From assembly GCF_001269425.1 (NCBI RefSeq), contig NZ_CP011787.1:496001-560000 (forward strand): a DNA stretch of 64,000 nt, read 5' to 3'. Below the pieces are notes generated by a model. It made no database searches. It was given only the letters and a program-made list of their open reading frames with translations, and was not told the origin of the DNA. The position numbers and the translations under genes were made by a program. The DNA is from Candidatus Palibaumannia cicadellinicola. GTDB taxonomy: Bacteria; Pseudomonadota; Gammaproteobacteria; Enterobacterales; Enterobacteriaceae. Of the stretch, positions 1 through 64,000 are shown piece after piece. Each line of letters opens with the position of its first letter. Positions within the stretch are counted from its first letter, which is position 1.

Positions 1-80
1 CTAGCATTACTATACAACAGTTATTATATAACAATAAAATAATAGTAAACAAATTTATTAGATTTGAAGTTGGCGAATGA
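1..80 (+). CDS. tsf: Elongation factor Ts, 3' end only
   Basis: Only the last 25 codons are in the window, read from base 3 to a TGA at 78-80. The end reads FIRFEVGE, identical to the conserved stretch near the C-terminus of E. coli EF-Ts, and the preceding residues (SITIQQLL) align with KTVGQLL. EF-Ts is the GDP/GTP exchange factor of EF-Tu. The protein stops right after GE, about 20 residues before the E. coli protein ends, so its last helix is missing or lies beyond a frameshift. It sits directly upstream of pyrH, as in the rpsB-tsf-pyrH-frr cluster of enterobacteria. The identification rests on a short but well-aligned tail and on synteny. Confidence 0.85.
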   Translation, partial: SITIQQLLYNNKIIVNKFIRFEVGE

Positions 81-172
81 TTAAAAATTAGTTCAAGTTG
101 CAAACATAATAATAAAATTAAAAAATAAATTTAATGCAGCGCAGCATAGTTAACTAAAGGAAAAAATCATTC

Positions 173-898
173 ATGGAATTAAAACCTATATACCAACGTA
201 TAATAATAAAATTAAGTGGAGAATCTCTACTGAATGTTAGCGATAAGTTTGGAATAAACGCTAGCGCTTTAACCTATATAGCCAAGGAAATACAAACATT
301 AGTAAAACTCCGTATTCAGATAGGCATTGTTATAGGAGGAGGCAATATATTTAGAGGTAATATATTAAATCAGATTGGTATAAATCGTGTAGTCTCTGAT
401 CATATAGGGATGCTAGCAACAATAATTAATGGTTTAGCAATCAATAATGCTCTGCAGCGTATTTATATAAAAACTAGTATTATGTCTTCAATTACTTTAG
501 ATGGTATATGTGAAAAATACAGTGTAGAAAAGGCTATAAATCTACTAGATAATAATATTGTAGTAATATTTACAGCAGGAATAGGTCATCCATTTTTTAC
601 TACTGATTCTGCTGCTTGCTTACGTGGTCTAGAAACTGAGGCAAATGTCGTACTCAAAGCTACTAAAGTAGATGGTGTTTTTTCTGAAGATCCAAAAAAT
701 AATCCAAATGCGATACTTTATGATCAATTAAGTTATCAGTATGTCATAAAGAATGAGCTAAAAATTATGGATTTAGCTGCATTTACATTAGCACGTGATC
801 ATAATTTACCTATTCGTGTATTAAATATCAATAAACAAGGGGCTTTATTTAGAGTTGTCATGGGTCATAAAGAAGGAACACTTATTACAAATAAATAA
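173..898 (+). CDS. pyrH: UMP kinase (uridylate kinase)
   Basis: Phosphorylates UMP to UDP with ATP, the step that feeds UTP and CTP synthesis in the cytoplasm. The 241 residues equal the E. coli length. Visible family motifs are KLSGESL near residue 13, the glycine-rich GGGNIFRG near 56, [11 protein letters not shown] near 142 and [13 protein letters not shown] near 161, typical of the amino-acid-kinase fold of bacterial PyrH. The ATG at 173 is preceded by AAAGG at 156-160. It follows tsf and precedes frr by 37 bases, so it probably belongs to the same transcript. Nothing is missing; the protein looks functional. Confidence 0.97.
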
Positions 899-935
899 AA
901 TAATTAATGATCAATTTTTAATAAGAGTGCATAAA

Positions 936-1493
936 GTGATTAATGAAATACAAAAAAATACTGATGTACGTATGGAAAAATGCGTTGAATCATTCAAAAC
1001 TAATATTAGTAAATTTCGTACAGGTCGTGCTTCTCCAAGCATTTTAGATAGGATTAAAGTAAATTACTATGGTACCATAACACCTTTACGTAAGTTAGCT
1101 AACATTGTTGCTGAAGATTCGCGTACCTTAGTTATTACTTTATTTGACCTATCACTGATTAAATTAGTAGAAAAAGCTATAATCTCTTCAGATTTAGGTC
1201 TAACCCCGTACTCATCTGGTATGGGGATTCGCTTAATATTACCTCCACTAACTGAAGAAAGACGCCGTAATCTAATAAAATTAGTTCGCGGGGAAGCAGA
1301 AAAAAGTAAGGTTTACGTACGTAATTTGCGAAGAGATGCTAACGATAAAGTAAAAACACTATTAAAAAATAAAATAATAAGTATAGATGAAGATCATAAA
1401 TATCAGTCTCATATGCAAAAATTAACTGAAGTATGGATTAACAAATTAGATTGCATACTTGCTGAAAAAGAAAGAGAATTAATTAATTTTTAA
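936..1493 (+). CDS. frr: Ribosome recycling factor
   Basis: Splits the post-termination ribosome together with EF-G. The frame is open further upstream, overlapping pyrH, but homology to the E. coli factor begins at the GTG at 936 ([15 protein letters not shown] aligned with ISDIRKDAEVRMDKC). Starting there gives 185 residues, exactly the E. coli length, and AAGAG at 923-927 lies at ribosome-binding distance. The FRTGRASPS motif near residue 28 and the basic [10 protein letters not shown] stretch near 128 are intact. A second GTG at 927 is possible but would add three residues unmatched in E. coli. It follows pyrH by 37 bases and is likely co-transcribed. Confidence 0.95.
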
Positions 1494-1500
1494 TTATTAA

Positions 1501-1514
1501 ATACTACGTAGTAT
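1501..1514. repeat. 14-bp perfect palindrome after frr
   Basis: ATACTACGTAGTAT reads the same on both strands and lies 8 bases after the frr stop codon. No T-run follows immediately, so it is not a standard intrinsic terminator. It may stabilise the 3' end of the frr mRNA or be chance in AT-rich sequence. Confidence 0.4.
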
Positions 1515-1604
1515 GAGCTAAATAAAGTATTTACTAATTTTTTTATTATATAGTTTATATATAGAAATCACACATTATCTAACTTAAATATTAATATTTA
1601 AAAT

Positions 1605-2801
1605 ATGAGGTATTTTACGATACTTGGTAGTACTGGTTCTATTGGAATCAATACATTAGCTGTGATAAAAAATAATCCTGATAAATTCACTGTACGGGCA
1701 CTAGTAGCAAAAGATAATTTTTCTTTAATGACTACACAATGTTTAGTTTTTAGTCCATTATTTGTTGGAATGGCCAATGAGCTTGCAGCAAAAAAACTTA
1801 AAACTAACTTAACTAAATTTGGCCTGAATATTAAAGTCGTTTCAGGTACAAAGGCTATCTGTGAACTAGCTGCTTTAGATGAAATAGATACAGTAATGGC
1901 AGCTATTTTAGGTACTGCAGGTTTACTACCAATATTATCTGCACTACGGGCAAGTAAAAGAGTATTACTGGCTAATAAAGAATCCTTAGTGACTTGTGGT
2001 CGTATTTTTATGAATGAGGTACGTGAGCACAAAGCACAGCTACTACCAGTAGATAGTGAACATAACGCTATATTTCAGAGTTTACCTGAACAAATTCAGA
2101 GTGATTTAGGATCTATTTCCCTAACTGAATATGGTGTTTCACAGATTATTTTAACTAGTTCTGGTGGACCATTTCGTAACACTCCGATATCAGCATTAGA
2201 AAAAATGACATCAGATCAAGCTTGTGCACATCCAAATTGGTCTATGGGACGAAAAATATCAGTTGATTCAGCAACAATGATGAATAAAGGACTAGAGTAT
2301 ATCGAGGCACGTTGGTTGTTTAATGCATCAGCAGACCAAATAGAAGTGCTACTACATCCAGAATCTATAATTCACTCAATGGTACGCTATGTAGATGGAA
2401 GTATTATAGCGCAGCTAGGATATCCTGATATGCGCACCCCTATTGCTCATGCAATGGCATATCCAACTAGAGTATCAACAGGAGTACAAACTTTAAATTT
2501 TTTAAAAATTGGTACTCTAACTTTTGATGAACTAGACAGTGAACGTTACCCTTGTCTACAACTTGCGATAGATGCTAGTAATAGCGGACAGGCAGCAACT
2601 ACCATACTAAATGCAGCTAACGAAGTAGCTGTCGCAGCTTTTTTGAATAAAAAAATTCGCTTTACTGATATTGCTGCAGTAAATAATATTGTCCTTGATA
2701 ACTTAAATTTTTCAGAACCAGCTAGTATAGAGGATGTATTATTTATTGATGATCAAGCTCGTAAAAATGCTAATATCAGCATACGTTATTTACAACGCTA
2801 A
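1605..2801 (+). CDS. dxr: 1-deoxy-D-xylulose 5-phosphate reductoisomerase
   Basis: Second enzyme of the MEP isoprenoid pathway: converts DXP to MEP with NADPH. At 398 residues it matches E. coli Dxr exactly in length. It carries the dinucleotide-binding GSTGSIG at residues 8-14, NKESLVTCG near 125, the metal-binding [11 protein letters not shown] near 149 with its Asp and Glu, and [20 protein letters not shown] near 208. ispH (38718-39665) supplies the last step of the same pathway and uppS (next gene) uses the product, so the window contains a start and an end of undecaprenyl-phosphate supply. The 111-base gap from frr leaves room for its own promoter, though none stands out. Confidence 0.97.
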
Positions 2802-2940
2802 AGATTAATTTATATTTATATTGAGATAAATTTTCCTACTTAACATACTATCAAACAACACCAAGCTTATTTGTTTTATTACAATAAAAATGCTATTATG
2901 AATAATATATAGCTAGCGTACAAAAACGTATGTGTTACAT

Positions 2941-3699
2941 ATGTTGAAACAAAAAACTATAATGTTTTCATTAGTACCTCAGCATGTAGCCATAATAATG
3001 GATGGTAATGGTCGCTGGGCTAAAAATCATGGAAAATTAAGAATATTTGGTCATCAGGCTGGTATTAAGTCTGTACGTCGTGCAGTGAGTTTTGCTGTTA
3101 ACAATAATTTAAACTCTTTAACTTTATATGCATTTAGCAGCGAAAATTGGAATCGTCCTAACCAAGAAGTTTCAGCGCTAATGGAGCTTTTTATTTGTGC
3201 ATTAGATAGCGAAGTTACCAACCTAAATAAGCATAACGTACGTTTAAAGATTATTGGTGATATTAGTCGTTTTAGTATTTCTTTACAAAAAAGTATCTTT
3301 CGTTCTGAGGAAATTACCAGCAATAATAATGGATTAAACTTAAATATTGCTGCTAACTATGGTGGACGTTGGGATATAATACAAAGTGTTAAGCAATTAG
3401 CAATTAAAGTAAAAGAAGGTATACTACTTCCTGATCAAATCGATGAACAAGAATTATGTAGTAATATGTGCATGAATGAACTAGCCCCAGTAGATTTAGT
3501 TATACGCACTGGAGGTGAACACCGTATTAGTAATTTTCTACTATGGCAGATAGCTTATTCTGAATTATTTTTTACAGATATATTATGGCCTGACTTTGAC
3601 GAAGTTGTTTTTGAAGGAGCGTTAAATGCTTTTGCTAAAAGAGAACGACGCTTTGGTGGAACGATACATCAAGATTTACAACTATCGTCGTTCGATTGA
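2941..3699 (+). CDS. uppS: Undecaprenyl diphosphate synthase (cis-prenyltransferase)
   Basis: Elongates farnesyl diphosphate with isopentenyl diphosphate to the C55 lipid carrier for peptidoglycan. Family motifs are complete: HVAIIMDGNGRWAK with the catalytic Asp, LTLYAFSSENWNRP in the middle, and RTGGEHRISNFLLWQ with the C-terminal substrate-binding residues. The start is uncertain: a GTG at 2932 and ATGs at 2941 and 2962 are all possible and none has a good ribosome-binding site; the ATG at 2941 gives 252 residues, close to the 253 of E. coli. Its stop is 9 bases before the cdsA start, and the cdsA Shine-Dalgarno overlaps its stop codon, so the two are probably translationally coupled. Confidence 0.95.
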   Translation: MLKQKTIMFSLVPQHVAIIMDGNGRWAKNHGKLRIFGHQAGIKSVRRAVSFAVNNNLNSLTLYAFSSENWNRPNQEVSALMELFICALDSEVTNLNKHNVRLKIIGDISRFSISLQKSIFRSEEITSNNNGLNLNIAANYGGRWDIIQSVKQLAIKVKEGILLPDQIDEQELCSNMCMNELAPVDLVIRTGGEHRISNFLLWQIAYSELFFTDILWPDFDEVVFEGALNAFAKRERRFGGTIHQDLQLSSFD

Positions 3700-3704
3700 G
3701 GGGG
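3698..3704 (+). promoter_or_regulatory. Strong ribosome-binding site deciding the cdsA TTG start
   Basis: GAGGGGG overlaps the uppS TGA stop and lies 4 bases before the TTG at 3709. No ATG is available at this distance, so this site supports TTG as the true start of cdsA. Confidence 0.7.
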
Positions 3705-3708
3705 CTAA

Positions 3709-4551
3709 TTGCTTAATTATCGTTTTATCACAGCCTGCATTCTAGTACCTATAGTCATAGGTATAATTTTTATTATTCCGCCAATAGTATTTAAGCTAAT
3801 TATATTAATAGTATGTATGTTAAGTGCTTGGGAATGGGGACAATTAGCTGGATTACAGCATAGTAGCCAACGCTGTTTGTTAGTAATATTTTTTTGTTTA
3901 CTAATCAATATAATTAGTTTATTAATCAATAAATGGAATATACTAAATAAGTATATTTTATGGTCATCCTTAGTATGGTGGATTACAGCATTACTGTTAG
4001 TAATATCTTACCCGCGTTCTGCTGGTGTATGGCGTAGCTATAACTGGTTGCGTTTAGTGTTTGGTGGATTTACTATCATTCCTTTTTTATTAGAGATCAT
4101 ACATTTACGAGACTATAATTATAATAGTGATCATTTTATAGGCTCTTGGTTATTATTATATTTAATGCTTATAGTATGGAGCGCTGATTCTGGTGCATAT
4201 ATATTTGGAAGTATTTTAGGTCGTCACAAGCTATCACCTAAAATTTCACCTGGTAAAACTTGGGAAGGGCTAATAAGTGGTATATTAATATCTGAAATAA
4301 TTATGTTCATATTTTCTAAATATGCAAAATTACCAAGTAATTATACTCAACTTAAACTAATTATTTACTCTACAGTTGTAGCATTAGTTTCTGTTTTAGG
4401 AGATTTAACAGAAAGTATGTTTAAACGTGAAGCTGGTATTAAAGATAGTGGATATATAATTCCAGGACATGGCGGAATTTTAGATCGTATAGATAGCTTT
4501 ACTTCCGCTGTTCCAGTTTTTGTTTTTCTAATAGATACTACAGGGCTTTAA
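3709..4551 (+). CDS. cdsA: Phosphatidate cytidylyltransferase (CDP-diglyceride synthase)
   Basis: Makes CDP-diacylglycerol from phosphatidate and CTP in the inner membrane, the branch point to phosphatidylethanolamine and phosphatidylglycerol. The 280-residue protein is largely hydrophobic helices and carries the family signature SVLGDLTESMFKREAGIKDSG followed by PGHGGILDRIDS near the C-terminus. The start is TTG (MLNYR aligned with MLKYR of E. coli, whose cdsA also starts with TTG). The last residues (LIDTTGL) do not match E. coli, whereas a neighbouring frame reads ILQGFNTI then stop at 4559, resembling LLLVFRTL; a small indel near 4530-4536 may have altered the tail. It is coupled to uppS upstream and lies 29 bases before rseP. 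Confidence 0.95.
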   Translation: MLNYRFITACILVPIVIGIIFIIPPIVFKLIILIVCMLSAWEWGQLAGLQHSSQRCLLVIFFCLLINIISLLINKWNILNKYILWSSLVWWITALLLVISYPRSAGVWRSYNWLRLVFGGFTIIPFLLEIIHLRDYNYNSDHFIGSWLLLYLMLIVWSADSGAYIFGSILGRHKLSPKISPGKTWEGLISGILISEIIMFIFSKYAKLPSNYTQLKLIIYSTVVALVSVLGDLTESMFKREAGIKDSGYIIPGHGGILDRIDSFTSAVPVFVFLIDTTGL

Positions 4552-4580
4552 CACAATTTAAGTTAGCACTGGGAGAAATT

Positions 4581-5939
4581 ATGTTCCATTTTTACTGGAA
4601 TTTTGCTGCTTTTATCATTTTGCTAAGTATTTTAATTGTAGTGCATGAATTAGGTCATTTTTTTGTAGCTCGTATCTTTCGAGTGAAAGTAGAAAAATTT
4701 TCTATTGGTTTAGGACCAAAAATTTTTAGTTGGCGTAATCAACAGAATACTAATTTTATTATATCTGCGATTCCTATTGGTGGTTATGTTAAAATGTTAG
4801 ATCATCATATAGATCCAGAAGCATTTAATAATAAAAAAATTTGGCAACGTGCTGCTATTATTACAGCAGGTCCAGTATGTAATATAATTTTGGCTATTAT
4901 TGCCTACTGGATTGTATTTATGATAGGTATACCAAGTTATCCTCCTATAATAAGTAAGATAAATCCAAATTCTATTGTTGCTCAGGCAAAAATTAAGCCA
5001 TTCATGGAAATTAAGTCAATTAATAATGTACCAACCCCTAATTGGAATTCAGTACGTTTACAGCTGATACAAAATATTGATAAACAAAAAATTAGCATAG
5101 GCATAGCACCATTTAATTCTGAAAAAATTAATAATAAAGTAATTAATTTAAATAATTTTAATTATAAGCAAAACAATAAAGATGATATTTTGTTAGCATT
5201 AGGAATTATACCTAGTGATATGCGTATAGAGCCAGTTATTGCTATAGAGCCAATTATTGATGATATAACATCAGGTACTGCTGCAGATAAAGCTGGTTTA
5301 AAAGTAGGTGATAAGATTATTAAAGTAGATGATAAAATAGTAGTTGATTGGCAAAATTTTATAATGAAGGTTAGAGATAATCCTGGTAATAAGTTAACAG
5401 TGATAATCGATCGTAAAGATAAGATAATGGAGGTAATATTAACTCCAGAAAAAAAATTACTTAACAACAATAAAGTACAAGGTTTTGCTGGCATAATACC
5501 TAAAACAATTTTTTTACCTAAAAAATATACACAATTATTATCATCAGGACCATTAAATGCACTAAATCAGGCAATTAACCAAACTAATAAGTTCATGACG
5601 TTAACCATAAGTATTTTTAGTAAATTAATATCTGGTGATATCAGATTTAATAATTTTCATGGTCCTATTTATATAGCTAAAAGTGCAGGTAGATCTGCAG
5701 AATATGGATTAATATATTACTTAATATTTTTAGCATTCATTAGTCTAAACGTTAGTATTATTAATTTATTTCCATTACCCATTTTAGATGGCGGAAATCT
5801 ACTATTTTTATTAATTGAAAAGCTAAAAGGTAGACCAGTATCGCCAAAAGTACAAGAATTTAGTTATAATATAAGTGCTATGATACTAATTGTATTGATG
5901 ATTTTAGCTATTTTTAATGATATAGCTAGGCTATGCTAA
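4581..5939 (+). CDS. rseP: Site-2 intramembrane zinc metalloprotease RseP
   Basis: Inner-membrane protease that cleaves single-span membrane proteins such as the anti-sigma factor RseA and remnant signal peptides. The 452 residues match E. coli (450). The zinc site HELGH is at residues 22-26 in the first transmembrane helix, the third zinc ligand lies in LPILDGGNLLF near residue 400, and PDZ-like sequence with DKAGLKVGDKIIKVD lies near residue 240. Whether RseA and sigma-E exist is not visible here. It stops one base before bamA begins, so the pair is one transcription unit, as in E. coli. Confidence 0.97.
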   Translation: MFHFYWNFAAFIILLSILIVVHELGHFFVARIFRVKVEKFSIGLGPKIFSWRNQQNTNFIISAIPIGGYVKMLDHHIDPEAFNNKKIWQRAAIITAGPVCNIILAIIAYWIVFMIGIPSYPPIISKINPNSIVAQAKIKPFMEIKSINNVPTPNWNSVRLQLIQNIDKQKISIGIAPFNSEKINNKVINLNNFNYKQNNKDDILLALGIIPSDMRIEPVIAIEPIIDDITSGTAADKAGLKVGDKIIKVDDKIVVDWQNFIMKVRDNPGNKLTVIIDRKDKIMEVILTPEKKLLNNNKVQGFAGIIPKTIFLPKKYTQLLSSGPLNALNQAINQTNKFMTLTISIFSKLISGDIRFNNFHGPIYIAKSAGRSAEYGLIYYLIFLAFISLNVSIINLFPLPILDGGNLLFLLIEKLKGRPVSPKVQEFSYNISAMILIVLMILAIFNDIARLC

Positions 5940-5940
5940 T

Positions 5941-8355
5941 ATGAATAAGCTAATAATAATAGTACTATTTTTTTTTAGTACCACTCTATATAGTTCTCAA
6001 AATATATTTACAATAAAAAATATTAATTTTGATGGACTTAAAAGAATTACTGTTAGTTCAGCTTTACTTATGATCCCAATAAGTGTCGGTCATAATGCAA
6101 CGAATGAAGATATTGATAATACTATTCGTTCATTATTTTCTACTGGCAATTTTAATGATATTAGAGTGATACGTAATGGTTCTTCAATTACCATAAAAGT
6201 TAAAGAATGCCCAATTATTGCAAATATAACATTATCTGGTAATCAGCTATTAAATAATGATCAGTTAATACATTATTTAGATCAATATGGTATTAATTTA
6301 GGTAAAGTACTAAACAGCACTACAATTTTTCATATTGAAAAAGCATTGAATAATTTATACGACCATTATGGTAAATATAATAGTACCGTTAAGGCGGTAG
6401 TAATACCACTACAACACCAACGCGTAAACTTAAAGCTAGTATTTACTGAAGGTAAATCAGCTAAAATTAAAAAAATTAATATTATTGGTAATAAAGCCTT
6501 TTCTACTAAAGAACTTATTTCACAATTAAAATTACATGATCATGTTCCCTGGTGGAACTTTATAGGTGAAAATATATACAAAAAAATTAAGTTTGATCGC
6601 GATATAGAAACTTTGCGCAAATTTTATTTTGATCATGGTTACGCTAGATTTAAAATTAATTCTACTAACGTCCAATTAACGCCAGATAAAAATATGGTTG
6701 ATATTACTATAAATATCAGAGAAGGAACACCGTATCAATTAGAAGGTACTATATTATATGGTAATTTAGCTGGTAAATATGCAGAAATTAAAAAACTAGC
6801 TACTTTCAACAAAGGAGAATTATATAGCATAACTAAAGTAAACAATATAGCAAAACAAATACAAATGTTACTAGGAAGTTATGGTTATGCATATCCTAAC
6901 GTTGTAACTAAGATGGAAATAAATGAATTAAATAAAAAAGTGATACTACATATCAGAGTCGACTCAGGTATACGCTTCTATGTAAGAAATATTATTTTTA
7001 AAGGAAATTATATAACTAAAGATTTAGTATTACGTCGTGAAATTAGACAGATGGAAAGATCATGGCTAAATATGAATTTAGTAAATCAAGGTAAAAATTC
7101 TTTGAATCGTTTAGGTTACTTTGAAAAAGTAGAAATAAAAATAGACAAAATACCAGAATCATTAGATTTAGTTGATGTAGTTTATTCTGTAAAAGAGAGA
7201 AATACTGGAACTATAAGTGCTGGAATTGGCTTTGGTACCACAGATAGTGGTATCAACTTTAATTTTGGTATTCAACAAGATAATTGGCTTGGTACTGGTA
7301 ACTTAGTAGGATTCAGCGGAACTAAAAATTACTATCATACATCAATGGCACTATCGATAACTGATTCTTACTTAACACTTGATGGCGTAAGCTTATCAAG
7401 TAAAATTTTTGTTAACAATTATAACTCTAATTATCAAGAGTTATCTAATTATCATAGAAAAAAATATGGTCTTTCTACTTTAATTGGCTTTCCTATAAAA
7501 GATAATCAGGCTATAAATCTAGGTTTAGATTATGTAAACAACGCTATTACTAATATTAAACCTCAGGTTGCTATATGCCGTTATTTTAACAGAAACAATA
7601 TTAATACAAAAGCAATAACCAGAAATAAAAATCAAGATGAATTAGATTTTTATGCTGATGATTTATTTTTTAATATAATTTGGGAATATAACAAATTAAA
7701 TAGGAAAAATTTTCCTACTATTGGATCGCGTCTTACTGTATCGAATAAAATAACAGTACCTAGTTCTGATAACAAATATTATAAAATAAACTTAGATGCA
7801 TGCAATTATACTTCTTTAAGTAATGATAATCACTGGGTATTATTGGAACGTGCTAGTGCTGGTTACGCTCACGGTCTATACGGTCAAGAAGTTCCTTTTT
7901 ACGATAATTTTTATGCAGGTGGTTTTAGTACTATGCGTGGTTTTAGAACGAATAGTATTGGTCCTAAAGCAGCTTATTATCGTGTAAAGAACAATTCTTG
8001 TTTTATAGAAAATTCAAACGATACCATCGGAGGTAATGCAATAGCTCTTGCTAGTGCTGAACTTATTGTTCCAACACCTTTACTGAAAGATAAATACGAC
8101 CATTTGGTACGTACATCATTCTTCATAGACATGAGTAATGTGTGGGATACATATTGGAAAAATACCTACTCAACTAATAATATAGCTAAAATTCCAGACT
8201 ATACTAATAGTAGTAATATCCGTATTTCTAGTGGGATAGCTATACAGTGGATGTCACCACTAGGGCCAATAGTATTTTCTTATGCACAGCCTATTACAAA
8301 ATATAAAAACGATAAATCAGAACAGTTTCAGTTGACTATTGGTAAAAATTGGTAA
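5941..8355 (+). CDS. bamA: Outer membrane protein assembly factor BamA
   Basis: Central Omp85 subunit of the BAM complex, inserting beta-barrel proteins into the outer membrane. A short N-terminal hydrophobic signal (LIIIVLFFFSTTLYSS) precedes POTRA repeats (residues about 22-420) and a C-terminal beta-barrel of about 380 residues. The conserved loop-6 motif is MRGFRTNSIGP, where the usual VRGF has Met for Val, and the chain ends FQLTIGKNW with the C-terminal aromatic typical of barrels. Length is 804 against 810 in E. coli. It begins one base after rseP. Partner bamE is at 48271; skp and surA, which deliver clients, are also in the window. It looks intact although LPS genes next door are missing. 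Confidence 0.97.
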   Translation: MNKLIIIVLFFFSTTLYSSQNIFTIKNINFDGLKRITVSSALLMIPISVGHNATNEDIDNTIRSLFSTGNFNDIRVIRNGSSITIKVKECPIIANITLSGNQLLNNDQLIHYLDQYGINLGKVLNSTTIFHIEKALNNLYDHYGKYNSTVKAVVIPLQHQRVNLKLVFTEGKSAKIKKINIIGNKAFSTKELISQLKLHDHVPWWNFIGENIYKKIKFDRDIETLRKFYFDHGYARFKINSTNVQLTPDKNMVDITINIREGTPYQLEGTILYGNLAGKYAEIKKLATFNKGELYSITKVNNIAKQIQMLLGSYGYAYPNVVTKMEINELNKKVILHIRVDSGIRFYVRNIIFKGNYITKDLVLRREIRQMERSWLNMNLVNQGKNSLNRLGYFEKVEIKIDKIPESLDLVDVVYSVKERNTGTISAGIGFGTTDSGINFNFGIQQDNWLGTGNLVGFSGTKNYYHTSMALSITDSYLTLDGVSLSSKIFVNNYNSNYQELSNYHRKKYGLSTLIGFPIKDNQAINLGLDYVNNAITNIKPQVAICRYFNRNNINTKAITRNKNQDELDFYADDLFFNIIWEYNKLNRKNFPTIGSRLTVSNKITVPSSDNKYYKINLDACNYTSLSNDNHWVLLERASAGYAHGLYGQEVPFYDNFYAGGFSTMRGFRTNSIGPKAAYYRVKNNSCFIENSNDTIGGNAIALASAELIVPTPLLKDKYDHLVRTSFFIDMSNVWDTYWKNTYSTNNIAKIPDYTNSSNIRISSGIAIQWMSPLGPIVFSYAQPITKYKNDKSEQFQLTIGKNW

Positions 8356-8410
8356 TAGTACATTACTTACTATTTATTTAATAATCTAAAATTAATAATT
8401 TATTAAAATC

Positions 8411-8416
8411 AGGAGG
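8411..8416 (+). promoter_or_regulatory. Perfect Shine-Dalgarno setting the skp GTG start
   Basis: AGGAGG lies 9 bases upstream of the GTG at 8426 and supports that codon as the start of skp. It is one of the few full-consensus ribosome-binding sites in the window. Confidence 0.75.
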
Positions 8417-8425
8417 TCGTATATA

Positions 8426-8923
8426 GTGAAAAAATGGTTATATGCAGCTAGCTTAATTTTTCTATTTTTTACCTATACTGATACCTTAGCTACAGATAGA
8501 ATTGCTGTAGTTAATATATTAAGTATTTTACAGCAGTCTCCACAATTTGCTTTAGTAGCTCAACAACTAGAAAAGGAATTCCAAAACAGTATTAATGAAT
8601 TAAAATTAATAGAAGAAGATCTACAAAATCAAATACAACGTTTACAACGTGATGGTTCTATTATGAAAGAAAGTGAGCGTAGCGAGCTAGAAAAATCAGT
8701 AATTCAACAGCGCGATACTTTATCAAATAAAGTTAAAAACTTTGAAAAAAATCAAAATTTTCGTCAAAGGGAAGAACGTAGTAAAATACTAAGTAGTATA
8801 AAAGATATAGTTAAAAATATTGCTAGTAAAGAAGGTTATGATGTAGTCATAGATACTAATGCTGTTGCTTACGCAAGTAATACTAAAGATATTACTGCTG
8901 ATGTCCTTAAACAGGTATTATAA
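8426..8923 (+). CDS. skp: Periplasmic chaperone Skp (OmpH family)
   Basis: Trimeric periplasmic chaperone that holds unfolded outer membrane proteins on the way to BamA. The 165 residues begin with a signal peptide (MKKWLYAASLIFLFFTYTDTLA) followed by DRIAVVNI, then a helical, charged arm region (residues about 45-125) and the conserved end VVIDTNAVAYASNTKDITADVLKQV, nearly the same as E. coli. Start is GTG with a perfect upstream AGGAGG. It lies 70 bases after bamA, as in E. coli. The next enterobacterial gene, lpxD, is absent and a terminator-like hairpin follows instead. Confidence 0.96.
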   Translation: MKKWLYAASLIFLFFTYTDTLATDRIAVVNILSILQQSPQFALVAQQLEKEFQNSINELKLIEEDLQNQIQRLQRDGSIMKESERSELEKSVIQQRDTLSNKVKNFEKNQNFRQREERSKILSSIKDIVKNIASKEGYDVVIDTNAVAYASNTKDITADVLKQVL

Positions 8924-8949
8924 CTTTTATATTATAAAGATAATTATTC

Positions 8950-8975
8950 AGTGTAACTAAGTACACTAGTTTTTT
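8950..8975 (+). terminator. Probable intrinsic terminator after skp
   Basis: A 6-bp stem (AGTGTA / TACACT, loop of 6) at 8950-8967 is followed by AG and a run of six T at 8970-8975. The stem is short and AT-rich but the layout is that of a Rho-independent terminator, 26 bases past the skp stop. It would end the pyrH-to-skp unit and separate fabZ. Confidence 0.55.
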
Positions 8976-9115
8976 AACATAACTTTTCGATAATTTATTA
9001 GTAATATATATATTATTTACTTATTGCGTGATGCTATCTGATGATAAAAATCAGATTATATAATTAATTTTATTTGTTGTACTACCAGAATTCTTATTAA
9101 AAAAATAAGAGTATT

Positions 9116-9571
9116 TTGAATATGGATGATCATACTCTACATATTGAAGAGATATTAGAAATTTTGCCTCACCGCTTTCCATTCCTACTCATAGATCGTG
9201 TACTAGATTTTAAAAAATGGCAATTTATATGTGCTGTAAAAAACGTTTCGTTCAATGAGCCTTTTTTCCAAGGCCATTTTCCTGGAAAACCAATTTTTCC
9301 TGGTGTTTTAATTTTGGAAGCTATGGCGCAAGCTACTGGTATATTAGCTTTTAAAAGTGCAGGTAAACTAGCGCCAGGTGAACTATACTACTTTGCTGCT
9401 ATTAATGAAGCACGTTTTAAACGTCCAGTACAGCCCGGAGATCAAATGATCTTAGAAGTTAAATTTATTAAAGAACGTCGTGGAGTAGCTCGTTTTCAAG
9501 GTGTTGCTAAAGTTGATGGAGAAGTAGCTTGCGAAGCTTTAATGATGTGTGCACGTAAACAAGAAAACTAA
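9116..9571 (+). CDS. fabZ: 3-hydroxyacyl-[acyl-carrier-protein] dehydratase FabZ
   Basis: Dehydrates 3-hydroxyacyl-ACP to trans-2-enoyl-ACP in type II fatty acid synthesis. The hot-dog-fold protein is 151 residues, the E. coli length, with the active-site His in [15 protein letters not shown] and the catalytic Glu in [10 protein letters not shown]. The TTG at 9116 aligns position for position with the E. coli TTG start (MNMDDHTL with MTTNTHTL); an ATG two codons later at 9122 is the alternative. AATAAGAG at 9104-9111 could serve either. In E. coli it sits between lpxD and lpxA; both neighbours are gone here, so fabZ now stands alone, serving phospholipid rather than lipid A synthesis. Confidence 0.96.
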
Positions 9572-9696
9572 TTTAATTATAAAAATAATTAGATCAATTA
9601 TACTAATAAAAATTTTTAATTAATGTTTCAAAATAACTTTTTTTTTATAAGTTAGTCTGTTTTGTAATAAAATTCATATGATTAAATAATAAAAAT

Positions 9697-12600
9697 ATGA
9701 CTCAACCACGTTTTATTCACTTACGTATACATAGCGACTATTCCATTATTGATGGATTAATAAAAGTTAGTACTTTAGTGGAAACAGCAGCATCTATGAA
9801 TATGCCAGCATTAGCTTTAACAGATTGTACTAATTTTTTTGGTATCATTAAATTTTATAAATCAGCATATAGTGTAGGAATTAAGCCAATTATAGGTGCT
9901 GATTTGTTGATAAAAAGTAATACACTAGGTGATGAACTCACTGAATTAACAATTCTAACTACTAATAACTTAGGCTATCATAATTTAATAATGCTTATCT
10001 CCAAAGCATATAAGAGAGGCTATGGTACAGATGGCCCTTTTATAGATCGAGATTGGCTTATAAAATATAATGAAGGTTTAATTATTATTTCTGGAGCACG
10101 TAAAGGTGATCTTGAACAAACCTTAATGCGTGGTCAAAAAATTAAATTTAAACAGTGCTTAGCTTTCTACCAGCGCTATTTTAAAGATAGATATTATCTA
10201 GGACTTATTAGGACTGGTAGACCAGAGGAAGAACAATATATTAAATCTTCTGTAGAACTATCTAATTACTATGGATTACCGGTAGTAGCAAATAATGACG
10301 TACGTTTTATTCATAATGATGATTATCATGCACATGCCATTAAAGTTGCTATCCATGAAGGCTCTGATTTATTTTCTTCTAAAAGAAAAAATAACTATAG
10401 TTCACAACAGTATCTTCGAAGCGAACAGGATATGTGCGAATTATTTGCAGATATTCCAGAATCATTAGCTAATAGCGTAGAAATAGCTCGTAAATGTAAT
10501 GTAACTATTAGACTTGATGAATATTTTTTACCAACATTTCCTATTAGTAGCAATATTTCTATTGAGGATTATTTAATTAAATCTGCAACAAAAGGGTTAG
10601 AAGATAGACTAAATTTTAGTTTTCCAGATGCTATGCAGCGCAGCAATAAGAAATTATATTATAATGAACGTTTAAATAAAGAGCTAAAAGTAATTAACAA
10701 AATGGGATTTGCAGGCTATTTTCTTATAGTTATGGAATTTATCAAATGGTCTAAAGACAATAATATACCTGTAGGACCAGGCAGAGGATCAGGATCTGGT
10801 TCTCTAGTAGCCTATGCACTTAATATAACTGATATTGATCCGCTAGTTTTTGATCTCATATTTGAGAGATTTCTAAATCCTGAACGTGTTTCTATGCCAG
10901 ACTTTGATATTGATTTTTGTATGGAAAAAAGAGATATGGTCATTGACCATGTAGCACAAACTTACGGTCGTGATGCTGTATCACAGATTATTACTTTTGG
11001 TACTATGGCTGCAAAGGCTGTAATACGTGATGTTGGTAGGGTATTAGGTTACCCTTATCCATTTATTAATAGTTTAGCTAAACTAGTACCTAATGATATT
11101 GGAATTAAGCTAGAACAAGCTTTAATACTAGAACCTGAGCTACAGAAGCTATATATACTTAATGAAGATGTAAAGGTATTAATAGATATTGCGAAAAAAC
11201 TAGAAGGTATGACTCGTAATGTAGGTAAACATGCAGGTGGAGTAGTAATTTCGCCAACTAAAATTACTGATTTTTCTCCGTTATACTGTGACGAACAAGG
11301 TAATTATCCAGTTACTCAATTCGATAAGAATGATGTAGAAAATGCTGGTTTAGTGAAATTTGATTTTCTAGGATTACGTACTCTAACTATCATAAACAGA
11401 ACTTTAAAAATAATAAATACTAGGTACGTGCTTAATAATATCAATCCTATTAATATTCAAACTATTCCATTAGATGATAAAAAAAGCTTCAAGATGTTGC
11501 AAAGTGCAAATACTACGGCCGTATTTCAACTAGAATCAAAAGGAATGAAAGAACTTATTAAACGCCTACAACCCGACTGTTTCGAAGATATTATAGCATT
11601 AGTAGCATTGTTTCGTCCTGGCCCGCTGAAGTCTGGTATGGTAGATAATTTTATAAATCGGAAACACGGGCGTGAAGCTATTTGTTATCCAGATATAAAT
11701 TGGCAACACAAATCTTTAAAGCCGGTATTAGAACCTACCTATGGCATTATTCTTTATCAGGAACAAGTTATGCAGATAGCTAGAATACTAGCAGGGTATA
11801 CACTTGGTGAAGCTGACATACTACGACGCGCTATGGGAAAAAAAAATTATGCAGTAATGGTTAAGCAGAGAGCAAAATTTAAGGCAGGCGCAGAGCTTTT
11901 AGGTATTAACGGTGAGTTATCTATGAAAATATTTAATTTATTAGAAAAGTTCGCAGGATACGGTTTTAATAAATCTCACTCTGCTGCTTATGCTCTAGTT
12001 TCCTACCAAACTATGTGGCTAAAAGTACACTATCCAGCAGAATTTATGGCTGCTGCTATGACTGCAGATATAGATAATCATGAAAAAATTATTATTATTA
12101 TAAATGAATGCTTACGTATGGGTATTGTAGTATTACCACCTGATATTAATAAAGGTCAGTATCATTTTCATGTTAATGAAAATAGAGAAATAATTTATGG
12201 GATGGGTGCAATAAAATGTTTAGGTAAAGCACAAATTTCTTCAATTATTGAAGAACGTAATAAAAATGGAAAATTTGTTGATTTATTTAATTTATGCAAA
12301 CGTATAGATATAAAAAAACTAAACCGACGTATGCTAGAAAAGCTGATATTGTCTGGCGCTTGCGATAAACTAGGACCGCATCGTGCTGCAATTATGAAAT
12401 TATTAGATCTAGCATTAAAAACAGCTGATCAATCTGCTAACTCAGATAGCAGAGGTCAGATAGATATCTTTGGGGTAAATAATATAAAAAATCAAGTATT
12501 TTTTGATCAATATTTAGGTCCAAATTTTAGACCTTGGTCGGAAACAGTTATGCTTAATGGTGAGCGGGAAACTTTAGGAATATATTTAACAGGTAATCCT

Positions 12601-13188
12601 ATTACACAATATTTAAATGAAATTAAATATTATACTGGCGGAGTTAGTTTAAAAGACATTCATTGTCTAGAACGTGGTAAACAGGTAACAGTAGTTGGTT
12701 TGATTTTATCGTTGAAGATAAAAGTAACTAAGCAAGGTAATAAGATTTGCATATGTACTATAAATTATCTAAATGAACATTTAGATGTTATTATTTTTAC
12801 CCCAATACTACAAAAATACAAAAATTTTTTACAAAAAGATACTATTGTGCTAGTAGCTGGTGAAGTTAGCGTTGATAACGTGACAGGAAGCTGTCAGTTA
12901 ATTGCTATAAACATTATGGATATTAACACAGCACGTAAAAAATTTTCTTGTGGACTTGCTATATCGCTAACTAAACAACAAATTAATAAAGACTTTTTGA
13001 AAAATATTAGTTTAACTATTAAACCACATTTATCAGGAATCATTCCTGTGCATATTTATTCTAAAATAGAAAATGTACGTATACGTATGCGTTTTGGTAC
13101 CAATTGGCAGGTTATGCCTACTGACGATTTACTAAATGATTTACGTCTTTTGGTAGGTCATGAACAAGTTCAACTAGAATTTGACTAA
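9697..13188 (+). CDS. dnaE: DNA polymerase III alpha subunit
   Basis: Replicative polymerase. The 1163 residues match E. coli (1160). The PHP domain starts at [14 protein letters not shown] (residues 8-21). The polymerase core carries [14 protein letters not shown] and the catalytic aspartates in [14 protein letters not shown] near residue 400. The finger region has [16 protein letters not shown] near 755. A clamp-binding pentapeptide QIDIF replaces the E. coli QADMF near residue 920, and an OB-fold follows. The chain ends VQLEFD, as in E. coli. lpxA, lpxB and rnhB, which precede it in E. coli, are missing from the 125-base gap before it. accA follows by 28 bases. Confidence 0.98.
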
Positions 13189-13216
13189 TCTAATATAGAC
13201 ATACTATTATATATTT

Positions 13217-14176
13217 ATGAGTATACCTTTTCTTGATTTTGAACAACCTATTGCTAATTTAGAAGCTAAAATTGAATCGCTAATATCAATAAGTCGTAAA
13301 CAAAAAACATCTGATGTAAAACTCAATGAAGAAATACAGCGCTTAAGTGAGAAAAAAATAGAATTAACTAAAAAAATTTTTTCCAACTTGAGTGCATGGC
13401 AAATTACTCAATTAGCACGGCATCCGCGTAGACCATATCTGCTAGATTACATAAAGTATATTTTTTCTGACTTTGACGAATTAGCGGGAGATCGTACATA
13501 TGCTAATGATAAAGCTATCGTCGGCGGATTAGCACGTATAGATAATCGCCCAGTGATGATTATTGGTCACCAGAAAGGAAGAGAAATTAAAGATAAGATA
13601 CTACGTAATTTTGGTATGCCAGCACCTGAAGGTTATCGTAAAGCATTACGACTAATGAAGATAGCTGATAGATTTAGTATACCACTACTTACCTTTATCG
13701 ATACTCCTGGCGCATATCCTGGTATAGGTGCGGAAGAGCGGGGGCAGTCAGAAGCAATTGCTACAAATCTACGAGAAATGTCAGGTCTAAGAGTTCCAGT
13801 AATAAGTACCGTAATAGGTGAAGGGGGATCTGGTGGTGCATTAGCCATTGGTGTAGGCGATAAGATAAATATGCTTCAGTACAGTACTTATTCAGTGATA
13901 TCACCAGAAGGTTGTGCGTCTATTTTATGGAAAAACGTTGATAAAGCGCCAATAGCTGCTGAAGCTATGAGAATAAGTTCTTGGCGCCTAAAAGAACTTA
14001 AACTAATAGATAGCATTATACCTGAACCTATAGGTGGTGCTCATAGTGATGTTCCAGCTATTGCCGAATCATTAAAAAAACAAATTATTTTTGATTTAAT
14101 TGAATTAGATGAGCTTAATGAAGAAGAGTTACTTACACGACGTTATGCCCGTATTATGACATATGGTTATTGTTAA
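13217..14176 (+). CDS. accA: Acetyl-CoA carboxylase carboxyltransferase subunit alpha
   Basis: With AccD it moves the carboxyl group from biotin-carrier protein to acetyl-CoA, giving malonyl-CoA for fatty acid synthesis. It is 319 residues, the same as E. coli. The N-terminal helical part ([17 protein letters not shown]) is followed by the crotonase-fold core with GRDI-type substitutes, [24 protein letters not shown] near residue 160 and [15 protein letters not shown] near 205, both oxyanion-hole regions. It is probably in an operon with dnaE, as in E. coli. The 1-kb non-coding stretch that follows marks a junction between ancestral blocks. Confidence 0.97.
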
Positions 14177-15190
14177 TTAATTACAACACAAACGCTCAAT
14201 TTAATTTATTTAGTAGATATTTGTGTAGGGTATACTACGTGTAAATTAATAATAAATATCTATCATTGATATTAAAATAAATATTTAAAAGTACGAATAA
14301 TGTGCCTGTAATAGCTACTTGTAGCTACTAGCTATACAAACTACCAGAATAATATATTATTGCAACTACTAATGCTTTTTATGGATTGTGTTTATTTTCA
14401 AGCTTACTAGAAGTAAGTAATACTAAATTAGTTAATATTATTGAAAGAATTAATATTAATATTTTTCAGAATTAAAGAAAATATACTGTTATCACTATTA
14501 AATTCTATTATAGAGAAATTTCTTTTGTACTGGATAACAAGCTAGCTTACTTAATATTATACATAATATTTGTTATTTATTATATTAAAAAATAAATTAT
14601 GAGTACTAATCAGTAACTGATTTTACAATACTTATTAGCTATCGACGTATCTATTATATAGTTTTAGTAAACACTAATATACTTATTCACCTAATCAATA
14701 TTAACTAGATATAATAAATATAATGCTTTAAGTCACACGCAAACTTACTAGGTTATGTATTATCTAGCTAGTAGCAGCATACTAATAAATATATTAGGTT
14801 TTTTAACACTTACTGATTGTACGATATCGGTAATATCTTTTCCTTTAATCTTTATATCACTAGCTTGCAGTGTTAAAAAAATAGTTATTAAAGCAACATT
14901 TTATATAAATTAATATTTATATTTTATAATATATATTTTCCAAAGTTTGGGGTGGTTCATAACCATAACCAGTCACTCAAATAGTTACTCCCTGTAAATA
15001 ATAAAAAAACAACATAAATACTATAATTTTTTTTTGAAAACACTATTAAAGCATATTATTTACAGTAATATACAGTACTAAAATCAGTAGTCATAAATTA
15101 TATTAATAATATAGTTTTCAATAAACATCTATATTTTTAATATTTAATATATAAAAATGTAATTTTTATTATTAGCTGATATGATCTGCC
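14177..15190. other. About 1 kb with no recognisable gene, between accA and mutH
   Basis: This stretch is rich in stop codons in all frames and contains no tRNA-like fold that I can find. It joins two segments that are far apart in E. coli (4 and 64 minutes), so it probably holds remains of deleted genes. The only stretch that reads at all like protein is on the minus strand, 14900 down to 14760 (47 codons, including IKGKDITDIVQSVS), but open stretches of this length are expected by chance at this base composition. Confidence 0.6.
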
Positions 15191-15880
15191 ATGATTAACT
15201 TTTCTACTATGTCTATTTCCCAGCCAGCTAATGAAAGAGAATTATTATTAAGAGCTCAATCGTTAGCTGGATTTTCACTTGGAGAACTAGCTGGACATGC
15301 AAATAAAATAATACCTAATAACCTAAATAGATCTAAAGGCTGGATAGGTAAATTAATAGAAATGTATCTGGGTGCTAGCGCAGGTAATAAGCCAGAGCCA
15401 GACTTTACAGCTATTGGTGTTGAGTTAAAAACTATTCCTATTGATAATTATGGACGTCCGTTACAAACTACTTTTGTATGCGTAGCACAGCTTACAGGTA
15501 ATAGTGGTATTACATGGGAAGCAAGCTATGTACGCTATAAGTTAACTAGAGTTTTGTGGATTCCAGTAGAAGGACAGCGTGAAATACCTTTATCCCAAAG
15601 GCGTATTGGTAATCCTATATTATGGAGCCCAGATGCAACAGAATTACTACAATTAAAGTCCGATTGGGAGGAACTTATGGACCTAATTGTATTAGGTAAG
15701 GTAACTAGTATTACTGCAAGCTATGGCGAAGTACTGCAACTAAGACCCAAAGCTGCTAATAATCTAGCTGTAACAACGGCTATTGATGATTTAGGTAAAA
15801 TAATTAATACTATACCGCTAGGCTTTTACCTAAAAAAAACATTCACAAGTAAGTTACTATCGAGTAATTTTTTTATTTAA
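15191..15880 (+). CDS. mutH: DNA mismatch repair endonuclease MutH
   Basis: Nicks the unmethylated strand at hemimethylated GATC sites when activated by MutS and MutL. The 229 residues match E. coli. The PD-(D/E)XK-like active site reads [10 protein letters not shown] with the catalytic Asp, Glu and Lys in place near residues 75-84, and [23 protein letters not shown] precedes it. The C-terminal regulatory helix end ([15 protein letters not shown]) is present. MutL is encoded at 61668-63443. From memory of the K-12 map, E. coli mutH is divergent from rppH; here both point the same way, which suggests a local inversion. Confidence 0.96.
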
Positions 15881-15964
15881 ATTAAAATTAATATTTTTAC
15901 TATTAAATAGTATGAATAAATCATATTAATATATAGATAGTTGTTATGTCATTGAGGTAGTTAG

Positions 15965-16450
15965 GTGATCGATAAAGATGGCTACCGCCCTAATGTTGGT
16001 ATTGTAATATGTAATAGCAACGGAAAAGTATTTTGGGCAAGGAGATATAAAAGACAATCTTGGCAATTTCCCCAGGGAGGCCTTAATCAGGGGGAGACAG
16101 CTGAGCAAGCAATGTATCGTGAACTATTCGAAGAAGTAGGATTAATTAGTAACCATGTTCGTATTTTAACATCAACACGTAATTGGTTACGATATAAGCT
16201 TCCCAAACCACTTATACGCTGTAACACTAAGCCGATATGTATCGGTCAGAAGCAAAAATGGTTTTTGTTAAAACTAGTATGTCAGGATACAGAGATAAAT
16301 ATTAAGCGTGGGGATAAACAAGAATTTGATAAATGGCGCTGGGTTAGTTGTTGGTATCCAGTTAGTAAAGTTGTTTTCTTTAAGCGAGATGTATACCGTA
16401 TAGTTATGAAAGAATTCAATAATATTATTATATTATCGAATAGATATTAA
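15965..16450 (+). CDS. rppH: RNA pyrophosphohydrolase RppH (Nudix)
   Basis: Removes pyrophosphate from the 5' end of transcripts, which starts RNase E-dependent mRNA decay. The Nudix box [22 protein letters not shown] is complete near residues 37-58, and flanking family sequence ([54 protein letters not shown]) is strongly conserved. The start is GTG at 15965 with GAGG at 15954-15957; E. coli also uses GTG. At 161 residues it lacks the variable basic C-terminal tail of the 176-residue E. coli enzyme. ptsP, which lies between rppH and lgt in E. coli, is absent. Confidence 0.96.
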
Positions 16451-16561
16451 CCAATTCTATCATAGCCACCAACATTATGCTTATATAATATATATAAGTT
16501 ATCATATATTTATAAAACGTAATTTACTAATATAGTATTAGATTAATGGTGGTTGTAGTCA

Positions 16562-17428
16562 ATGATATCAAAATATTTAAATTTTCCTCAATTAGACCCA
16601 GTTATTTTTTCCTTAGGTCCATTCTCTCTGCATTGGTATGGTATTATGTATATAATTGGTTTTTTATTTGCTATGTTTATGGCAATGCGCTCCATCAAAA
16701 AACCAGGTAGCTATTTGATAAAAACTGAAGTAGAAAACTTGTTATACCTATGCTTTTTAGGGTTATTTATCGGCGGTAGAATAGGTTACGTATTGTTTTA
16801 CAATTTAGAAATGTGGCTGGATAATCCTATATATTTATTTAAAGTATGGGATGGTGGCATGTCATTTCATGGTGGTCTAATTGGCGTTATTACTGTAATT
16901 TTCTTGTTTACACACAGTACTAAACGTAATTTTTTTCAAGTGTCTGATTTTATAGCACCACTAGTACCATTCGGACTAGGTGTTGGCCGTTTAGGTAATT
17001 TTATTAATGGCGAGTTATGGGGAAGAGTAACAACAGATACTAGATGGGCAATGTTATTTCCAGGATCTATAGATGCAGATAAAAATCTATTAATACATAA
17101 TATTAATAATCCACAATTGCAGTTAATTTTTGATAAATATGGGATGTTACCTCGTCATCCGTCACAGCTATATGAAATGATACTTGAAGGTATAGTATTA
17201 TTTATAATACTTCATTGGTTTAGCTATAAGCCACGTCCAATAGGTAGTATATCTGGTTTATTTTTAATTTGTTATGGTATATTACGTATAATAGTAGAAT
17301 TTTTTCGCCAGCCTGATGCTCAATTAGGATTATTATATAATATAATTAGTATGGGACAAATTCTTTCAATACCAATGATTTTTGCAGGAATAATTATTTT
17401 TTTATGGTCCTATTATCGCCTGACTTAG
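16562..17428 (+). CDS. lgt: Prolipoprotein diacylglyceryl transferase
   Basis: First lipoprotein-maturation enzyme: transfers diacylglyceryl from phosphatidylglycerol to the lipobox cysteine in the inner membrane. The 288-residue polytopic protein has the Lgt signature [14 protein letters not shown] near residue 142, [11 protein letters not shown] near 24, and MSFHGGLIG near 100 with the essential His. lspA (38200) encodes the second step, and BamE in this window is a likely substrate. It starts with ATG at 16562 and runs 22 bases ahead of thyA, as in the E. coli lgt-thyA operon. Confidence 0.97.
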
Positions 17429-17450
17429 TTAGTATTTATGTTTAATAATT

Positions 17451-18245
17451 ATGAAACAGTATCTAGATTTAATGCGCCTAGTTCGCACAAATGGACAATT
17501 TAAAGAAGATCGTACTAATACTGGTACATTATCTATTTTTGGTTATCAAATGCGCTTTAATCTTAACAATGGTTTTCCTTTAATTACTACTAAAAAATGC
17601 CATATAAGTTCAATAATACATGAATTATTATGGTTTATTAATGGAGATACTAATGTTAGTTATCTTAGAAAAAATAAAGTAACTATTTGGGACGAATGGA
17701 CAAATGATAACGGTGATCTTGGTCCTATTTATGGACGTCAGTGGCGTGCATGGGGTACAGCAGATGGACAATACATTGATCAATTAAGTAAGGTAATCAA
17801 TCAATTAAAATATAATCCAAATTCTCGTCGTATTGTTGTTTCTGCTTGGAATGTTGGAGAAATAGATAAAATGGCTTTAGCACCATGCCATGTTTTGTTT
17901 CAATTTTATGTTGCTAATGGTGTGTTATCATGTCAGCTTTATCAACGTTCCTGCGATATTTTTCTCGGTCTACCATTTAATATATCTAGTTATGCATTAC
18001 TAATACATATGTTAGCGCAACAGTGCGATTTACAGCTTGGAGAGTTTATATGGACAGGGGGAGATATTCATTTGTACTGCAATCATCTTAATCAAACAGA
18101 TCTACAACTAACACGTAATCCTAGATTATTACCGAAGTTAGTAATTAATAGACGCCCATCTTCACTATTTCAATATCAGTTTACGGATTTCGATTTAATT
18201 GGATATGATCCATATCCTGCTATTAAAGCACCAGTAGCAATATAA
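17451..18245 (+). CDS. thyA: Thymidylate synthase
   Basis: Methylates dUMP to dTMP using methylene-tetrahydrofolate and releases dihydrofolate, which FolA (44367) reduces. It is 264 residues, identical in length to E. coli. The catalytic Cys lies in [12 protein letters not shown] near residue 146. [16 protein letters not shown], the dUMP-binding [17 protein letters not shown] and the C-terminal KAPVAI are all intact. Downstream ygdB/ppd genes of E. coli are missing, so recC follows directly. Confidence 0.98.
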
Positions 18246-18284
18246 CGAATCAGTATACTGGATATAAATTAAATATTGATTTTT

Positions 18285-21200
18285 ATGTTAACTATTTATC
18301 ATTCTAATAAACTAGACCTATTAAAGAATATTGCTGTTAGATTAATTTCTCAATGTAAGCTACCTGATCCATTACAGCAAGAATTAATATTAGTAAATAG
18401 CTATTGTATGGCACAGTGGATACAGATGGAATTAGCTTGTTCTTTCGATATTGCAGCTAATATTAATTTTTATTTACCTGCCAATTTTATCTGGAAAATT
18501 TATAACTGCTTGTTACCAGATTTTAATATAGAGAAACTATTATCTAAGTCAGCAATGACTTGGAGAATTATGAAAATAATGCAGCGTTTGTACAATACAT
18601 CTGATTTTAATCTCATTAGAGAGTCTATAAAAGAGGATATAGATAAGCGTAAACAGTTTCATTTTGCTATAAGTGTAGCAGATTTATTTGACCAATATTT
18701 GATTTTTCGCCCAGACTGGTTAGAAATATGGCTGCATGGTAAGCAACTGGTTAATTTAGGTGATCATCAACGCTGGCAAGCTAAGTTATGGCAAGCTTTA
18801 ATAGAAGATATATTTTCTACAAAAACAAAATTTTTACATTTTGATAATTTATATCAAAGTTTACTTAAAACTATTCAAAATAGTGACGCACGACGACGTC
18901 TTATAGGATTACCAGAAAGAATATTTATTTTTGGTCTTCCTTCGCTACCACCGCTATATATGAAAATAATAAATTTATTAGGTAACTATATAGACATACA
19001 TTTAATGTTTATTAATCCATATCGTAACGATAGGATAAAAATAGACAGTAATACATGCCTTAAATTAAACAACCAAATAGAACCTAATATAGGTAATCCT
19101 CTATTAAAATCTTGGGGAAAATTAGGTAGAGATACTATATCTATTTTTTCTAAGCTAAAAAACGTGCATAATGTAGAAGATTTTTTAGAATTCTCCTCTG
19201 GAGAGGAATGCCTACTTAGTGTAGTACAAAGAGATATATTAGAAGACTATAGTCTTCTAAATAATAAAAAAAGATTGCTACAGCCAAAAGATAGATCTAT
19301 TAGTATACATGTTTGCCATAGCCCCCAACGTGAAATAGAAGTATTGCACGATAATCTACTTTATATGATAGCAGAAAATAAAGATATTTCCCCGCGAGAA
19401 GTAATTGTTATGGTTGCTGATATTGATATTTATGCTCCTGCTATTAATGCTGTTTTCGGCAATGCAACAGAAGAACGTTATTTACCTTTTTCTATCTATG
19501 ATTACAGAGTGAAAAATTTTCATCCTGTATTAAAAGTATTTCTAAGTTTACTTAAATTACCATTTAGCAGATGTACCTCTGAAGAAATTTTAGCTCTACT
19601 AGATATTCCTGCTCTAGCAGCTCGTTTCTCTATGAGTAAAAAAAATATTAATTTACTTGGTCAATGGATAGCAGAATCTGGTATTCGTTGGGGGCTAGAT
19701 GACGATATGTTAAGCGATTTAATGTTCCCAGCAGCTACTGGTCAGCAGCATACTTGGCAGTTTGGTTTACATCGTATGCTATTAGGCTATGCAATGGATA
19801 AAAATAGTGGAACGTGGCAAGACATTTTACCTTATAATGAATCCAGCGGATTAATTGCTGAATTGATAGGTAAGTTAGCCGAACTATTAGTAGTATTACG
19901 CCGTTGGCGTAATTACTTGATTCAATCTCGTCCGCTTAATCAATGGCTAACCAGCGCAAGCGATATAATTAATGATTTTTTTATCTCTACCATTGATATA
20001 GAGACAGAAGCAGCTTTGACATTAGTAGTAAATCATTGGCAGCAGATGCTGCAGTTTAGTTTAGAATCAAATTATGACGAACCAGTATCTATTATTTTGT
20101 TGCATGATGAATTAACTATGCGTCTAGCTCAAGAGGGGATAAGTAAAAGTTTTTTTTTAGGAAAAATTAACTTTTGTACTATGATGCCAATGCGTTCTAT
20201 TCCTTTCAAAATAGTTTGCCTATTAGGCATGAACGATGGTGTATATCCGCATACTACAATATTTCCGGTTAGTTTTGATTTAATAGCGCAGCATCCGCGA
20301 CTAGGCGATAGTAATAGGCGTGATGAAGACAGATATATATTTCTTGAAGCACTGTTATCAGCTAAATATTACTTTTATATCAGTTTTATTGGCACAAAAA
20401 TCCAAGATAATAGTTCTTGTTATCCATCTGTACTAGTTAGTGAACTGACTAATTATATTACACAAAGCTTTTATCTTTCTGGAGACGAACAACTGAAAGA
20501 ACAAACTATAGTTAGAAATATACGTAATTACTTATGGCAATTGCATAGTCGTATGCCTTTTGCACCAGAAAATTTTATTACTGATAGCGAAAATCAGAGT
20601 TACTCTAAGGAATGGTTTTTAGCTGCTAAAGCAGCTGCTAACGTAGCTAATGCTAATAATCACTACCAAAAGCCGCAATATGCTTTTATTAGTTCACTAT
20701 CTAGTATGCAAGAAGAGATAATAGTATTAGATGATTTAAAAAATTTTTACAAACATACAGTACGAACTTTTTTTCAGAAAAGGCTAGCTATTTGGTTAGA
20801 TCAAGAGCAGCAATATATTATTCCTGACACTGAACCTTTTCAGATCACAGATCTTAATAATTTTAATATTAAAGAAAAAATATTAAATACACTGATTGAG
20901 AAAAACAATATAGAAATTATATACCAACAAGTACGTACTGCAGGTATGCTGTCTTATGGTGCTTTTGGCAAAATATACTGGAAAAAAGAATGTAATAGCA
21001 TGATGAAGCTAGCAGCTAATATCAGATTATTTATCTTACCTAAATTTTTTAGCCAGGAAGTAAAATTAACTATTGGTAAAACTGACCTGATAGGATGGCT
21101 ACCAAGAGTACAAAATAATGGTCTGCTTCGCTGGCGTCCAAGTGCAATTTATATTAATGATGGTTTACAACTATGGATAGAGCATCTTGCTTATTGCGCG

Positions 21201-21611
21201 ATTGGTGGACATGGTGATAGCCGATTGTTTGGTACAAATGGTTATTGGCATTTCTCAGTACTGTCAGAAGAAGAAGCAAAAAATTATTTACTTACGTTAG
21301 TTAACGGTTATTGGCAAGGAATGTCAGAGCCCTTGTTGTTGCTGAATCGTTCAGGTGGAGCGTGGTTAAATCACTGTTTTAACAGAAATACTAATAATAT
21401 AGATTGGAATAAACAGATTCAACAAGAAGCTAAGGATAAAATGATCCAGTCTTGGAAAGGAGATAAATTTTTTTATGGGGAAAAAAGAGATCCTTATTTG
21501 CAACTACTAATACGTAAATTAAATAAAGAGCATATAACGGCAATTATTCAGGCTGCAGAGTCTTATTTTATGCCAATATTAAAGCATAATAATATAGCAT
21601 CCTATTTTTGA
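18285..21611 (+). CDS. recC: RecBCD exonuclease V subunit gamma (RecC)
   Basis: RecC splits the duplex and scans for Chi in the RecBCD helicase-nuclease that processes double-strand ends for recombination. The frame opens at a TTG at 18276, but homology (MLTIYHSNKLDLL with MLRVYHSNRLDVL) starts at the ATG at 18285, giving 1108 residues against 1122 in E. coli. Conserved stretches include MAQWIQMELA near 40, HVCHSPQREIEVLHDNLL near 345, LLGMNDGVYPH near 645 and the nuclease-like C-terminal region. Full-length retention of all three rec subunits is notable for a reduced genome. ptrA, between recC and recB in E. coli, is gone. Confidence 0.95.
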   Translation: MLTIYHSNKLDLLKNIAVRLISQCKLPDPLQQELILVNSYCMAQWIQMELACSFDIAANINFYLPANFIWKIYNCLLPDFNIEKLLSKSAMTWRIMKIMQRLYNTSDFNLIRESIKEDIDKRKQFHFAISVADLFDQYLIFRPDWLEIWLHGKQLVNLGDHQRWQAKLWQALIEDIFSTKTKFLHFDNLYQSLLKTIQNSDARRRLIGLPERIFIFGLPSLPPLYMKIINLLGNYIDIHLMFINPYRNDRIKIDSNTCLKLNNQIEPNIGNPLLKSWGKLGRDTISIFSKLKNVHNVEDFLEFSSGEECLLSVVQRDILEDYSLLNNKKRLLQPKDRSISIHVCHSPQREIEVLHDNLLYMIAENKDISPREVIVMVADIDIYAPAINAVFGNATEERYLPFSIYDYRVKNFHPVLKVFLSLLKLPFSRCTSEEILALLDIPALAARFSMSKKNINLLGQWIAESGIRWGLDDDMLSDLMFPAATGQQHTWQFGLHRMLLGYAMDKNSGTWQDILPYNESSGLIAELIGKLAELLVVLRRWRNYLIQSRPLNQWLTSASDIINDFFISTIDIETEAALTLVVNHWQQMLQFSLESNYDEPVSIILLHDELTMRLAQEGISKSFFLGKINFCTMMPMRSIPFKIVCLLGMNDGVYPHTTIFPVSFDLIAQHPRLGDSNRRDEDRYIFLEALLSAKYYFYISFIGTKIQDNSSCYPSVLVSELTNYITQSFYLSGDEQLKEQTIVRNIRNYLWQLHSRMPFAPENFITDSENQSYSKEWFLAAKAAANVANANNHYQKPQYAFISSLSSMQEEIIVLDDLKNFYKHTVRTFFQKRLAIWLDQEQQYIIPDTEPFQITDLNNFNIKEKILNTLIEKNNIEIIYQQVRTAGMLSYGAFGKIYWKKECNSMMKLAANIRLFILPKFFSQEVKLTIGKTDLIGWLPRVQNNGLLRWRPSAIYINDGLQLWIEHLAYCAIGGHGDSRLFGTNGYWHFSVLSEEEAKNYLLTLVNGYWQGMSEPLLLLNRSGGAWLNHCFNRNTNNIDWNKQIQQEAKDKMIQSWKGDKFFYGEKRDPYLQLLIRKLNKEHITAIIQAAESYFMPILKHNNIASYF

Positions 21612-21644
21612 CATGTAGGTAGGGTATTTTGACTAATAAAACCT

Positions 21645-21684
21645 ATATATATATATTATAACTAATATATATATATTATAACTA
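21645..21684. repeat. Tandem duplication of a 20-bp AT-rich unit between recC and recB
   Basis: Two identical 20-bp units at 21645-21664 and 21665-21684, each made of an (AT)n run ending in TATAACTA, lie side by side in the 100-base recC-recB spacer. This looks like replication-slippage duplication. It includes TATAAC-like hexamers but no clear promoter. Confidence 0.7.
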
Positions 21685-21711
21685 AACCGTACTAACAGGA
21701 ACATAAATGAT

Positions 21712-24700
21712 TTGAGTATTAGATATAATATTATTAATCCAATTACTTTGCCACTTAAAAAAAATTGCTTAATTGAAGCTTCTGCTGGTACCGGAAAAAC
21801 ATATACTTTAGTAGTAATTTATCTAAGGTTACTACTAGGTCTAGGTCAAACCTGTGACTATTATCGTCCACTAAAAGTAACAGAAATTCTATTGGTAACA
21901 TTTACTGAGACTACTACTAAAGAACTACGTAGTCGTATCCGTGATAATATTTATCGTTTACGTATATCATGTTATTGTGGTCACAGCGATGATCCATTGC
22001 TAGCAGCTTTGCTGAGTCAAATTACTAATTTAAAATTAGCTTTTAATCAATTACTAATGGCAGAACAACAAATAGATGAGGCCGCGATATTTACCATTCA
22101 TGGTTTTTGCCAAAGAATGATAAATCATAGCTCAATACAATCTGGATTAATTTTTCAGCCAACATTATTAACAGATGAATTAAATTTGCTTAAGCAAGTC
22201 AGTGCGGATTTTTGGCGTCGTTATTTTTATCAATTACCAGAAAATGTTGCGCTAATAGTTCAAAAACATTGGACAAATCCTGATAATTTGTTAGCTGAAC
22301 TATTACCTTACCTTTATAGCGAAGCTATAATTATATGTAGTCATCCACGAGAGAAAAATGAATCTATTATTGATCGTTATATACGTATTATTGATAATAT
22401 TGATGCATTTAAACAACAGTGGTGCGCAATTGAACAAGATTTACTACCTATTATATTAAATATAAATTTAATTCATTTGCTTAAATTAGGATATAGCAAT
22501 AAAAATATATTGTACTCGTGGAAAAAAATTAGCTTATGGGCAGCTAGTAGACCAACGGTAGATGATGAAATACCTAAAGAGCTAGAACTAATCAAATATG
22601 TTGTTATACAAGCAAGTAATATTATGCAAAAACACGAGTTGCAACATAATTTACTTTATAAAGCTATAGAAAATTTATTCCTTAATCCATTATCTCTAAG
22701 AGAATTTATTGTAATATTAGCTATTGAAGAGATAAGAAAATATTTAGCACAAGAAAAACAAATTAGAAATGAGATAGGATTTAACGATCTACTCATACGA
22801 TTTGATAGTATTCTAACTAGTAATATTGGTAACACTGTAGCAAAGTATGTACGCAGTAAATATCCTATAGCGATAATCGATGAATTTCAGGATACTGACT
22901 CAAAGCAATACCGCATATTATCCAAGATATATGGATTGGCTACCAAATTATCAGTCCTATTTCTCATAGGAGATCCTAAACAAGCAATTTACTCATTCCG
23001 TGGCGCAGATATTTTTACTTATATGCTAGCACGTAAATTAGTAGCAGATAAATATACCCTAGAGACCAATTGGCGTTCTTCTCCTGGAATGATTAATGCA
23101 GTTAATAAACTATTTCAGTGCTTACCTAATCCATTTATTTTTAGTAAAATTACATTTAAACCTGTGGTAGCAGCATCTTGTAATGCCAATTTAAGATTTG
23201 TACTATATAATAAGCATCAACCGGCCATGCAATTATGGCTAGAAACAAGTAATGCTGTTGGAGTAATAGATTACAACAAAATAATGGCTAATCAATGCGC
23301 TACTACTATTAGTAATTGGCTAATAGCTGCATCCGCTAATTTAGCCTTTTTCGAAAATAATCAAGGAAAAAAAATATTACAAGCATCAGATATTGCTATC
23401 TTAGTACGAAACCGTAATGAGGCCGTATTAATTCGCGATGCCTTAACATTATTATCAATTTCTTCTGTTTATCTTTCTAACCTTGATAGCGTATTTAAAA
23501 CAACTGAAGCACGTGAAATACTATTAATATTAGAAGCAGTTGTATCACTAGAACAAGATAATAAAAATAATAAAATCCGCTGTGCATTAACTACTCGCTT
23601 ACTAGGGTGTAATGCAGAGGTAATTTATAAATTTAATTTTTATGAATTCCATCGTAAAAAATGGATAACAGAATTTAATTTCTACCGCAAAATTTGGCTA
23701 AAACACGGTATTTTGCCTATGTTATATCATCTAATCACTAGAAACCATATTGCCGAATTATTACTTGGTAGTAGCGGTGGTGAAAGATCTATAACTAATG
23801 TGCTACATTTATGTGAATTATTACAAGAAGAAGCATCTAAAAATTTAGATAATGAATATGCGTTAGTTCGTTGGCTATCTTCAAATATTAGATCTCCAAA
23901 TGAAAATGAGAAAAATCAGCAACTATGGCTAGAAAGCGATAGAAATTTGGTAAAAATTATCACAGTCCATAAATCTAAAGGATTAGAGTTTCCAATAGTT
24001 ATTCTACCGTTTGCTTCTAATTTTCGTAAAAAAAAATTATCTATATTTCATGATCGGAAAAAATATCAGTATTTGTTTGATATTAGCAATTCACCTAATA
24101 GTATAAAGTTAGCTGATGAAGAGCGCCTAGCTGAAGATTTACGGCTACTGTATGTTGCAGTTACTAGATCTATTTATCACTGTTGTATCAGTATTGCTCC
24201 GATATTTCACGGTAACAGAAAAAAAATTGGTACTAGCGATTTTCACAGTAGTGCTATTGGTTTTCTTATACAACAAAAACAGATTGGTAATGCAGTATTT
24301 CTACGTAGCAAATTAGAAAATCTTATGGATCGTGCAGCAGGAGATATAGGATTATTGGAAATTAACAACAATACTAAATCATTGCCTGTAGTCCAAAAAG
24401 AAGGACAAAAATATATTGATATTGCTGCTCCTATTAGCGTTAGAGTATATAAATCTAATTATTTTGATATTTGGCAAATAACTAGTTATACAGGGTTACA
24501 TAAAATAAAAGAATCATCAATTTTAGATCTACACCCTAATATAGATGTAGAAACGGCTGGCGATAACCAGAAATTTAATAATAAAGAAATAAAAGAACTT
24601 ACTCCACATACTTTCCCATGTGGGGCATTGGCTGGAACTTTTTTACACAGATTATTCGAAAAAATAGATTTTACTACAATCCAAATTGATAGTACTTTTT

Positions 24701-25308
24701 TAAGTACAGAGCTAAAAAATTACAATATAGATCAATGTTGGCTACCAATGCTAAAAAAATGGATAAAAACAATAATTACTACATCATTAAACGGTACTAA
24801 GCTATCGCTAAGTATGCTAGATCGTAGCATACTTCACGTTGAGTGGCCATTTTTACTTACAGTAAAAAATATTGTTAAGGCGCAAGAGATAGATAAATTA
24901 TGTAAGCATTATGATAAGTTATCAGCGCTCTGTCCTCCGCTAGATTTTTTACCAATTAAAGGCATGCTAAAAGGTGTAATTGATCTCGTGTTCTGTTGGA
25001 AAAAACGTTATTACCTATTGGACTATAAATCAAACTGGCTTGGGGAAGCAAGTTCAGCTTATACTAAGTTATCAATAGAGCAAGCAATGATCAATAATAG
25101 ATATGAACTACAATATCAGCTTTATACCCTAGCATTACACCGATATCTACGTCATAGATTATTAAATTACGATTATGAAATACATTTTGGAGGTGTTTTT
25201 TATCTTTTTGTCCGTGGTTTTGACATTGATATTCCTAATAAAAGTATTTACATTTGTAGGCCAGATAAAAATTTTATAGATAGACTAGATAAAATGTTCA
25301 ATGGTTAA
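21712..25308 (+). CDS. recB: RecBCD exonuclease V subunit beta (RecB helicase-nuclease)
   Basis: 3'-5' helicase and the only nuclease of RecBCD; it also loads RecA. The 1198-residue protein has Walker A EASAGTGKTYTL (residues 23-34), Walker B IAIIDEFQDTD near 395, GDPKQAIYSFRGAD near 423, TVHKSKGLEFPIV near 755 and LLYVAVTRS near 816. The C-terminal nuclease site GVIDLVF ... YYLLDYKSNWLGE near 1085-1110 retains its Asp, Asp and Lys. The start is TTG at 21712; the 14 residues after it align one for one with E. coli, and AGGA at 21697-21700 precedes it. An ATG at 21707 is followed at once by a stop. It looks catalytically complete. Confidence 0.96.
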   Translation: MSIRYNIINPITLPLKKNCLIEASAGTGKTYTLVVIYLRLLLGLGQTCDYYRPLKVTEILLVTFTETTTKELRSRIRDNIYRLRISCYCGHSDDPLLAALLSQITNLKLAFNQLLMAEQQIDEAAIFTIHGFCQRMINHSSIQSGLIFQPTLLTDELNLLKQVSADFWRRYFYQLPENVALIVQKHWTNPDNLLAELLPYLYSEAIIICSHPREKNESIIDRYIRIIDNIDAFKQQWCAIEQDLLPIILNINLIHLLKLGYSNKNILYSWKKISLWAASRPTVDDEIPKELELIKYVVIQASNIMQKHELQHNLLYKAIENLFLNPLSLREFIVILAIEEIRKYLAQEKQIRNEIGFNDLLIRFDSILTSNIGNTVAKYVRSKYPIAIIDEFQDTDSKQYRILSKIYGLATKLSVLFLIGDPKQAIYSFRGADIFTYMLARKLVADKYTLETNWRSSPGMINAVNKLFQCLPNPFIFSKITFKPVVAASCNANLRFVLYNKHQPAMQLWLETSNAVGVIDYNKIMANQCATTISNWLIAASANLAFFENNQGKKILQASDIAILVRNRNEAVLIRDALTLLSISSVYLSNLDSVFKTTEAREILLILEAVVSLEQDNKNNKIRCALTTRLLGCNAEVIYKFNFYEFHRKKWITEFNFYRKIWLKHGILPMLYHLITRNHIAELLLGSSGGERSITNVLHLCELLQEEASKNLDNEYALVRWLSSNIRSPNENEKNQQLWLESDRNLVKIITVHKSKGLEFPIVILPFASNFRKKKLSIFHDRKKYQYLFDISNSPNSIKLADEERLAEDLRLLYVAVTRSIYHCCISIAPIFHGNRKKIGTSDFHSSAIGFLIQQKQIGNAVFLRSKLENLMDRAAGDIGLLEINNNTKSLPVVQKEGQKYIDIAAPISVRVYKSNYFDIWQITSYTGLHKIKESSILDLHPNIDVETAGDNQKFNNKEIKELTPHTFPCGALAGTFLHRLFEKIDFTTIQIDSTFLSTELKNYNIDQCWLPMLKKWIKTIITTSLNGTKLSLSMLDRSILHVEWPFLLTVKNIVKAQEIDKLCKHYDKLSALCPPLDFLPIKGMLKGVIDLVFCWKKRYYLLDYKSNWLGEASSAYTKLSIEQAMINNRYELQYQLYTLALHRYLRHRLLNYDYEIHFGGVFYLFVRGFDIDIPNKSIYICRPDKNFIDRLDKMFNG

Positions 25309-25380
25309 GTCAACTGTTAGTAAAATTAGTATGTTTATCATTTTTATGATAACTTAATAGTTGAAGCTATAGGTAGTATT

Positions 25381-27294
25381 ATGGAAGAAATTATAATCCA
25401 GGCACAGAAACTAAATTTATGGCGCCCGTTAGATATTTATTTTGCTCGTATGATAGCAGCAGCGTCATCGCCTGATTATTATTCACAGGCATTATTACTA
25501 CTTGCTAGTGCTTGTCTTAGTGCGGATATAGGAGTAGGCCATGTGTGTCTACCATTATCAAGATTGACCAAAAATTACCTATTCGAAGGTCGCTACCCAA
25601 AACTATCTATGCAAATTTTTCAAAAAATTGGTCACCCAAATATGGAAACTTGGCATAATGTGCTACTAAAATCACCATCAGTAAGCGATGGTTTATACTC
25701 AACGCCTTTAGTACTAGATAACAACATGCTTTATTTACATCGTCTGTGGCAATATGAATGTACTATTGCTAATTTTTTTAACAGACCGCTTATGATTATT
25801 AATAATCAGATAAATTATAAACTAGTTAGCACTGTATTAGACAGTATTTTTTCGAAAAATAACCATAATCATATTATGAACTGGCAGAAAATTGCTATTG
25901 CTATAGCAATCACTTCTAAGGTCGCACTAATATCAGGTGGTCCTGGTACAGGAAAAACTAACACTTTAGCTAAATTACTAGTAGCTTTATTACTTATTAA
26001 TACTGATTCGACTAATTATAGTGCGCGTTTGCGTATTATTATCACTACCCCAAATAGTCAAATGATTTCACGCTTAAGGGAGTATATTATGCTCTCTATG
26101 AATAATCTGATATTAGATAATAGTTTAAGAAACAAGATAGTATATCAGATTATGAGTATACCTAGATTGTTAGGTGTACTACCTAACAGCAAACGCATGC
26201 GTTATAATTGTGATAATAAACTTAATGTAGATATATTAATTATTGATGACGCATCAATGATTGATTTACAGATGATGGCTAATATTATAAATGCTATTCC
26301 TAATCAAACTAAGGTAATTTTTTTTGGTGATTATTATCAGTTAGCATCTGTAGAAACAGGAGCAGTATTCAGGGATATTTGTAAATTTGCAGATACTAGT
26401 GGTTACAGCGAAATACGCTCTCAATATTTAGTAAGTTTAACTAGTTGTAGAAAAATATTCTATAGATCAGAAAATAATTATAGGCAGAACAAAATAGCAG
26501 ACATATTCTGTTGTTTAAGAACAAATTACAGATTTAAAGATAGTTCTGGCATTAGCCATTTAGCTAATGCTATTAAAGCTGGGAATATAAAAGATACTAT
26601 TGCTTTGCTTAATTCTATAAAATATCCAGAAATTAATTATATACCAAGATCAAATAAAAATGATTACAAAAATATGGTAGATGATTTTGTTACTGGCTAC
26701 CAATACTATCTAAAATTAGTACATCAAGGTAAATCACATCACAAAATACTAGAATATTTTAATAAATACCGGATACTTGCTGTACTAAGAGAAGGTCAAT
26801 TTGGCGTAAATAACTTAAATAGCAGTATTGAGCATGCTTTAATTTGCTACGGTCTTATTAAGAAAACAATTAGCTTTAGTTGTTATGTTGGTCAACCAAT
26901 AATAATTATGCGTAACTCGCCGTTATTAGAATTATATAATGGGGATATTGGTATCGTGCTTTTAGATAGTAAGCATACAAGACTACTTGCATATTTTCCA
27001 TTATATGATGGAACCATTAAAACAGTACCTATAAACTGTCTACCAAAGTATGAAACAGCTTTCACAATCACAGTACATCAATCAATAGGATCAGAATTTA
27101 CTAATACTGCGTTAGTACTACCAGATAATATTTTGCCAGTATTGACCCGTGAACTTTTATATACTGGAGTTACTAGAGCATGCAAAAATTTGTCTATTTA
27201 TGCACCTCATAATAAGGAGGTATTAGTTCATACGATTAATAGTACTATTAATCGTCGTAGCGGACTTAAAGAAAAGTTACTAATAATTGAGTAA
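25381..27294 (+). CDS. recD: RecBCD exonuclease V subunit alpha (RecD helicase)
   Basis: 5'-3' helicase motor of RecBCD. The 637 residues (608 in E. coli) align throughout. Walker A ISGGPGTGKTNTLAKLL near residue 185 is intact, but several motifs have drifted: Walker B reads LIIDDASMID instead of VVDEASMID, motif Ia TTPNSQMISRL replaces APTGKAAARL, and motif V TVHQSIGSEF replaces TVHKSQGSEF. Motif VI (LYTGVTRA) is kept. The fold and complex are probably retained but motor activity may be weak. It lies 72 bases after recB in the order recC-recB-recD. argA, the E. coli neighbour, is absent. Confidence 0.95.
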   Translation: MEEIIIQAQKLNLWRPLDIYFARMIAAASSPDYYSQALLLLASACLSADIGVGHVCLPLSRLTKNYLFEGRYPKLSMQIFQKIGHPNMETWHNVLLKSPSVSDGLYSTPLVLDNNMLYLHRLWQYECTIANFFNRPLMIINNQINYKLVSTVLDSIFSKNNHNHIMNWQKIAIAIAITSKVALISGGPGTGKTNTLAKLLVALLLINTDSTNYSARLRIIITTPNSQMISRLREYIMLSMNNLILDNSLRNKIVYQIMSIPRLLGVLPNSKRMRYNCDNKLNVDILIIDDASMIDLQMMANIINAIPNQTKVIFFGDYYQLASVETGAVFRDICKFADTSGYSEIRSQYLVSLTSCRKIFYRSENNYRQNKIADIFCCLRTNYRFKDSSGISHLANAIKAGNIKDTIALLNSIKYPEINYIPRSNKNDYKNMVDDFVTGYQYYLKLVHQGKSHHKILEYFNKYRILAVLREGQFGVNNLNSSIEHALICYGLIKKTISFSCYVGQPIIIMRNSPLLELYNGDIGIVLLDSKHTRLLAYFPLYDGTIKTVPINCLPKYETAFTITVHQSIGSEFTNTALVLPDNILPVLTRELLYTGVTRACKNLSIYAPHNKEVLVHTINSTINRRSGLKEKLLIIE

Positions 27295-27499
27295 TTGTTA
27301 CTAGTTATAGTTAGTTATATATAGCTTTAGCATTTTTAAAAACATTACTTTAATTTAATATAAAAAAAATATAGTCTAAAACTATAATTAATAATTAAAA
27401 TTATAAATTAAAAGCAAACAAACAGTATCTAACAATTAATAAAATATATTATTTATTTGGTGTAAAGTAAAACAATGATAATCATGAGGATAACAGAGA

Positions 27500-28133
27500 A
27501 TGGTTCTCAGTAAACTGCAAATAGATTCTACGCTTGAATGGTTCCTTTCTCATTGCCATATTCATAAGTATCCATCTAAGAGTACTATAATTTATCAGGG
27601 TGAAAAAGCAGATACTTTATACTACTTAGTTAAAGGTTCAGTGTCTGTTATCATAAAGGATGAAGAAGGAAAAGAAATGATTCTTGCTTATCTAAATAAA
27701 GATAATTTTATTGGTGAGTTAGGATTATTTAAAGAAGGTCAGGAACGTAGCGCTTGGGTAAGAACAAAAACTGCTTGTGAAGTAGCTGAAATATCATATA
27801 AAAAATTTAGACAACTTATTCAAGTAAATCCAACTATTCTAATGCGTCTTGCATCACAGATTGCAAGTCGTTTACAAGTAACATCAGAGAAAGTAGGAAA
27901 TTTAGTTTTTTTAGATGTTACTGGACGTATTGCACAGACTTTACTAAATCTGACTAAACAGCCAGATGCAATGACTCATCCAGACGGTATGCAAATAAAA
28001 ATTACCCGCCAGGAAATAGGGCAGATTGTTGGATGTTCGCGGGAGACTGTTGGTAGAATTTTAAAAAATACTTGAAAATCAACATCTATTATCTGCTCAT
28101 GGTAAAACTATTGTTGTGTATGGTACTCGTTAG
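27500..28133 (+). CDS. crp: cAMP receptor protein CRP, frameshifted near its 3' end
   Basis: Global cAMP-dependent transcription regulator. From the ATG at 27500 the frame reads 189 residues almost identical to E. coli CRP, with the cyclic-nucleotide domain (GELGLFEEG-type loop, [16 protein letters not shown]) and the helix-turn-helix [22 protein letters not shown]. It then ends after two extra residues at the TGA at 28073-28075. One base out of frame the ancestral tail continues perfectly ([21 protein letters not shown], stop at 28131-28133). A run of six A at 28063-28068 is one base too long; five would restore 210 residues, the E. coli length. As read, the product loses the end of the recognition helix and the last strands. 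Function depends on slippage or on the base being a sequencing error. Confidence 0.9.
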
Positions 28134-28270
28134 TGTACCTAAATGAATATTGAATTTAAATACCATTTATGTTGTTTAAAAAACTTTACATTTTATTCTA
28201 ATAAATTTTTTTAGTAACTGATATGATTTTTTACTAATAATATTTTATTTATTAAAATAAACACATTGTA

Positions 28271-28290
28271 TTGCCATATCACTATGGCAA
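28271..28290. repeat. Perfect 8-bp stem with 4-base loop
   Basis: TTGCCATA and TATGGCAA flank the loop TCAC. It lies about 140 bases past the ancestral crp stop. No T-run follows, so it is not a canonical terminator; it could be an RNA 3'-end stem or a protein site. Confidence 0.45.
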
Positions 28291-28308
28291 ATAGCCATTA
28301 TTATTTAA

Positions 28309-28328
28309 TTTTGTTCCACTGAACAAAA
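28309..28328. repeat. Second perfect 8-bp stem with 4-base loop
   Basis: TTTTGTTC and GAACAAAA flank the loop CACT, 18 bases after the previous hairpin and of identical geometry. On either strand a run of four T or A is part of the stem, so a weak bidirectional terminator is possible. Confidence 0.4.
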
Positions 28329-28796
28329 ACTAAATGCTGTAACTTACAAATAATGTAAAATCATTGTTTGTAGGATCTAGTAATTTTTTGTACTAAATCA
28401 GCGAATTATTATTTGCTAAATAATGCTTTGCTATTGTGTTGAATAGATGATACTAATTATTATTAGTAATAATACAGTATATTAAGTGAATGTATTAATT
28501 GTTATCAACACTAATTTATTGATAATCTAATCTAAGAATTTTTCTAGTATATATAGGAAAATTATCAGCACAATAGCGAATAGTTGATATAACTTGCAAT
28601 TAGTGCTTAATCTTCTGTGAAGAAATTAGGTGAAATCACTAGTTGCTGATGTTCAAACCGTGGAATATATAACATTTTTATGTTAACATATCGTATTATC
28701 TCAACTTTTGCACCTAATTTAAAAAATTATTGATATAGGTTTAAAGTAAATAAACAACTTTCTAATAAAATATATTATATAATCAATTATATCTAT

Positions 28797-28813
28797 GTTA
28801 GTGAGGCACTAAC
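28797..28813. repeat. Perfect 7-bp stem with 3-base loop upstream of dnaB
   Basis: GTTAGTG and CACTAAC flank AGG, about 200 bases before dnaB. It might be in the dnaB leader. There is no T-run after it. Confidence 0.35.
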
Positions 28814-29011
28814 GTTAATCAATATGTTTCGCTAAAAGATAAGCTATTAGCTCAAGCTAATTAACAGTAATATACTTATAAAAAGACTTTTAGTAAAAAA
28901 AATATCATTAAAATATTAATACTGATCATATAATCTCTCTATCCTATTATAAGTTATAAGTCTATATATCTAATTTTAAATTAGAAAGCCAAATAATTAT
29001 TTAAAAACAAT

Positions 29012-30412
29012 ATGTCAGAAAAAAAAACGACTTATAAAGTAAATTTACCAATAGATATGAAGGTAGAGGCTTTAAAAATTCCACCACATTCTTTGGAAGC
29101 TGAACAGTCTGTACTAGGCGGCTTAATGCTAGATAATAAGCGGTGGGATAATGTTTCAGAACGTTTAACAACAAATGATTTCTTTAATAATCAGCACAGG
29201 TTAATTTTTAGAGAAATGCAGATTTTAATTGATATTAGTCAACCTATCGATCTTATTACTCTGGCCGAATCTTTAGAACAGAAAGGTCAGCTAGAAGCTG
29301 TTGGTGGTTTTGCTTATCTAGCTGAGTTATCTAAAAATACCCCTAGTGTAGCTAACATATCTGCTTACGCAGATATTGTCCGCGAACGTGCTGTAGTACG
29401 TGAAATGATTAATGTAGCTCATGAAATCGCAAATGCTGGATATAATCCACAGGGACGTAGTAGTGAATATTTGCTAGATTTAGCAGAATCTATGATATTT
29501 CAGATAGCTGAAAATAGGGCTCATAAAGATGAAGGTCCTAAAAGCATTGACTTTGTTTTAGAAAAGACTGTGGCTCATATTGAGCAGCTGTATAAAAAAC
29601 CAAATCATGGGATAACTGGAGTCTCTAGTGGTTATCTAGACCTAGATAAAAAAACAGCTGGACTACAAAAATCTGATTTGATCATAGTTGCAGCACGACC
29701 ATCAATGGGTAAAACAACTTTTGCTATGAATATATGTGAAAACGCTGCTATGACTGAGGAAAAGCCAGTACTAATTTTTAGCTTAGAAATGTCTGGTGAA
29801 CAGATAATGATACGTATGTTAGCTTCATTATCTCGTGTTGATCATACTAGTATCCGTACTGGTACGCTAAATGATGATGATTGGGCACGTATATCTAGTA
29901 CTATGGGTATTTTATTAGATAAGCGTAATCTGTTATATATTGATGACTCATCTGGTTTAACACCAACAGAAGTACGTTCAAGAGCTCGTCGTATTTTTCG
30001 TGAACATGATGGTTTAAGCCTAATTATGATTGATTATTTACAACTAATGCGTGTTCCAGCACTTTCTGATAACAGAACGCTAGAAATTGCAGAAATCTCA
30101 CGTTCGCTTAAAGCCTTAGCTAAGGAGCTACAAGTACCTGTATTAGCGTTGTCTCAGCTAAATAGAAGCCTAGAACAACGTGCTGATAAGCGACCTATTA
30201 ATTCAGACTTACGTGAATCCGGTTCTATAGAACAGGATGCTGATTTAATTATGTTTATCTATCGTGATGAATTGTATCATGATAATAGTGATATGAAGGG
30301 CATAGCAGAAATTATTATTGGGAAACAACGTAATGGTCCTATCGGTACTGTACGTTTAACTTTTAATGAGCAGTGGTCTAGATTTGATAATTATGCTGGT
30401 ATGTATGATTAA
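29012..30412 (+). CDS. dnaB: Replicative DNA helicase DnaB
   Basis: Hexameric 5'-3' helicase at the replication fork. The 466 residues (471 in E. coli) contain the N-terminal primase-interacting domain (PPHSLEAEQSVLGGLMLD) and the RecA-like domain with Walker A ARPSMGKTTFAMN near residue 232, Walker B LIMIDYLQLMR near 342, ALSQLNRSLEQRADKRP near 384 and DLRESGSIEQDADLIMFIYRDE near 403. It starts at the ATG at 29012 with no strong ribosome-binding site. qor and alr, which flank it in E. coli, are absent; a tRNA gene follows 34 bases later. No intein is present. Confidence 0.98.
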   Translation: MSEKKTTYKVNLPIDMKVEALKIPPHSLEAEQSVLGGLMLDNKRWDNVSERLTTNDFFNNQHRLIFREMQILIDISQPIDLITLAESLEQKGQLEAVGGFAYLAELSKNTPSVANISAYADIVRERAVVREMINVAHEIANAGYNPQGRSSEYLLDLAESMIFQIAENRAHKDEGPKSIDFVLEKTVAHIEQLYKKPNHGITGVSSGYLDLDKKTAGLQKSDLIIVAARPSMGKTTFAMNICENAAMTEEKPVLIFSLEMSGEQIMIRMLASLSRVDHTSIRTGTLNDDDWARISSTMGILLDKRNLLYIDDSSGLTPTEVRSRARRIFREHDGLSLIMIDYLQLMRVPALSDNRTLEIAEISRSLKALAKELQVPVLALSQLNRSLEQRADKRPINSDLRESGSIEQDADLIMFIYRDELYHDNSDMKGIAEIIIGKQRNGPIGTVRLTFNEQWSRFDNYAGMYD

Positions 30413-30446
30413 AATTATTAATATATATTAATAATTATTCAATTAT

Positions 30447-30519
30447 GTCTCCGTAGTTAAATTGGAAATAACAAGCTCCTCCTAAGAGCTAGTTACAGGT
30501 TCGATTCCTGTCGGAGATA
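30447..30519 (+). tRNA. argW: tRNA-Arg, anticodon CCU (reads AGG)
   Basis: A full cloverleaf can be folded: acceptor GTCTCCG/CGGAGAT (30447-30453 with 30512-30518, first pair G-U), D-stem GTTA/TAAC, anticodon stem AGCTC/GAGCT with loop CTCCTAA (anticodon CCT at 30481-30483), four-base variable loop and T-stem ACAGG/CCTGT with loop TTCGATT. The discriminator is A at 30519. The sequence resembles E. coli argW. The 3' CCA is not encoded (ACA follows), so it must be added by the CCA-adding enzyme. Confidence 0.92.
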
Positions 30520-30685
30520 ACAAACTAATTTAATACAAATATATAGAAAACATTAACTATTATATAATAATATATTGATAACTTTATTTTTTATAAAAAA
30601 TTTTACTTTATTTAATATAATATATTAAAAATTTAATTAAATTATTAATTTATTATTAAAATATATTTTTTTTACCTTATACCCC

Positions 30686-30714
30686 CTTGATGCTGTGCCG
30701 TGTGCCCCCAATCT
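30686..30714 (+). promoter_or_regulatory. Heat-shock (sigma-32) promoter of dnaK
   Basis: The -35 element CTTGATG (30686-30692, preceded by CCCC) and the -10 element CCCCAATCT (30706-30714) are separated by exactly 13 bases. This matches the sigma-32 consensus (CTTGAAA, 13-17 bases, CCCCATNT) and closely resembles the E. coli dnaK P1 promoter. It is a GC-rich island in very AT-rich surroundings, 85 bases before the dnaK start. It implies a working RpoH elsewhere in the genome. Confidence 0.88.
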
Positions 30715-30798
30715 TAATTGGCATCGAACGTTGTTAAATTTAGTAGCAAAATTAGGTTTACGATAACAATACATTTGACTTTTTGTGGAGATGTTTAG

Positions 30799-32694
30799 AT
30801 GGGAAAAATAATTGGCATTGACTTAGGGACAACCAACTCATGTATCGCTATTGTAGAAGGCACTAAACCTCGTGTACTAGAAAATAGTGAAGGAGATCGC
30901 ACAACTCCATCTATTATTGCTTATACTCAGGATGGTGAGATTCTAGTTGGCCAACCGGCTAAACGTCAGTCTGCTACCAACCCGCAAAATACCTTATTTG
31001 CTATCAAACGTTTAATTGGTCGCCGTTTCCAAGATGAAGAAGTGCAGCGTGATGTAAATATTATGCCTTATAAAATAATTTCTGCTGATAACGGTGATGC
31101 TTGGTTAGAAATTAAGGGCCAAAAAATAGCTCCTCCGCAAATATCAGCTGAAATTTTAAAAAAAATGAAAAAAACTGCAGAAGATTATCTAGGAGAATCA
31201 GTAAACGAAGCAGTCATTACTGTCCCAGCTTACTTTAATGATACACAGCGTCAAGCAACTAAAGACGCAGGTAGAATCGCTGGTCTAGAGGTAAAGCGTA
31301 TTATAAATGAACCTACAGCTGCAGCTCTTGCCTACGGGTTAGATAAGGAGGTAGGTAATCGTACTATTGCAGTATATGATCTTGGGGGCGGAACTTTCGA
31401 TATTTCTATTATTGAAATTGATGACGTGGATGGCGAAAAAACTTTCGAAGTATTAGCGACTAATGGTGATACACATTTGGGTGGTGAAGATTTTGATAGT
31501 AGATTAATTATTTATTTAGTAAATGAATTTAAAAAAGACCAAGGTATAGATTTGCGGAATGATCCACTAGCTATGCAGCGTTTAAAAGAAGCTGCTGAAA
31601 AAGCCAAAATAGAGCTATCGTCCGCACAGCAGACTGATGTAAATCTACCATATATAACTGCTGATGCTAATGGTCCTAAGCATATGAGTATTAAAGTAAC
31701 CCGTGCAAAACTTGAGTCTTTAGTAGAAGACTTAGTTCATCGTACTATGGATCCTTTGAAAGTTGCGTTACAAGATGCTGGGTTATCTATTTCCAAGATT
31801 AAAGATGTAATATTAGTTGGCGGTCAAACTCGTATGCCACTAGTACAGAAACAAGTTACAGAATTTTTTGGAAAAGAACCACGTAAAGATGTTAACCCAG
31901 ACGAAGCAGTTGCTATTGGAGCAGCTGTTCAAGGTGGTGTACTATCTGGTCATGTAAAAGATGTTCTATTACTTGATGTTACTCCTTTATCGCTTGGCAT
32001 AGAAACTATGGGTGGCGTCATGACGCCATTAATTACTAAAAATACTACTATTCCTACTAAACATAGCCAAGTTTTTTCTACTGCTGAAGATAATCAGTCT
32101 GCAGTTACCATTCATGTTCTACAGGGTGAACGTAAACGTGCAATAGATAATAAGTCACTAGGTCAGTTTAACTTAGATGGTATTGCACCTGCAATGCGTG
32201 GAATCCCTCAAATTGAGGTAACATTTGATATTGATGCAGACGGGATTTTGCATGTTTCAGCTAAGGATAAAAATAGTGGTAGAGAACAAAAAATTACGAT
32301 AAAAGCATCATCTGGTTTGAGTGAAGAAGAAATAAAAAATATGGTACAAGAGGCAGAAGCAAATGCAGAGTCAGATCGTAAATTTGAAGAGCTTGTACAT
32401 ACTCGTAACCAGGCTGATAATTTAATGCATAGTACTCGCAAACAATTAGAAGAATATAGTGATCAAATTACTAAAGAAGAAAAAAATGCTATTGAAGATG
32501 CAATTAATAGTTTAAATAACGCCTTGAAAGGTGAAAGTAAAGCTGATATAGAAAATAAAATGCAAAATTTGATCCAATTATCAAGTAATTTAATGAAATT
32601 AACGCAACAAACAAAAAAAGATAATAACGATCAAGCTAAGGCAGATAACAATGTAGTAGATGCTGAGTTCGAAGAAGTAAAAGATAAAAAATAA
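30799..32694 (+). CDS. dnaK: Chaperone DnaK (Hsp70)
   Basis: ATP-driven chaperone working with DnaJ and GrpE. The 631 residues (638 in E. coli) show the actin-like ATPase motifs [14 protein letters not shown] at the N-terminus, [14 protein letters not shown] near 170, [14 protein letters not shown] near 193 and [11 protein letters not shown] near 340. The substrate-binding domain starts at [20 protein letters not shown] near 390 and the lid is followed by the C-terminal EEVKDKK, the conserved acidic tail. It starts at ATG 30799 behind a sigma-32 promoter and is followed by dnaJ after 106 bases. Heavy DnaK/GroEL use is typical of endosymbionts. Confidence 0.98.
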
Positions 32695-32800
32695 AAAAAT
32701 ATACCCGAACAGGTTTAGTCCTCGCTGCTGTTATTTATAAGCTCGAGTATAAAAAAATCTTTGTTCGTGCAAGTAAGTATGTCGAGGACAAAAATACACT

Positions 32801-33934
32801 ATGGCGAAATCAGACTATTATCAGATTTTAGGAGTTTCTAAAAACGCAGATGAGCGTGAAATAAAAAAAGCCTATAAACGCCTAGCCATGAAATTCCATC
32901 CAGATAGGAACCAAGGTAATGCTGAAGCAGAAGTAAAATTTAAAGAGATCAAAGAAGCCTACGAAGTTTTAACTGACGAGCAAAAACGAGCTGCTTACGA
33001 TCAGTATGGTCATATGGCTTTTGAACAACAAAGTAGTAGTATGGGTGGGGGTACTGCTGACTTTAGCGATATTTTTGGAGAAGTTTTTGGCGATATATTT
33101 GGAGGAGGACGTCGTCAGCGTGCTAGTAGGGGATCAGATTTACGCTATAACATGGAACTTACTCTTGAAGAAGCAGTACGTGGAGTTACTCGTGAAATAC
33201 GTATCCCAGTTTTAGATAAGTGTGAAGTATGTTATGGGAGTGGTTCAAAACCAGGTACTTCATCAATAACTTGTTCTACGTGTAACGGAAAGGGTCAAGT
33301 ACAAATTAGGCAGGGTTTTTTTGCAGTACAACAAGGATGCCCTACTTGTAATGGACAAGGTAAAGTAGTAAAAGAACCTTGTATAAAATGTCATGGTAAA
33401 GGTCGAGTAAAAAAATATAAAACATTATCAGTAAAAATTCCTACAGGTGTTGATACTGGTGATCGAATTCGTTTATCAGGGGAAGGTGAAGCAGGTGAGT
33501 ATGGTGCTCAATCTGGTGATCTATATGTTGAGGTTAAGGTACTTAAGCATCCCATCTTTGGACGTGAAGAGAATAACTTATACTGTGAAGTGCCAATCAA
33601 CTTTTCCATGGCAGCATTAGGTGGGGAAATTGAAGTACCTACTATTGATGGTAGGATTAAATTGAAAATACCTGCTGAAACTCAGACAGGTAAAATTTTT
33701 AGAATGCGCGGCAAAGGAGTTAAATCGGTTCGTAGCGGTCATCAAGGTGATTTACTATGCCGCGTAGTAGTAGAAACTCCGGTTAAATTAAACGAATTAC
33801 AAAAACAGTTATTACGAGAACTAGGAGAAAGTTTTTGCGGACCTTGTGGTAATCAAAATAGTCCTCGTTTAAAAAATTTTCTGGATGGAGTAAAAAATTT
33901 TTTGATGATCTCACTAATTAAAAATAGTGATTAA
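32801..33934 (+). CDS. dnaJ: Co-chaperone DnaJ (Hsp40) with frameshifted C-terminal tail
   Basis: Delivers substrates to DnaK and stimulates its ATPase. Order of domains: J-domain (residues 1-70, with HPD in MKFHPDRNQ), Gly/Phe linker ([24 protein letters not shown]), four CXXCXGXG zinc motifs ([32 protein letters not shown]) and the C-terminal client domains. After DGVKNF the frame reads [10 protein letters not shown]. One base away it reads FFDDLTN and stops at 33919-33921, matching E. coli FFDDLTR. A T6 run at 33898-33903 is therefore one T short. Only the last 8 or so residues change, so function is probably kept. The altered tail brings the stop to 10 bases from convergent rpsT. Confidence 0.95.
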
Positions 33935-33944
33935 ATATATAAAT

Positions 33945-34205
33945 TTACATATTTTTAATTTTTGCAAAAAGATTAGCTTTATAACGTGCTGCTTTATTTT
34001 TATGAATTATACCTTTGCTTGCCTGACGGTCAACTATAGGTTGCATTGCATAAAAAGCTAACTGCGCAGCTTCTTTATCTCCATTAGTAATAGCAGTATT
34101 AACTTTTTTTACGAAAGTTCGTACCATAGAGCGTCTGCTTGCATTATACTGCCTAAGCTTTTCAGTTTGTACGATACGTTTTTTAGCTGACTTTGTATTT
34201 GCCAA
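33945..34205 (-). CDS. rpsT: 30S ribosomal protein S20
   Basis: Binds 16S rRNA in the body of the small subunit. The 86 residues (87 in E. coli) begin [12 protein letters not shown] and contain [15 protein letters not shown] and [24 protein letters not shown]. The start is TTG at 34205-34203, the same rare start used in E. coli rpsT, and AGGAG (34214-34218, minus strand) sits 8 bases upstream. It is convergent with dnaJ and divergent from ribF, exactly as in E. coli. Confidence 0.97.
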
Positions 34206-34361
34206 AATTTTATCTCCTAAAAATTTCTTAGCTATTTAATATATAATATTATTACCAAACAGTAATTAATATTATAATACTCTGCCTACTAAATTTCAAC
34301 GTAAATCGTAGTGTCACCTAAGCTATAATCTGCTTAGTTATACTGTATTGAGTATAATATT

Positions 34362-35309
34362 ATGGAGCTTATTCGCGGCATACATAATTTAAAGCCACGT
34401 CACTATGGTTGTGTACTGACAATTGGTAATTTTGATGGGTTTCATCGTGGACACCAGGCAATAATTTCAGAATTACAGGCTGAAGGTATTCGTCGTAGTT
34501 TACCTATAATGGTAATGATTTTCGAACCACAGCCACAGGAATATTTTTCTGGTACTAACGCCCAAGCGCGTCTAACACGTCTAAGAGATAAAGTAAAATA
34601 CTTAGCTGATGCTGGAGTAGATCATATATTATGTGTAGCATTCGATAAGAAATTTTCTTCTATTAGCGCTAATCAATTTTTATTGGATCTGATAGTAACT
34701 AAATTAGGAGTACGTTTTATTTGTGTTGGCGATGATTTTCGCTTTGGGACACAAAGAAATGGTAATTTTACTTTTCTAAAAAATACTGGTAGCCAAGTTG
34801 GTTTAGAGGTCATGCGTATCATCACCTATACAGAAGGTGGACAACGAATTAGTAGTACAGCTATCAGAACAGCATTATTGCAGGATCGTATTTCTGATGC
34901 AGAAATCCTGCTAGGTCATGTATATCGACTTTCAGGACGAGTGATATCTGGCGATGCACTTGGAAGAAAAATAGGTTTTCCTACAGTAAATTTATCTCTA
35001 AAAGGATTACCAGCTCCTTTAAATGGAGTTTATGCAGTAGAAGTATTAACTACTAATCATAAGTATCCATTAAGAGGAGTAGCAAACATAGGTACTCGTC
35101 CTACCGTTACCGGGAACGGGCCAAGTAAGCAACATATGGAAGTCCATTTGCTAGATGTAACATTAAACTTATATGGTTGTTATCTAGAAGTGTTCATACG
35201 CGCTAAAGTACGTAACGAGCAACGTTTTGCATCTATAGAAGAATTAAAGTTACAAATAGCGAATGATGTAGTAAAAACCCGTAATTATTTTGATATGGTA
35301 CAGTCTTAA
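34362..35309 (+). CDS. ribF: Bifunctional riboflavin kinase / FAD synthetase
   Basis: Converts riboflavin to FMN and then to FAD. The 315 residues (313 in E. coli) have an N-terminal nucleotidyltransferase domain with LTIGNFDGFHRGHQAI near residue 20 and GDDFRFGTQRNGNF near 127, then RISSTAIRTAL near 164, and a C-terminal kinase domain with GRKIGFPTVNL near 206 and GVANIGTRPTV near 245. It is divergent from rpsT and 35 bases ahead of ileS, the conserved ribF-ileS-lspA-ispH order. A TATAAT at 34353 is too close to the start to serve it. Confidence 0.97.
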   Translation: MELIRGIHNLKPRHYGCVLTIGNFDGFHRGHQAIISELQAEGIRRSLPIMVMIFEPQPQEYFSGTNAQARLTRLRDKVKYLADAGVDHILCVAFDKKFSSISANQFLLDLIVTKLGVRFICVGDDFRFGTQRNGNFTFLKNTGSQVGLEVMRIITYTEGGQRISSTAIRTALLQDRISDAEILLGHVYRLSGRVISGDALGRKIGFPTVNLSLKGLPAPLNGVYAVEVLTTNHKYPLRGVANIGTRPTVTGNGPSKQHMEVHLLDVTLNLYGCYLEVFIRAKVRNEQRFASIEELKLQIANDVVKTRNYFDMVQS

Positions 35310-35344
35310 CTACTAATAGTTAGTAATAATGAATCGAGAATATA

Positions 35345-38167
35345 ATGAATAATTATAAAAGTACTATTAATCTACCAAAAACTAAATTTTCTATGCGGGG
35401 TGATTTAGCTAATAGAGAACCTTTGATTATCAAACGTTGGTATAAAGAAGATCTATATAAAATCATTTGCCAAGCTACAAAAGGAAAAAAAACTTTTATT
35501 TTACATGATGGTCCACCATATGCGAACGGTAGGATTCATATCGGTCACTCTGTTAACAAAATTATTAAAGATATTATTATTAAGTCTAAAAGATTAATGG
35601 GCTATGACTCCAAATATTTGCCTGGTTGGGATTGCCATGGGCTACCTATTGAGCTTAAAGTAGAGCAAATGATTGGTAAGCCGAATGAAACAGTAAGCTG
35701 TTCTGATTTTATTGTTGCTTGCCGCAATTACGCTTATAAGCAGGTTGCCTGGCAAAAAAAAGAATTTATTCGTCTCGGCGTGCTTGGTGACTGGGAAAAC
35801 ATCTATCTAACAATGGATTTTACCACAGAAGCTAATATCATACGTACTCTTAGTAAAATTATAGAAAATGGTCACCTATATAAGGGTAATAAGCCTATAC
35901 ATTGGTGCATAGATTGCTGTTCTGCATTAGCAGAAGCCGAAGTAGAATATTACGACTATATATCAAACTCAATCAATGTTACTTTTGCGGCAACTAATGC
36001 ACCTGAGGTTGCTGCTAAGTTCGGAATTAATAATTTCTCACAGTCAGTTTACGTTGTTATTTGGACTACTACACCTTGGACTATACCAGCTAATAGAGCT
36101 ATATCAGTTCATCCAAATTGTTTTTATCAATTAGTAGAATTTAATGGTAAATGTATAATATTAGCAGAAAATTTAGTAAAAAATTTTATAAAACGTATAG
36201 GTGGTATAACTAACTGGAAAATACTTGGTAACTTAGTAAAAGGAAGCTTATTAGAATGGTTATGGTTTCGTCATCCATTTATGGAATTCGATATTCCAGT
36301 TATACTTAATAATAACGTTAAGCTAAATACTGGTACTGGCTTAGTACATACTTCTCCCGGTCATGGGCCAGAAGATTATATCATTGGTAGTAAGTACGGT
36401 TTGGAAATAGCAAATGTAGTTGGTACTGATGGATGCTATCTACCTGGAACATTTTCATTACTTGATGGAATATCGGTGTTTATTGGTAATAGCATCGTTA
36501 TTAATATACTAAAAAATAGTGGAACATTATTATATGCAGAACAACTAAAGCATAGTTATCCACATTGCTGGCGACATAAAACACCGCTAATATTCCGTAC
36601 TACACCACAGTGGTTTATTAGTATGGATAAACAAAATTTAAGTAAAAAGTCACTGCAAGAAATACAAAAAATAAAATGGATACCTAGCTGGAGTAAAGAA
36701 CGTATTGCTAATATGATTATCAATCGCCAAGACTGGTGTATTTCTCGTCAAAGAATTTGGGGTGTTCCTATGTCGTTGTTTGTGCATAAAGATACTAAAA
36801 AATTACACCCCAATACCTGTGAAATAATGGAAAAAGTCGCTAAGCTAGTTGAGAAAAATGGTATTCAGGCTTGGTGGAATTTAGATCAGTCCGAACTTTT
36901 AGGTGATGATGCATATAACTATATTAAAATAAATGATACATTAGATGTATGGTTTGATTCTGGTTCAACACACTCATCAGTAATTGATGCAAGACCTGAA
37001 TTTAACAGTAATCATATAGATGTATATTTAGAAGGAGCAGATCAGCATCGTGGCTGGTTTATGTCATCCTTAATAAGTTCAATGGCTATAAAAGGCAAGG
37101 CACCGTATCAACAAGTTATTACCCATGGTTTTACCGTAGATAGTAACGGGCGTAAAATGTCAAAATCTTTAGGCAACGTTATCAGCCCACAGCAGATAGT
37201 AGATACACTTGGCGCCGATATTTTACGTTTATGGGTAGCATCTACAGATTACACTGAGGAGATAGCAATTTCAAATGAAATACTAAAAAGTTCAGCTGAT
37301 ATCTATCGCCGTATTCGTAATACCGCTCGATTTCTATTAGCTAACCTAAATGGGTTTGATCCAGTAAACAATATTGTTAGTTATGATAAAATGATAGCAT
37401 TAGATAGATGGGCAATTAGTAGGGCAAAATTTGTTCAGGATGAAATCATAGCTGCTTATGAAAGTTATAACATTCATAATGTTGTGCAAAAAATTATACA
37501 TTTTTGTTCAATTGATATGGGATCATGCTATCTTGATATCATCAAAGATCGCCAATACACTACTAAATATGATAGTGTTGCTCGACGTAGCTGCCAAACA
37601 GCACTATTTCATATTATTGAAGCGCTAGTACGATGGATAGCTCCTATTATATCTTTTACCGCAGACGAAATTTGGGGCTTCATACCAGGACCTCGTTCAC
37701 AATATGTGTTTACTGAAGAATGGTATCAATACCTTTTAAAGCTAGAATCGACAGAAACAATGAATGATACTTACTGGGAAAGTATATTACATGTACGTAA
37801 CGAAGTCAATAAAGTTATCGAGCAGGCGCGTACTAATAAACTAATTGGTAGTTCTTTGGAAGCCAATGTAATACTGTACTCTGAACCAATTATGGCTATG
37901 CAACTAAATAAATTAGGCAATGAATTGCACTTTTTATTTATTACATCAGCAGCACAGGTAGTTGATTATACTAATGCTGGCGATAACGCACTTAATAGTG
38001 ATAGATTAAAAGGTCTAAAGATTACTATTAATAAGGCTACCGGAACAAAATGCCAGCGATGCTGGCATTTATCTAACGATATTGGACATAATAAAAAATA
38101 TCCTGATATTTGTAATCGTTGTATTATAAATATATATGGTCAAGGTGAAGAACGTAAGTTTCTCTAA
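35345..38167 (+). CDS. ileS: Isoleucyl-tRNA synthetase
   Basis: Charges tRNA-Ile. The 940 residues (938 in E. coli) show the class I motifs [17 protein letters not shown] near 58 and [10 protein letters not shown] near 602, the editing domain with [14 protein letters not shown] near 243, and [13 protein letters not shown] near 540. The C-terminal zinc-binding cysteines are in KCQRCW and ICNRCI, and the chain ends GEERKFL as in E. coli (GEKRKFA). It lies in the ribF-ileS-lspA-ispH run, 32 bases before lspA. Confidence 0.98.
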
Positions 38168-38199
38168 TTTAATTATGATGCTCAAGTAGAGTTTTAATA

Positions 38200-38709
38200 A
38201 TGATTATATATAGTAAAATAATATCTACTGGACTAAGCTGGCTTTGGCTTACACTGGTAGTCTTACTAATTGATATTAGTAGTAAACAGTGGATAATAAA
38301 TAATTTTTTTTTAGGAGAATCGGTATCAATTACTCCTTGTATCAATTTATTATATACTTATAACTCGGGCGCAGCTTTTAGTTTTTTAGCAAATCAAAAT
38401 AGTTGGAATATGTTTTTGTTATCTTTTATAGCGATGATTGTTTCAATAGTACTATTAGTTATGATGTACAATTCTGATTATTATAATCGCATAAGCAATA
38501 TTGCTTATGCGATGATTATAGGAGGAGCATTAGGTAATCTATTTGACCGTATCAAATATGGTGTAGTCATTGATTTTATTGATGTTTACTTTGATACTTG
38601 GCACTGGCCAATATTTAATATAGCTGATGCTAGTATATGTACTGGTGTAATCATAATAGTATTAAAAAATTCTTCAGTAGCAGCTACTACTAATCATAAA
38701 CTAAGGTAA
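38200..38709 (+). CDS. lspA: Lipoprotein signal peptidase (signal peptidase II)
   Basis: Membrane aspartyl protease that removes the signal peptide of prolipoproteins after Lgt has acted. The 169-residue protein has four hydrophobic segments and both catalytic motifs: [23 protein letters not shown] near residue 108 and [15 protein letters not shown] near 137, each with its Asp. [10 protein letters not shown] near 56 is also conserved. Globomycin-type families are unambiguous from these motifs. A 28-bp perfect palindrome lies inside the coding region (listed separately). ispH begins 8 bases after its stop. Confidence 0.97.
38486..38513. repeat. 28-bp perfect palindrome inside lspA
   Basis: Each 14-base half (starting ATCGCATAAGCAAT) is the exact reverse complement of the other, with no spacer. 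It codes for part of [11 protein letters not shown] in a hydrophilic loop and the start of the next membrane segment of LspA. It can fold as a hairpin in the lspA mRNA or bind a dimeric protein. No second copy was noticed. Confidence 0.8.
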
Positions 38710-38717
38710 ATTTATAC

Positions 38718-39665
38718 ATGCACATGCTACTTGCTAATCCACGTGGTTTTTGCGCTGGTGTCCATCGTGCGATTAGTATCGTGGAAAAGGCGATAGCAAT
38801 TTATGGTATACCTATCTACGTTCGTCATGAAATAGTGCATAATAGTTACGTTGTTAATAATTTACGTAATAAAGGTGTCATATTTATTGAAAAAATTAAC
38901 CAAGTACCTGATAGTGCTGTGCTAATTTTTTCTGCACATGGAGTATCTAGAGCAATACGTACCGAAGCGCTTAGCCGTAATATTACTATTTTTGACGCTA
39001 CTTGTCCGCTAGTTACAAAAATACATATGGAAGTAGCACGGGCCAGCCGTCAAGGTACTGAAGTTATTATAATTGGTCACAATGGTCATCCTGAAGTAGA
39101 AGGTACTATGGGACAATACAGTAATTTATTTGGCGGAATTTATCTAGTAGAATCAAAGGAAGATGTCTGGCAACTAAAGGTAAAAAATGTTGATAAATTA
39201 TTTTTTGTAACCCAGACTACTCTATCTATAGATGATACATCAACTATCATTGATACGTTACGACAGCGCTTCCCTAATATTAGAGGGCCACGCAAAGATA
39301 ATATTTGTTATGCAACAACAAACAGACAAGAGGCGGTACGTAAACTTACTATAGCTACAGATTTAGTACTAGTAGTAGGATCAAAAAATTCATCTAACTC
39401 AAATAGGTTAGCTGAACTAGCACATAATCTTGGCAAACCGGCTTATTTAATTGATAACGCTAATGATATCAAACAAAGCTGGCTAAAAGGAATTAATGTT
39501 ATTGGTATAACAGCTAGCGCATCAGCTCCTAATATTATTGTATGTCAGGTGATATCTAGATTACAGTATTTTGGTGCTAAAAGCACCGAAGAGCTTATAG
39601 GACGTCAAGAAAATATTATTTTTGAGTTACCTAGATATCTACAGTATGCATCCTGTAGAATATAA
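38718..39665 (+). CDS. ispH: 4-hydroxy-3-methylbut-2-enyl diphosphate reductase
   Basis: Last MEP-pathway enzyme, an iron-sulfur protein that gives IPP and DMAPP from HMBPP. The 315 residues (316 in E. coli) contain the three cluster cysteines in [14 protein letters not shown] near residue 12, DATCPLVTK near 96 and [14 protein letters not shown] near 197, plus [10 protein letters not shown] near 41 and the catalytic Glu in [10 protein letters not shown] near 126. It begins 8 bases after lspA; fkpB, which lies between them in E. coli, has been deleted. Confidence 0.97.
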
Positions 39666-39720
39666 AAGGTAGGTTAAATTTATTGAATTTAATATACTAG
39701 TTGAGTAACGCAGTACTGAT

Positions 39721-39749
39721 TTGCCATCGATGATCCAACTTGTTATAAT
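39721..39749 (+). promoter_or_regulatory. Probable sigma-70 promoter upstream of carA
   Basis: TTGCCA (39721-39726) and TATAAT (39744-39749) are separated by exactly 17 bases, near-consensus -35 and -10 elements. They lie in the 188-base ispH-carA spacer, about 100 bases upstream of the carA start. In AT-rich sequence TATAAT alone means little; the spacing and the -35 make this credible. Confidence 0.55.
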
Positions 39750-39791
39750 TAACATTCTTAATATGACGTTTATGGGTTATATTGCTACGTT

Positions 39792-39825
39792 AAATTAACC
39801 TTAATTCCGAAAATTAACCTTAATT
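39792..39825. repeat. 15-bp direct repeat in the carA leader
   Basis: AAATTAACCTTAATT occurs at 39792-39806 and again at 39811-39825, 19 bases apart centre to centre, between the promoter and the carA start. Enterobacterial carAB has paired arginine-repressor boxes here, but these copies do not fit that 18-bp consensus well. They may be an operator remnant or a slippage duplication. Confidence 0.5.
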
Positions 39826-39853
39826 TTAATCATTAGGTTTTTGGGAGGCTGTT

Positions 39854-41050
39854 TTGACCAGGTCAAAGTCAGCACTGTTAGTTCTAGCAAATGGAACTAA
39901 ATTTCATGGGAAAGCCATTGGAGCCGAAGGTACAACAGTGGGTGAAGTAGTTTTTAATACGTCTATCACTGGTTATCAAGAAATTATTACTGATCCTTCT
40001 TATTTTCATCAAATTGTTACGCTGACTTATCCTCATATTGGTAATACTGGGACTAATCAAATTGATAATGAATCCTTAAGTGTGCAAGCTAAAGGTTTAG
40101 TTATTCGTAATTTACCGCTAATGTCTAGTAACTACCGTAGTACTATGCAGCTATCAGAATACTTAATAAAAAGAAATATTGTTGGAATATCAGAAATAGA
40201 TACTCGTAAGTTAACGCGAATTTTACGTGATGAAGGGACACAAAATGGTTGCATTATTGTAGGTGATCTGGTAAATGCTGAGCTAGCTTTACGTCAAGCT
40301 AGTAAATTCCCTGGTTTAAATGGCATAGATTTAGCTAAAGAAGTAAGTACCAAGGTCCAATATAGTTGGACTAAGGGTAGTTTTGGTAATAACCTAACAG
40401 GTAGATTATTATACTCATCAGTACAGGCTGCTGCGGATGCTACTTTACCATATCATGTTGTAGTTTATGATTATGGGACTAAACTAAATATAATGCGCAT
40501 ATTGGTAGATCGTGGCTGTACACTTACTGTTGTGCCAGCTCAAACTACGGCTGAGACTGTATTATCGATGAATCCTGAAGGAATTGTACTAACTAATGGA
40601 CCAGGTGATCCAGCGCCATGCACATATGCTATTACTGCTATTAAAACGTTACTAAACACTACTGCTATTCCTATATTTGGTATTTGTCTTGGTCATCAAT
40701 TACTAGCTCTTGCTAGTGGTGCTACAACTAAAAAAATGAAATGTGGCCATCATGGTAATAATCATCCTGTAAAGAATTTAGTCTCTGGTAAGGTAATGAT
40801 TACTTCTCAAAACCATAATTTTACTGTTGACGAAAATAATTTACCAGAAATACTAAAAATTACTCATATATCTCTTTTCGACGGTACTATTCAAGGCTTA
40901 CATCGTACAGATAAGCCTGCATTTAGTTTTCAGGGTCATCCAGAAGCAAGCCCAGGACCAAATGATAGTGAATCACTGTTTGATTATTTTATTCAATTAA
41001 TTAGAACTTATCGTTCTCAGCTTACGCAGCATAACATAACACATAAGTAA
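39854..41050 (+). CDS. carA: Carbamoyl-phosphate synthase small subunit
   Basis: Glutamine amidotransferase subunit that supplies ammonia to CarB for carbamoyl phosphate, the precursor of arginine and pyrimidines. The 398 residues contain the N-terminal domain ([29 protein letters not shown]) and the class I amidotransferase triad: Cys in [15 protein letters not shown] near 279 and His and Glu in [13 protein letters not shown] near 361. The start is TTG at 39854 with GGGAGG at 39843-39848; E. coli carA also starts with TTG. It is longer than the 382-residue E. coli protein because of small insertions. carB follows by 15 bases. Confidence 0.97.
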
Positions 41051-41065
41051 GAAGAGAAGATCTAC

Positions 41066-44000
41066 ATGCCAAAACGTACAGATATAGAAAGCATACTTAT
41101 TATAGGTTCAGGTCCAATTGTTATTGGTCAGGCCTGTGAATTTGATTACTCAGGTGTACAAGCTTGTAAAGCACTAAGAGAGGAGAGTTACCGAATAATA
41201 TTAGTAAATTCTAATCCTGCTTCAATAATGACTGACCCAGATATAGCTCATGCTACTTATATTGAACCTATTGATTGGACAGTAGTACGTAAGATTATTG
41301 AAAAAGAGCGACCTGATGCAATTCTTCCAACTATGGGCGGACAAACAGCACTAAATTGTGCTTTAGATCTTTACCGTCAAGGCGTGCTCACAGAGTTTGG
41401 AGTAGAAATGATAGGTGCTACAGCTAATGCTATAGAGCAGTCGGAAGATCGTCAACTGTTTGAAAAAGCAATTAAAAAAATAGGTTTAAATACACCACGT
41501 TCAGGTATTGCTAGTAATTTTCAAGAAGCACTAGCTGTAGTTGCTACAGTTGGTTTTCCTTGCATTATACGTTCATCTTTTACATTAGGTGGTACAGGAA
41601 GCGGGATTGCTTACAACATAAAAGATTTAAAAGAAATTTTCAACCATGGACTAGGACTAGATAGTTCTAATAACTGTCAACTTATGATAGAAGAATCACT
41701 AATAGGTTGGAAAGAATATGAAATGGAAGTTGTACGAGATTATAAAGATAATTGTATTATCGTTTGTTCAATTGAAAATATTGATCCTATGGGTATTCAT
41801 ACCGGAGATTCTATTACTGTTGCGCCAGCGCAGACACTTACTGATAAAGAATATCAAATGATGCGTAATGCTGCTATTGCAATTTTACGTGAAATTGGTG
41901 TAGAAACTGGTGGTTCTAATGTACAATTTGCTGTTAATCCTGATAACGGACAACTAATAATTATAGAAATGAATCCACGTGTATCACGATCTTCTGCTTT
42001 AGCTTCTAAAGCTACAGGATTTCCAATAGCTAAAATAGCAGCTAAATTAGCGATAGGTTATCATCTTGATGAGCTTATGAATAGTATTACAGGTAGCCTT
42101 ACACCTGCTTCATTTGAGCCTACTATAGACTATGTAGTAACAAAAATTCCAAGATTTAACTTCGATAAATTTTCAGGTACCAACAATCGTCTGACAACAC
42201 AAATGAAATCTGTTGGTGAAGTTATGGCTATAGGACGGACACAACAAGAGTCGCTACAAAAAGCATTACGCAGCCTAGAAGTAGATGCCACAGGTTTTGA
42301 TCCTAAAGTAAAATTAGAAGATCCAGAAGCATTAAATATCATACACTATGAGTTACAAAACGCAGGATGCGAACGTATTTGGTTTGTTGCTGACGCATTC
42401 CGCGCTGGAATGTCAATTGATAATATTTTTCTTCTTACTAAGATTGATCGCTGGTTCTTAGTGCAAATTGAAGAACTAATAAAATTAGAAAATCATTTAT
42501 CAAACATCGGAATTACTGTCTTGAATCCTTATTATCTCCGTAAACTAAAAAGAAAAGGATTTTCTGATGCACGTATTGCAATGCTAGTTGGTGTAAAGGA
42601 AGAAGACATTCGTAACTTACGAGAAAAGTATAACTTATATCCAGTATATAAGAGGGTTGATACTTGCGCTGCTGAATTTGCTACAAATACTGCATATATG
42701 TATTCTACTTATGATGATGAGTGTGAATCGCATCCATCTAATTATGGTAAAAAAATTATTGTATTAGGTGGTGGACCGAATCGTATTGGCCAAGGCATTG
42801 AATTTGACTATTGCTGCGTACATGCTTTACTAGTATTACGTGAAGAAGGTTACCAACCTATTATGGTTAACTGTAATCCTGAAACTGTTTCTACAGATTA
42901 TGATATTTCAGATAGACTTTATCTTGAGCCTGTCTCCTTAGAGAATATATTAGACATTATTAGAATAGAACAACCTGATGGCATGATCATCCAGTTTGGT
43001 GGACAAACCCCGCTAAAATTAGCGCACTTGCTAGAAGCAGCTGGGGTACCAATAATTGGAACTCAACCTAAAGCCATAGAACTTGCTGAAAATAGAGAAT
43101 TATTTCAGAAAATGGTAACTACCCTTGGTTTTAAACAGCCTATCAATGCTACTGTTACTAATATTGATATGGCTGTAGAGAAAGCAGCTATCATAGGTTA
43201 TCCACTAATGGTACGACCATCTTATGTTCTAGGTGGTAGATCCATGAAAATTATTTATAATAAAATAGATTTATTATTATCTTTAAATAATGCATTTAGT
43301 ATTTCTGATTGTGAAACACCAGTATTATTAGAAGAATTTATTGAACATGCAACAGAAATTGATGTAGATGCTATTTGCGACGGAAACAAAGTATTTATAT
43401 GTGGGATGATGGAACATATTGAGCATGCTGGTATACATTCAGGAGACTCAGCTTGTTTGCTACCACCATATACACTTAACAGTGATATTCAAGATCATAT
43501 GCGCCGTCAGGTAAAAAAATTAGCTTTAGAGCTAAATGTTATCGGATTGATGAATGTACAGTTTGCTGTTAAAAATAATGATGTATACTTAATTGAGGTT
43601 AACCCACGTGCATCTCGTACAGTACCTTTTGTATCTAAAGCAATAGGAATAGCTTTAGCTAAAGTTGCTACTAGAGTTATAGTGGGAAAATCACTAATCC
43701 AGCAGGGGATAACAAATGAGATTATCCCACCTTATTTTTCTGTAAAAGAAGTAGTGCTTCCATTCAATAAATTTCCTGGTATTGATCCTATCCTAGGACC
43801 AGAAATGCGATCAACTGGTGAAGTAATGGGATTTGGTAAAACTTTAGCGGAAGCCTTAGCTAAGGCTATGTTAGGAGTAGGTAAGCAATATCAAATAAAA
43901 ACAATTGGTAGAGTTCTTCTTTTATTTAGTGAAATAAATCAAGAGCAAGTAGTTAATTTATCTCTTCAACTATTAAATCATGGCTTAATATTAGATGTAA

Positions 44001-44323
44001 CGGAAAATATAGCATTGATCCTTATTAAGGAATATGGTATTAATGCTTGTAAAGTCAATGTAGTAAATAATAACACTAAAATTTTTAGTGAAGTTCAAGA
44101 TAACATTAAAAATGGAAGATATAGTTATATTATAGTTATGACTACAATAAATAATAAACATATTAATTTGTTTAAATTCATTATTAGTCTTGCTATAAAA
44201 TATAAAGTATATTATGATACCACTATTAATGGTGCTTTTGCTACAGCTATGTCACTTAACGCTGATGCAACAGCACAAGTGATTTCAATACAAGAAATGC
44301 ACTCAACAATAAAAATTTATTAA
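41066..44323 (+). CDS. carB: Carbamoyl-phosphate synthase large subunit
   Basis: Makes carbamoyl phosphate from bicarbonate, ammonia and two ATP, in a heterodimer with CarA. The 1085 residues (1073 in E. coli) show the two homologous ATP-grasp halves: the first with [19 protein letters not shown] near 13, [10 protein letters not shown] near 90 and [23 protein letters not shown] near 300; the second with [19 protein letters not shown] near 568, [11 protein letters not shown] near 641 and [18 protein letters not shown] near 848. The C-terminal allosteric domain is more diverged. It forms the carAB operon with carA. Confidence 0.98.
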
Positions 44324-44366
44324 TAAATAATCAATAAATTATAAAATAAGTAGTAACTAATTTTAT

Positions 44367-44861
44367 ATGATTATTAGCTTAATTGCGGCGCTAACTTCCG
44401 ATAATATTATCGGAATTAACAATACTATCCCTTGGCATTTATCTAAAGATTTAATATGGTTTAAAAAACATACTTATAATAAACCAGTAATAATGGGTCG
44501 TAAAACTTTTGACTCTATTAAAAAACCTTTATATGGTAGACGTAATATCGTATTAAGCCGTAAGGTTATAACAAAACCTACAATTATTAGCAGCGTTCAT
44601 TGGGTAAATAATTCTATTCAGGCACTAGCTGCTGCTGGTAACGTATCGGAGGTAATGGTTATTGGTGGTGCTCAAGTATACAATATTTTTATCAATCAAG
44701 CTAAAAAACTTTATCTAACCCATATTAATATTAAAGTAGATGGCGATACTTTTTTTCCTAATTATCAACATGATCCATGGCGAGTAACATTCCGTGAATG
44801 CCATGAAGCTAACATAAATATAAATTCTCCTAGCTACTGCTTCGAAATTCTTGAAAGATAA
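44367..44861 (+). CDS. folA: Dihydrofolate reductase
   Basis: Reduces dihydrofolate to tetrahydrofolate with NADPH, closing the cycle with ThyA. The 164 residues (159 in E. coli) carry MIISLIAALTSDNIIGINNTIPWHL with the substrate-binding region, KPVIMGRKTFDSI near 45, RRNIVLSRK near 61 and VIGGAQVYNIF near 97. The active-site acid is in DLIWFKKHT. It lies 43 bases after carB and is convergent with apaH 35 bases downstream; the E. coli kefC genes between carB and folA are gone. Confidence 0.97.
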   Translation: MIISLIAALTSDNIIGINNTIPWHLSKDLIWFKKHTYNKPVIMGRKTFDSIKKPLYGRRNIVLSRKVITKPTIISSVHWVNNSIQALAAAGNVSEVMVIGGAQVYNIFINQAKKLYLTHINIKVDGDTFFPNYQHDPWRVTFRECHEANININSPSYCFEILER

Positions 44862-44896
44862 ATAGTTTTTTGTTAGCGTTTAATATTTATTAGTAT

Positions 44897-45730
44897 TTAT
44901 TTAGTACTTTTACTTGTTGTAGCAGGTATCCTAGTAAATTTTTTATTTTCCCAGCATATTAAAGTTAATTCTCCACCCCAACAGCAACCAGTATCTAAGC
45001 AATAAAATCCTTCTGGTGTACCTTTTCCCATTAGCGAAGCCCAATGACCAAATACTATACTATAGTTTTCAGAAATAATCTGATTAGGTATGGTAAACCA
45101 TGGACGTAGCGGTTCTTGATTTTTATCAGGCATGTTTTTGCATGTAAGATCAAGTGTGCCATTCGGAAAACAGTAACGCATGCGGGTAAAAACGTTAGTA
45201 ATAAATTTTAGCCGTGCTATACCACTTAGCTCCTGACTCCAGTAATTAGGAATAATTATATCCCTAGTATTAAATAATAACTGGTAGCTATTGCTTTTAA
45301 GTAAATTTTCTACTTCAAGTGCGCATTTAATAGCTGTATTTAGGTTCCATTGCGGAGTAATTCCTGCATGAACCATAACTAATTTTTTATGGTGATCTAC
45401 TTGTAATACTGGTTGATAACGTAGCCAATTAATTAGATCATCAACATCTGATGCTTCTAATACCAGTTTAAGTTTAGTAATATCTTTTATATTATTAACT
45501 AACCCAGAATAAACAGCTATTAAATATAAATCGTGGTTACCTAGTACAATACGTACGCTATTACCTAACTTACGTATCATACGTAATACCTCTAATGAAC
45601 CTGGTCCACGTGCTACGATATCTCCTGTTAGCCAAATAGTATCAATTAATGGATCGAAATTTACTTTATCTATAATTTTCTGTAGCTCATCATAGCAACC
45701 GTGAATATCACCTATTAAATAAGTAGACAT
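44897..45730 (-). CDS. apaH: Bis(5'-nucleosyl)-tetraphosphatase, symmetrical
   Basis: Hydrolyses Ap4A to two ADP, and can remove Np4 caps from RNA. The 277 residues (280 in E. coli) have the calcineurin-like metallophosphatase motifs [10 protein letters not shown] near residue 7, [12 protein letters not shown] near 34, VLGNHDLYL near 61 and VHAGITPQW near 120, and [25 protein letters not shown] near the C-terminus. In E. coli the order is apaH-apaG-rsmA; here apaG is missing, leaving a 141-base gap to rsmA. Confidence 0.97.
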
Positions 45731-45871
45731 AATTTATTAATTAATTTATTAAAATTGTTAATGAAAAAAACTTTTTGTTTGGGAATAATATTGTTTACTA
45801 TCAGCTTGCCAGTATTAACGAAAATAATAAATATAATTTTTGTATATAAAATACTTATTACTAATAAGTTA

Positions 45872-46669
45872 TCAACTTAGTAACTGAGCTAAACGGCAAT
45901 ACTGTTCAACACTAAGGTTTTCTGCACGCTGAGTTGCTATAATCCCATTTTGTAATAACTGTACTACACTAAATACACTACCTAAACTATTACAAATCAT
46001 CTTACGACGCTGATTAAACGCAAGACGGGTTAAGTTATATAACTGATTAATATCATTTACTTTATAGGGTAGTTTGGCATAAGGTACTAGTCGTACTATT
46101 GCAGAGTTTACCTTAGGAATAGGGTAAAAAGAATTAGGCGGGACATCTAGCATTATATGTATATTACAATAGTATTGTGCTATTACGCTTAGTCTACAGT
46201 AAGCTTTATTATTAGGTTTAGCTATAAGACGGTTGGCTACTTCTTTCTGTAACATAAAGTGCATATCCGAAATAATATTAATATAACTAAATAATAAAAA
46301 TATTAGCGATGTAGCAATATTATAAGGTAAATTACCAAAAATCCGCAAAGGATGACCAAGATATTGTGACAACTCAGTAAATTGAACCTTTCTTACATCC
46401 TTATTTAAAATATTAAGTTTATGCTTTATAACATTATTACTAGCTAATATATCAGCTAAATTACGATCAATTTCAATCACTGTCATAGTATCAACATACT
46501 TTGCTACCTGATAAGTAAGTGCGCCTAAACCTGGTCCTATCTCAACTAGAGCCTGCCCCTTTTTAGGATCGATTGCATCAACAATTAATTTAATAATTTT
46601 TTTATCTTTTAGAAAGTATTGACCAAAACATTGCTGTGCAACATGGCCCTGATAACACGTATTATGCAT
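45872..46669 (-). CDS. rsmA: 16S rRNA (A1518/A1519) dimethyltransferase
   Basis: Dimethylates two adjacent adenosines in the 3' end helix of 16S rRNA during 30S maturation (also called KsgA). The 265 residues (273 in E. coli) contain the SAM-binding [12 protein letters not shown] near residue 38, [13 protein letters not shown] near 60 and the catalytic [10 protein letters not shown] near 113, followed by [11 protein letters not shown]. The N-terminal motif reads FGQYFL instead of the usual FGQNFL, a change next to the SAM pocket worth noting. pdxA, between rsmA and surA in E. coli, is absent. Confidence 0.96.
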
Positions 46670-46789
46670 TGACCATCCATATATAATATTATATTAAAAA
46701 ATTATAAAGCTACCTGCTTATTAAGCTAGTTACAGTTTTACCCAATACTTTGTATTTTAGTACAGTGAAACTATTATTGAATATAAATA

Positions 46790-48105
46790 TTAATTATTAT
46801 CAATAATTTTTACATATACTGATGAACGTTGTTTTTTTATCAATTGTTTCAATGCTTCAGATAACTTACGTTTATATAATAAACGATAAGCATGTTCTTT
46901 TTCTTGTGCTCTAAGTTGGTAAACCTTACGTTTATTATGTAGCTTAATTAAGTGCCAGCCATTTGAGAAGTAAATAGGTTCACTTAGTTCTCCATCTTTA
47001 AGAGATAGTAATAAACCACGAAAAATAGGATTGAAGGTATTCAATTTATTCCAACCAAGATCACCACCCTGGTGAGCAGAACAAACATCTGTTGATATTT
47101 GCTTAGCAGCTGCACTGAAGCTAATATTTCCACTCTTAATATTCTGTGCTATATTACGTAATTTATAGTATGCTTTCTCATTATCATTATTTTTACTACC
47201 TGAGGTACTTATAACAATATGGCTAGCATATACCTCTGTTATAGGTAAAACCATTTTTTGTTCTTTACTACGTATGTCGTTTACTTTAAAAATATGAAAA
47301 CCTCTCTCTAAGTATATAGGCCCTATTATACTGCCTTTTTGCGCTTCTGTGAGATATTCAGCAACAATAGGAGATAATTCTTTATTTTTTATCCAAAAAA
47401 AGTTATGTGAATATAATATATTATCTTTAGTAGAATATTTTTTTGCTAACTGCGAAAAATCTTCTTTTTGGTTGCTGGCTGACATAATTAATATAGCTAG
47501 TTCTTTTGCTTTATTAATTTTATATTGTGAAGGTTTATCTACAATAGGTATTACAATATGACTAAGATGAAACTCTTTGCTGTTACTGCTTTTTGCAAAT
47601 ATAATTTTATTAGTCATTGACTCAACTTCATTTTGTAAAATATTTACACGACTACGAACAGCCATCTTACATACTTCAGTCATAAATAAATAATTACGAA
47701 GCTGCGTACGATAAGTATCGTAGCTTATACCACTTTTTATCAAAAATCTACGAAACTCAGATATAGATAAATTATTTTTATTAGCTATCTCTAAAATAAT
47801 TTGATTTAACTGATCATCAGAAATAAAAAAATTTAATTTTTTTTCATTTTTTAAAACAATTTTATGTTTAATTACATGATCTATTAGATAATTATCTATT
47901 ATATAATGATGCAATAGAATATCTTCTAATCTTGGATTATTTCCAGGTGTGGTATTAATTTTTATTTTTTAATCAATATATTTATATCACTATCTAAAAT
48001 TATGCTATTATCAATAATAGCAGCAACTTTATTGACTACCTTTTGAGCCCTTACTGGACCTGCGCACAGTAAGATGCAGAGTATCAGTTTTATCCAGATT
48101 TTCAT
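46790..48105 (-). pseudogene. surA: Periplasmic chaperone/PPIase SurA, split by a 1-base frameshift
   Basis: Delivers unfolded porins to BAM. From an ATG at 48105-48103 the minus strand reads a signal peptide (MKIWIKLILCILLCAGPVRA) and QKVVNKVAAIIDNSIILDSDI, matching E. coli, then stops at TAA 47962-47964. The rest of the protein continues one base out of frame from about 47968 to the stop at 46790, with the parvulin-type domains (FHLSHIVIPI near residue 180, and VYASHIVIST ... GGDLGW). The two frames are both open only at 47965-47968, inside a run of six A (coding strand), so one A is missing there. Repaired, the protein has 438 residues (428 in E. coli). A TTG-initiated fragment could be made alone but would lack the signal peptide. 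lptD, upstream in E. coli, is absent. Confidence 0.88.
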
Positions 48106-48270
48106 TAATATATTATTTAACTGAAATAAGTATATATCATACTATAGCTACTACCTAATCATAATATATAAAAATATTATACTTTAATGAGTAAAAACCT
48201 CACTGCTATCATTATCCTTAAAAACTAAATGCTAGAAATGTACTTTCTATAAACTAGAACTTAATCAAAT

Positions 48271-48603
48271 ATGTATAATATTTACATTTTTAAATATAAA
48301 TTAATTGTTTATTGTATTTTATTATTTATGACTACTAGTTGCTCTATCTATAAAACAGTCATACCCCATAATTACCTTAATCAAGGTAATTACTTCAATA
48401 AAACTGAAGTAAATAAGCTATATATTGGTATGACCAAACAAAAGGTTCTTTCTGTTCTTGGAACACCAATGTTAACAGATCAATTTGGATATAATACTTG
48501 GTATTATATTTTACGCCAGGAACATCGTTATGAATCAATTTATCAAAAAAAATTAATACTAACTTTTAACAAAAATGACATTTTAATAAAAATAACTATA
48601 TAA
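48271..48603 (+). CDS. bamE: Outer membrane lipoprotein BamE (SmpA)
   Basis: Small lipoprotein of the BAM complex that supports BamA-BamD. The 110 residues (113 in E. coli) start with a signal peptide ending in a lipobox-like FMTTSC, with the cysteine to be lipidated near residue 24. The SmpA/OmlA domain follows: YLNQGNYFNKTEVNKLYIGMTKQKVLSVLGTPMLTDQFG aligns well, with NTWYYILRQEH after it. It is separated from its BAM partner bamA by 40 kb. It is divergent from surA and convergent with ratB. Confidence 0.93.
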   Translation: MYNIYIFKYKLIVYCILLFMTTSCSIYKTVIPHNYLNQGNYFNKTEVNKLYIGMTKQKVLSVLGTPMLTDQFGYNTWYYILRQEHRYESIYQKKLILTFNKNDILIKITI

Positions 48604-48681
48604 TGAATTACTTTATATGAGTTAGTATGTTGCAAACAAAACTTAAACATAAATAAATATTACTCAACTAATATGAGAAAT

Positions 48682-48954
48682 TTATGCACGTATCCTCCGT
48701 CTTTCTTTAGGATCAATAAGCAATGGCCGATAAATTTCTACACGATCACCATCGTGCAATATTTCTTTAAGTGATATTATGCGGCTAAAAATACCTATTT
48801 TATTAACGTTAATAACATCAATTTCTGACTGTAATGAAAGAATTCCTGAAGCTTCAATAGCTTGTGCTGCTGTACTGCCCTCAGGCAGTAAGATCGATAA
48901 TATATATTGATACTCAGGTAAAGCATAAACTACATTAACACTAATATTAGCCAC
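48682..48954 (-). CDS. ratB: RnfH-family protein RatB
   Basis: Small ubiquitin-like-fold protein of the RnfH/YfjF family, function unsettled. The 90 residues align over their length with E. coli YfjF (96): VVYALPEYQYILSI, ASGILSLQSEIDV, NKIGIFSRIISL and HDGDRVEIYRPLLIDPKERRRIRA. It overlaps the end of ratA by 8 bases, so the two are translationally coupled, the usual ratA-ratB pairing next to smpB. Keeping such an obscure pair in a reduced genome suggests a real role. Confidence 0.92.
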   Translation of the reverse strand: MANISVNVVYALPEYQYILSILLPEGSTAAQAIEASGILSLQSEIDVINVNKIGIFSRIISLKEILHDGDRVEIYRPLLIDPKERRRIRA

Positions 48955-49384
48955 TATAAACTTCCTTTGCCCGCATAGTAAAGGCCATTATCATGCTATT
49001 AACTATTTCTGTAAATATTTGTCCTAGTGCTATATTAATTAGCTGATTTTTTAGTTCAAAATTTAGATATAACTCTACTTTACTTAATTTTTCATTTAAT
49101 GGAATAAAATGCCAGTATCCAAAAAATGATCTAAATGGACCTTCAACAAGATCCATCATAATACTTTTATTTTTTTTCATAATATTATGAGTAGTGAATG
49201 ATTTACTAATACCTGCCTTATAAATATTCATTTCAGCAGTCAACTCACTACTATCATACTGCTTTAGTATTTTACTGGTAATACATCCAGGGATAAATTC
49301 ATGATAGGCATTAATATCATTAACCAAAGCGAACATCTGCTCTACACTATATGGAACTAGCACTGATCTAATGATTATAGGCAT
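48947..49384 (-). CDS. ratA: Ribosome-associated START-domain protein RatA
   Basis: Member of the polyketide-cyclase/START family (YfjG, PasT). In E. coli it is reported to bind 50S subunits and hinder subunit joining, and eukaryotic relatives (Coq10) support ubiquinone function. The 145 residues contain VPYSVEQMFALVNDINAYHEFIPGC at the N-terminus and GPFRSFFGYWHFIP in the middle, with the C-terminal helix ending MRAKEVYSG. It overlaps ratB and is divergent from smpB with 76 bases between the starts. Confidence 0.92.
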   Translation of the reverse strand: MPIIIRSVLVPYSVEQMFALVNDINAYHEFIPGCITSKILKQYDSSELTAEMNIYKAGISKSFTTHNIMKKNKSIMMDLVEGPFRSFFGYWHFIPLNEKLSKVELYLNFELKNQLINIALGQIFTEIVNSMIMAFTMRAKEVYSG

Positions 49385-49460
49385 AATTTTTATTATAATG
49401 TTATATTAATTATTATTTTAACATGTCTATGTTAGATAGATACAAAAATACCTTATTTCT

Positions 49461-49936
49461 ATGAATAAAAAATATAAATCAAGCTTAACTACCATTGAAC
49501 AAAATAAGCATGTTAGCCACGAATTTTTTATTGAAAAAAAATTTGAAGCTGGACTGTCTTTACAAGGATGGGAAGTACAAGCACTACGTGCCAGAAGAGT
49601 AAATATCAGTAATAGTTATGTGTTATTAAATAATAACGAAGCTTTTCTTTTTGGCGCAACTTTCCAACCACTTATAGTTGCTTCATCTAATATAGTTTGT
49701 TATCCTACTCGTTCTAGAAAGTTACTTTTAAATAGAAGTGAATTAGATTTCATATTTGGACAAGTTAATCGTAAAGGTTATACAATTGTTCCATTATCCA
49801 TTTACTGGAAACAACACTTAGCTAAGCTTCAGATTGGCGTAGCTAAAGGTAAAAAAAATATGATAAACGTTATTGTATTAAAAAACGTGAATGGATCATA
49901 GATCAAGCACGTATTACAAAATATATTAAATATTAA
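49461..49936 (+). CDS. smpB: SsrA-binding protein SmpB, frameshifted in an A8 run
   Basis: Binds tmRNA and places it in the ribosomal A site during trans-translation. The first frame gives 133 SmpB residues ([62 protein letters not shown]) then unrelated residues to TAG at 49899-49901. One base away the ancestral tail continues: [20 protein letters not shown], stop at 49934-49936, like E. coli HDKRSDIKEREWQVDKARI. A run of eight A at 49851-49858 is one short; nine restore 158 residues (160 in E. coli). The C-terminal tail acts as the codon-anticodon mimic in the decoding centre, so the unshifted product would probably be inactive. ssrA follows 29 bases later. Confidence 0.9.
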
Positions 49937-49965
49937 AGTAGAAAAAAGCTTAGATATTATTAGGC

Positions 49966-50350
49966 GGGGCTGTTATGGATTTGACAATATTTACGTAACC
50001 TTAGGTGCATGTCGAGATAAGGTAATCTCGTAAAATAACCTAAAAAAAATAATTGCAAAAAAATCGCAATATGAATCTGCTGCATTTGCATTAGCAGCTT
50101 AATCGGCCTAACAACTGAAGATTCCCTCTATCCCTAGTCTTCGCTCTTAGAACGGGGGAAATAGAGGTCAAAAATAACAAAAGAGATCGCGTTTAATTTT
50201 TTTTCTGGACTTGAACGTTAAAATTTAATCAGAATAGTTTATCATTTACGTGTCTGTCCGTAGTTGATCAGCGAAATTAAAGACAAAACTAAGCATGTAG
50301 TACCAAAGGCGTAGAAATGTTGGACGCGGGTTCAAATCCCGCCAGCTCCA
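49966..50350 (+). ncRNA. ssrA: Transfer-messenger RNA (tmRNA)
   Basis: Rescues stalled ribosomes by acting first as tRNA-Ala then as mRNA. The 5' end GGGGCTG (49966) pairs with CAGCTCC (50343-50349), followed by the discriminator A at 50350. The T-arm GGACGCGGGTTCAAATCCCGCC, the AAGAGATCGCG segment and the TTAGAACGGGG-type pseudoknot sequence match E. coli well. The tag frame opens at GCA 50055 and ends at TAA 50100-50102: AKKSQYESAAFALAA, 15 codons against 10 in E. coli, with the degradation-signal end ALAA kept. CCA is not encoded. TATTAT at 49955-49960 could be its -10 element. Confidence 0.95.
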
Positions 50351-50547
50351 CTCAAATAAATTACTAAAGCGATACTTTGTGGACAAGTAATATTAACAAA
50401 TCAATTACCTTTTAGGTATTCTCATAATACTATATCTAGTCAAGTATTATATCAGTAAGTTTTATTAAAGTTTAAGTTCTTAACTAACAACTAACTATGT
50501 ATGGATGGGTCAAAATTTTAATACCTTAGATTAGTTGTAATCTAATC

Positions 50548-51006
50548 TTATTCTGCTTCAGTTACAACAACATTAACATTAAAATTTACATAAACTTCGC
50601 TATGAAGACGAATTGTTACTACATGATTACCAATAGTCCGTAGAACACCATTAGGTAAACGTACTTCATTTTTAGTAATATTAATCCCAGCATTAGTGAT
50701 AGCATTAGCGATGTCACGAGTTCCGATAGAGCCAAATAATTTACCTTCTTCGCCAGCTTTCGAGATTATTTTTACACTGCTTAATTCATTAATTTTATCT
50801 GCGAGTGCTTGAGCTTGTAACTTACTATCAGCTAGTTTTGTTTCTAATGCAACACGACATTGTTCAAAATAATCAATATTATTTTTAGTAGCAGGTACCG
50901 CTTTACCTTTTGGTACTAGATAGTTACGGGCGTAACCAGATTTTACGTTAACTTTATCACCAAAACTACCAAGATTTAAAAAATTATCCAGTAAAATAAC
51001 TTTCAT
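50548..51006 (-). CDS. rplI: 50S ribosomal protein L9
   Basis: Elongated 50S protein linked to ribosome spacing and fidelity. The frame opens three codons earlier at 51015, but L9 begins at ATG 51006-51004 (MKVILLDNF with MQVILLDKV), with AGGTG at 51017-51013 on the coding strand as ribosome-binding site. The 152 residues (149 in E. coli) have the N-domain [25 protein letters not shown] and the C-domain [20 protein letters not shown] and [12 protein letters not shown]. It is the last gene of rpsF-priB-rpsR-rplI. Confidence 0.97.
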
Positions 51007-51081
51007 ATTATACACCTATATAATATTTATATTTAACATATATGTACTAATATTCTATGTAATTATTATATATAATATATG

Positions 51082-51642
<561 letters not shown>

Positions 51643-51643
<1 letters not shown>

Positions 51644-52053
51644 CAATTACTCTTAAGCTCAGCATTAGCATTACTTACAGTATCATAATATTTGTTTGTG
51701 TCTTTAGTTACAGTTAAATCTTCTAAGTTTTCTTCTTTAGTCTTTACCATAGGAGATGCTTCAGTTATTGCAGACTTAACACGCATTATCATACTGCGTA
51801 TAACTGCTTCATTAAAGCGAAAAGATTTTTTTAGTTCTTCGATCAATTTCTGTGAAGTTTCTAGGTTAATAAGAATATAGTGCGCTTTGTGCAGTTTTTT
51901 AATTGGATAAGTTAACTGACGGCGGCCCCAGTCTTCCATACGATGAATTTTACCTTTATCACTAGTAATCATTGCACTGTAACGTTCAATAATTACAGAA
52001 ATTTGGTCGCTTTGGTCAGGATGAACCATCAAAATTATTTCATAATGACGCAT
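51643..52053 (-). CDS. rpsF: 30S ribosomal protein S6
   Basis: Platform protein that binds together with S18. The 136 residues start [17 protein letters not shown] and contain [28 protein letters not shown] and [25 protein letters not shown], then a variable hydrophilic tail ([36 protein letters not shown]), which in E. coli is the region modified with glutamates; it is less acidic here. It is the first gene of the rpsF-priB-rpsR-rplI operon, and AGGAG at 52066-52062 on the coding strand precedes the ATG. Confidence 0.97.
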
Positions 52054-52248
52054 TATATGGCTCCTTAAATACTATTTAGCCTAATATATATAAGTAAAAA
52101 AATTACCTATATCATCATAGATAAAGGCAGTTTAAAAAAACACTAAAAAAATATTAGTGACTTAGTTAAGTGTACTGATCATATCTAATAAAAACAAGGA
52201 CCTATACTTATTCTTAAAGTTTTTATGCAATGAATGATAATTTATTAA

Positions 52249-53028
52249 TTATGATTCAATGAGAGAGTATAGTCTCTGTCTTACAGCTTCGAAAAGAAAA
52301 ATACCTACTGCTACTGCAATATTCAACGAAGATACAGAACCAGCCATAGGTATACGAATAAGCGTATCACAGTTTTTTTTTGTTAATGAACGCATACCAT
52401 TACATTCTGCACCCATTACCAGTGCTATAGGTCTAGTAAGTTGGAATTGATGCTGATATAGATGATAATTAGCATCTATATCAGTACCTATTATATAAAA
52501 ATTATATTGATGTAATAGATTTAACGTTCTTACTAAATTAGTAACACGGATAAGTGGTATTGTTTCAGCAGCACCACTTGCTACTTTTGACACTGTTGCA
52601 TTAAAATTTGCTGAACGATTACGTGGAACAATAACAGCATTTACTCCAGCCGCATCTGCACAACGTAGACAGGCACCTAAATTATGAGGATCGGTAACAC
52701 CATCTAGTACCAATAATAATAACGGTGTGCTATGCTGCTGGATATTTTTATTATCAAGTAAAGAAAGTAAATATTTTTCCTGAAACTGTTTTCCTAGCTG
52801 ATGATATACTATTGCGATAATACCTTGATGTACAGCACCTTCTACTTGCTTATCTAGCCATTTGCGATTTACTAACTTTATAATAATATTTGCTTGCTTG
52901 ATTTGCATCATTAGCGATTTAAAGCGTTGATCATAGCGTTCTTGAACAAGATAAATTTCTTGCACAGATTTTGGATTATTTTTTAACACAGCCAGTACTG
53001 CATGAATACCGTAAATAATTTGTTTCAT
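52249..53028 (-). CDS. rlmB: 23S rRNA (G2251-2'-O)-methyltransferase RlmB
   Basis: SPOUT-class methyltransferase that modifies G2251 in the peptidyl-transferase P loop. The 259 residues (243 in E. coli) have an N-terminal L30e-like RNA-binding part (IYGIHAVLAVLKNNPKSVQEIYL, GAVHQGIIAIV) and the SpoU motifs LVLDGVTDPHNLGACLRCADAAGVNAV near 106, ALVMGAECNGMRSLT near 205 and IPMAGSVSSLNIAVAVGIFLFEAVRQR near 230. Motif 2 has CN where E. coli has GE (MGAEGEGMR), a change near the SAM site. It lies 65 bases downstream of rnr. Confidence 0.96.
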   Translation of the reverse strand: MKQIIYGIHAVLAVLKNNPKSVQEIYLVQERYDQRFKSLMMQIKQANIIIKLVNRKWLDKQVEGAVHQGIIAIVYHQLGKQFQEKYLLSLLDNKNIQQHSTPLLLLVLDGVTDPHNLGACLRCADAAGVNAVIVPRNRSANFNATVSKVASGAAETIPLIRVTNLVRTLNLLHQYNFYIIGTDIDANYHLYQHQFQLTRPIALVMGAECNGMRSLTKKNCDTLIRIPMAGSVSSLNIAVAVGIFLFEAVRQRLYSLIES

Positions 53029-53093
53029 TATTGCATTAATGATTGTTTGATAGTAAAAAGCAAACTAACTGAAACTATTATTATATTATATAG

Positions 53094-55181
53094 TTAGCTT
53101 GCTGCTCTGTGCTGTTGATTTTTCGACTTATTATTTTTGTAATCGTAGCGCTTAGTTGATATTAGAGAAAAGTTAATTTTTCTTTCACTCATATGTATTT
53201 TTTCTACACGAATTCCTACTGCATCACCAATACTATATATTCTACCAAAAGACTCGCCTATTAGGCGCTTACCTACATTATCATAGCGGTAATAATCGTT
53301 ATCTAGTGAAGATACATGAACTAAACCATCGATACAAAGTTCATTAATACGGACAAATAAACCAAAACAAGTAACGTTAGCGATAATACCATAGAAAACT
53401 TCACCTACATGGTCTCGCATAAAATCGCATTTCAGCCAATCAGCTACATGACGTGTAGCATCATCTGCGCGACGTTCACTCATTGAGCATTGCTGACCAA
53501 TTTTTAGCATGTCTTGTATTTCTGAATGCAAACCACCAGTTGTAGTATAACTGCCATTTACTTCACCTTTTTGCTTACCTAACAGGTATTTAATAGAACG
53601 GTGTAATACTAGATCTGAATAACGACGTATAGGCGAAGTAAAGTGTGTATAAGCCTGTAAAGCTAAACCAAAATGACCACGATTTTCTGGATCATAAATA
53701 GCTTGCTTCATAGATCTTAATAACATGGTACGTAACATTTCATTATCCGTCCTATCTGATATTATACTTATCAGATCAGCATAATCCTTAGGGTTCGGCT
53801 TATTACCGCCACCTAGAGTTAATCCTAGTTCTGATAATACAGAACGTAGCGAAGAAATATTATCATTACTGGGTCGGTCGTGTACGCGATATAGCGCTGG
53901 CTCTTTATTATTAGCGATAAAACTAGCTGCAGCAATATTTGCTAATATCATACATTCTTCAATTAGTTTATTTGCTTCATTACGTACCATTGGCTCAATT
54001 CTTTCAATACGTTGCTCAGCGTTAAAAATAAATTTTGCTTCTTCAGTTTCAAATGAGATACAGCCACGCTGTATCCGTGCTTGTTCTAACTTTTGAGACA
54101 TAGCATATAATTGATTAATTGGTTTTATGATTTTATTAGCATAATTCGAACTTAATTGTTTATTACCTTGCAATATTTGCCAAACCTGATTATAGGTCAG
54201 ACGTGCTTTAGAATTAATTACTGCTTCATAAAACTTATAAGAAGATAATCTACCTTGAGCTGAAATAGTCATTTCGCAAACCATACACAAACGGTCTACT
54301 TTGGGATTTAACGAACATAATCTATTAGATAGTACATCAGGTAACATTGGTATCACCTTAGATGGAAAATATACTGATGTAGCTCGATTACGCGCTTCAT
54401 TATCTAGAGGCGTATTTGGACGTACATAGTAACTAACATCAGCAATTGCTACCAACAAACGCCATCCCAAACGTTTTTTCTCGCAATATACTGCATCATC
54501 TAAATCACTTGCTTCTTCTCCGTCAATGGTAATCAATGGTAGCATCCGTAAATCAATACGGCCGCTATAGTCTGATTTAGGTACTTCTTCATATGTGTTT
54601 TTGAAACTAGCAGCAATCTGTTGTTCTACTGCTTGCGGCCAAATATAGGGCATATCATATGTCCGTAACGCAATAGCTACGGCCATACTAGTACCCATTT
54701 TATCACCAAGAACTTCTATTACTTTACCTATTGCTTTACCATTGGTATAGCGATTAGGACGCTGGGTTAATTTGACTACTACTATGCAACCAATATGAGC
54801 ATTATGCGTAGCTTCTTGAGGAATAATAATTTCAAAACTAAGACGGCTATCCTCAGGTACTACAAAAGCTTTGTTTGCATTTCTGAAAAAATGACCTACT
54901 ATCTGGTTAGTATTAGGTACTAGTACTCGTATAATACGAGCTTCTCTACGACCTTTATTGTATCCTCCCTTAGATGTAGTAGTTGCGGCTATAACCACAT
55001 CACCATTAATGGCTATTTTCATCTGTTCTGCAGAAAGATAAAAATCTTCTTTTCTACCATCCACTCGTAAAAAACCAAAACCATCTCTATGACCAATCAC
55101 AGTACCACGCAGTACATCTAAATTTTTTTTTAGTACATAATACTTTTTTTTTATACACATTAGTTGTCCATTACGCTCCAT
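53094..55181 (-). CDS. rnr: Ribonuclease R, N-terminally shortened
   Basis: 3'-5' exoribonuclease that degrades structured RNA and works with tmRNA-SmpB on faulty messages. The 695 residues cover the cold-shock domains (GTVIGHRDGFGFLRVDGRKEDFYLS; IVGHFF), the RNB catalytic domain with all four Asp in TIDGEEASDLDDAVYCEKK near residue 218, and the S1 domain (VGEVFYGIIANVTCFGLFVRI). The ATG at 55181 corresponds to E. coli residue about 63 (MERDGQL), so the N-terminal winged-helix domain is not encoded in this frame; its remains lie upstream. The lysine-rich C-terminal tail of E. coli is also missing. The product resembles RNase II in architecture and may process structured RNA less well. Confidence 0.94.
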   Translation of the reverse strand: MERNGQLMCIKKKYYVLKKNLDVLRGTVIGHRDGFGFLRVDGRKEDFYLSAEQMKIAINGDVVIAATTTSKGGYNKGRREARIIRVLVPNTNQIVGHFFRNANKAFVVPEDSRLSFEIIIPQEATHNAHIGCIVVVKLTQRPNRYTNGKAIGKVIEVLGDKMGTSMAVAIALRTYDMPYIWPQAVEQQIAASFKNTYEEVPKSDYSGRIDLRMLPLITIDGEEASDLDDAVYCEKKRLGWRLLVAIADVSYYVRPNTPLDNEARNRATSVYFPSKVIPMLPDVLSNRLCSLNPKVDRLCMVCEMTISAQGRLSSYKFYEAVINSKARLTYNQVWQILQGNKQLSSNYANKIIKPINQLYAMSQKLEQARIQRGCISFETEEAKFIFNAEQRIERIEPMVRNEANKLIEECMILANIAAASFIANNKEPALYRVHDRPSNDNISSLRSVLSELGLTLGGGNKPNPKDYADLISIISDRTDNEMLRTMLLRSMKQAIYDPENRGHFGLALQAYTHFTSPIRRYSDLVLHRSIKYLLGKQKGEVNGSYTTTGGLHSEIQDMLKIGQQCSMSERRADDATRHVADWLKCDFMRDHVGEVFYGIIANVTCFGLFVRINELCIDGLVHVSSLDNDYYRYDNVGKRLIGESFGRIYSIGDAVGIRVEKIHMSERKINFSLISTKRYDYKNNKSKNQQHRAAS

Positions 55182-55298
55182 TGCACGTATAATTCGGGTT
55201 AGACCTGCTAATTTATCTACGCAACAAATATCTAGTTACAGCGATAAATCATCGATCGATACTAATCTAGATTTATCTATTAGATAGGTTAAATAGTC
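55182..55298 (-). pseudogene. rnr: Decayed N-terminal winged-helix part of rnr
   Basis: Reading upstream from the rnr ATG in the same frame, 39 codons align with the E. coli RNase R N-terminus: DKLAGLTRIIRAM with EQLEGLRRRLRAM, and SIDDLSL-stop-LDI with SRDELAVELHI. The TAA at 55236-55238 stands where E. coli has Glu, one base from GAA. A second TAA at 55299-55301 closes the frame. This is eroded coding sequence rather than a leader. nsrR, between purA and rnr in E. coli, is gone. Confidence 0.75.
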
Positions 55299-55450
55299 TT
55301 AGATCCCTACTAGCAACTAGTAAATCACTAGCTCTGAAAAATAATTTTTTGACATAGTGCTACCTAAATTAGGTCATAGTAGGTAAGCGTAGGTAAGCAT
55401 AGACAGACTATTTTTATTTTTAAATACTTTATTAAGTTATTATTAATTCA

Positions 55451-56758
<1,308 letters not shown>

Positions 56759-56892
56759 TTATTAAAAATACCATATTAATTAATATTTTAATTTTATCAT
56801 TTGAATTTAATTTTTACATTACTTAATTGTATCTTATACAATATAATTGTAATATTAATTACAGTAATGCACTAAATAATTAATTTACTAAA

Positions 56893-57921
56893 TCATTGAT
56901 GATTGCTAACAACCTTTTTTACAGGTAATTTCATAAATCTTAAAAAATCACTTTCTGGGCTAAGTACGAAAATATTATTACCTTTAAAGCTATTTTTATA
57001 TGCACGTAAACTACGAACAAAAGCGTAGAAAGATGGATCTTCGCTAAAAGCTTCAGCATATAGTTTAGCAGTTTCAGCATCAGCTTCACCCCTAATAATT
57101 AGAGATTGGCGTTCTGCTTCAGCTAGGGTTCTTGTTACTTCATAGTCTGCTGTAGCACGCAGTTTTTCTGCTTCTTCTTGGCCCTGAGAACGATGACGAC
57201 GTGCTACTGCCTCACGTTCAGCACGCATTCTCTGATAAATAGCATCAAAAACTTCTGTAGGTAAGTTAATTTGCTTTATCCGCACATCTACTACCTCAAT
57301 ACCTAGTGCAGCCATACTGTTTGAGTTTACTGTTTGTTGTGAAGAGTTAGTATCGTCGTAGTAGTGCTCAACACGAGCTACCGCAGATGATATCGCATTA
57401 TCAGCTGCAGTAGCAGTAGCTAGTAACTCATCATCATCACCAGATGTGCCATTATTTAATGCTTCACGTACGTCAGTCATTAACTGATTACGAGAGTCTG
57501 TTACAATACCCTTAACATTTAGACGACCTAGTTCTGAACGTAAGCGGTCGGAAAATTTCCTTTTTAGCAGTACTTCTGCCTGTGATACATCGCCCCCACC
57601 TGTGGCTAAATAATAACGACTAAAGTCGCTGATACGCCACTTAATATATGAATCTACAATAAGATCTTTTTTTTCCATAGTCACGAATCTATCTGCCTGG
57701 TTTTCCATAGTTTGAATACGAGCATCTAGATTCTTAACTTTTTCAATAAAAGGAATTTTTATATGTAGGCCTGGATTATAAATTAGTGGTTTATTATTAC
57801 GATCTCTTAATACTTTACCAAAGCGTAAAACTATGCCGCGTTGTCCTTCTTGAACAACGAATAATGACGTATATAATATAAAACACATGATACCAATAAT
57901 AAGTGTAAAATTTGTTCGCAT
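56893..57921 (-). CDS. hflC: FtsH protease modulator HflC
   Basis: SPFH/Band-7 inner-membrane protein that with HflK forms a periplasmic cage around FtsH. The 342 residues (334 in E. coli) begin with one transmembrane anchor (LIIGIMCFILYTSLFVVQEGQRG), then the Band-7 domain (LRFGKVLRDRNNKPL, DLIVDSYIKWRISDFSRYYLATGGGD, MAALGIEVVDVRIKQINLP), a long charged helix (RMRAEREAVARRHRSQGQEEAEKLRA) and AFVRSLRAYKNSF near the end. It begins 6 bases after hflK, so the two are co-transcribed. Confidence 0.97.
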   Translation of the reverse strand: MRTNFTLIIGIMCFILYTSLFVVQEGQRGIVLRFGKVLRDRNNKPLIYNPGLHIKIPFIEKVKNLDARIQTMENQADRFVTMEKKDLIVDSYIKWRISDFSRYYLATGGGDVSQAEVLLKRKFSDRLRSELGRLNVKGIVTDSRNQLMTDVREALNNGTSGDDDELLATATAADNAISSAVARVEHYYDDTNSSQQTVNSNSMAALGIEVVDVRIKQINLPTEVFDAIYQRMRAEREAVARRHRSQGQEEAEKLRATADYEVTRTLAEAERQSLIIRGEADAETAKLYAEAFSEDPSFYAFVRSLRAYKNSFKGNNIFVLSPESDFLRFMKLPVKKVVSNHQ

Positions 57922-57927
57922 GAGTGT

Positions 57928-59112
57928 CTATCTCCCTTGACGGATAATATCGTCACGGTTAATATCGTAGCGTTGTGTATTAGTATTAGTCTTACTTGGA
58001 TTCATAACTTTCTCTTTTTCTTTGTTTTCTTTTTCTTTTACTGGTAAACGCATAATATTCAACTTATTATTATCCTGAATCGATTTATCATCAGAAATAT
58101 TATTACTATTTTTTAAAAAATAATTAATTGGTAACATCATTACATTACTATTTTTTTCGCTAATAATTATTTTATTATTTTTACTTAGCATATTTTCCAT
58201 AGCATCGATATATAGACGTTCTCTAGTTACTTCTGGTGCTGCCTTATACTCTGGTAATACCTTAGAAAAACGCTTAACTTCACCTTCTGCCTCTAAGATA
58301 GTACGAGTTTTGTATGCACGTCCTTCTTCTAAAATTCTCTGCGCCTTACCGTTAGCCCTAGGTTGTACCTCGTTAGCGTACGCTTCTGCTTCTCTAATAT
58401 ATTGCTGTTCGTTTTCTCTTGCAGCTATTGCGTCATCAAAAGCTGCTTTTACTTCTTCTGGGGGTCGTGCAGCCTGAAAGTTCACGTCCAGTAAGGTTAT
58501 GCCTATGTTATAAGGAAGAATAGTATCTTCTAGAACATGCTGGGTATCGCTACGGACTACAGTACGACCTTCAGTCAAAATTCTGTCCATAGTATATTTT
58601 CCGATCACACCACGTAGAGCGCTGTCTGTAGCTTGACGTAAACTATCGTCTGCATCTGTTACGCTAAATAGATACTGTTTAGGATCTGTAATACGGTACT
58701 GTACGTTCATTTCAACACGTACTACGTTTTCATCAGAAGTAAGCATAACACCAGAAGCAGCTAATTCTCGTACTGATTCTACGTTAACAGTAGTTACTGT
58801 ATCAATTAATGTAGGCTTCCAATTCAAGCCTGGAGTAACAATATGGTCAAATTTTCCTAATCTAAGTACTACCCCGCGTTCAGCCTCTTTAATGGTATAA
58901 AAACCACTACAGGCCCATATAAGTATTAAAGTAATAAGCCCAAGAATATAAAATCTAATTTTTTTAGTCATAATTGGACTACCAAACCAGCTTAATTTAC
59001 TATTTAACTTTCTTAAAATAGAATCATAATTCATATTAATATTAGAATTATTATTGCGATTGCTCCACTGGTCTCTGTCATTTTCGTTATTACCTGGCGG
59101 ATTCCAAGTCAT
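57928..59112 (-). CDS. hflK: FtsH protease modulator HflK
   Basis: Partner of HflC in the FtsH-regulating HflKC complex. The 394 residues (419 in E. coli) have a short polar N-terminus (MTWNPPGNNENDRDQWSN; the Gly-rich part is shortened), one membrane span (RFYILGLITLILIWACSGFYTI), a Band-7 domain with ERGVVLRLGKFDHIVTPGLNWKP, VRELAASGVMLTSDENVVRVEM and VNFQAARPPEEVKAAFDDAIAARENEQQYI, and a Lys/Asn-rich tail with low similarity. It lies 68 bases after hflX and 6 before hflC. Confidence 0.97.
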   Translation of the reverse strand: MTWNPPGNNENDRDQWSNRNNNSNINMNYDSILRKLNSKLSWFGSPIMTKKIRFYILGLITLILIWACSGFYTIKEAERGVVLRLGKFDHIVTPGLNWKPTLIDTVTTVNVESVRELAASGVMLTSDENVVRVEMNVQYRITDPKQYLFSVTDADDSLRQATDSALRGVIGKYTMDRILTEGRTVVRSDTQHVLEDTILPYNIGITLLDVNFQAARPPEEVKAAFDDAIAARENEQQYIREAEAYANEVQPRANGKAQRILEEGRAYKTRTILEAEGEVKRFSKVLPEYKAAPEVTRERLYIDAMENMLSKNNKIIISEKNSNVMMLPINYFLKNSNNISDDKSIQDNNKLNIMRLPVKEKENKEKEKVMNPSKTNTNTQRYDINRDDIIRQGR

Positions 59113-59180
59113 TGTTGATCTCCATGTAATGATTAATATTGTTGTCTGTATTGTTGTACTATGATCTTACAAAAGGTAAG

Positions 59181-60467
59181 TTAAACAATATATTCTAATA
59201 ACTCAACTTCCTGTTTACATAAACGAAACCATTTATTTTTTGGTAATCTGATTATTAATCGAACGCTGCCATCTGTTTCAATCCAATATTTTTCGATTGC
59301 ATTTAACTGATAAAAATAGCTAAGTAGTCTGCCTGCTCTAGGTGGTAAGCATAAATGATAACTAGTAATGTCACCTACTAAACACTCTTCTAGTGCTTTT
59401 AGCAGTAAGCTAATGCCATGGCCGCTTTGTGCAGATAACCAAACACTTACTGGATTGTTAAACTCATTACGATCAATACGTGGGGTAAAATTGTTTAATT
59501 TGTCTATTTTGTTCATAACCAGTAACTTTGATATTAAATTAGCATTAATTTCTGCTAATACTTTTTCTACAGAACTAATTTTTATATTTATGCAGTTATC
59601 TGATGCATCGACAACATGCAGTAGTAAAGTAGCCTGTCGTATCTCTTTTAGTGTTGCCTGAAATGATGCTACCAGATGATGAGGCAGATCTCTTATAAAA
59701 CCTACTGTATCTGCTAGTACAATATTGCCAACAGTTTTTATATTTATATTTTTTATTTTTGTATCGAGAGTAGTAAATAATTTATCTGCAGTCTCTACAC
59801 TAGCTTTAGTAAGATAGTTGAATAATGTAGACTTTCCAGCATTAGTATAACCTACTAATAACACAGTTGGGATAGAAGCACGGGTAAGCCTCCCTTGCTC
59901 ACGTCTATTTTCTAACTTTTTTATACGTAAAAGAATGGTATTAATACGTTTACGTAATAAACGACGATCTGTTTCCAGTTGAGTCTCACCAGGTCCACTG
60001 AGCAGACCAATTCCACCTTTTTGTCGTTCCAGATGCTTCCATCCGCGCACCAGTCGAGTAGACTGATGACTTAATTGTGCTAATTCAACTTGCAGTTTTC
60101 CTTCATTAGTACGTGCGCGCTGTGCAAAAATACTTAATATTAAACCAGTACGATCAATTACACTACACTCAAATAATAACTCCAGATTACGTTCTTGAGC
60201 TGGTGATAAAGAATGATTAAAAATAACAATAGAGGCCGCATTATTCTTCACTTTTTCTGCTATTTCATTAGCTTTACCCTCACCAACGAAATATTTAGCA
60301 TTTGGTGTATTACGACTACCTGTGACTATATTTAATATGGAAACTCCAGCGGAACATACCAAAGATTCAAATTCATCTAGATCATCTTTAAAATTATGAT
60401 TTTTTTGAAAACAAATATGAACTAGTATTGCTTGCTTATGCTTACCTAAATAATAACAATTTAACAA
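59181..60467 (-). CDS. hflX: Ribosome-splitting GTPase HflX
   Basis: Binds 50S subunits and splits stalled ribosomes. The 428 residues (426 in E. coli) carry the N-terminal HflX domain with NTPNAKYFVGEGKANEIAEKV and NHSLSPAQERNLE, the linker SRLVRGWKHLERQKGGIGLLSGPGETQLETDRR-type helices, and the GTPase motifs VLLVGYTNAGKSTLFN near 203, DTVGFIRDLPHHLVASFQATLKEI near 253 and VMNKIDKL near 318. hfq, which precedes it in E. coli, is not present as a gene. Together with ssrA/smpB it gives the cell a second route to deal with stalled ribosomes. Confidence 0.97.
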   Translation of the reverse strand: MLNCYYLGKHKQAILVHICFQKNHNFKDDLDEFESLVCSAGVSILNIVTGSRNTPNAKYFVGEGKANEIAEKVKNNAASIVIFNHSLSPAQERNLELLFECSVIDRTGLILSIFAQRARTNEGKLQVELAQLSHQSTRLVRGWKHLERQKGGIGLLSGPGETQLETDRRLLRKRINTILLRIKKLENRREQGRLTRASIPTVLLVGYTNAGKSTLFNYLTKASVETADKLFTTLDTKIKNINIKTVGNIVLADTVGFIRDLPHHLVASFQATLKEIRQATLLLHVVDASDNCINIKISSVEKVLAEINANLISKLLVMNKIDKLNNFTPRIDRNEFNNPVSVWLSAQSGHGISLLLKALEECLVGDITSYHLCLPPRAGRLLSYFYQLNAIEKYWIETDGSVRLIIRLPKNKWFRLCKQEVELLEYIV

Positions 60468-60564
60468 GCTGATAACCTCTTTTTAATTAAATTAAGCTTT
60501 ATTGTGTTGTGGTAACAGTTGCGAAAATTTTTAAATACTTTAGTAAACAATATTAATCAAATTA

Positions 60565-60660
60565 TTATTTGATACAGCGCATAACTGATCTACAGTAGAT
60601 ATAGCATGATGCTATAGGATGCTTATACACAATTATATTTTTACTTTTTTTTACTTTCAT
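60565..60660 (-). pseudogene. hfq: Possible hfq relic between miaA and hflX
   Basis: The 257-base gap sits exactly where hfq lies in enterobacteria (miaA-hfq-hflX, same strand). A 31-codon stretch from ATG 60660 to TAA 60567-60565 includes VYKHPIAS, close to the Sm2 motif VYKHAIST of Hfq, at 60630-60607; the residues before it match only weakly. No Sm1 motif or full Hfq frame exists, so a working Hfq is not encoded here. The match is short and could be chance. Confidence 0.35.
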
Positions 60661-60724
60661 TACTTGCTATATAGCTATCTATATATTAGATACACTGTAT
60701 TAAACTAATTAACTTATTCGTATA

Positions 60725-61675
60725 TCAACAATTATCAATAATTTTTAATATTCTATCAATCATAGAAACTGGTTGATTACTATTTAACACATAAACTTCT
60801 GGCCAGTTACGTAGCCAAGTCATTTGGCGCTTAGCAAGCTTTCTTGTAGCATAAATACAATTTAATACCATGCTATCATAATTAATTTCTCCTGCTAAAT
60901 ATGACCATATCTGACGGTAACCAACGCAACGCATAGATGGCATATCTTTGTTAACATCACTACGGGCAAAAAGCTTACTAACTTCATTTTCAAATCCATT
61001 TTTTAACATTTGATGAAATCGCTGTGTAATCCGCTTATTTAGTAAATCACGATCACATGGCATGATTGCAAATTGCAATACTTTATATTTATATTTAAGA
61101 TCATCCCCAGATATTTTAGTCATTTCTGTTATAGTTTTACCTGAAAGCAAAAATACTTCTAGTGCTCTCACTAATCTATGCGAATCATTCGGATGAATAC
61201 GATTTGCTGCGATTAAATCAATTTTTTTTAATTTACAGTGTAATTTTTCCCATCCTAAATGTTGTGCCTCACTTTTAATCCGCATACGTATTTCATTATT
61301 AGCTTTAGGCAAGGGAGATAAACCATTCAATAAAGCCTTGAAGTAAAGCATCGTTCCACCTACTAGCAAAGGAATACGTCCTGCTGCAGTGATTTTGTTC
61401 ATTTCATGAATAGCATCACTACAAAAATTAGCTATTGAATAAATGTCTACTGGATCACAGATATCTATTAGCCTGTGTGGAGCCTGCATAAGCTCATTAT
61501 TATTTGGTTTAGCTGTTCCGATATCCATGCTACGATAAATTAGTGCAGAATCGACGCTAATAATATCAACAGGTAATTGTTTGCATAATTGTAACGCTAA
61601 TGCTGTTTTACCTGAAGCTGTTGGGCCCATTAAAAAAATAGCTGTAGGTAGGAGACAAGAATTTATATTATTCAT
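60725..61675 (-). CDS. miaA: tRNA dimethylallyltransferase
   Basis: Transfers dimethylallyl from DMAPP to A37 of tRNAs that read codons starting with U. The 316 residues equal E. coli. The P-loop is [17 protein letters not shown] near residue 15, followed by [19 protein letters not shown] near 39, [20 protein letters not shown] near 103, [19 protein letters not shown] near 163 and [16 protein letters not shown] near 250. Its DMAPP comes from the MEP pathway genes in this window. Its first codons overlap the end of mutL by 8 bases. Confidence 0.97.
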
Positions 61676-63443
61676 AGTTTAATTTTTTAATAGCAGCTTC
61701 TACATTTAATTTAACAATAAGCGAATTAGGAGGATTGTTTACCCAATGTGGACAAAGTCTCTCAATTTCTGCAATTAATGGAATTGCCCTATAATAGCTC
61801 CATATAGTAGTAGTTTCATTATTTATATTACGTGCAAGCCATGCTGCAATTTTTTTAGATGTTATTAAATATTCACTATTAAGGTACACTAATAGTTCTA
61901 TAATTAAGTTGTGTAAATTTTTTTTCCTTAATAATGGTAATGGTACTGCATTAAGTATTACTTGAGACTCATTAGCTTGCAGCACAATCCCAATGTTTTT
62001 CAAAAAAACAATATTTTTGTAAAGTGTTACAGTTTCATCTTTACTTAATGTCATACGTATTGGAATTAGTAGCGAATGAGATATAATATTATCTTTTTCA
62101 GGCGTTAATTGACGCTCAGTGATATAAATATTAGCGAATTTTAGTGATAGTAATGATAATCCGTGAGCTGCTTCTAAAAGAGCATAGCAAGGATAGTATA
62201 CAGTCAATAATCGACCAAAACTATTTTTATAATCACTACTAATATTTGCTGCTGTATTAATATTTTTTTCTTTTGTACAAATATTATTTTTATGTTGTTT
62301 ATTATAAATAATTACTCTAGTAGAGTTACTAACTAATTCATTAGCTTTATCTGGTTCTGTTACTGCTTGTAATTTATTGCTACATAATGGGATTGGAATA
62401 TAATTAGTAGTATCTAGGTATGGTTTTATTTTTTTTTGCAACACAGTTACTACAGCCTGATAAATAACATGGTGCACTAACCGCTCATTGTGAAATCTTA
62501 CATCTTTTTTAGCAGGATGAACATTAATATCAATTTGGTTAGGGTTCATCGTAATAAACATAACAAAAGCTGGAGACCTAATTCCATTTAACTGTTCTTG
62601 GTAAGCCTGGCTGATAGCATGGTTTATCAGCTTATTCCGTATCACACGTTGATTCACATAACTATATTTAATAATAGGAAAATATTCATTTTTTTCTGGT
62701 TTATCGGAATCTTCAGTCCATCCAGATACAGTTATATCGCTATACTGCCAGCATAATACTAGTGCTCGTTTAACGAATCTAATTCCACAAATACTACTAA
62801 GCCTTCGCAAATACTGACTATTATCTCTAACCGCTCGATATAGTTGAACGTTTTTGTTATTATGCTGAACAATAAATGTTACATCGAATCTTGCTAGTGC
62901 TATTATCCGAATTACTTCTTCAATATTCTTAAACTCAGTTTTATCGGTACGCATAAACTTACGCCTAGCTGGGGTATTATAAAATAAATCTTGAACTTCC
63001 ACTGTAGTACCTACTGGATGTGCTGCTGGCTTAATACTAATGGATGCTATATTGTCTTTATAAGCCTCCGCTGATGCCTGCCAAGCTTCATTTTGTTCAG
63101 TTATGCGTGAAGTTATAGTAATGCGAGCAACAGAACTAATACTAGCTAAGGCTTCCCCGCGAAATCCCATACTGGTAATAGACTCTAAATCTTCTATAGT
63201 AGATATTTTGCTAGTTGCATGGCGCGCAAGAGCTAGTATTAGTTCATTTTTACTAATTCCGCTTCCATTGTCACGGATACGTATAGTTTTCATTCCTCCA
63301 TTTTCGATATTAATATCAATATGTGTAGCACCAGCATCTAGGCTATTTTCGACCAATTCCTTGACTACCGATGCAGGGCGTTCTACAATTTCTCCTGCTG
63401 ATATTTGGTTAACTAATTGTTTTGATAGTATAATAATAGGCAT
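61668..63443 (-). CDS. mutL: DNA mismatch repair protein MutL
   Basis: Links MutS mismatch recognition to MutH and the UvrD helicase. The 591 residues (615 in E. coli) show the GHKL ATPase motifs: [24 protein letters not shown] near residue 15 with the catalytic Glu and Asn, [10 protein letters not shown] near 55, ARHATSKI near 76, [15 protein letters not shown] near 93 and [20 protein letters not shown] near 143. The C-terminal dimerisation domain is diverged and, as in other species with MutH, has no endonuclease motif that I can see. With mutH retained, methyl-directed repair could work if mutS and dam exist elsewhere. Confidence 0.96.
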
Positions 63444-63533
63444 AGTATATAGTTAATTTTCTGTTATAAATATTATTTTTAACTTAACTTTACTTTGTTT
63501 TATAACATCTTTAATCTAGTATAGTAGTATTTT

Positions 63534-64000
63534 CTATGTAGTATGTGCTATAAAATATGCACGTAATCCAAGATGCAAAGCATTAGCTATTTTTTTTTGA
63601 TAAGAACTACTACCTAGTAGTAGTTCTTCTCTAATATTACTGATGAAACCAGTTTCAACTAATAATGATGGAATATCAGGAGAACGTAGTACTCCTAAGT
63701 TAGCATATTGAGGCTTAGTTTTATGTAAAGATCCAACAATTTTTAATTTTCCTAGTACTTTTACTGCAATTTCATATCCTACCCGTTGTGAATGATCAAA
63801 CTGCAAGTCTAATACTAATTTACTGAAGTATGGATCACCTATACTGTTAGTGAGTAATTTACTTGCACAACCTATTAATTTATATTGTTTATCGTATTGT
63901 TCCAGCCAATTGTATATTTCGCTATGAGCACGTCTGTTGGATAATATCCATACTGAAGCGCCACAGGCACGTCTGTTTGACGCAGCAGCATCAGTATGTA
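63534..64000 (-). CDS. amiB: N-acetylmuramoyl-L-alanine amidase AmiB, 3' part
   Basis: Periplasmic zinc amidase that splits septal peptidoglycan so daughter cells separate. The reading frame enters from beyond the right edge and runs 154 codons to the stop at 63534. Amidase_3 features seen are the [27 protein letters not shown] stretch, [43 protein letters not shown] with the catalytic Glu, and [26 protein letters not shown]. The short C-terminal extension of E. coli AmiB is missing. The usual HADA motif reads HTDA here. It lies 90 bases upstream of mutL, as in E. coli. Confidence 0.93.

Follow-up and report, generated by a model that had tools for sequence, protein, structure and literature searches.

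Frame breaks at A/T runs near the ends of crp, dnaJ, surA and smpB in a Baumannia genome, most likely leftover 454 homopolymer-length errors

Four genes with one frame break each

The window is a 64,000-base stretch of DNA covering bases 496001-560000 of a 632,672-base chromosome, whose assembly also holds a second contig, of 3,465 bases. Among named relatives, the closest is Candidatus Palibaumannia cicadellinicola strain Gra UN1924. We detected four genes in the window whose reading frame breaks at a short run of A or T, and list them here in window coordinates together with the neighboring tmRNA gene, which encodes the partner of SmpB and is given as context only:

27500..28130, plus strand: crp (cAMP receptor protein), with A6 at 28063-28068
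32801..33934, plus strand: dnaJ, with A6 at 33892-33897 adjoining T6 at 33898-33903
46790..48105, minus strand: surA, with A6 at 47970-47965
49461..49936, plus strand: smpB, with A8 at 49851-49858
49966..50351, plus strand: tmRNA gene, intact by ARAGORN

The crp open reading frame (27500-28075) ends early past its A6 run, giving 191 amino acids where the crp of relatives has 210, and the last 21 ancestral residues are encoded in a different frame, as far as about 28133. Similarly, the 146-aa smpB frame (49461-49901) diverges past A8, with the ancestral C-terminal end in another frame. In surA it is the beginning that is displaced: the first ~50 residues, from a start at about 48105, are out of frame with a 374-aa open reading frame at 46790-47914. 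The CRP (346 bits), DnaJ (588 bits), and SmpB (157 bits) matches all exceed their NCBIfam cut-offs; the best NCBIfam match of the surA frame is SurA at 343 bits, below the 394-bit cut-off, with model positions 1-68 unmatched.

When aligned, with tolerance for frame changes, to two sister genomes, G001 and G002, each of the four genes showed exactly one break, and no further breaks appeared among the 46 G001 and 47 G002 frames compared in the window. The breaks are confirmed as real features of the deposited sequence. They had been proposed in the first-pass annotation, which placed them at runs of six to eight A or T, three of them one base short and one a base long; all of these runs are present where it put them, and three of the four breaks are indeed a missing base. 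Two of four candidate-frameshift flags were ignored because the short frames they marked lie antisense to genuine genes. The alignment of ribF (34362-35309) runs a few residues beyond the stop, but this gene was not taken as broken, since its match to the family extends to residue 312 of 315.

The dnaJ case needs a correction. Its T6, the run originally named, is six bases long in the window and in all three relatives compared, so we rejected it as the altered run; against the same three relatives, the length difference lies in the adjoining A6 or at its edge. The gene does carry one break that puts its last residues out of frame, and these are the only part affected: the full-length open reading frame is kept and is not shortened (377 aa, versus 370 and 372 in relatives). 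Among the 80 relatives' loci listed, the match to the window protein stops at residue 368, and the tail motif continues in 76 of them, with the same tail in three of the remaining four.

Residues on the small side of each break still match the sister genomes. We counted identities with G001 and G002 and, over about the same stretches, between G001 and G002 themselves:

crp: 15/21 with G001, 17/21 with G002; G001 versus G002, 12/21
dnaJ: 8/9 with G001, 8/9 with G002; G001 versus G002, 8/9
surA: 17/39 with G001, 15/45 with G002; G001 versus G002, 18/41
smpB: 13/25 with G001, 15/23 with G002; G001 versus G002, 15/25

Because the two sets of values are similar, the stretches past the breaks are about as well conserved as they are between intact relatives, in line with what had been claimed for them. 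Chance is an unlikely explanation for the open frame past the break in surA (41 codons, P = 0.003-0.013), and in crp it is disfavored only modestly (21 codons, P = 0.05-0.11). The comparison with related symbiont genomes that had been suggested as a check showed G001 and G002 in frame at all four genes. A fragmented Graphocephala strain (G003) was in frame at crp and dnaJ, and its assembly gave no match to surA or smpB.

The window also holds a lesion of a different kind. The N-terminal part of rnr (RNase R; 55181-55355, minus strand) contains three in-frame stops (TAG, TAA, TAA) with no change of frame. It is still recognizable beside the intact G001 and G002 copies, and a 695-aa open reading frame from 55181 keeps the rest; this region looks like real decay rather than homopolymer error. 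In the fragmented Graphocephala strain, the mutS match (G003:C7:961-1524) has one in-frame TAA.

Distribution of breaks across the genome and its relatives

Across 304 kb of this genome, set against 210 frames of G001, and in the sister genomes by the same procedure, we counted single breaks beside an A/T run of at least six in otherwise long open genes. Seven of the 210 frames were broken, at runs of six to nine: the four genes of the window and three with end-proximal breaks outside it, given here in chromosome coordinates:

near 61788: ubiF, at A8
near 65214: ptsI, at A8
near 266165: rnb, at A9

The ptsI break was also shown by G002 frames; in ubiF and rnb these frames yielded no break row. 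In five of the seven cases a base is missing. Among 195 kept genes, breaks occurred at 3 of 404 runs of six, 0 of 182 of seven, 3 of 51 of eight, 1 of 25 of nine, and 0 of 3 of ten.

Each sister genome had one such break. In G001 it was found in 1 of 250 frames when G002 frames were compared (rplA, A6, near 560905) and was recovered with 192 frames of this genome; in G002 it was found in 1 of 259 when G001 frames were compared (ruvX, A10, near 493337) and was recovered with 142 frames of this genome. The excess here over the sisters (7/210 versus 2/509) has a Fisher P of 0.003, or of 0.018 once the two breaks of G002 that lie next to G5 and G7 are included; the P values are approximate because the comparisons share genes. 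A T9 break in secG, near 611749, is possibly an eighth case and would bring the Fisher P to 0.001. We left its row out: the break falls mid-gene, at residue 62 of a 110-aa frame whose SecG match covers residues 4-71, and the remainder is poorly conserved.

Several other rows were dropped. In this genome, these were six single breaks with no A/T run of at least five nearby (41486, 44663, 45843, 173826, 388180, and 389575); frames broken twice, at 464012/464248 (a match to two G001 frames), 269148/269023, and 270389/270342; two frames broken four or five times; and an rplA row at 449808, since frames of both this genome and G002 put that break in G001. In G001 we dropped breaks with no run beside them, one frame broken twice, a weak row (541086, gain 13) close to A6, and, at 547803 (A10), a row arising from the broken ruvX frame of G002. 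In G002 we dropped single breaks without an A/T run, including one beside G7 (45012) and one beside G5 (552095), two two-break frames, an smpB row due to the broken frame of this genome, and an rplA row due to the G001 frame. The G001 counterpart of the G002 frame with a break beside G7 near 45012 is 285 aa long.

The first-pass annotation had drawn attention to the clustering of the four breaks within 22 kb. A hot spot limited to that stretch is rejected by the like breaks in ubiF, ptsI, and rnb, and what remains is a mild cluster, with four of the seven breaks in the window (P = 0.04 by share of sequence and 0.009 by the rate outside, both post hoc).

All seven breaks lie no more than 52 residues from a gene end, within the outer 16.3% of the gene. 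Against a random choice among each gene's own runs, this end bias has P = 0.002 for the seven breaks and P = 0.06 for the window's four alone; adding the mid-gene secG break as an eighth raises the former to 0.023. Our test gives mid-gene breaks a higher score, so their absence does not stem from a failure to detect them. This is the pattern that hand correction of visible breaks would leave, and selection against harmful truncation predicts it too, so the end bias does not decide between them alone.

Sequencing history and origin of the breaks

The window sequence is almost certainly that of the published B-GSS assembly, the Baumannia cicadellinicola of the sharpshooter Draeculacephala minerva, whose circular chromosome has the identical length, 632,672 bp, and is accompanied by a 3.5-kb plasmid (CP011787-8; PMC4758232). 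According to the genome paper, DNA from the pooled bacteriomes of 15 D. minerva insects was sequenced by 454 GS FLX and assembled with Newbler at an average coverage of 8.7x, Sanger sequencing being restricted to gaps and larger indels; 68 predicted genes were out of frame and were then "manually adjusted" because 454 introduces homopolymer-length errors (PMC4758232). A comparison of 454 with Illumina reports that 454 homopolymer errors favor A/T and longer runs, and that at least 20% of genes may be frameshifted in low-GC genomes sequenced by 454 (PMC3277595). In a study of the GS 20, an instrument earlier than the GS FLX, more than 97% of errors were linked to homopolymers, the mean run length being 5.8 bases, and 79% of the homopolymer errors were insertions (PMC1564139).

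We conclude from the assembly that the breaks in crp, dnaJ, surA, and smpB are most likely leftover 454 homopolymer-length errors in the B-GSS assembly (probability about 0.9). At 8.7x, the lengths of A/T runs would have been miscounted in many genes; the authors restored by hand the frame of the 68 that were visibly out of frame, and breaks near gene ends, which keep an almost full-length open reading frame, would have passed as normal genes and escaped correction. The miscount at these particular runs and the reason it was missed are what we infer. The genome is a low-depth one unpolished by another platform, each break sits at a homopolymer (A6, A6/T6, A6, and A8), and such breaks are in excess over the sisters. 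By rough scaling, seven breaks in 304 kb would mean some 15 in the whole genome, a share of 18% when those 15 are added to the 68 adjusted genes; of the runs of at least six, 25% fall in the outer tenth at each gene end. The breaks resemble 454 errors described for AT-rich assemblies in that a single base breaks the frame at an A/T run of about 5-9, many genes of low-GC genomes are hit, and relatives are in frame (PMC3277595; PMC1564139). They differ in that most errors of this genome had been corrected manually prior to deposition and in that missing bases outnumber extra ones (5/7), whereas insertions are reported to predominate in the GS 20 study (PMC1564139). The conserved residues past the breaks fit 454 error, and they are also expected of a recent or rescued frameshift.

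The breaks could instead be, though we consider it quite improbable, real recent frameshifts, or polymorphisms among the pooled insects, that are tolerated so close to a gene end and mark a step toward gene loss. The end-proximal position of all seven breaks agrees with this, as do the pooling of 15 insects and the faster substitution and greater gene loss described for B-GSS, which is also reported to have lost ung and mutM (PMC4758232); each sister, too, has an A/T-run break (rplA in G001, ruvX in G002). Fast evolution and the loss of ung and mutM thus leave some room for real indels in this genome. Loss of mismatch repair as their source was set aside, as both mutS and mutL are open, and this, together with the in-frame state of the sisters at all four genes, favors leftover 454 error. 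Real frameshifts would moreover cost surA its start and N-terminal region, no further decay is seen past the breaks, and the breaks of this kind in 68 genes were judged to be 454 error by the genome's own authors (PMC4758232).

The first-pass annotation had held homopolymer error in the assembly and rescue by RNA polymerase slippage to be equally possible, and it is the former that is strongly supported by the 454 platform, the 8.7x coverage, and the 68 adjusted genes. Under rescue, real frameshifts at A/T runs would yield mixed mRNA, part of it in frame, as in Buchnera and Blochmannia, and this case shares with those genes an AT-rich insect symbiont, a single-base break at an A/T run, and a conserved tail (PMC3017870; PMC5009743). 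The likeness goes little further: the runs here are 6, 6, 6, and 8, while the symbiont cases are described in a review at long poly(A) runs (PMC5009743), and a cause in sequencing is documented and already sufficient. In a reporter study of E. coli RNA polymerase, no slippage was detectable below 7 T or 8 A, a threshold that smpB reaches and the six-base runs of crp, dnaJ, and surA do not, although mRNA sequencing with the same polymerase gave 0.82% insertions at one T6 (PMC6260861). Homopolymer frameshifts in Blochmannia vafer are reported to be conserved between species in some, though not all, cases (PMC3017870); here no break is common to G001 or G002 in any of the four genes, or to G003 in crp and dnaJ. 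We therefore regard slippage rescue as very improbable indeed. Ribosomal -1 frameshifting uses slippery motifs of the form X XXY YYZ, and two such heptamers lie in the reading frame, T TTT TTG in dnaJ and A AAA AAT in smpB. The break in crp would require the opposite shift and no relative has a shifted frame, which makes this explanation barely credible.

Consequences for the deposited genome

There is a decidedly slim chance that the frameshift in smpB, at its A8, and perhaps that in dnaJ really exist in B-GSS, with slippage during transcription or translation decoding them. If so, the tmRNA rescue system would itself rely on decoding errors, and further cases of this kind may be concealed among the 68 other genes that were adjusted by hand. 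If the breaks are leftover 454 errors, as we favor, crp, dnaJ, surA, and smpB are most likely intact in the living bacterium. The run lengths of the 68 hand-adjusted genes may follow the reading frame and not the reads, and runs near gene ends in the deposit probably still carry miscounts, so that the lengths of crp, surA, smpB, ptsI, rnb, and ubiF in the deposit are suspect. As it stands, the deposited B-GSS genome is unusable for studies of homopolymer frameshifts or slippage.
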